41,848 bases of DNA from Ectocarpus siliculosus (Eukaryota; Sar; Phaeophyceae; Ectocarpales; Ectocarpaceae), in NCBI GenBank assembly GCA_000310025.1, contig FN649745.1, positions 1,770,053 to 1,811,900 on the forward strand. The letters are read 5' to 3'. The notes beneath the pieces were generated by a model. That model did no database searches. It saw only the letters and a program-made list of their open reading frames with translations, and had not been told where the DNA came from. Below, in pieces: positions 1-41,848 of this stretch (within the stretch, counting starts at the first letter, position 1; each line of letters starts with the position of its first letter). The position numbers and the translations under genes are program-made.

Positions 1-929
1 GGGGGGGGGGGCGGGGGGCAGAAGGGAGGGAGGGAAGGAGGTAGCGGGAGGGAGATAGATGCGGCTCCGGAAAGGGGGATCCAAGAAGAGGGTCAGTCCT
101 GACAAAGTGGTGAATTGTCTCGTCGAATTTTACATGGACTCGCGCACACGACGCGCATGATTGTACAAAATGTACATAGAGGGTGATAGTAGTTTCGAAG
201 AGGACGTAAGAAGAGTGTGGCCTATATCGTTTGGTGGGCGGGGAAGAGGCGGTGTGGCTACGTAAGTAGGTCATTCCGGGGGAGGGGGCTTCGGTGTATT
301 TTGTCCCACGCACTACCATCCCGCACCGTGTACCTTCTGTACCGGAAATGGGAAAGTGGTGGCACAGGACTTGCTGTTATAGTGGCGTCGGTGGGTGGGG
401 TAGGCGTGCGTGTATGTAGCCTCTCTGTTTGGACAATCAACGAACAAGACATACAGGAAACGCATGGTTTGTTTAGCGTGGAACAAACTTTGTGTTTGTT
501 CGGGGGCCGGATCGGTAAGCATTTTGTCAATTATCTCGGGGGGAATTCGGCGACCGTTCTCGGTCGTGAATATCATTGATACGCGAACATTTTTTTTATC
601 TTCCTTTTTATCTTCCCACATCATTTTTGTTCGTTCCGTTTTTTAGTGAAAGAGCCAGCGTTGGAATCTTGTTCTTCTGTGTCGCGGCTGCTACCACTGC
701 AGTTGCTAGGTTATACGTAACTCAGCTCGGAGACATAGAATCCATCCACGCTCGCCGGGTGTCGTAAATATTGTCGTAAGTACGTACGTACGTTGTTGGG
801 GTGGTGCTGTACACTGCTGTAGTAGTTTTTGGCGTTGAAGAAGAGCTTGTATCTCGTTGTTTGGACGTGTATCGCAGGTTCTCGGTGCCTGCGCGTGACG
901 TGTGTGTGGTGCTGTTGCTGTTTCTATTG
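1..929. other. Gene-free left edge
   Basis: I see no supportable gene here. The first bases are a G-rich, low-complexity run. Several overlapping short frames exist on both strands, but none resembles a known family or shows a convincing exon. A short TACG repeat occurs near 780-792. The last part leads into sequence related to the tandem repeat units further right, so some of this stretch may be older, unrecognisable unit sequence. Confidence 0.5.
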
Positions 930-1510
930 CCGCCACCATCGCCTAGATCACGGCGGTACGTGGATGTTCGTTGACGCGGTGGTGTGTGGAGATAAAACTT
1001 GGCCTTTGGTAGTTTTATTGGTACGTTCGTTCGGGAAGGATGAGACCTGAACGAACAAACCTGTCGACGACGAGGCGTATGTTGCGAAAAACGTGAAAAA
1101 AAGGGAAACGAAATACTATCATCGGCTCAACATGATGCGTGTTCGCTACACGTACGTACGTCAACAACTTGATGGAGGGCAAGCACAACAGCCAGCCGCG
1201 TCAGCTGTTGCACGGGGCGTTTTTTCCAGGTTAACCATGTACTCAGGTTTGCTCTGCCGTTGTTTTGTGCCACGCCGGTCCAGATCTCGTGCGGCCGGTC
1301 GACTTTGTTTCTCCTCGAAGAGAGAGGGAGGGAAAGCGGGTATGAACAAACGAGAAATGCAACGTGTTTGTGACGCAAGCAGGGTCTCGTGCACACCCCA
1401 CACAATCAGCCTACCTATAATAGTGCATGTGTCGCTCTTGGTCCTAACTAGGACACAGACCAAACAAAGACAGTGGCAGGCACACGCAATTATTTGCACA
1501 AACGCACGAC
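930..1510 (+). repeat. Decayed fragment of the 3.9 kb tandem unit
   Basis: This stretch aligns by eye, with gaps, to the spacer part of the tandem units (about 9296-9860). Shared landmarks in order are a GCCACCAT...GATCACGGCGGTA block, GATGAGACCTGAACGAA, CGACGACGAGG, a GGCTCAACATG-type block, and a GTCGACTTT...CTCGAAGAGAGAG block. It is much more diverged than the interior units are from each other. It shares details with the tail of the third unit (17213-17450), such as a TTTTATTG.TACGTTCGTTCGGGAAGGATG segment that interior units lack. No exon of the unit's gene survives here. I infer that the array once extended further left and was interrupted by the material at 1560-6640. Confidence 0.7.
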
Positions 1511-1572
1511 TACGTCCAGAAAAAATGTAGAGTCGATCCAGTTTTGCACGCGTACTGAAAACTCGGCAGAAA

Positions 1573-2503
1573 TCAGCTGCGAATCAAGAGGGCCGAGTAA
1601 ATCGAAGCCTCAAGTCTAAGAAGGATCAACAACCCCGCTCCCATTAATCGAGTTGATGCGAGAGTCCACTGCTCGGAATCGTAGGAGCCTTCTTCCTTGT
1701 CATAATCTTGTCCTTCCTCCATGAAGTACGCCGAATCGGAGTCAGTCCCCCTCGGCATGTCGAAGTCAAACACTCTGCGCCTTAACACGGATGAACTACT
1801 CACTGTCGTTAGTCGACGGCAACAACATGCCACGATGACTTTCAGCGGCACATCCCCCTACATCCAACCGGCGTTGGATCCCTCTCGCCCTCCTCCTGGA
1901 GGAAGTTCCTGCTGAATTGCGCCCGTACACATGCTAACGCACGGTTGTCCGTCCCACCCCAGACCGGACCTTTCTGGATAACAGGAGACAATACCACCAG
2001 TGGATTATGACGTTTCCAGGTGATGGGCTGACGGCGATCTGGATAAAACTTCCTCTCCCAAAGGGGGCGCCCGCGGTATTGAAGAAGACGATGTCGCCGA
2101 CGGCAGGCGTAGGTGAAGGCCAAGGTTTTCTGACCCCCTGTGTTTGCCAGGCGGCGAAAACCTCGAGCTCGCGAGAGGGCAACTGCGACCGATCGGCTAA
2201 AGAGTCAATACCAATGCTCCTTGTTTCTTCGTGTGTCCGAGGGATTGAAAAACTCAAAGTCCACACGGCGGTCGCCTGTCTGGCTTGCAATTTAACACAA
2301 CGTGGTGCGATCATCACCTTTGCGCGGAGTGAGGGTTCTCGACCCCGTTCAACGCAATCTACTCGACCACCATTATGGTTACCACAAAAAAAAACAAAGA
2401 AAAAGAAAAAAATCTGTAACTTCGTTGCCGAGCTCACGAAGTGATCGGCTTGTTTTACAACATCGTTGCCAATCGACGAAAACCCAACCCCGATGGCACA
2501 CAC
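1573..2503 (-). pseudogene. Broken reading frame, probably mobile-element remnant
   Basis: On the minus strand a protein-like signal runs from about 2503 down to 1573 but jumps between frames. The frame at 1934-2503 holds a segment with GDIVFF near 2050-2110 followed by VIIHWWY, reminiscent of the small beta-barrel (SH3- or BAH-like) tail seen at the C-terminus of some element proteins. The signal then shifts to the frame ending at 1842 and again to the frame at 1573-1851, which ends in an acidic stretch. An internal run of T-rich sequence near 2380-2410 encodes only phenylalanines and is unlikely to be coding. I do not recognise the family firmly. The alternative is that all of this is chance open sequence. 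Confidence 0.3.
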
Positions 2504-3164
2504 CGCGGATTAGAGGGGGAGGGGCGTATTAATATCTTGCATGCCTCAGCCGAACAATTGAAACCACACATCCTCGAGAGGACGGAGCACTACTCCCACA
2601 GGATCAATCGCCGATGGTCAATGGTTCCTTCCTACTTTGCAAAAATGGCCCAATGTCCTACCGGTCTTGTCTGTACCACTTCTCACCTGCTTAGCTCATT
2701 TCTGAACCTCTGATAGCTACCATGCCTCAAGCTTCTCTCGTAGCGCCTTTTGTTTCCCCTGATCATCTCAGTCGTGTGTATTCCTTTTGTCTTTTTCGAG
2801 AAAACGGGCGGACATTCTGCAACTACATGAACAACCCGGTCTTCGCATTCGCAGCCGTAATCCCGACTGAACTTGACTTGTCCTCGTCTTCGTCTACCTT
2901 CCGTCGATCTTCTCGAAGGTCATGTCCCCTGTCCTAAGTTGACCTTCAACTTTGCCCCTGCATCCGTTGGTCGGTGCAAGTACTCCTTGACCCTGGTCCT
3001 TCGTTCATCATTCCGTGTACTGCTAGACCTTCCGCCCACCCGCCCCCACGACGCCACGTTTCCAACAACGGACGACAAAGCAACACCACGACCAACACCA
3101 CAGAACGAAAGGCGAGAGGGGGGGGTCTAGGTTGTAGACCGTAGTACGGTGTATCGTCGAGAGA
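2504..3164. other. Gene-free stretch
   Basis: Open frames on both strands are short and show no family resemblance or exon structure. I see nothing specific here. Confidence 0.4.
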
Positions 3165-3360
3165 TTCATGGTTCTCGGCAGGTGTCGAGAGATCGAGGAG
3201 ACTGGTTTCTGGTTTTTCTGGGCAGACGTCGAGATCAGAGGGCGACCTCTGATTTTCTGATTTCTGTGCAGATAGATAGATGTCGAAATCGGGACCTCTG
3301 GTTTCTTGGCAGTTGTCGAGATCTAGCTGGATTTCTCGGCAGGCAGACGGCTCTCTGTGT
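3165..3360 (+). repeat. Imperfect tandem repeat, unit about 40 bases
   Basis: A core of the form TCTNGGCAGNTGTCGAGA recurs about every 40 bases: near 3174 (CTCGGCAGGTGTCGAGA), near 3218 (CTGGGCAGACGTCGAGA), a degenerate form near 3265 with an inserted GATA run, near 3303 (CTTGGCAGTTGTCGAGA) and a partial form near 3341. The spacers carry CTGGTTTCTGG-like sequence. The block lies just upstream of the retrotransposon coding remnant, so it may be part of that element's 5' region, though this is inference. Confidence 0.65.
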
Positions 3361-3400
3361 ACTTGCTCGCACGCGCTTACGATAGCTTTTTTATTTTCAT

Positions 3401-3424
3401 GCCTGCCTGCCTGACTGCCTGCCT
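3401..3424 (+). repeat. GCCT tetranucleotide run
   Basis: The sequence reads as six GCCT-type tetramers with one GACT variant. It is an ordinary short microsatellite between the 40-base repeat and the retrotransposon remnant. Confidence 0.8.
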
Positions 3425-3483
3425 TTGGGGAAAGCGCGCGCAAGGTAGGCAAGAAACTTGGGGTAGAGACTACAGCATCGCGT

Positions 3484-6120
3484 GTGCAGACTCTGGCTGA
3501 GAACGGGGCGAATAGGTACGGGCGAGCCTACAGCATCTTGCACGAGGCGGCCAAGAAAGACGTATCGATCGGTGGTAGGGCTATAGGAGACCAGGAGGCC
3601 AGGTCACAAGGAATTCGCAGCAGCGGTTCCCTAGTGTTCTGCTGTGGCACGGAGAAGCGTCAAGTTCATGGTGTGGAAATAACCGTTAAAGAGTTAATGT
3701 GCAAGACCTCCACTTTCACTACGGCCTTGAGGTGTGAGATGACGGGCAACCGCGGAGCGGTCAACTTCGTTGCTGCGTGCGCCCCAACCGAGTTCTCCAC
3801 CACCGACAGCAAGACAGAGTTCTGGAAAAAAGCTTGACAGTCTCGTGCGGAGGATTCCCTCCAAAGACTGTGTGGATATTATCCTGATGGACGCCAATGC
3901 GCGGACGGGAGAAATGAAGGATGAGGAGGACATGGGAGTCACGGGATTGCGCGGGCGTGATGAACTGAACGAGAATGGCCGACTACTGCGGACCTTCGCT
4001 GCGGAAAACAAGCTATACCACTCGCGAACACGTTCTTCGCGACACGCAAGGGCGAATATGGCACACTTACAACGGTGGGTTAGGGACCGACCGCAGGCGC
4101 CTCGACTACATTCTAACGCGGCAGGCACACCGCGGCCGAGTGTCTAACATGGTTGTCATCCCCCAGCCGGTAAACCCAGTCAAGGCGGACTCAGACCACA
4201 ACATGGTGATAGCCACCGTCAACCTCGGTGGCAGGCTTGCCCACAACCGAACAGTCCGGACCAAACCGAAACAGAAGCAGTTCAACGGACGGGAACTGCA
4301 GGTTGAAACAACGCGATGGGCGGTGACTGCGCGGTTCCTCCTCGACCTCCACCAAAGGCAGGGCGAACGGGTGACCACCACCCCGGAGAAGGCGACCGAG
4401 CTCACCAATGCTCTTCTCGAAGCGGCGAGGGCGATACTACCCGAGGAACCGTGGAGATGACGCACGCACGTAGAAATGGTGTGAGATCCCTCAGACGACA
4501 GCACGTTGGAAGAGGCCCTTACCAAGCGGCGGGAAGAACACCGAGCGATGAAGGGCAAGTGGAACGCAACAACGTGGAGGGCTCTTAAAGCAGCGTGTAA
4601 GGGAGTGGCTGCAGCAGTCGAAACGGGCATATATGCCCACCTGGACAGATGCGTGACGGAACTCGAAGCGATCTACAAGGATCGCGATATGAGAGGCCTC
4701 TAAGATCAGTGAGGCTCAGTGGGAGACAAGCGGGAGGACAGCAGCCCGTTACGGACGAGAATGGCGTGCTGCTCCGGAGAAAGAACCACATCCTTCAGCG
4801 ATGGGCGAGATTCTTCGGCACCCTCCTCAACACCAAGTCCCCCACCTGCACCCAGACATCAACGAACATGTGACGCAGCGACCGGCGACACATGCCACTA
4901 GACGGTTGGGAGCGGTGCCAGACCTCGAGGAGGTGGAACGGGCAACGAAAGGACTGCAGAACTGGAAGGCACCCGGCAATGACTTCCTCCCTGCCGAGTT
5001 GCTCAAGATCGACGATGATGACGAACCCACAGTCCTGGACTACCCCATGCCATCCTCGTCGAGGTGAGGAACGGAAGACTCTGTCGTATCAAAGTCCGCC
5101 GACGGACTGGCGAAAATGATGGCCGGTATCGTGGAGGTGTTCGGGGAGTTCGGGCTGATGGTATCGGAGAAGAAGACGGAGACGTTCCTGGTGCGCGCAA
5201 AGGAGAAGCAGACAACACCACCGCTGCCCCCGCCGCCACCGCTGATCATCGAGGCAGCAGGGCAGAGGTACGCCCAGACGGCTGAATTCCGGTACCTAGG
5301 TGGCCCCGTCAACGAACATGGCGACCTCACCCGAGAGATCAATTACCGGAGCAGAACAGCGTGGGCATGCGTAGGGAGAAATGGCCAGGAGCTCTTCGAC
5401 ACGCCGAGAGCACCGGTCCGACTCGAGACTCGCCTGCTCCAGGCCGAGGCGATGGAGGCACTGCTGTACGGCTGCATGACGTGGGCCGCACGTCGCGAAC
5501 ACTACGGGCTGCTCCTGCGAGTTATCGGTTACAAACGCAAGAAGGGCACCTACCAGCAGCTTTCCTACGCCCAGACCCTGAAGAGGGTAGGGTGCCAGAG
5601 CGTGGAAGCCACTGTTCGGCAACGGCGCCTGCTGTTCGCGAGAGCGTTGGCAAGGCCGTCAGAGGGGCGACTCCCGAAACTGTTGATGCTTGGCGAGCTG
5701 GTGGGAGGGGGGGGGGGCAGGCAGGGGGAAACCGGAGAAAAACTGGCAGATGTGCCTGGACGACCTCAAGATGTTCGAGGCAGAACACGGATCTACGGAC
5801 GGACACCGAATCATGTTTCTTTGGAGTCCTGCACACAACTTGGGAGGAAGCCGCGAGAAGATAGAACGGGGTGTACCGTGGCATACGGGGACTCTGCAGG
5901 GAGCAAGAGGTTCTTGACCTCCTGGCACAAGGATGAGGAGTCTAGCCGACACCGAGCGCTCAAACGAAACAACAAGCCCAGCAACAGCACGGACACGGCA
6001 ACAACCACTGGGGGAGGGGTGCAGCGGACGGACGAGACGGCGAGGGATGACAGGAAACGCGAAGAGAAGGACCGAGTGGCGCGAAAAAACTGTGCCGGAT
6101 TGAACCCCTTGATTTACTTA
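3484..6120 (+). mobile_element. Decayed non-LTR (LINE-like) retrotransposon
   Basis: Remnants of an endonuclease and reverse transcriptase lie in order on the plus strand but in several frames. The endonuclease part (about 3600-4250) shows HGVEI, a MDANARTG block matching the GDFNARxG motif, GRDELNENG, RRRLDYIL and a terminal SDHN. A linker follows, then the reverse transcriptase start (about 4740-5030) with VTDENGVLL and NWKAPGNDFLPAELLK. The frame resumes near 5110 with the region that normally follows the catalytic aspartates (GIVEVFGEFGLMVSEKKTE), then FRYLGGPVN, LLQAEAMEALLYGCMTW and a C-terminal arginine-rich part. The catalytic core, including the YADD/FADD box, is missing between about 5040 and 5110. 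Frameshifts occur near 3830 and 4060, a stop at about 4458, and another shift at the G run near 5706-5717, after which the family-like frame is the one at 5690-5917. The element cannot be autonomous. I cannot assign the clade. Confidence 0.85.
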
Positions 6121-6391
6121 TCCCCCCCCCCGTCACTGCACAGTTGCACCAACCCCCCACGAGCGATGACGTGCCTTTGCTGTCTCGGGTGGCCCGTTTT
6201 TGTATCGTTTTGTTTGTTTGCTTGTCGCTACGGAGTGGCTCTGGCGTGTGTCTTTCTCTTTCCCTTTTCTCCCTCTGCTCCCTTCTTTTTCTTTTATTTT
6301 GCTTTCTTTTTCCAGTCTATGGTTACCTCGCATAGCGTGTGGAGGCGAGCGGAGTGCCCTAGACTATCTGCCGTTGATATATTTGACTTGC

Positions 6392-6406
6392 GGACCCTTC
6401 GGGTCC
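6392..6406 (+). other. Perfect 6-bp hairpin
   Basis: GGACCC and GGGTCC flank a TTC loop. It lies between the retrotransposon coding remnant and the CAA-ended repeat, so it may belong to the element's 3' untranslated region. No function can be shown. Confidence 0.45.
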
Positions 6407-6460
6407 ATTTTATTTTCGTATATATCTACCTCTTTGGGTAAGTTAGCCTCTGTGACCACT

Positions 6461-6588
6461 GGAATCGACCGCGTCAAGTGTTACAGTAGACTAGTACGGA
6501 TAGAAGAAGGTACCTGCTGCGTAGAGAGAAAGGAACGAGTTTTAACTTGACTAACAACAAAAAACAACAACAACAATACCAACAACAA
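6461..6588 (+). repeat. Dispersed repeat with CAA tail, copy A
   Basis: The block begins GGAATCGACCGCGTCAAGTG, contains ACTAGTACGGATAGAAGAAGGTACC and GTAGAGAGAAAGGAACGAG, and ends in an imperfect CAA run. A related block in the same orientation lies at 38898-39003. It sits directly downstream of the retrotransposon remnant and directly upstream of the first tandem unit. A simple-repeat tail at the end of a conserved block is typical of retroposon 3' ends, so I infer a LINE 3' end or a short retroposon. No tRNA-like head was seen. Confidence 0.65.
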
Positions 6589-6904
6589 GGTCGTTACCAT
6601 GCTCTCAACCCCGACACAAAGGGAACAGATTCATCCACCACTCACGGCCGTAGTGTGTGTGCCCAACCAACGATGTACAGCAGTAGGCAAACGTAGTTGT
6701 GTGCTTGGGGAGGGGATGGGTGTGTAGGAGGAGGAGATGACAGTAGTGCTTCAGTGCCAGGTTTAGCGAACCATTTTCCGCGCTCTACGGCCGTGAGAAA
6801 CCTTCCACGATAGTTCCCTGTGACGGCGGGAGAACTCTGGTCCTCGGCAGCACAACAGCAGCACCAGCACCAGCAACAGCAGCAGCAACAGCAAACAGGG
6901 AAAC

Positions 6905-8173
6905 ATGTCGTTCTTCACGAGCGGTTTCGCGACCATGGTGAACAACAGGCGCCTGAAGGCGGCGAAGAAGGCAGGCACGAAAAGTGAGTTGTCGGCCTGT
7001 GGTGCATGCATGTCGTCGTGGAGGCTGTTGCCTCTAGCGTTTAGCTGTGCTGCGCGGCCGGCTTCACGCGCACGTCGAGGCAAGAACAGGCCGCTGGTTC
7101 TCCCCAACAGCTCACGCTCACCTTCTTTGTGTCTTCTCCTCTTCCTCTCCCATCATGCCTGCACAGACGCAGACAAGAACGTGGAGAGCTCTGATAAGGA
7201 GGAAAAGAACGACTGTGGCAAGGAGGAAGAGAAAGACGAGGGAAAGTGGGACATGCTCACAGACGTTTACGGCCGGGCATACTGGTGAGAGAGATTCCAG
7301 AAGCACGGCAGTCTACCGTCCATGTCTACATGTAGACTTACAACGGAGGCTACACATGTTAGAAAACCGTTTTGGATATTACATTGCTCGTGTGCAGGCG
7401 AGGAAGATCCACACATACCACAATTCATGTAGATACACCGTATAGAGGAATGGATCGTTGGACGCGTCTCACATGGATTGGATGGCTGCTTTGTTTTTCG
7501 CCACCGCCGTTGTACAGTGTACGTGTACAGTAGTACTCAACGTTGTAACACGTGTGCTTCCACTTGTTTGCCTTCCTTTTCAAGCCCGAGCTTGTTCTAA
7601 TCCCCACTAGTGTACAGTATGCACACGTCACTTACTTCATCTCATCAGCGTGAGATGGCAACAATCAGATTCCATGTCCAAACGTCCCGAACTCGTACGC
7701 TCTCAGGCATAGTCTAGACTTGCAGTCTACATCAATTCATATGTTCAGAGAGCATACAGCAGCTTTGTCCAGACGTCTTGCCTCTTCTCACACTCGCTCG
7801 CATCCAGCAATCAACACCATTTTCCCTGAAACTCGCATTGCATATTCTCCGAAATCCAACAACAACCAACAGGCAGCACAACGTGACGGGCGAGTGGGCC
7901 TACGTCTACGGTGGCGGCCTCAGCGCCCCTCCCGTTGTGGCGGTCAGTCCTACACCCATGGCCTGTCCCCACGGCGTGGTCTTCACGCCTCCGCCTGTCT
8001 ACGCCGCCGCCCCCAACCCGCCCCTCCCCACCAAGAAGAAGGACGACGACAAACAGGACGAGAAGAAGGAGAAGGGCAAGGGGTGGTGGGAGACGAAGTA
8101 CGACGAGGACGGGGACCGGTACTGGGAGCACACGGTGACCAAGAAGACCACCTACAAGGACCCCTACTACTGA
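6905..8173 (+). CDS. Two-WW-like-domain protein with PPxY motif, copy 1
   Basis: Three exons: 6905-6983, 7167-7284 and 7873-8173, giving 165 residues. Donors read GTGAGT and GTGAGA, acceptors GCACAG and CAACAG, and phases match. A lysine- and glutamate-rich start (1-53) precedes a first WW-like motif (54-76): W54, D59, G62-R63, Y65-W66, H68-N69, T71, with Y76 where the second Trp is usual. A proline-rich linker (82-119) holds PPVY at 106-109, a PPxY motif, the classic ligand of group I WW domains. After a charged stretch comes a second WW-like motif (138-163): W138, D143, G146, Y149-W150, H152, T155, Y160, P163. There is no signal peptide or membrane segment, so it is probably intracellular. 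The WW reading is by pattern; in both motifs the second Trp is Tyr. Intron 1 here has no stop and keeps frame. The start has a CAG-rich leader and AAACATGTCG context. Confidence 0.75.
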
Positions 8174-8444
8174 AACAGCTGGAACTGAATTGATTCGTAC
8201 GAGTAGAAAGCAGTAGCACAGGCCTAGTACCAGTAGTTGTGGTACAGAAGAAGTAATATACTACTGGCATAACGTAGTTTTGACAAACTGTCGATAAATC
8301 AATGTGCAGTATATGGTAGTCTAGGCTTCGTAGGTTAGCGGTTGCTTCTGTTTTTGGTATACGGCAGCCGTGGCGGCATTCAATCAGCCCTGCTGCAGTG
8401 GGTCATCTGTGGTGGTTTGTTGTTGTATGCATGTAGGTGCCGTG

Positions 8445-8490
8445 TCTCCCGTCATGACGGTACAGCTGCGTTTGGGACTGAGACGGGAGA
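8445..8490 (+). other. Conserved stem-loop downstream of the WW-like gene
   Basis: TCTCCCGTC and GACGGGAGA form a perfect 9-bp stem around a 28-base loop, about 270 bases after the stop codon. The same stem and loop length occur at 12360-12405, 31310-31355 and 35222-35267. In the last case the flanks are diverged but the stem is intact. Unit 3 lacks it. It could be a 3' untranslated element or an unlinked structure; its transcription is not shown. Confidence 0.5.
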
Positions 8491-9924
8491 ATTCCATTGT
8501 GTTTCCTGCCATGCACAAGTAAGCACGATGTCATAGTTTGGTTTGAGTTTATGTCGTTTTCGTTGAGAGTATAGAAACGTTGCCTTTTCACACATGGACC
8601 AAATCTCCTCCTGTATATGTATTTCCCTTAATGTTTTCTTCTCTTGAGAATAATGTGGTGATAGTGGTGGATGCGATATCTATCTGTGGAGGGGCGGTGT
8701 CGCCAAATATTTGCAACGTTCATGTGCATGTGACTGGGGCTAGTTGTTTATGTAGTGTTTGCCTTACCTTGCCGCGGTGCACGTTGCAGCATTGGTTGGA
8801 GGGGAAGGGGAGCATGTGCGGGCTTGGTGAAGGCATTGCGGCCGATCCTTAGCTTAGTCGAGTATGCATTTGGCGTACGAACCAGATCGACACACGAAAA
8901 GCCCGGTCGCTCAGCTAGTGTTTAGGCGTTGGGGTTAGAGGCGATGGGAGGCTTGGGGCTTGGATGGCCGGTGTCGCCAAATTGGTATCACAAACGGCCT
9001 TGGTTGGCCTGCCCGCTTGGCGTCATTTGGTTCGCGTCTTGGTTGTATTAGCCGTTTTGAAACAAGTAATGGCGCCAACAAGGCGTACGTGTGTGTATGG
9101 AGGAAGGTAGGGTCGTTGTGCACGTAGATGCTTTGCTGGGCTCTGCGATCGTGAAACACGTTTAGAGTCGTACTCGTTGTTGTTGATGATGAAAGAAACA
9201 GAACACCAACCCGTGTATGGTACGCTGTCCATGAAGCTTGCTCGATATGGGGCGGTCTCTCTTCTTTACGATTGATACTATACTGCTCTATTCACTCCGC
9301 CACCATTGCGTAGATCACGGCGGTATGTGGATGAACGTTGACGTATGTAGTTGTAGAGATATAACTGGCCTTTGAGTAGTTTCGATCGGGAATGACGAGA
9401 CCTGAACGAAACGGCCTGTCGACGACGAGGTGTATTTTGTGACGAAATGGAACTGAACTGAAATCGGTTCAACATGGTGCGTGTTCAATATACACGGAAT
9501 AATACGTGTACTCCACAACATTGAGCGCAGGCACAACCAGTCGTTTCACGCGGTGCTTTCCTCAGGCTTCAACTACTGTACAATACACGCTCATCATGAT
9601 TTTCTCTCTGATGAGCGACGAACTTGAGCGGTAATGCCTGCCATGGTTTTGTGCGCCGCAGGTCCTGATCTCGGGCAGACCGGTCGACTTTCTTTCTCGT
9701 CGAAGAGAGAGGGGCAGCGGGCAAGCAATGTATGAATAGACTTTTATGAAGCAATTGGGGTCTCGACGACACACCACACACAGACAGCCTGAAGTGCACT
9801 GTCGCTCGCTTATGGCTCTTTCTACGACTGGTCAAGGCCAAAAAGCATTGCCAAGCACACGCGACTACTACTACATAATGTTGAGTGTGGAGTCGGCGAC
9901 CGAAGACATGACGCTCGAGGATGA

Positions 9925-10230
9925 CTAATAGTCTAGGAGGCGCGCCGCAGGAAAGGAAGAGGCACATGTATCCTCGTGCGTGTTGACCTCCACTTGTTCA
10001 GGTCTTTTGCAAAAGATTGCTTCCGCCCAAGCATGGGTCTTGAAACTGCCACCACCTATATGTAAAATGCGATCGATGTCCATCCGGGCGGTTGAGCTAC
10101 CGGACGGAGTACTGGTCCCGGAAATACATGCATGCTTGGTCGGACATGCAAGGGCGCTCGACTGGATTGCTGTAGCCCGTGTCTCTGCGTCCGGCCGCTG
10201 GTATTGGACAACTGCTTTCTTCGCGCTCAC
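9925..10230 (-). other. Unassigned spacer reading frame (conserved in units 1, 2, 4)
   Basis: A 101-codon minus-strand frame overlaps a 103-codon plus-strand frame at 9980-10291. Both stay open in units 2 (13840-14145 and 13895-14206) and 4 (32798-33103 and 32853-33164). The units are so alike that open frames are conserved automatically, so this is weak evidence for coding. Neither product resembles a known family. The few differences between copies do not favour either frame clearly. Confidence 0.2.
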
Positions 10231-10283
10231 ACTTCATCCTTCGGAGTGTCGCCAGGCTCGTCGAGCTAACTGCTTTATTTTAT

Positions 10284-13200
10284 GGCTGTAGTGTGTGTGC
10301 CCAACCAACGATGTTACAGCAGTAGGTATACGCATTCGTGTGCATGGAGAGGGGATGGGTGTGTAGGAGGAGTATAGACAGCGGTGCTCCAGTGCCAGGT
10401 TTAGCGAACCATTTTCCGCGCTCTACGGCCGTGAGAAACCTTCCACGATAGTTCCCTGTGACGGCGGGAGAACTCTGGTCCTCGGGTCGTTGTTCGTTTT
10501 CAGAACCTTTTTGGCAGAACCTTTCTGCAGAACCTCCTTTGCCAGCCAACAAAAGCCTCCGCCGAGCTCTGCTTCGACGAATTCGTGATCTGATTCAAAC
10601 CACAGCAGCCGCGTGGGACAGAGCCACACACACCCACACCACACACAGCCACACAACTGCCCTCTCCATCCCTCTCTCGAGCCCCAACAAACCCTCAACA
10701 GGACCCTCCGAAGCAAGCAGCAAAAGACTTCTCACATATCCGTTAACAGCACAACAGCAGCACCAGCACCAGCAGCACCAGCAACCGCAGCAACAGCACA
10801 CAGGGAAACATGTCGTTCTTCACGAGCGGTTTCGCGACCATGGTGAACAACAGGCGCCTGAAGGCGGCGAAGAAGGCAGGCACGAAAAGTGAGTTGTCGG
10901 CCTGTGGTGCATGCATGTCGTCGTGGAGGCTGTTGCCTCTAGCGTTTAGCTGTGCTGCTGCGGCCGGCTTCACACGCACGTCGAAGCAAGAACAGGCCGC
11001 TGGTTCTCCCCAACAGCTCACGCTCACCTTCTTTGTGTCTTCTCCTCTTCCTCTCCCATCATGCCTGCACAGACGCAGACAAGAACGTGGAGAGCTCTGA
11101 TAACGAGGAAAAGAACGACTGTGGCAAGGAGGAAGAGAAAGACGAGGGAAAGTGGGACATGCTCACAGACGTTTACGGCCGGGCATACTGGTGAGAGGGA
11201 TTCCAGAAGCACGGCAGTCTACCGTTCATGTCTACATGTAGACTTCTGCGTACAACGGAGGCTACACATGTTAGAAAACCGTTTTGGATATTAGCTACAT
11301 TGCTCGTGTGCAGGCGAGGAAGATCCACACATTCATACCACAATTCATGTAGATACACCGTATAGACAAATGGATCGTTGAACGCGTCTCACATGGATTG
11401 GATGGCTGCTTTGTTTTTCGCCACCGCCGTTGTACAGTGTACGTGTACAGTAGTACTCAACGTTGTAACACGTGTGCTTCCACTTGCTTCCCTTCCTTTT
11501 CAAGCCCGAGCTTGTTCTAATCCCCACTAGTGTACAGTATGCACACGTCACTTACTTCATCTCATCAGCGTGAGATGGCAACAATCAGATTCCTTGTCCT
11601 ACCGTCCCGAACTCGTACACGTTCTAGACTAAATGCAGTCTACATACAAATCATGTGTGCAGAGAGCGTACAGCAGCTTTGTCCAGACGTCTTGCCTCTT
11701 CTCACACTCGCTCGCATCCAGCAATCAACACCATTTTCCCTGAAACTCGCATTGCATATTCTCCGAAATCCAACAACAACCAACAGGCAGCACAACGTGA
11801 CGGGCGAGTGGGCCTACGTCTACGGTGGCGGCCTCAGCGCCCCTCCCGTTGTGGCGGTCAGTCCTACACCCATGGCCTGTCCCCACGGCGTGGTCTTCAC
11901 GCCTCCGCCTGTCTACGCCGCCGCCCCCAACCCGCCCCTCCCCACCAAGAAGAAGGACGACGACAAACAGGACGAGAAGAAGGAGAAGGGCAAGGGGTGG
12001 TGGGAGACGAAGTACGACGAGGACGGGGACCGGTACTGGGAGCACACGGTGACCAAGAAGACCACCTACAAGGACCCCTACTACTGAAACAGCTGGAACT
12101 GAATTGATTCGTACGAGTAGAAAGCAGTAGCACAGGCCTAGTACCAGTAGTTGTGGTACAGAAGAAGTAATATACTACTGGCATAACGTAGTTTTTGACA
12201 AACTGTCGATAAATCAATGTGGAGTATATGGTAGTCTAGGCTTCGTAGGTTGGCGGTTGCTTCTGTTTTTGGTATACGGCAGCCGTGGCGGCATTCAATC
12301 AGCCCTGCTGCAGTGGGTCATCTGTGGTGATTTGTTGTTGTATGTATGTAGGTGCCGTGTCTCCCGTCATGACGGTACAGCTGCGTTTGGGACTGAGACG
12401 GGAGAATTCCATTGTGTTTCCTGCCATGCACAAGTAAGCACGATGTCATAGTTTGGTTTGAGTTTATGTCGTTTTCGTTGAGAGTATAGAAACGTTGCCT
12501 TTCACACATGGACCAAATCTCCTCCTGTATATGTATTTCCCTTAATGTTTTCTTCTCTTGAGAATAATGTGGTGATAGTGGTGGATGCGATATCTATCTG
12601 TGGAGGGGCGGTGTCGCCAAATATTTGCAACGTTCATGTGCATGTGACTGGGGCTAGTTGTTTATGTAGTGTTTGCCTTACCTTGCCGCGGTGCACGTTG
12701 CAGCATTGGTTGGAGGGGAAGGGGAGCATGTGCGGGCTTGGTGAAGGCATTGCGGCCGGTCCTTAGCTTAGTCGAGCATGCATTTGGCGTACGAACCAGA
12801 TCGACACACGAAAAGCCCGGTCGCTCAGCTAGTGTTTAGGCGTTGGGGTTAGAGGCGATGGGAGGCTTGGGGCTTGGATGGCCGGTGTCGCCAAATTGGT
12901 ATCACAAACGGCCTTGGTTGGCCTGCCCCCTTGGCGTCATTTGGTTCGCGTCTTGGTTGTATTAGCCGTTTTGAAACAAGTAATGGCGCCAACAAGGCGT
13001 ACGTGTGTGTATGGAGGAAGGTAGGGTCGTTGTGCAGGTAGATGCTTTGCTGGGCTCTGCGATCGTGAAAACACGTTTAGAGTCGAACTCGTTGTTGTTG
13101 ATGATGAAAGAAACAGAACACCAACCCGTGTATGGTACGCTGTCCATGAAGCTTGCTCGATATGGGGCGGTCTCTCTTCTTTACGATTGATACTATACTG

Positions 13201-14198
13201 CTCTATTCACTCCGCCACCATTGCGTAGATCACGGCGGTATGTGGATGAACGTTGACGTATGTAGTTGTAGAGATATAACTGGCCTTTGAGTAGTTTCGA
13301 TCGGGAATGACGAGACCTGAACGAAACGGCCTGTCGACGACGAGGTGTATTTTGTGACGAAATGGAACTGAACTGAAATCGGTTCAACATGGTGCGTGTT
13401 CAATATACACGGAATAATACGTGTACTCCACAACATTGAGCGCAGGCACAACCAGTCGTTTCACGCGGTGCTTTCCTCAGGCTTCAACTACTGTACAATA
13501 CACGCTCATCATGATTTTCTCTCTGATGAGCGACGAACTTGAGCGGTAATGCCTGCCATGGTTTTGTGCGCCGCAGGTCCTGATCTCGGGCAGACCGGTC
13601 GACTTTCTTTCTCGTCGAAGAGAGAGGGGCAGCGGGCAAGCAATGTATGAATAGACTTTTATGAAGCAATTGGGGTCTCGACGACACACCACACACAGAC
13701 AGCCTGAAGTGCACTGTCGCTCGCTTATGGCTCTTTCTACGACTGGTCAAGGCCAAAAAGCATTGCCAAGCACACGCGACTACTACTACATAATGTTGAG
13801 TGTGGAGTCGGCGACCGAAGACATGACGCTCGAGGATGACTAATAGTCTAGGAGGCGCGCCGCAGGAAAGGAAGAGGCACATGTATCCTCGTGCGTGTTG
13901 ACCTCCACTTGTTCAGGTCTTGAGCAAAAGATTGCTTCCGCCCAAGCATGGATCTTGAAACTGCCACCACCCATATGTAAAATGCGATCGATGTCCATCC
14001 GGGCGGTTGAGCTACCGGACGGAGTACTGGTCCCGGAAATACATGCATGCTTGGTCGGACATGCAAGGGCGCTCGACTGGATTGCTGTAGCCCGTGTCTC
14101 TGCGTCCGGCCGCTGGTATTGGACAACTGCTTTCTTCGCGCTCACACTTCATCCTTCGGAGTGTCGCCAGGCTCGTCGAGCTAACTGCTTTATTTTAT
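10284..14198 (+). repeat. Tandem unit 2 (3915 bases)
   Basis: This is a full unit bounded by GGCTGTAGTGTGTGTGCCCAACC at both ends. It carries a leader with three close AGAACC(T) repeats (about 10500-10540), a CA-rich stretch (10623-10655) and a CAG-rich run before the gene, then the gene and a spacer. It is the best reference for the unit. Confidence 0.9.
10810..12087 (+). CDS. Two-WW-like-domain protein with PPxY motif, copy 2
   Basis: Exons are 10810-10888, 11073-11190 and 11787-12087, again 165 residues. It differs from copy 1 by Asn for Lys at residue 37; the third exon's product is the same. Intron 1 is one base longer than in copy 1 (184 against 183 bases), so reading through it would shift frame. 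This supports the region being a real intron rather than coding sequence. Confidence 0.75.
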
Positions 14199-17100
14199 GG
14201 CTGTAGTGTGTGTGCCCAACCAACGATGTTACAGCAGTAGGCATACGCATTCGTGTGCATGGAGAGGGGATGGGTGTGTAGGAGGAGTATAGACAGCGGT
14301 GCTCCAGTGCCAGGTTTAACGAACCATTTTCCGCGCTCTACGGCCGTGAGAAACCTTCCACGATAGTTCCCTGTGACGGCGGGAGAACTCTGGTCCTCGG
14401 GTCGTTGTTCGTTTTCAGAACCTTTTTGGCAGAACCTTTCTGCAGAACCTCCTTTGCCAGCCAACAAAAGCCTCCGCCGAGCTCTGCTTCGACGAATTCG
14501 TGATCTGATTCAAACCACAGCAGCCGCGTGGGACAGAGCCACACACACCCACACCACACACAGCCACACAACTGCCCTCTCCATCCCTCTCTCGAGCCCC
14601 AACAAACCCTCAACAGGACCCTCCGAAGCAAGCAGCAAAAGACTTCTCACATATCCGCGAACGGCACAACAGCAGCACCAGCACCAGCAGCACCAGTAAC
14701 CGCAGCAACAGCAAACAGGGAAACATGTCGTTCTTCACGAGCGGTTTCGCGACCATGGTGAACAACAGGCGCCTGAAGGCGGCGAAGAAGGCAGGCACGA
14801 AAAGTGAGTTGTCGGCCTGTGGTGCATGCATGTCGTCGTGGAGGCTGTTGCCTCTCTAGCGTTTAGCTGTGCTGCTGCGGCCGGCTTCACGCGCACGTCG
14901 AGGCAAGAACAGGCCGCTGGTTCTCCCCAACAGCTCACGCTCACCTTCTTTGTGTCTTCTCCTCTTCCTCTCCCATCATGCCTGCACAGACGCAGACAAG
15001 AACGTGGAGAGCTCTGATAACGAGGAAAAGAACGACTGTGGCAAGGAGGAAGAGAAAGACGAGGGAAAGTGGGACATGCTCACAGACGTTTACGGCCGGG
15101 CATACTGGTGAGAGAGATTCCAGAAGCACGGCAGTCTACCGTTCATGTCTACATGTAGACTTACAACGGAGGCTACACATGTTAGAAAACCGTTTTGGAT
15201 ATTAGCTACATTGCTCGTGTGCAGGCGAGGAAGATCCACACATACCACAATTCATGTAGATACACCGTATAGAGAAATGGATCGTTGGACGCGTCTCACA
15301 TGGATTGGATGGCTGCTTTTTTTTTCGCCACCGCCTTTGTACAGTGTACGTGTACAGTAGTACTCAACGTTGTAACACGTGTGCTTCCACTTGTTTGCCT
15401 TCCTTTTCAAGCCCGAGCTTGTTCTAATCCCCACTAGTGTACAGTATGCACACGTCACTTACTTCATCTCATCAGCGTGAGATGGCAACAATCAGATTCC
15501 TTGTCCTAACGTCCCGAACTCGTACGCTCTCAGGCATAGTCTAGACTTGCAGTCTACATCAATTCATATGTTCAGAGAGCATACAGCAGCTTTGTCCAGA
15601 CGTCTTGCCTCTTCTCACACTCGCTCGCATCCAGCAATCAACACCATTTCCTCTGAAACTCGCATTGCATATTCTCCGAAATCCAACAACAACCAACAGG
15701 CAGCACAACGTGACGGGCGAGTGGGCCTACGTCTACGGTGGCGGCCTCAGCGCCCCTCCCGTTGTGGCGGTCGGCCCTACACCCATGGCCTGTCCCCACG
15801 GCGTGGTCTTCACGCCTCCGCCTGTCTACGCCGCCGCCCCCAACCCGCCCCTCCCCACCAAGAAGAAGGACGACGACAAACAGGACGAGAAGAAGGAGAA
15901 GGGCAAGGGGTGGTGGGAGACGAAGTACGACGAGGACGGGGACCGGTACTGGGAGCACACGGTGACCAAGAAGACCACCTACAGGGACCCCTACTACTGA
16001 AACAGCTGGAACTAAGTTGATTCGTACGAGTAGAAAGCCGTAATACACTAGCAGTACTAGCGGTGCTGGATGTTACTGGCATCACTATTCGATCTTGACA
16101 AACTGCCAATCAATGTGTATATGATAGTCTAGACTTTGTAGGTTGACTGTTTTTGTATGTTATAAGGCAGCCGTGGCGGCATTCAATCAGCGCTGCTGCA
16201 ATTTAGTTGGAAAGAAATGCTGTATTTAATTTGAGTATACCTATTCGTGTTTCCTTGCATGTTTCATTCTATTGAGAAATGTGTCGGTAGTGTCGTGCCA
16301 TACGTTACTCTGTCTCTGTGGGGACGGTGTCGCCTAATATTGCAACGCAAATGTGCGTATGACGGGGGGTAGTTGTTGATCTAGTATTTGCCTTACTTTG
16401 CCGAAGCACAGTTCACCGTTGGTTGGAGAGCGGGGGCGGGAGGTATGTGCGGTCTTGGTGAAGGAATTGTGGCCGGTCGTAGCTCGGTCGAGTTTACATT
16501 TAAAGCACAAATTATCTCGAGTAACATCCGTTGCTTGATCGTATCTAGAGTGACGAAGGTGGTGGCGTTGCTTGCTGTCTCCCCACAAGCTCTCGTGTTG
16601 TTCGTCATTCATCACTTCCTAGTGTTGCGTGCTGTTTTTCTGTCTTGTTCTTGTGTTGGAGTCGGTGTAAATACAAGTGAGGGGGTAACATTGTACGTAG
16701 TCCGTGTCTTGATGTACGTACAATTTCACAGGGGCGCGATAATTAAACGTCTATGCTACATACTGTATTGGTTGATGGTTTGGCGTACGAACCAGACTGA
16801 GATAGCACCAGTTCCAGCGTAGCATGTGGTTGGAGGCGGTGATGCCCACGGCGGTGTGGATTGTCGGCGTCGCTGATGTGATATCACAAACGGCCGTGGT
16901 TGGCCCTCCCCTCTAGTGTCATTTGTTTCGTGTCTTGGTCGTACTAGCCATTTTGAGAGAAAAAGTAGCCAACGATTGTTTGATTGTTTCTGGCGTGTGT
17001 ATGTGTAACGGAGGCAGCATCGTTGAGCCGATAGATGTTTCGCTGGGCTATGTCATCGTGAAACTGTTTTTTGGCGTTAACGATTGCTATTGATGATGAA

Positions 17101-17520
17101 AAAACAAAAATGGTGTTGGCTAACGAAGCGGTATATGGCACGGTAACCATGAAGTTTGGTTGATAAGAGGCGGTCTCTCTTCTTTACGATTGATACTGCT
17201 GCTGTATGCACATCGCCACCATGTGGTAGATCACGGCGGTAGTGTGGACGTACGTTGACGTAGCCCACGTGGTAGAGATAAAACTTGCCATTGTTGGGTA
17301 GTTTTATTGATACGTTCGTTCGGGAAGGATGAGACCTGGACGAACTTGCCTACGACGAGGCGTTTGTTGCGAAAACAATCGAACGAAATCAAAATCGGCT
17401 CAACATGATTCGTGTTCGTTGCACGTAATACGCACTCAACAACATTGAGCGCAGGCACAGCCAGCCACTTCACGCGGCGTTTTCCCCATGCTTTAACTAT
17501 ACAGTTAGACACTTTGTAGA
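14199..17520 (+). repeat. Tandem unit 3 with diverged tail
   Basis: The leader, gene and first about 20 bases after the stop match units 1 and 2 closely. From about 16030 the sequence drifts, then can still be aligned in patches: GGCAGCCGTGGCGGCATTCAATCAG (about 16167), GGGGACGGTGTCGCC (16320), GGTCTCTCTTCTTTACGATTGATACT (17170) and the GATCACGGCGG block (17229). It lacks the downstream stem-loop. Being the last unit before the ROCO gene, it looks like an array end not homogenised with the interior. Confidence 0.8.
14725..16000 (+). CDS. Two-WW-like-domain protein with PPxY motif, copy 3
   Basis: Exons are 14725-14803, 14990-15107 and 15700-16000, giving 165 residues. It has Asn37 like copy 2, Gly91 where copies 1 and 2 have Ser, and Arg161 instead of Lys next to the second WW-like motif. 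Intron 1 carries a two-base CT insertion that introduces a stop if retained. All splice sites and the PPxY motif are intact. Confidence 0.75.
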
Positions 17521-18751
17521 CGTTTCTCGTTTGGCAATATTGCACTTTGTAGACCCCGAAATTGGGCAATGGCCCCCAACGGGCGTAGTACATGCTGTAC
17601 TCGCATCGGTCGTCGTCGGCAGAAGCCGAACGAGGCGGAGGCTACAGCAATGTGTCGCGCACCCACGCCAAAATGCACAAGAAGAGGGGCAGAGGGAAAT
17701 CTTGGTTCATAATTAAATGCGCACGGTGTCGTGGCAGCGCTATCCGTATTGTGTTTGGGGGCGTCAGCATGCCTCCAGCAAGGAGTGCAGCAAGCAGGTC
17801 TGTTTAGATGCTTTCCAAGAAACGAGAGAGAATGCACCACGACACTCTTTCAATCTTTGCCAACATCCCTCCAAATGTGTTATTCCTACTATACAGTCAG
17901 GTCTTGCCTGTCGCTCGCACGAGTTGTACCAATACCTCATTCTCCATAATCCTTTTCCGAACTACACAGGTGCTTCCCCGGAAATGTTGGTGCACAGCTC
18001 ATTATTTCGAACAGCTTCAAACATTTCCAGAATCTCGTTCAACATGGTACCTAAGCTCAAAGAGCAAATTGGGACAAATATCAAAACCTCATTCAGTAGG
18101 AACATCCCCTGCGTACGGGGGGTTCGCCAACGTACGTCTGTCCCATAGAGCCATCATGTATGCGATTCATGTTTTCTCCCTGAATCAGTGATGTTGCGTC
18201 AACTGCCAAACAGACCCATTTTGTTCTCAAATAACGACACAAACAACAGCAGAGAAGTTTGAATCTTGGCCGGTACCTCATGTAGGTCCAAAAAAAGGCT
18301 AGGAACAAATCCGTCGAAAATGAACCAAGTCGTACCCGATGTGCATTAATTTACATATACCCCAGGAACACAAAATGTACGTCAGAGGGGCTCGTGTACA
18401 AGACTTGCGCCCTAGCGTCCTGTGGGCGCAATGCGGTGTAATCAACAGTTGGATGTGAGCATACCATACGATTTCGGCTCAATCCCGACAGAGGGTAGAG
18501 CAAAAGTTCTCGGTGGCCAAGCAAAGGAAAGAGTAGCCGTTGGGAGAGAGATCGTTCAACCGACGGTCAGAAGACCACGCCGCCACACTGTCGTCACTCA
18601 GCAGACCCGAGCATTCAAGTACTTCGCATCTCTCTAGAAACTCCAATACTTACAGGAACGAAAGAACCCCATCATCATCATCGGCGTCAATTTTCGTATC
18701 CTCGTCACAGAAATGTGAGGGACACGTCGCCACCCCGACCATACGCTTGAC
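17521..18751. other. Intergenic stretch between unit 3 and the ROCO gene
   Basis: I see no supportable gene. The WW-like units point toward the ROCO gene, so this stretch would hold the 3' ends of both. Short frames on either strand (for example minus 17505-17840 and plus 17717-18148) show no family features. Sequence related to the unit stops near 17520. Confidence 0.45.
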
Positions 18752-21700
18752 TCACAAACTCACGTACTGGTCAACGTTCCGTCTCCTGACCCAAGCCCAC
18801 TCTACCCCTCGCCCGCCCCTGTCCACGAGCTGCATGGTCTTGTCGAAGCTAGGGACAGGAGATTTGCCCTTTTGCGTTTCATCAACATCAAAACTCCGGA
18901 TTACCTCCTTCAGCTGGTCGTAGGCAAACCCTTGCACAGGGGTAGGCCTCCTCATCTGAATATCGGGTGCGACGTAACGTATCACGGCGTTTTTGTTTTA
19001 CCACGAGTGGCTTGAGAGCTAGGACGCGCTTCAATAGAAAACGCGTGGTATTTCGTGCGTTGGGGGCGCCGTTGCCCACGGTTTTGGGTTCGACACAGAT
19101 GGGCGACATGACGTCACCTGCCTAAATAGCATCTTCCGACCAACAAAAACCAGACACGGTAAGATGAGACCATCGGAGTACGGGATGCGCCACGACCAGT
19201 TTTGAGAGGATTGCCGACAGCCTCAAAACGAAAGCGCCAAAAAATGGCTTCACCTTTTCTCTTTCAAGCCTGCACGCGCCAGCATGGTGGACCCTTTCCG
19301 CCGGGCTACCGTCTTCTAGTCTCTCTCCGGCGACCGTCGCCATCGCCTCGACGCTCGACGTTAGCGCTTCTTCGACGAACTCAGACAAGACGCCGCCGGC
19401 GTTTGTCCCAAGCACGGCCTCGATGTCGGCAGCAGGCATCGCCAAGCCGGTGCAAACCTTGACCGCGATTGAAGCCAGGGCCAACCCCAATTCCGCCAAC
19501 GGTTTTGCTTTCTTCGCCCAGCTCAACAACTCCGTCACCTGCCAACGACATATATAGGGTGAAACGTGAGCATCTGTTGCGATTCGAAGAATGAGATGGC
19601 TGTTTCCTGCAACCTTTTGACGTTAGAATTTACGAACCATTTCGAGCTTGCATCTGCCCCAAAAGCCCGCGAATCCCTACCGGCCCGTCGTACGACGATA
19701 CGGAGCAAGCTCGGGGGAAATAATGAAGATGTTCCAGAAAAGGAGACCTCAACGATCAACCCTCCCCGTTGCACAACTCACCTGGTATCCTTGCCCGTCA
19801 GGGCCGCACTCGGCAAGGCTCATATCCAACGGGCAGAGGAAGAACAAGCGCAGCTTTTGCGTCGCAACCCCCCTACCCATTTTATTTCCTTCGGAGCACC
19901 TCTTCTGCAGGACAGTCGACCACTCCTCAAAAGATCTGTCTCTCTCATCGAGAGGTTTCGCCCCGCTTTCGCGAGCTGGGAGCACGCACATCAAGCTGGG
20001 GATCGGCCACCTGCGCATTCCAAGCAAAGTATCCAAGGAAAGTGATTATTTGGGTGACAGCAGTGCTGCAGACGATTCACCCCCTCCAACGAGGAACCGT
20101 TCGTGAAGCATGGATGTGGTTGGTGCGTAGGCGGGGTGGTGGTTTACAGGTAGGAAGCGACTGCTGGGTACTGAGTTTCTCAAGCTCTTGAAAGTACATT
20201 TAAGCAGCCAAACGCTTACAGTAGGAATGCCACGTTCCGCGCCAAGCTGTTCAGGATCCCCCTCTCCGTCTCGTTCAGACCACCTTTCGGAACAGCTGTA
20301 GTCGAAAGGCTCGCCCGGACCACCTGTTCCACGCGGGCCACAACCTCATGCACCTTCGCGTCTAGCTGAAAGTTGGCGTCGCGCTGACAGTCTAGGCATA
20401 GGCTGTTAAGCCGCCTGGCAACAGCCTCGTTAACGCTTAAGCTTTGTCCTTTGAAAGCCTCCAGGAATTCGCTGAGCACACTCTCCAGGCGTTGGTCGAG
20501 CTGCACGGCACCGAGAATAATACAGTGGGTAAGTTCCGTTCCAAATACGCTCTGAGTTGCTCCCAAAACCCGACAAACGAACACAGAAGAGACCTGCAAC
20601 ATGTATAAAACACGACAACGAGTATGTCCCACAAGGCCAACCATCTATGCTGAAAAAACAAGAACCCCGTAGAAATCTCCATCGCATACGCCACGCCTAA
20701 ACAGTGCAACTAGAACGGAAGCAAGTGTCGACAAAATACAACACGACGGACGACATCCAGGCCAACGCCCAATTTGAATCAAAACCGACGCAGGACCAAC
20801 GCGCCATTACCTTGTCGAACAAGTCCTTTTGAAGTGCTTCCAAGCTATCTTGCCAAGCTTCCGTCCCGTTCTCGAACCTGGGGTGAGCCGACGAGTCGAA
20901 CGCCAGTCCCGGGTACGCCTCTCGTAAAAGATCCTTCACATTTTTTTTTATTTCGAACCCGACCTTGAACACGTCGTTTACGTCAGGGCCAGCGATGTTT
21001 ATCTCGATCATGGGCAGAGGCCTGGCAGAAACCTCACCCACTCGTACGAGGCACTCCCGTCCGTCCGCCACAAAGGCCACCCCTCGAGCCCAGCAGGTGC
21101 GGAACATCAAGTTTCGGAAGACTCCACTCTCATCCCGGCCGAATCCGCCCAGGAACTTCGCGATGATCGCCGGCGGAACGTACTTGGCGTAGATTTCGAT
21201 CACGAACTGCATGCGCGTGCCCCGGGACATCGCGTCCTCTAGTTTAGCGAAGGAGTCACCAGTGACGCCGTCCGGAAGCCGAGCGGGAACCATGAACTCT
21301 CTGACGTTACCTTCGGTGACGCCGTCATTGCACGGGAACATGGCGTCGTGCGCAGTCATCGTCTCGACCAGACGGGCAAAGACCTTCTCGTCGACGCCCT
21401 TCAGGACGTCCCGCCACAGGAAACGAAGGAACTCCTCCGTCAGAATACCCGTGGTGGTAAAGTGTCTGAATAGGGATTGAGCGCCCGGAAAGACAATGAT
21501 GTACCTTGGTCATAAGGAAATTGATGAGCTCTACATGTAATCACACTAAGCTGTTGAATGTCCTGTATCCAGCACATCAGGTACCCCGTGACTACGGTGG
21601 TGCACTATTCAAAGCGTGCTTGTAAAACATCTGTGCAAAGCGGGCTGTTCAACATAAGAGCGATCGAAAATACCACATCGACCACTAAATATTACCTGTG

Positions 21701-24700
21701 GGTCTCCAAAAGTTCGTTGATTGGAATGCCGCGGTTTCGCTCGTATGCCTTCAGCTGCTTCCACCACCACTCGTCCTGGCGATTCCAACGATAACGGAAT
21801 TGACAGGTTGTTGCCTACTAAGTCATTTCTCTCTCTTGGGTTCAAACCCTCGTCCCCCTATGCTGGGCGAACGAAAGATTTCCCGGTGGCGTATGTTGAG
21901 CACCCAATCTTTAGTCAATGCAAACTCCCCCGGGGGTCCTGTGCTCTGTATCGCCTTCCGCGGGGTGTATCCCATTAACATACCCCGGGCGAAACATTTT
22001 GAGTGTTCAATGCCCAGCACATTTGATAAAGCAGGGTTTCGACGCCACAAAGATAGGGCCACGCCGGATTTCAACACCAGTTTTCAGAAACTGAAACATA
22101 GCTCACCTCGTTCGGATCTGTCAAGCGGTGGTCCAACACCTCTCGCAGCAGAACGTTGATCCACGACGGGTTCAGGTGAATTAGGCCGCACACCGCCAGT
22201 ACAGATCCGCCCATATGACGGAGGTTGAGCGCCGCCTAACAAAATGTTCAAACCAATATCACGGAGAGGGCAAAGAGGAACACATACGTTGTTTACTTGT
22301 ACATTCATATGCGTCCGAAAGATTTGCGTTGAAGAACGATTGGCCCGTTGGGGGGAACGTTGCTCACCCCCAGCTCGGTGTAATGTCACCGCCCCTCCAT
22401 TGACAGCTTATCACGCTGCAGCACCACACGATGTCCCGAGGCGTTGCACTGACGCAGCCACTGGGCTGCTCCTACGAAGAAAAATCAAGTGGCAGTTGGC
22501 GTGGGCTGGCCACAGAGGGAGCTACAAGAAACAGCCCGATCCGTGGCGGAACCTCGAGACCGCGTCCGTCCCAAGCTAATAGGCGGCGGTGATCCTAAAA
22601 CGCTAAACTTACTTGAGCAAACAAGCAACTTCCATGAAAGCTGAACACCAGCAGCCAAGAAAAAGACACGCCCATCCACCTCACGCGGACCAAAACTGGA
22701 AAATCAAACGCATCCCCCAGGTGACAGGTTTGCTTACACTTTGAAGCGCGCCAAACAGATGTATCTGAACCTAAACTCAGAAGTACTGCTTCAGCAGACA
22801 AGGAGTTTGATATTATCAGGAAACACTACCTTACCTTGAAGTGCCGGGAGGAGACCAGACGAAGCTGCTCGCCGAAGTGCCCAGCGGCCTCCAACTGTGT
22901 CGCCGACTCACGATCCGCGTGCGACCACACCTCAAAGGCTTGTTCCTCGGTCACAAATTCGTGCTTGTCGCGCCCTTCGATCGTAACGACAGGGCCCTCC
23001 AGCCGCACCGCCGAATCTGGATCTGCCCCAACATGAAGGGCGTCCATGACGGCCCATACCCTCCTCCATATTCCCGGAACAATCTTGCGGACGCTAGGAA
23101 ACACGGCGGGCTCGTTGGCTACCTCCCAGATCTTTTCCCCGACAGTCGATAAGCCGTCCAAGCTGCGGCCGGACACCGAAATGAAACCGCATAGGTGGAG
23201 TGAGGGCGGTGCCGGTTTTGAGCGATCTGCCGGAGACTCGGACATAAAATCGCGTCCCGTGGAGGCGGGCCGGGCTTGTGACATAAGTTCGCGCTCTTCT
23301 AGTCGCTTGGCGGCCAGCCAATCCTGCAACAAGATTGGTCGGATAAAGGAAAGCGGAGCTGAATGGTTCGTACAATAGTTTAGCAACCAAGAAAATGCAA
23401 TCAATTTGTAGCACAAACAGGCGTTCTGGGCATGGTCGAACATTTACACTTATTGTTGGTGTTTAGATTATGCCAACGCAGCCATCAAAGTTTGAGACGC
23501 GCACCTGCCGTTTCGTTTCCAGGTGCTCCGTGACCGCTGCCTTAAGGGCTTCGAGAGCTCCGGCTGACCGCTCGTGATCATCACCAAAGGCGTCCGCATG
23601 TGTTGCTACGACGAGAACGGCACTCCCGGGGACCCGGCAGAGTAGTGAGTCCAGCCAAATGTAGACCCCCCCCCCCCGCGAGAGGACGTCTCGGTCGAAC
23701 TTGTGGAGGTCTACTACGAGAAGGTGCAGCGCTCCGTCGGTTAGAAACATCTGTCAAGGAACAACGGAGGAGAGATATCAGATGCATCGGGGATGGTGTA
23801 TTCAAACAAAACGCGTGCAGCACACACACGGAGGTGCACGGACAGCCGACAAGAAAACTCCAAAAACCGGGCGACGGCATCGGACAGAGGATTGTTCGTT
23901 TACAGTACCTAAATCTCGGGTTGCCCAAGGTCCACCTTACTTACTGACCTGGTGGGTAGAATGGTAGTCATCATGCCCGGCGAAATCCCAGATCAAAACC
24001 TCAAGCGGCGGGTCGAAGTCTGGTACCCACGGTTGGATATGCACGTCAATGCCGCGAGTTCTGGGAGGAAGCGTTTGTGCGATTTTTCCGTCCAGCAAAC
24101 CCCGCGCCAGCGTGGTCTTGCCGGCACCCACCGCGCCCACAAGCACAACCTTCAGACTCGGCACGACTTGGCCTCCGGACTGAGATAATCCTTCGTGGAA
24201 GCTGACGACCTGATCCCAGCCACCTTGGATGACGTTCCACGGAGGTGTCTCCCACGGGTTACCTTTAAGGTCGACGCTGAGCTCGGGCATTGCTTTCAAT
24301 CTTTCCGCCGTAGCTCCAGGAATATCTTTCAGAGGGCGGTTACAGAACCAGGGATTGGCGGAAGGGTGCGTCACATACTATAAACAATGTTGATCACATG
24401 CGGAGCGAAATGGAATACAACTCATACACCCAGTACCGTAGGAAAATGCCTTGTACAGTTAAATAGCGAATTTCGTAAGAAATTTAGAAGTAAGGACATC
24501 TTCTACATTTAGAAAGACCTAACGTTTGGGAGACCATTTTTGTTGAGACCAAGCCGTCTTCGGGGTTGCACGGCAAAGATAGCAGGGGCAACACCACGAA
24601 AAATTAGAACAGCTCGCGTAGTAACAATTTGCCCGACACGGTGCTCTGCACCACGTTATCGACGCCATGCTCTCGTCATATGAGTAGTACTGGTCACAAT

Positions 24701-26888
24701 TCAACTGTGTGGGGGTGGTCAGGGAACCTTACTTCTTCTCTTGCTGGTTGCGAACGAGACACAGACCTGAGCTTTTTCCACGACAGAGAGGAGAGACAGT
24801 AGCCGAGCAAGAGCAATCAAGGGGGGACACGCGACCAGCCACCCATGCAACTGGCATACCCCGGAATAGTAGCACATCACAGAGCGTATGAAGATTAGGC
24901 GGTGTAGTGCGGGTTCGTTCGTGTCCAGACAGGATTATTGATCTCCTTGTTTCTTTGTTTTTTCCTCAAGAAAAACCTCAGATTAAACACGTTTGGAATG
25001 CTGAGAGAGAACTCCACACCTCACGTGAGGGTTGGAGAGCAACCACCAGATGTAGGTCTGGCCTTCTTTGGCCGCCAGAGTCCACATAGCACTCTCTATT
25101 ACAAAGACATTTCAGCTTTCACATATTTTCACCGACAACTATTGCGTACAACGCGTGGATTCGTGTAGGTATTGGTCTACACGTCTACCTTGAGGAAAGC
25201 TACCTGAAAGCCGGTTGTTGCTGGCCCACAGCCCCCTCAGCTCCTTGAGAGTTCCCAGCGCCTCCGGGACGGATCCTGCAGAATCATCACGATGATCACT
25301 TTCAACATGAAAGAAACTACAGTATTGTTATTTGCATGCTACGAGTAGATGAGCCACACCGTCTAGAAGCCAGTGAGAACCAACATTATCTTGAAGATAT
25401 CACCTGAAAGCTGGTTGTTACTGAGCCACAATTCCCTCAGCTTGCTTAGATTTCCCAGCACCTCAGGGATGGGTCCTGCAACGGAAAATTGAAATATAGT
25501 ACAACGACGTAAATGCAACAATGAGCCTACATAATTAGAGCAAATGCACCATTCTATAAGTCATGTGACGGTGCGTAGGAAGGACACATATTCATCCATA
25601 GACCACGCCTTTTACCTTGAAGCTGGTTGTAGGCGAGAAGAAGCTGCTCGAGCATAGTGAGGGCTTCCAGCTCCTTGGGGATTAAACCTGTGAGCAAGAC
25701 AGCAATTTAAGTTTGTTTGCAGTCACATCATCATCATGTATGATGTGTTGGATAATGTGTTCTCTAGGCGGCGTTGATACATAGATAGTCAGGTGGGAGT
25801 GAAATACGTTTCTCAAACAATTCGTAGGGTCCACGACGACTCCATTAACCCCACAGTATACACGGGGAAACGCGGCACCGGTGCAAAAGAGCCTGAGAGA
25901 AGATCTTGGGCCTGGCGCGTCTAGATCTTGCCGTGATGTGCAACAAAGGGGCATTGGCGGGACGTATCTGGTACAAGGCTAAACGTACAATGGCTTCGGA
26001 ACACGCATGTCATGTGCTAAAATCGATTTGCCTCCGCGATACATGTACCTAAAAACTGTGGATGGATCCACACACAATTTCCAGCCCCAAAAGAGTGCAC
26101 GGCTAACTTCCACCACACAGCAAGTGCAGTGTAATTATTTCCAGCAACGTTTTCATAGAATGCAGGCTAGCGGGTGCTTGGCGATCGTGAAGCACCAAAG
26201 TATGATAAACGGTGCATACGGGTGGTGCACAATAAACGATACAGAAGGTCGATCCCGCACACCTAGGTACGCCCCCCCACGCCCCCCGCGCGGAGGCCCG
26301 AAAAATATTCTTGAATTTTTGCTTTTCAGGTTTAGAAACCAGTTCAAGCGAGCCGCACAAGAAGCGCACAAGAAGAAAGTACCATTCAACTACGCTAGGT
26401 TAGATAGACCTTCCCTTGCGCTTTTATTTGTTTTTCGATAGTTCATGTTGTTTTTACCAAGCACAATCCGCAGAAAGCATCGTTCACAATGCGTGCTGTG
26501 CTGCGGCGAATCTCATACAACAAGCAAGGTATATGTATGTATTCAGGAGTAGACCCCGTGCGAAACGCTCGAAAGGGCAGCCAACGTGCGTTTGCTTGCA
26601 ATTTTTTTTATGAAAGAGCGGCGATAGGTGAAATGATGCCTACGACTGGGGGGGGGAGTAAGCACATCATCGCAAGAGAGCAACAAGTCTTCCCGGACTA
26701 CACCTTAGCATACCTCGGAGGTTGTTGGAGTACAGATTGAGACACGCCACACGGCCCTGGTCGTTGAGTTCCACGCCGTACCATTGCGAGAGGTCTGTAT
26801 CCGTGATCCAGTTTCTGTTTTGCTTCCAGTTTGCCCCATCGGTCGCATGATATAGGGCAACCAATGCGTCATAATCCGTCGCAGCCAT
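18752..26888 (-). CDS. LRR-ROCO family GTPase
   Basis: My model has 14 exons, in coding order 26888-26714, 25687-25616, 25475-25404, 25275-25204, 24325-23949, 23750-23505, 23323-22835, 22235-22107, 21775-21696, 21465-20811, 20593-20220, 20010-19782, 19538-19254 and 18955-18752. All phases agree and give 1152 residues. Residues 1-58 form an LRR cap ([11 protein letters not shown]) and a first repeat; 59-130 are three 24-residue LRRs, one per 72-base exon; 131-190 cap them. The Roc GTPase follows, with P-loop GAVGAGKT (194-201), DFAG (244-247) and THAD (306-309). The COR domain spans about 340-790 ([15 protein letters not shown] at 630-636). The C-terminal part matches the tail I know from Ectocarpus ROCO proteins (CGPDGQGY, ending near [14 protein letters not shown]). 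ROCO proteins are cytosolic GTP-dependent switches; brown-algal ones are candidate immune receptors. The ATG at 26888 is chosen over 26930 because family members start MAATD. A 12-base G run lies inside exon 6. Weakest boundary: the start of exon 5. Confidence 0.85.
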
Positions 26889-26930
26889 TGTAGATAAAAA
26901 GGATAGCGGCGGAATATTGTGGGAACACAT

Positions 26931-29284
26931 GAGGACTACAGCAAACTGTAGTACCCGTTCGAGTTAATTCCTCAATACCCCCCCCTCCGAAGGGACATAC
27001 ATGTGAAATACTTCGAAGTATTTACAACTACTGAGAGATCTGATATGTATGCCGGCCAAGACAAAAACAGATATAGTGCCTCCGCTAACGCCATGCATTT
27101 ATTGTGAATCCTGAAACCTTATCCACGGATTTAGAGGGATTCATTTTGTTGAAGTACTTCGAAGTGCTATGCAAAGGAAAAATAAAATACACCTACAAGT
27201 GAACGGTGGTCCATCAATACACGTGACGTGTAGCGCCCGCACGTAACTTGGTATTTGGTGCTTGTAGTGAAGAACTTGAGCACCATTTTGTGAGCCCGGT
27301 TAGCCCCACATCAAAACCAACACACATATATATACTGTACAAGGCGTCCCTCCGGAGTGGGGTAAAGAGAGCACCGCGGCAAGGGGTGATGCAAGAACAT
27401 GCAAGACATAGATTATAGAGTACGCACTGTTCGTTCCGCATTTATTTATTTGCCGTTTTTTCTGATGCTGCGTCTCCCGCCGCCGCCGCGGATTCCAGGC
27501 CGCCGAACGACTTGAAATTCATCAGAGCCGTATTGTTTCCCAGGAAACGCACACACACACACTCGCCTCAGGCGGGCAGAGAAGAAGCGTTGTATTCGCG
27601 CGTTTAGCATGCAAACAGCAGTATGTTGTAGGGCCGTGACCGTAGCATCATCATGGTGTGTGTCGCACATTCCGGAGAAAAGAAGTAGAGGCCACATGAA
27701 TGTATTATGTGGATGTTACAGTTGCTTCAAAGAACATGTATGACTCTCCAAGTCGAACAGCCGCCGCCTGGAAACAGAAGGGAAAAGAACACCCGAACAG
27801 CCTCCACTGCTATTATAACGACCAGCCAACACAAATGTACAACTGTTCATACATACTGGTATACACCTCAAAGTATTGACCGGGTTTATAGCCCACAAGC
27901 ACTACTACCACCGCTGTTAGGCTCCAACCTCGGCCATTACCTGCGGCCGCTATCTGCAGTGAGTGCCGGTTGAAAAGTGTCACAACCCGGAAAAATAAGG
28001 AAAGTGCCAATTCTGCACCTTCCCAACATAACATATATGGTATGAGACACACAAGACAGCTACCAAACTGTTTTGTTGAGCCTGTTACCCGCAGGGGAGA
28101 TGTCCCTATATGCTGTCTGGGAAATTGTAGACATACAGGTACTTTCTGACGCTATGAATTCATTGCTAATCTGTCTCTGACTCTTTTATATGATAGAGAT
28201 GGATTCGTTGTGTCATATTAAGAAAAATAAAATAGAATAAAAATCTGGTGGAACGGCCTCCTTCTTCTGTGGTGACGTGGCAGCAGAGCAACTTCAAGCG
28301 TGTATTCGTATTTGGCAATTGGGAGCAGTTCACAAGGTAGAAAAGACAAAGAGAAACACCACAGAGCGCAAGCCATCTCCCGTGGAAAGAGGCAGCAGCA
28401 GCACATCAACTACTACAGTAGCAGCACAGCACTACCACCATTAACAAACCCGCTGCTCGAATAATCCCTGTGGAACGAATGAGAACGAACACGTTGGGGT
28501 GGATATTCTATATATCCCTTTTCTTCCGAGAAACCGCGCGAGAAAATACACAATCAATCATGGTGGACCGGGTCACAACAACTGGAGAAGAGAACAAGAT
28601 CGACCCTGTATTGAAGGGACCACGAGCAACGCAGGAAGCACACGAACGTTTATTTCGCCCGGTAGCAGATGGAGATACACAGCCCCAAGAGAGTAGTAGT
28701 CGCGGTAAATCGACTGCCTCTTGTCTCACCGATGATCGCCGACACTCCTGTTTTCCAATTTCCAGCGCCAGCTTCGGGTGTGGGGTACTCAACGTCGGAT
28801 ACAACTAGGTGTGGGCGAGGTATGCATACGTCGCGAGAGAGATCGAGGCTTTGGTGGAGGTGTTTCGGCATGCAGCACAGTGGGAGTAGGAGACGGTAGT
28901 TCCGAGAAACTTCAACAGCGTAGGTTGCATAAGATACCACCCCCCCTCTTGACCGATTTCAACGCTCGATCCTTTGCCGCAATAATAGTATACCTACCTG
29001 CTCTCGATTGGGGCATTGGGGCTGTCTCATCGAGAGCATCCCGATAATTATTATCTGCCTGCTGTGTCACCGTGTCTTCCTTTTCGTCCTGGAGTGATCG
29101 TGCTTTGGAAATCGGCCCAACGGAGTGTACTCTAGTGTAAATATTAGGAAATATATATATACACACAGAATGGACTGAAAGCATTTATCGAACATTAACA
29201 TTATTAGCGCGTATCGACTCAGGGTTTGAACTTTCTTCGTGTTCTACACAAGTACTGACCCAGGGCTCGAGTCTACTGCTTGAA
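26931..29284. other. Intergenic stretch upstream of the ROCO gene
   Basis: No gene is supportable here. The start codons of the ROCO gene (minus) and unit 4 (plus) face away from each other, so this stretch should contain both promoters. Two TTCGAA-centred palindromes lie at 27006-27023 and 27156-27165. Remaining frames are short and unremarkable. Confidence 0.45.
27006..27023. promoter_or_regulatory. 18-bp perfect palindrome, possible protein-binding site
   Basis: AAATACTTCGAAGTATTT is fully self-complementary. A second copy of its core, ACTTCGAAGT, lies at 27156-27165, 150 bases away. Both are within 300 bases upstream of the ROCO start codon. A dimeric regulator site is possible, but chance or remnants of element ends are not excluded. 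Confidence 0.3.
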
Positions 29285-32200
29285 TTTGTGCCAAACCAAC
29301 TGAAGGCAAAGGTATTCGTGGGCATGGGGAGGGCATGGATGTGTAGGGATATGCATAATGGCAGTGTACCAAGTTTCCGGTAACCATTTTCCACACCCAC
29401 TGTAGCCGTGAGAACCTTCCACAATAGTTCCTTGTGACAGCGGGAGAACTCTGGTCCTCGGGTCTCCGATCATTGCTCGTTCAGAACCATTTTGGCAGAA
29501 CCTTTCTGCAGAACCTCCTTTGCCAGCGAACAAAGGCCTCCTCCGAGCTCTGCTTCGACGAATTCGTGTGCTGATTCAAACCACAGCAACAGCAGCCGCG
29601 TGGGACAGGGCCACACACACACACACCACACACAGCCACACAACTGCCCTCTCCATCCCTCTCTCGAGCCCCAACAAACCCTCAACAGAACCCTTCGAAG
29701 CAAGCAGCAAAAGACTTCTCACACATCCGTGAACAGCACAACAACAGCAGCAGCAACAGCACATAGGGAAACATGTCGTTCTTCACGAGCGGTTTCGCGA
29801 CCATGGTGAACAACAGGCGCCTGAAGGCGGCGAAGAAGGCAGGCACGAAAAGTGAGTAGTCGGCCTGTGGTGCATGCATGTCATCGTGGAGGCTGTTGCC
29901 TCTAGCGTTTAGCTGTGCTGCTGCGGCCGGCTTCACCCACGCGTTGAACCAAAACAGGCCGCTGGTTCTCCCCAACAGCTCACGCTCACCTTCTTTGTGT
30001 CTTCTCCTCTTCCTCTCCCATCATGCCTGCACAGACGCAGACAAGAACGTGGAGAGCTCTGATAAGGAGGAAAAGAACGACTGTGGCAAGGAGGAAGAGA
30101 AAGACGAGGGAAAGTGGGACATGCTCACAGATGTTTACGGCCGGGCATACTGGTGAGAGGGATTCCAGAAGCACGGCAGTCTACCGTCCATGTCTACATG
30201 TAGACTTACAACGGAGGCTACACATGTTAGAAAACCGTTTTGGATATTAACTACATTGCTCGTGTGCAGGAGAGGAAGATCCACACATACCACAATTCAT
30301 GTAGATACACCGTATAGAGAAATGGATCGTTGGACGCGTCTCACATGGATTGGATGGCTGCTTTGTTTTTCGCCACCGCCGTTGTACAGTGTACGTGTAC
30401 AGTAGTACTCAACGTTGTAACACGTGTGCTTCCACTTGTTTGCCTTCCTTTTCAAGCCCGAGCTTGTTCTAATCCCCACTAGTGTACAGTATGCACACGT
30501 CACTTACTTCATCTCATCAGCGTGAGATGGCAACAATCAGATTCCATGTCCTAACGTCCCGAACTCGTACACGTTCTAGACTAATTGCAGTCTACATACA
30601 AATCATGTGTGCAGAGAGCGTACAGCAGCTTTGTCCAGACGTCTTGCCTCTTCTCACACTCGCTCGCATCCAGCAATCAACACCATTTTCCCTGAAACTC
30701 GCATTGCATATTCTCCGAAATCCAACAACAACCAACAGGCAGCACAGCGTGACGGGCGAGTGGGCCTACGTCTACGGTGGCGGCCTCAGCGCCCCTCCCG
30801 TTGTGGCGGTCGGCCCTACACCCATGGTCTCTCCCCACGGCGTGGTCTTCACGCCTCCGCCTGTCTACGCCGCCGCCCCCAACCCGCCCCTCCCCACCAA
30901 GAAGAAGGACGGCGACAAACAGGACGAGAAGAAGGAGAAGGGCAAGGGGTGGTGGGAGACGAAGTACGACGAGGACGGGGACCGGTACTGGGAGCACACG
31001 GTGACCAAGAAGACCACCTACAAGGACCCCTACTACTGAAACAGCTGGAACTGAATTGATTCGTAGGAGTAGAAAGCAGTAGCACAGGCCTAGTACCAGT
31101 AGTTGTGGTACAGAAGAAGTAATATACTACTGGCATAACGTATTTTTGACAAACTGTCGACAAATCAATGTGGAGATATGGTAGTCTAGACTTCGTAGGT
31201 TAGCGGTTGTTTCTGTTTTTGGTATACGGCAGCCGTGGCGGCATTCAATCAGCCCTGCTGCAGTGGGTCATCTGTGGTGGTTTGTTGCTGTATGCATGTA
31301 GGTGCCGTGTCTCCCGTCATGACGGTACAGCTGCGTTTGGGACTGAGACGGGAGAAGTCCATTGTGTTTCCTGCCATGCACAAGTTAGCACGGTGTCATA
31401 GTTTGGTTTGAGTTTATGTCGTTTTCGTTGAGAGTATAGAAACGTTGCCTTTCACACATGGACCAAATCTCCTCCTGTATATGTATTTCCCTTAATGTTT
31501 TCTTCTCTTGAGAATAATGTGGTGATAGTGGTGTATGCGATATCTATCTGTGGAGGGGCGGTGTCGCCAAATATTTGCAACGTTCATGTGCATGTGACTG
31601 GGGCTAGTTGTTTATGTAGTGTTTGCCTTACCTTGCCGCGGTGCACGTTGCAGCATTGGTTGGAGGGGAAGGGGAGAATGTGCGGGCTTGGTGAAGGCAT
31701 TGCGGCCGGTCCTTAGCTTAGTCGAGCATGCACTTGGCGTACGAACCAGATCGACACACGAAAAGCCCGGTCGCTCAGCTAGTGTTTAGGCGTTGGGGTT
31801 AGAGGCGATGGGAGGCTTGGGGCTTGGATGGCCGGTGTCGCCAAATTGGTATCACAAACGGCCTTGGTTGGCCTGCCCCCTTGGCGTCATTTGGTTCGCG
31901 TCTTGGTTGTATTAGCCGTTTTGAAACAAGTAATGGCGCCAACAAGGCGTACGTGTGTGTATGGAGGAAGGTAGGGTCGTTGTGCAGGTAGATGCTTTGC
32001 TGGGCTCTGCGATCGTGAAAACACGTTTAGAGTCGTACTCGTTGTTGTTGATGATGAAAGAAACAGCACACCAAGCCGTGTATGGTACGCTGCCCATGAA
32101 GCTTGCTCGATATAGGGCGCTCTCTCTTCTTTACGATTGATACTATACTGCTCTATTCACTCCGCCACCATTGCGTAGATCACGGCGGTATGTGGATGAA

Positions 32201-33156
32201 CGTTGACGTATGTAGTTGTAGAGATATAACTGGCCTTTGGGTAGTTTCGATCGGGAATGACGAGACCTGAACGAAACGGCCTGTCGACGACGAGGTGTAT
32301 TTTGTGACGAAATGGAACTGAACTGAAATCGGTTCAACATGGTGCGTGTTCAATATACACTGAATAATACGTGTACTCCACAACATTGAGCGCAGGCACA
32401 ACCAGTCGTTTCACGCGGTGCTTTCCTCAGGCTTCAACTACTGTACAATACGCGCTCATCATGATTTTCTCTCTGATGAGCGACGAACTTGAGCGGTAAT
32501 GCCTCCATGGTTTTGTGCGCCGCAGGTCCTGATCTCGGGCAGACCGGTCGACTTTCTTTCTCGTCGAAGAGAGAGGGGCAGCGGGCATGAACAAACAAGC
32601 AATGTATGAATAGACTTTTATGAAGCAATTGGGGTCTCGACGACACACCACACACAGACAGCCTGTAGTGCAATGTCGCTCGCTTATGGCTCTTTCTACG
32701 ACTGGTCAAGGCCAAAAAGCATTGCCAAGCACACGCGACTGCTACTACATATGTTGAGTGTGGAGTCGGCGACCGAAGACATGACGCTCGAGGATGACTA
32801 ATAGTCTAGGAGGCGCGCCGCAGGAAAGGAAGAGGCACATGTATCCTCGTGCGTGTTGACCTCCACTTGTTCAGGTCTTGAGCAGAAGATTGCTTCCGCC
32901 CAAGCATGGATCTTGAAACTGCCACCACCTATATGTAAAATGCGATCGATGTCCATCCGGGCGGTTGAGCTACCGGACGGAGTACTGTTCCCGGAAATAC
33001 ATGCATGCTTGGTCGGACATGCAAGGGCGCTCGACTGGATTGCTGTAGCCCGTGTCTCTGCGTCCGGCCGCTGGTATTGGACAACTGCTTTCTTCGCGCT
33101 CACACTTCATCCTTCGGAGTGTCGCCAGGCTCGTCGAGTTAACTGCTTTATTTTAT
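29285..33156 (+). repeat. Tandem unit 4
   Basis: The left 200 bases (to about 29460) are clearly diverged from units 2, 3 and 5, as expected at an array edge. From there on the unit, including its spacer (about 31200-33150), is nearly identical to units 1 and 2, although it lies on the other side of the ROCO gene. Start codons of genes 4 and 5 are 3910 bases apart. Confidence 0.9.
29773..31039 (+). CDS. Two-WW-like-domain protein with PPxY motif, copy 4
   Basis: Exons are 29773-29851, 30035-30152 and 30739-31039, giving 165 residues. With copy 5 it shares Ser69 instead of Asn inside the first WW-like motif and VS for AC at 96-97 (PMVSPHG). It alone has Gly124 in the acidic run before the second motif. 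Intron 1 has a stop right after the donor (GTGAGTAG), so only splicing gives the full protein. Confidence 0.75.
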
Positions 33157-36100
33157 GGCTGTAGTGTGTGTGCCCAACCAACGATGTTACAGCAGTAGGC
33201 ATACGCATTCGTGTGCATGGAGAGGGGATGGGTGTGTAGGAGGAGTATAGACAGCGGTGCTCCAGTGCCAGGTTTAGCGAACCATTTTCCGCGCTCTACG
33301 GCCGTGAGAAACCTTCCACGATAGTTCCTTGTGACGGCGGGAGAACTCTGGTCCTCGGGCCGTTGTTCGTTTTCAGAACCTTTTTGGCAGAACCTTTCTG
33401 CAGAACCTCCTTTGCCAGCCAACAAAAGCCTCCTCCGAGCTCTGCTTCGACGAATTCGTGATCTGATTCAAACCACAGCAGCCGCGTGGGACAGAGCCAC
33501 ACACACCCACACCACACACAGCCACGCAACTGCCCTCTCCATCCCTCTCTCGAGCCCCAACAAACCCTCAACAGGACCCTCCGAAGCAAGCAGCAAAAGA
33601 CTTCTCACACATCCGTGAACAGCACAACAGCAGCACCAGCACCAGCAGCACCAGTAACCGCAGCAACAGCAAACAGGGAAACATGTCGTTCTTCACGAGC
33701 GGTTTCGCGACCATGGTGAACAACAGGCGCCTGAAGGCGGCGAAGAAGGCAGGCACGAAAAGTGAGTTGTCGGCCTGTGGTGCATGCATGTCGTCGTGGA
33801 GGCTGTTGCCTCTAGCGTTTAGCTGTGCTGCTGCGGCCGGCTTCACACGCACGTCGAAGCAAGAACAGGCCGCTGGTTCTCCCCAACAGCTCACGCTCAC
33901 CTTCTTTGTGTCTTCTCCTCTTCCTCTCCCATCATGCCTGCACAGACGCAGACAAGAACGTGGAGAGCTCTGATAAGGAGGAAAAGAACGACTGTGGCAA
34001 GGAGGAAGAGAAAGACGAGGGAAAGTGGGACATGCTCACAGACGTTTACGGCCGGGCATACTGGTGAGAGAGATTCCAGAAGCACGGCAGTCTACCGTCC
34101 ATGTCTACATGTAGACTTCTGCGTAGAACGGAGGCTACACATGTTAGAAAACCGTTTTGGATATTACATTGCTCGTGTGCAGGCGAAGAAGATCCACATA
34201 TACATGCCACAATTCATGTAGATACACCGTATAGAGGAATGGATCGTTGAACGCGTCTCACATGGATTGGATGGCTGCTTTGTTTTTCGCCACCGCCTTT
34301 GTACAGTGTACGTGTACAGTAGTACTCAACGTTGTAACACGTGTGCTTCCACTTGCTTCCCTTCCTTTTCAAGCCCGAGCTTGTTCTAATCCCCACTAGT
34401 GTACAGTATGCACACGTCACTTACTTCATCTCATCAGCGTGAGATGGCAACAATCAGATTCCATGTCCTAACGTCCCGAACTCGTACGCTCTCAGGCATA
34501 GTCTAGACTTGCAGTCACATACAAATCATGTGTGTAGAGAGCGTACAGCAGCTTCGTCCAGACGTCTTGCCTCTTCTCACACTCGCTCGCATCCAGCAAT
34601 CAACACCATTTTCCCTGAAACTCGCCTTGCATATTCTCCGAAATCCAACAACAACCAACAGGCAGCACAGCGTGACGGGCGAGTGGGCCTACGTCTACGG
34701 TGGCGGCCCCAGCGCCCCTCCCGTTGTGGCGGTCGGCCCTACACCCATGGTCTCTCCCCACGGCGTGGTCTTCACACCTCCGCCTGTCTACGCCGCCGCC
34801 CCCAACCCGCCCCTCCCCACCAAGAAGAAGGACGACGACAAACAGGACGAGAAGAAGGAGAAGGGCAAGGGGTGGTGGGAGACGAAGTACGACGAGGACG
34901 GGGACCGGTACTGGGAGCACACGGTGACCAAGAAGACCACCTACAAGGACCCCTACTACTGAAACAGCTGGAACTGAATTGATTCGTAGGAGTAGAAAGC
35001 AGTAGTACAGGCCTAGTACCAGTAGTTGTGGTACAGAAGAAGTAATATACTACTGGCATAACGTAGTTTTTGACAAACTGTCGACAAATCAATGTGGAGT
35101 ATAGTCTATGATAGGTCTAGACTTTGTAGGTTAGCGGTTGTTTCTGTTTTGTCATTCGGTAGCCGTGGCGGCATTTATTAACCTGTGGGTGACTTGTTTT
35201 TGTGTGCATGTAGGTGCCGTGTCTCCCGTCATGACCGTTCAGCTGCGTTTGAGACTGAGACGGGAGAATTCCATTGTGTTTCCTGCCATGCACAAGCAAG
35301 CACGAAGTTGTAGTTTGGTTTGAGGTTATGTCGTTTTCGTTGAGAGTACAGAAACGTTGCTTGAGAGTGCGACCTTGTTCACACAGGCTCTAGTCTACTG
35401 TTGTAAATTTTCCTGCATGTTTCCTTCTCTTGAGATTGTGTGGTGAAGTGGTGTATGTATGCGTTAACCTACATATCTGAGGAGGGGCGGTGTCTACTTG
35501 TATTTGCAACGTACATGTGTTTGATGCGGGGGTAGTTGTTGGTACTTTCCTTACTTTGCCGCGGCACGGTGCAGCATTGGTTGCAGGGGGGGAGGGGGGG
35601 GGATATGTGCGGGCTTGTTGAGGCATTGCGGCAGGTCGTATGTATGTAGCTTGGTCAAGTTTAGTTCGAAAGCACAGAGAGGCTCTCGAGTGAAGAACAT
35701 ACATATTTTCTTAATCGGATCTAAGCGTGAAAGAAAGAAGGGGCTGGCGTCGCTTGCTGTCTCTCGCAATCTCTCGTGTTGTTCGTTCGTCATTCATCAC
35801 TTCCGAGTATTGTGCTGTTTTTCTGTCTTGTTCTTGTGTGGTTGGGTAAGCTGTAGGTATTTGCGATTCTTGATGTACGTACACTATTCACGGGGACGCG
35901 ATGCGCCCAACGGCTTGACGAACGTGCCAGACTGACACCGGATGTAAACCCGTGTAGCGTGGCTGGTGTTTAGGCGTTGTGGTTGGGGGCGGTGGTGGCC
36001 GCGGCGCTGTGGAATGCCGGCGTCGCTGTTTTGATATTGATATCACAAACGGCCTTGGTTTGCACAAACACCCTACAGTAGCGTCATTTGGTGTACGGCA

Positions 36101-36425
36101 TAGCCGCTCGCTTCTTTTTTTTAGTATCCCAAAGGGTGGCGTTCAGCAATCTGTTGGGACTTTGTTGATGCCGCATGCATGTGTGATGGGGGTAGGGTCG
36201 TTTTCCAGATCCTTTTCCAGATAGACGCTTCGCTGGGCAGCATGCATGCATGTAATAATCGTGAAACGTTTTTTTGTTGTACTTGATTGATAAGAAAAAA
36301 AAAAAATGAAGAAGAGCCGTTTTGGTACGGTGTCCAACAAGCTTTGGTTGGTATGAGGCAGTCTCTCTTCTTGAAGGTTGGTGCTGATTTGTTGACGGAA
36401 GTTACAGCACACCCACGCCATGTAC
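33157..36425 (+). repeat. Tandem unit 5 with diverged tail
   Basis: The leader and gene match the other units closely. After about 35100 similarity falls off but persists in patches: the stem-loop at 35222-35267, GGAGGGGCGGTGTC (35481), TATCACAAACGGCCTTGGTT (36040) and GGCAGTCTCTCTTCTT (36357). Like unit 3 it is the last of its group, and both have diverged 3' flanks. Confidence 0.8.
33683..34962 (+). CDS. Two-WW-like-domain protein with PPxY motif, copy 5
   Basis: Exons are 33683-33761, 33946-34063 and 34662-34962, giving 165 residues. It has Ser69 and the PMVSPHG segment like copy 4, and uniquely Pro82 in place of Leu at the start of the proline-rich linker. Both WW-like motifs, the PPVY motif and all splice sites are intact. 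Confidence 0.75.
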
Positions 36426-38890
36426 CCGGTGCCTGCGAATTATAATTAAAAAACGAGTCTACCAAAGTACAGACCACCGTAAACTTTGGAACATCCAATG
36501 CTGTCGCCGTATGATGCATTGGACCCAGCTTCAAAAACAACCTGTGGTTTCAACCGCAAGCCGTGGGTTGTCAGCCTTGTTTGCTAGCAATCTGTCCAAG
36601 CTAGACCATACTCGCAAGGACGCCCGCTGCTGTAGGGTGAGAGGACCGGGACCAGTAGGCGAGACACCTCTGCGGCGGCAGCAGTTGCATCTCGACCAGC
36701 GCGTCGTGGCACCCCGCCCAACAGAGGGCATGCCACCGTAAAACGTACAACACCGCACTGTGTACAGTTCCAGCCCCCTCAACAAAAAAAACGGAACGTA
36801 CATTGCATGAGCCGACCTCACGTTGATTCATAGATGCCGCACATTCACGTGGGATCATCCAAACACATGAACTGCTCGCTGTGTGTGGCGTACAAAAAGC
36901 CCGCGCTTCACCGTTGGTATGCATAGGGGCAACAACAGCATAACCTCACTTTTGGGAAAAGTGCTACATAGGTACTAACGCGACGAACGAAAGGGATCTC
37001 GGCGAAACACACGACACCAATCCAGCCGGAAGGACAGGGGTGGCAACGCCCGTTTGACCACGCGCCCCCAACGAGGTTTACCCGGCACGCCGTCACTCTC
37101 CATCAACAGTAAGCGAGAACAGAGACCCGCAAGAGTTGACTGTTTCAAAAACGCGAAATGAGTTAGACGGCGCTACAGCAGCAGTAGTAGCCCAACCTGC
37201 CTTCGGGGCGCGAAAACTCTTTCGTAACTAGAGAATCGCGCACGATCAACGCACGGACGACCCACGTTCGGTGAGAGGGAGAGGAAGAGCAACATGGGCT
37301 TTAATCGAGATACAGGCGAAATACCATCGCTTCGAATTCTGCCTAAACTGAGAAAAGCCGGTTGTGTCCGGAAAATTCACTACAATAATATGTATCACAC
37401 GTGAAACTTTCACGCCTTCCTTGGCTGCTGCTCTCTCTTTCACAGGGGAAAGGGACCAAGAAGACAAAGCATGCGCACAGGAGTAGGGCTCGATTTCTGC
37501 CTTCAAAATCGCACCAGCTCAACCTACTCGCAACATGCACCCAAACCTAGAAGAGACCGTATCACCAAGAACCCAGCAACAGACTACCACGGGTCCGAAA
37601 CCCCCCCCAAACCCTCGCAAATAAAGGTTCGTGCCGCAACACAAATGCGGAAGACTGGCCAAAATTACACAACCACGGCCAAATCGAGATCTCCACACAA
37701 ATATCAAATTTCCACTGTAGAAATCTACTAGACGCCTTTGGCATACATCGAAACCTCAGATCGCCGCAACATATCATACACCGACACACGCACCGCATTC
37801 CAAAAAAAAAATAGCTGCGCTACAAGACCGGGATGAGAAAAAGAAAAAGAAGTACGCCATGCGGCAAAACATGGCGTCGAACACAATGACAAGCAGGCTC
37901 AGCAAAAAAACAAAACAGCCTGCCCCAAAACTTCCCAACCATCTCGCGCTGACACGGGTCGCTCTTTCGGTGTGTGCGAAAGAAAAAAACGGCCGACGAA
38001 ACCACAACCCGCGACAACAACAACAAGAAATGCCAGCCCCCTGCCAAGCCCACCTTCTCACTACACACCCAGTCTATTTTTCTGTTTAATGGTACTCTCT
38101 TTTTCGTGATTTTCGTCTGGATGTTTTGTTGTTGTGGGAGTAAAAATTATTCACACGGCCCGGACAAGACCTCAAAAGAGCCGCCCAAACAACCCTCCGC
38201 CGCCCCCTCCCCCTCCCCCGCCGCCTTGTGACGAAGACGCCGCCGCCCCTCTCCTCTTCTTCAAGGCGTGGTTTACGTTTACCGCGGACCCAACCGACCC
38301 ATTCGCCGGAACCCCTCGCCTGCGGATAAGTTGGGGGGGGGGGCGGAGAGTGGAGAGGGGGGAGGGGGGGCAAGGAGGAAAGTGGGAGTGAGAGAATGAA
38401 CGAAGAAGGGAAAAAGTCAGCACAAGAAACTTGACAGATAGCTGATTCTGCAGGTTGGGGAAATCAGCGGAGGAATCAAGGGTTTGATTCGGTGTGCGCC
38501 AAACAAAGGGGGCTCCGTGTGCCAAAAAGAAGAAGAAAAAAGTCGCAACAGTAAGAGACACGAACCTCACGTACGCATCGCACCTGCTTCACAACCCACT
38601 TGTTATTTTTTGGGGGTAGAAAATGCTGCAGTCCGGGCGTTTTGCGTTTTCATCGTTTTGTGGTAGAGCTGGCTCATTCATCACCGGGGGGAAGAAATTG
38701 GGGTTGCCAACAACAACGACGGCCCACACACACGCGCTCTTGCGGCGGAAAAAAACAAAACAACAAATCATGATCTGCACACGCTACCCACCCGTCAGGC
38801 GGTAAAACGTAAACCCGCACCTCTTCGTGCACAAAAAACGCCAAAATCAAATCACTTGGGCGGAAGCGGAAAGAAAAAAAAAAACGAGGG
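36426..38890. other. Gene-free stretch
   Basis: No gene is supportable. The stretch includes a C-rich run (38203-38224), G runs (38331-38342 and 38358-38369) and A-rich patches (37801-37811, 38871-38884). Open frames on both strands are short, and several exist only because of low complexity. Confidence 0.4.
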
Positions 38891-38897
38891 TATCACG

Positions 38898-39003
38898 GGA
38901 ATCGACCGCGTCAAGTGCTTGACTAGTACGGACAGAAGAAGGTACCGGGTAGAGAGAACGGAACGGTTTTTAATGCCAAGACACCAACAACAACAACAAC
39001 AAC
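38898..39003 (+). repeat. Dispersed repeat with CAA tail, copy B
   Basis: This is related along its length to 6461-6588: GGAATCGACCGCGTCAAGTG, ACTAGTACGGACAGAAGAAGGTACC, GTAGAGAGAACGGAACGG, then a CAA run. No retrotransposon coding remnant precedes it, so it may be a strongly 5'-truncated insertion or a separate short retroposon. It lies about 100 bases past the stop codon of the neighbouring minus-strand gene, probably within or near its 3' untranslated region. Confidence 0.65.
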
Positions 39004-39101
39004 GCTTTCCCTTGTCTGCCAAACAATCGTTTGCACGCCACGTCCCAAAAAAAGAACTGTATGGATCACGTGAGTGAGCATCTTGTGATCAATCGCATCA
39101 A

Positions 39102-39431
39102 TCACCTTGCGGCTGATGCCGCCGCCTGGTCCGAGGCTGCGTACGCCGAGAGAGACGCCCCCACGAGCTGGTCGTAGACCACCTCCCTCGCCCTCACGAG
39201 CTCCGTCGTGTGGGCCGTCAGCTCCTCCAGCTTCCCGAGGGTCGCCTCCCACTTCGCCTTCGCCTCCAGATACTCCGGCTGCAGCGAGCGTGGGTATATA
39301 GCAAAAGCGGATGGTGGTAAGCAGTTGCAGTGTTCAAGAGAGAGAAAGGGAGGAAGATAAAGAGATAAACAGACACAGCAAGGGACGAAGAGAGACAGAC
39401 AGATACACAAAGCACAAAGACAGCCAGAGTG

Positions 39432-39462
<31 letters not shown>

Positions 39463-41767
39463 CACGCACAGACAGACAGAGACAGACTGAAAGAGAGACA
39501 GGAGCAAAGAGACGCGAGACTGTAGCTGTACGTGCAACCAAGAGGGCGAGGAGGAAAGGCGAACCAAACATCCGCCACTACGCCACGCCCAGTGACGGGG
39601 GGGGTGCCCAGGCCAAACAAGGGAATGAACGCAAACCAGGGCTCCGGTGGAAACAGGCCAGGTCTGGCGAACGTCATGCGTCAAACATGCGCTACAGTAC
39701 AACACCAAACGAGCTACGTGCCCCCTTCCCCAAGGAGCAGACAAATCAGGCGGCAGAATACAAAACGGCAGATCGGCTGCAGACACAAAAAACCCGACAA
39801 GTTGAAACAGCCTATGCCCTTATTCCGAAGAAGCTCCAGCAGCAATTTGTAAGTAAGCAAAGATACTGGATTAAGTATAGAATCGGCTAAGTTGGGCTTG
39901 GGATTAGGGTTAGGGGTAGGATTGTTATACGGTCTGCGTGTCCCCTCCCTGATATTTTTTTCGTAGCTCCTTATTTTCTTTGCGTAGGCAGTCCAGAACC
40001 TCGGACAAGCACACACACACACACCTTGAAGGCCTTCAGCTGTTCTCTCTGCGACACGAGCTGCGCGTCGACGCTGACCACCGAGGACTCCTCTTCCTTC
40101 GCCCTGGGGCTGAGGGGTATCGCCATCAGGCTGAACGACGCCGCCCTCAGCCAGTTGTCCCCGTAGACGCCCACGAGGTGGTCGCCCTCCTCCAGTTGTC
40201 GGCTGCGTTCGAGGGTGCAGATTGCGACAACGTGGGGGTGTTGTTTATTAGCATTGACGGCGCTAGCAACCGGCTGACCAATGAAAAGACACGTCAGTTT
40301 CAGTATGGTTGGAAAAGTTCTTACGGCCCATCGTCGTGTTGTGTGTGAGTGTCAGCAGGGGTACAACAGGATCAGCAGCAGCAGCAGCAGCGGCGGCGGC
40401 GTTGGAACTCTCTCTCTCTTCTCTCTCTCTTATCTGCGCCTCTCTGTCTGCCTGTCTCCCTCTCTCTGTGTGTCTCTCTAGGTCTCTCTCTCTCCCCCTC
40501 TCCCTCGATCTGTCTGCCTGTCTCTCCCTCCCTCTGTGTGTCTCTTACCATTAGTCTCATCAATCCCTCACCTAGTAACCTGGAAGAGGTCCAATCGGTG
40601 GAAGATAGGGGGTACCTCCTCCCCCTTAAGCCCCGCGATGTTGATCGTGTCCGCAACGTTGCTCACCTGCAATACAAAAGAATAGAATACTACAATGACT
40701 ACAATACAATAGAAGTACAGTACAATACACGCACAAGACACAAGCAACCACACACCGATATGACATACGCGTTCGCCGACAACCACAATCGAGGTGGTCG
40801 AGAAGCTCAAACACACCGAGAACGGAAAAAAACGTAAATAGTTAAAACAAAGAAAATATACATGTAATCACCGAAAGATCACCCGTAACACCACAGACGC
40901 CTCTACAAAAGTCGGTGGCGAAAGTTTTTCTGAACCGAGAGCACTCCACACCAGTGCCAAGCAGGGCAGGAAACAAAAAAATCAGGGCAAAATAAATACA
41001 CACAACAAGCATGCGGCTGGCTGCGCACCCGCTCACGCGGCAAACTTACCTCATACGGGGCAAAGAAGAGCGAGCACATGGTGAAACCCTCGTTGTTGGA
41101 GGTGGAGCTGCTCTCCTCCTGATACCTTGCTTTGCCGGCGTTGTCGAAAAGCTTTGAAACACACAAACAAAAACAAGCGTGAAAAAGAGGGGAGGGAAGG
41201 GGAGCTCAAACGCTCACTCACAACTGGATTCCGACCGGACGGAAACATGTCAAACAGATTTCAGGCCTTGTTGGTGGATGCGCCATTGTGGAAACGTGAA
41301 ATGTTTAGGAAAACGGGTAGAGTAACTCTCAGCGTTGAGAGACGGAATAGAATCGTGCTGAAAAGTACACACCAAACCACGGCGGTATACATACCGCGGG
41401 GTACTGCTGTACACCAGGAGGCGACACAGCACAAAAAAAATACGCTTGGAATGGTCACCAATAGTGCTACGAGAGCTATACTTGCCGGATGCTAGGCTCG
41501 ACACGGAAAATACACAAGCTTCGTGAAGGGGCTGAACAAACTCGTACAGGGACGGCCTGTTCCTGCCGCTGCTGCTGCTGCTGGCACTGCTGTGTGAAGA
41601 GCGAGCGCGAAACATCCACACGTCGTGCCGACTCTACCACAATAACTCACCACAAGCTTGAAACGGCTCTTGTTCGTGGACGTGCATCGCAGCACAAGGC
41701 CGTCCCTCGCCATGTCTTTCGTCACGTGGATCATGAAGAACACGCTCTGCTGCTTCTCCACCGTCCC
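39102..41767 (-). CDS. DnaJ protein, ARG1-like, C-terminal part (partial)
   Basis: Five exons are in the window, in coding order 41767-41651, 41151-41050, 40666-40572, 40202-40025 and 39278-39102. Phases agree and give the last 222 residues; the gene continues past the right edge, where a J domain would be expected. Features matching plant ARG1/DnaJ15-type proteins as I remember them are KQQSVFFMIHV, LRCTSTNKSRFKL, FHRLDLFQ and LEEGDHLVGVYGDNW, followed by a coiled coil ending ELVRAREVVYDQL. ARG1-type proteins are membrane-associated J-domain co-chaperones in plants, linked to gravity response; the algal role is unknown. For the third exon I chose the donor at 40571 (AG|GTGAGG) rather than 40579, because only it keeps frame with the next exon. 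The stop is TGA at 39104-39102. The identification is from recall, not a search. Confidence 0.7.
39436..39520 (+). repeat. GA-rich simple repeat in last intron
   Basis: A pure AG run of about 27 bases (39436-39462) is followed by GACAGACAGAGACAG-type sequence. It lies in the intron between the last two exons of the DnaJ-like gene, and so appears as CT-rich in the transcript. Confidence 0.85.
40406..40552 (+). repeat. CT-rich simple repeat in an intron
   Basis: CTCT runs mixed with GTCTGCCTGTCTCC segments fill most of the intron between the third and fourth exons of the DnaJ-like gene shown here. A CAG/CGG run (40372-40400) adjoins it. The tract is complementary to the GA-rich tract at 39436-39520. 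Confidence 0.85.
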
Positions 41768-41848
41768 CTGTGCGCAAAGGCGCGAACGCGCGGGGGGGGG
41801 GGGGGGTTAAGTAGGTTAGTTCTTCAAAAATTTTTTTTAATTTTTTTT

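Follow-up and report, generated by a model that had tools for sequence, protein, structure and literature searches.

The WW domain is a widespread module for binding proline-rich segments in other proteins, and far from animals and fungi such domains are detected mainly by profiles with strict cut-offs. His at position 32 is the determinant of the PPxY-binding group I. WW domains of this group bind PPxY, while those of groups II/III bind poly-proline (PMC1557994). As described in PMC11079029, PRPF40A/Prp40, of group II/III, carries a tandem of two WW domains that reads proline-rich motifs, and in PRPF40A intramolecular proline motifs filter the ligands of the tandem, a proline-rich stretch within the protein itself competing with them. 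The proteins analysed here resemble this system in their tandem of WW-like segments and possibly in such competition from within. However, the inhibitory stretch of PRPF40A is N-terminal to its tandem, whereas the corresponding motifs of the present proteins lie between the segments; furthermore, PRPF40A is a spliceosome protein, whereas the present proteins are without any tie to splicing and their domains score under the Pfam cut-off.

The window, a stretch of 41,848 nucleotides from the genome of Ectocarpus siliculosus, contains on its plus strand, between positions 6905 and 34962, five intact three-exon genes for 165-residue products (Table 1). Each exon anchor occurs five times on this strand and no set is present on the minus strand. 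Every copy is spliced at GT...AG introns into 79+118+301 nt, with intron phases 1 and 2 and without an internal stop; in copy 1 the intron between exons 2 and 3 cuts the Trp66 codon as TG/G. Pairwise, the copies differ at 1–8 of 498 nt and at 1–6 of 165 residues, in agreement with the initial annotation, which had described five intact genes with nearly identical products. They represent a tandem duplication with a unit of ∼3.9 kb that takes in the introns and much of the flanks, copies 3 and 4 being spaced by about 15 kb. No indel is found among the 498 nt of the coding sequences, while distinct gap intervals occur in both intron 1 (three in 186 columns) and intron 2 (six in 603 columns); this contrast exceeds chance and is in line with coding constraint on the genes. 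The dN/dS values between the five copies (0.26–1.59) say little, there being at most eight differences per pair; copy 3 is separated from copies 4 and 5 by one synonymous and six nonsynonymous differences.

Table 1. Coordinates, within the window, of the five gene copies and of the elements discussed in the text.
Feature	Position	Strand	Content or remark
Copy 1 exon 1	6905..6983	+	residues 1–26
Copy 1 exon 2	7167..7284	+	first half of WW1, starting with residue 54 (7247–7284)
Copy 1 exon 3	7873..8173	+	second half of WW1 (7873–7903), proline-rich linker, WW2 (8084–8164), stop
Copy 1 PPVY motif	7991..8002	+	linker, residues 106–109; identical in other four copies
Copy 1 PPLP motif	8018..8029	+	linker, residues 115–118; identical in other four copies
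WW2-coding block	8060..8173	+	99–100% identity at seven genome places (five copies, A, B)
Copy 2 exon 1	10810..10888	+	splicing of copies
Copy 2 exon 2	11073..11190	+	splicing of copies
Copy 2 exon 3	11787..12087	+	splicing of copies
Copy 3 exon 1	14725..14803	+	splicing of copies
Copy 3 exon 2	14990..15107	+	splicing of copies
Copy 3 exon 3	15700..16000	+	K161R at WW2 end
Copy 4 exon 1	29773..29851	+	splicing of copies
Copy 4 exon 2	30035..30152	+	splicing of copies
Copy 4 exon 3	30739..31039	+	splicing of copies
Copy 5 exon 1	33683..33761	+	splicing of copies
Copy 5 exon 2	33946..34063	+	splicing of copies
Copy 5 exon 3	34662..34962	+	splicing of copies

Four relatives were identified in the same genome, three of them (A, B and C) 22–34 kb before the window and a weaker one (D) on another contig. 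In all four, a linker of 18–25% proline is flanked by a pair of WW-like segments, some of them degenerate. A and B retain the three-exon structure; their dN/dS against the copies and each other is 0.38–0.52, and the sole blastn matches between them and copy 1 fall on or beside exons. Searches of phage records, viral contigs and prokaryote genomes returned no relative, and a viral or bacterial origin was consequently discarded. We also rejected an N-terminal amphipathic helix encoded by exon 1 (MSFF...NNRR): the hydrophobic moment is 0.08 in the copies and 0.07 in A, with shuffled sequences at least as high in 4560/5000 and 4729/5000 cases, respectively, and 0.24 in B, a value reached by 2407/5000 shuffles.

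Both segments of copy 1 display, exactly as first annotated, the residue spacing of WW domains (W54, D59, G62, Y65, W66, H68, T71 and Y76 in WW1; W138, D143, G146, Y149, W150, H152, T155, Y160 and P163 in WW2), with Tyr (Y76 and Y160) in place of the usual second Trp. WW2 of the copies thus has the first Trp, central Gly, aromatic pair, Thr and closing Pro of WW domains at the usual spacing; WW1 has the first Trp, Gly, aromatic pair and Thr, and Gly at the place of the closing Pro. Among 59 WW domains that pass the cut-off in this genome, the second-Trp place is occupied by Trp in 54, Tyr in four and Val in one, so that Tyr at this place need not be disqualifying. Where WW domains usually have Asn, the family has a conserved His; own-genome WW domains have Asn there in 49 and His in five of 59.

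Pfam WW (PF00397) has a curated cut-off of 26.9 bits, which no copy reaches, every WW match falling short. WW2 alone scored 16.9 bits (E 0.0064), while WW1 alone and the two segments of C gave no match; full proteins scored 11.7 bits for copy 5, 13.0 for A and 14.7 for B, and a Pfam scan of the full copy 1 protein returned no WW row, in keeping with the earlier remark that the whole protein was not recognised as a known family. Matches to Phage GP46 and 60S acidic protein families (E 0.12 and 0.63–1.1, far under cut-off, on charged stretches) and of the second segment of C to a BNR repeat (E 0.019–0.09, under cut-off, 11–12 residues) were taken as chance.

The genome holds 81 over-cut-off WW places, and a profile was built from 60 of these domains. 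It scored 18.1–22.0 bits on WW2, where 0/2000 shuffles did as well as the real sequence in each of four cases, and 7.3–15.1 bits on WW1, where 0 to 3 of 2000 shuffles did so in each of six cases; run on the whole copy 1 protein, it gave WW1 just 5.8 bits. Alignment of the family to the same profile with hhalign yielded probabilities of 96.6% for WW2, 96.9% for both segments together and 95.3% for WW1, the last standing not much above noise, since column-shuffled WW1 alignments reach 85.8. By score, 0/300 column shuffles equalled any of the three alignments, and reversed alignments gave 0.3–0.6. Among solved structures, WW proteins accounted for seven of the eight matches of the whole protein at E≤10 (best 2op7, E 0.029, residues 137–163), yeast Prp40 among them (E 6.8, residues 138–163), and for 11 of the 14 entries retrieved with a profile of the family segments (best 6rss, 0.0011). 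The best single matches of WW2 are NEDD4-family domains (WWP1, 2op7, E 0.029; WWP2, 6rss, E 0.059), with which it has in common W-E, G, R-Y, T, T-T and K-D-P; their second aromatic, too, is other than Trp, being Phe. However, Trp-x-His of the window protein stands against their Phe-x-Asp-His, and its 165 residues include no C2 or HECT domain.

Both segments therefore have a WW-like sequence profile, and the comparisons support, more firmly for the second segment, that they are distant homologues of WW domains. The tandem-WW reading of the initial annotation is upheld to this extent, the own-genome profile recognising both segments; it is not borne out as regards the Pfam cut-off or a three-stranded fold. 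AlphaFold models covered exon 3 (mean pLDDT 55) and residues 129–165, WW1 being interrupted by an intron. For the latter, a single sequence gave a two-stranded hairpin (E8–14/E20–26, mean pLDDT 71) without a third strand. This two-strand model was uninformative in structural searches: of 67 Foldseek matches at E≤10 none attained 0.001, the top one being DnaD with E 2.0, and VIA-align found none of 108 chains with Z≥2, neither including a WW structure. The two-stranded prediction, the lack of a structural match and that of an over-cut-off Pfam match would fit an unrelated beta-hairpin repeat that converged on the W-D-G-aromatic spacing. We regard this as quite unlikely, given the shuffle-controlled results with the own-genome profile and hhalign, and given that both segments of D carry Asn where WW domains usually do, the second one also giving a weak Pfam WW match (E 0.0485).

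With about even confidence, we propose that the proteins are small, mostly disordered adaptors for proline-rich partners, with two diverged WW domains (residues 54–76 and 137–163) joined by a proline-rich, then charged, linker. Each segment would fold as a WW-type sheet. WW2, which retains the groove aromatics Y149 and Y160 together with Thr155 and the closing P163, is the better-conserved arm and would bind a proline-rich partner; WW1 would provide a weaker second grip, so that the protein may bridge or position its partners. The main effect of five copies would be raised dosage. Alternatively, the segments descend from WW domains and no longer bind ligands, the proteins acting through their disordered, charged, proline-rich parts and the hairpins serving as small structural or dimerising elements. 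All family members seen lack the second Trp, and C and D have lost groove residues (Lys and Asn, respectively, at the second aromatic place of WW2; first Trp missing from both segments of D), to which the hairpin-only model and the low Pfam scores may be added. Yet the aromatic places are retained in the copies, A and B, Tyr does occur at the second-Trp place of over-cut-off domains, and no part of the protein is better conserved than WW2 across the copies, A and B; we consider loss of binding possible, albeit doubtful. As adaptors, the family would be a modest variant on a known WW theme, with two off-standard WW domains, and an example of a tandemly amplified set of proteins with paired WW-like domains that escapes strict profile cut-offs in a genome with many recognisable WW domains.

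As to ligands, residue 32 in the usual WW numbering is Thr in WW2 and Asn/Ser in WW1, and the group I determinant is absent from both segments; the family's His, at position 31, presumably sits one place before the PPxY-reading His. For this reason poly-proline or PPLP-type ligands are more likely than PPxY for the predicted WW segments. The poly-proline-binding WW domain of FE65, which we take to share the replacement of the usual Asn by His, offers a parallel; FE65 has PTB domains, unlike the window protein, and had no entry in the solved-structure lists for the whole protein or the family-segment profile. All five window copies carry PPVY and PPLP in the linker that joins the two segments, which makes self-masking possible, these motifs perhaps acting as internal competitors of partners in the manner of PRPF40A. 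Permanent binding of true WW domains to the linker of the same or a neighbouring chain, which would make the protein a self-assembling element instead of an adaptor, could likewise account for the two motifs. Neither is present in A, B, C or D, however, so that self-masking is not conserved, and the permanent form appears very unlikely.

An unexpected feature concerns the WW2-coding block, in which copy 1, A and B show no synonymous difference while the rest of the gene has diverged. Outside the block, the same genes have 48 degenerate codons at which the amino acid is identical, and 20 of these differ; strong codon bias alone is therefore unlikely to be the full cause. Strong nucleotide-level constraint and gene conversion are both candidate explanations. 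Extending the adaptor reading, one may imagine a small repertoire in which ectopic gene conversion, with a tract ending at the stop codon, preserves the identity of the WW2 arm across separate and inverted loci while the linker and WW1 drift apart; the window copies would also have gained PPVY and PPLP self-ligands that make them self-masked two-armed switches of an undescribed WW subtype (Tyr-Trp-x-His core); taken as a whole, this scenario is speculative and rather unlikely. If the WW2 block is indeed homogenised independently of the remaining gene, the locus would serve as a natural experiment on the portion of such an adaptor that must stay constant.

The initial annotation had proposed five intact three-exon genes in the window (C20:1770053–1811900, within a searched genome of 189 Mb in 492 contigs). 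This observation on predicted genes was confirmed: all five lie on the + strand, each copy encodes 165 residues with no internal stop, and all introns are GT-AG, in phases 1 and 2. The copies are held in a repeat unit of ∼3.9 kb, introns and much of the flanks included, with a gap of ∼15 kb between copies 3 and 4. Copy-to-copy divergence is 1.4–4.1% in intron 2 and 0–2.3% in the exons; copies 2, 3 and 5 are closely alike over the 500 nt upstream, and copies 1, 2 and 4 over the 500 nt downstream, as expected under uneven tandem duplication. These intron and flank differences indicate that the locus is not a single copy assembled five times.

Between copies 3 and 4, an open frame at 23937–24377 (−) carries a GTPase domain of the Roc type (PF08477, 35.4 bits, E 1.4e-8); no family over cut-off was matched by other − strand open frames of this stretch (20697–21509, 20216–20644, 22826–23443 and 19122–19622). 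Upstream of copy 1, a long open frame at 5068–5800 (+), with a weak, below cut-off reverse-transcriptase match (PF00078, E 0.29), is possibly an old retroelement. The window ends with the C20 contig itself, in a low-complexity stretch (41848); a motif search of the whole window found neither TTTAGGG nor CCCTAAA.

Related genes were found elsewhere in the genome, three paralogues (A–C) and a weaker relative (D).

Relatives of the five-copy family outside the window
Gene	Location	Strand	Exons
Paralogue A	C20:1737492-1736015	minus	three
Paralogue B	C20:1738046-1739499	plus	three
Paralogue C	C20, about 1747950-1743910	minus	
Relative D	C26, 5834156 to about 5833243	minus	two

A and B lie head to head with start codons ∼550 bases apart (C20:1737492–1738046), and may therefore share a promoter. 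In C, a 2.76-kb intron cuts the same Trp codon as in the copies, with WEQRTDPYGRLCW before it and QHRQTGQVTY after; next come a long linker and the second segment, whose last residues are DPYY. D shares the split Trp codon and the proline-rich linker, and ends in DPYI. Since single-sequence searches link D to the rest of the family only weakly (E 0.30 from the copies, 0.055–0.060 in reverse), it is called a relative on its layout in addition to sequence.

The tandem-WW reading of the initial annotation was upheld in part: both segments are supported by the genome's own WW domains, but Pfam WW scores stay below the cut-off of 26.9 bits. With the Pfam model, the E-values of copy 5, A and B as full proteins were 0.27, 0.11 and 0.033, and that of WW2, the second segment, alone was 0.0064 (16.9 bits); the model reported no row for copy 1, for the first segment (WW1) alone or for either segment of C, and none of the 136 places that it listed genome-wide, with scores for the best candidates only, was on C20. 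Among solved structures, seven of the eight phmmer matches at E≤10 were WW proteins (best 2op7, E 0.029), as were 11 of 14 matches to a profile of seven family segments (best 6rss, whole-chain E 0.0011 and single-domain E 0.027). A profile built from translations of 60 of the genome's 81 over-cut-off WW places (the 21 omitted were mostly partial) scored 18.1–22.0 bits on four WW2 sequences (0/2000 shuffles as good) and 7.3–15.1 bits on six WW1 sequences (0 to 3/2000). Against this profile, hhalign gave 95.3 for WW1, 96.6 for WW2 and 96.9 for both, and no column shuffle out of 300 scored as high or higher. Column-shuffled WW1 alignments nevertheless reached probabilities of up to 85.8, so the case for WW1 is clearly weaker. 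Judged from sequence, the family appears to be a variant of the WW kind lying under the formal family threshold. Among the papers retrieved on WW domains together with brown algae or Ectocarpus, none had a title or opening of the abstract that dealt with such a family.

Single-sequence AlphaFold prediction of residues 129–165 yielded a two-strand hairpin without a third strand (block mean pLDDT 91 over residues 11–20 of the piece); whole exon 3, with five near-identical rows as input, had a mean pLDDT of 55. Neither Foldseek nor VIA-align matched the WW2 model, which has two strands only, to a WW structure. Such a model neither supports nor contradicts the three-stranded sheet by which the initial annotation proposed to judge the WW assignment. 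The WW1 segment spans an intron.

In WW numbering, both segments of the copies carry Trp29, His31 and Tyr39, in agreement with the earlier observation of Tyr for the usual second Trp. Of the 60 own-genome domains, 59 could be placed by a simple pattern that itself restricts places 28, 29, 31 and 39. Asn occupies place 31 in 49 of these, with His in 5; Trp stands at place 39 in 54, with Tyr in 4, and at place 29 in 3. Like most WW domains, both segments of D carry Asn31, but the first Trp is missing; place 39 of WW2 is Lys in C and Asn in D. This mixture of consensus and lost places suggests that the family is WW-like and partly degenerate. Place 32 of the copies is Thr in WW2 and Asn or Ser in WW1. 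WW domains that read PPxY have His here, and its absence makes poly-proline the better guess for the ligand class.

Our best guess is that the product would act as an adaptor that grips proline-rich partners with two arms, chiefly through WW2. In the linker between its two segments, each window copy carries PPVY (residues 106–109) and PPLP (115–118), both absent from the linkers of A, B, C and D, where proline makes up 18–25%. Internal proline motifs of PRPF40A can act as a filter on the ligands of its two WW domains (PMC11079029); by analogy, the copies' own motifs might do likewise, a feature not conserved in the family.

Alone among 14 acceptor-side pieces examined, a below-cut-off WW exon at C2:4811058–4811176 has an acceptor that seems to leave a phase-2 split like the family's, immediately ahead of the Tyr-Asn place. 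Over-cut-off WW matches cluster across several kb at C15:1688048–1696493, C16:7180399–7183447 and C3:5116099–5119490.

The coding sequences of the five copies contain no indels, whereas distinct gap intervals number three in intron 1 and six in intron 2. Differences among the copies are too few for dN/dS; those between copy 3 and copies 4 and 5 are mostly nonsynonymous (1 synonymous, 6 nonsynonymous). A and B retain the three-exon structure and the protein (dN/dS 0.38–0.52), and blastn matches of copy 1 with its flanks to A and B are confined to exons or beside them, reaching ∼60 nt upstream of the A start codon.

At 80 degenerate codons the encoded residue is shared by copy 1, A and B, and 20 of these codons differ synonymously; the last 32, spanning WW2, show no synonymous difference. 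An equally long trailing run arose in 0 of 20,000 permutations, and one anywhere in 4 of 20,000. Across the three comparisons dS is 0 at residues 137–165, 0.27–0.57 in WW1 and 0.84–0.87 at residues 1–26. Strong codon bias or nucleotide-level constraint could also keep such a block identical, and is a less likely cause than ectopic gene conversion. The identity goes no further than the stop codon, past which the sequences of the three loci diverge. Genome-wide, the 114-nt block is present seven times, always on C20.
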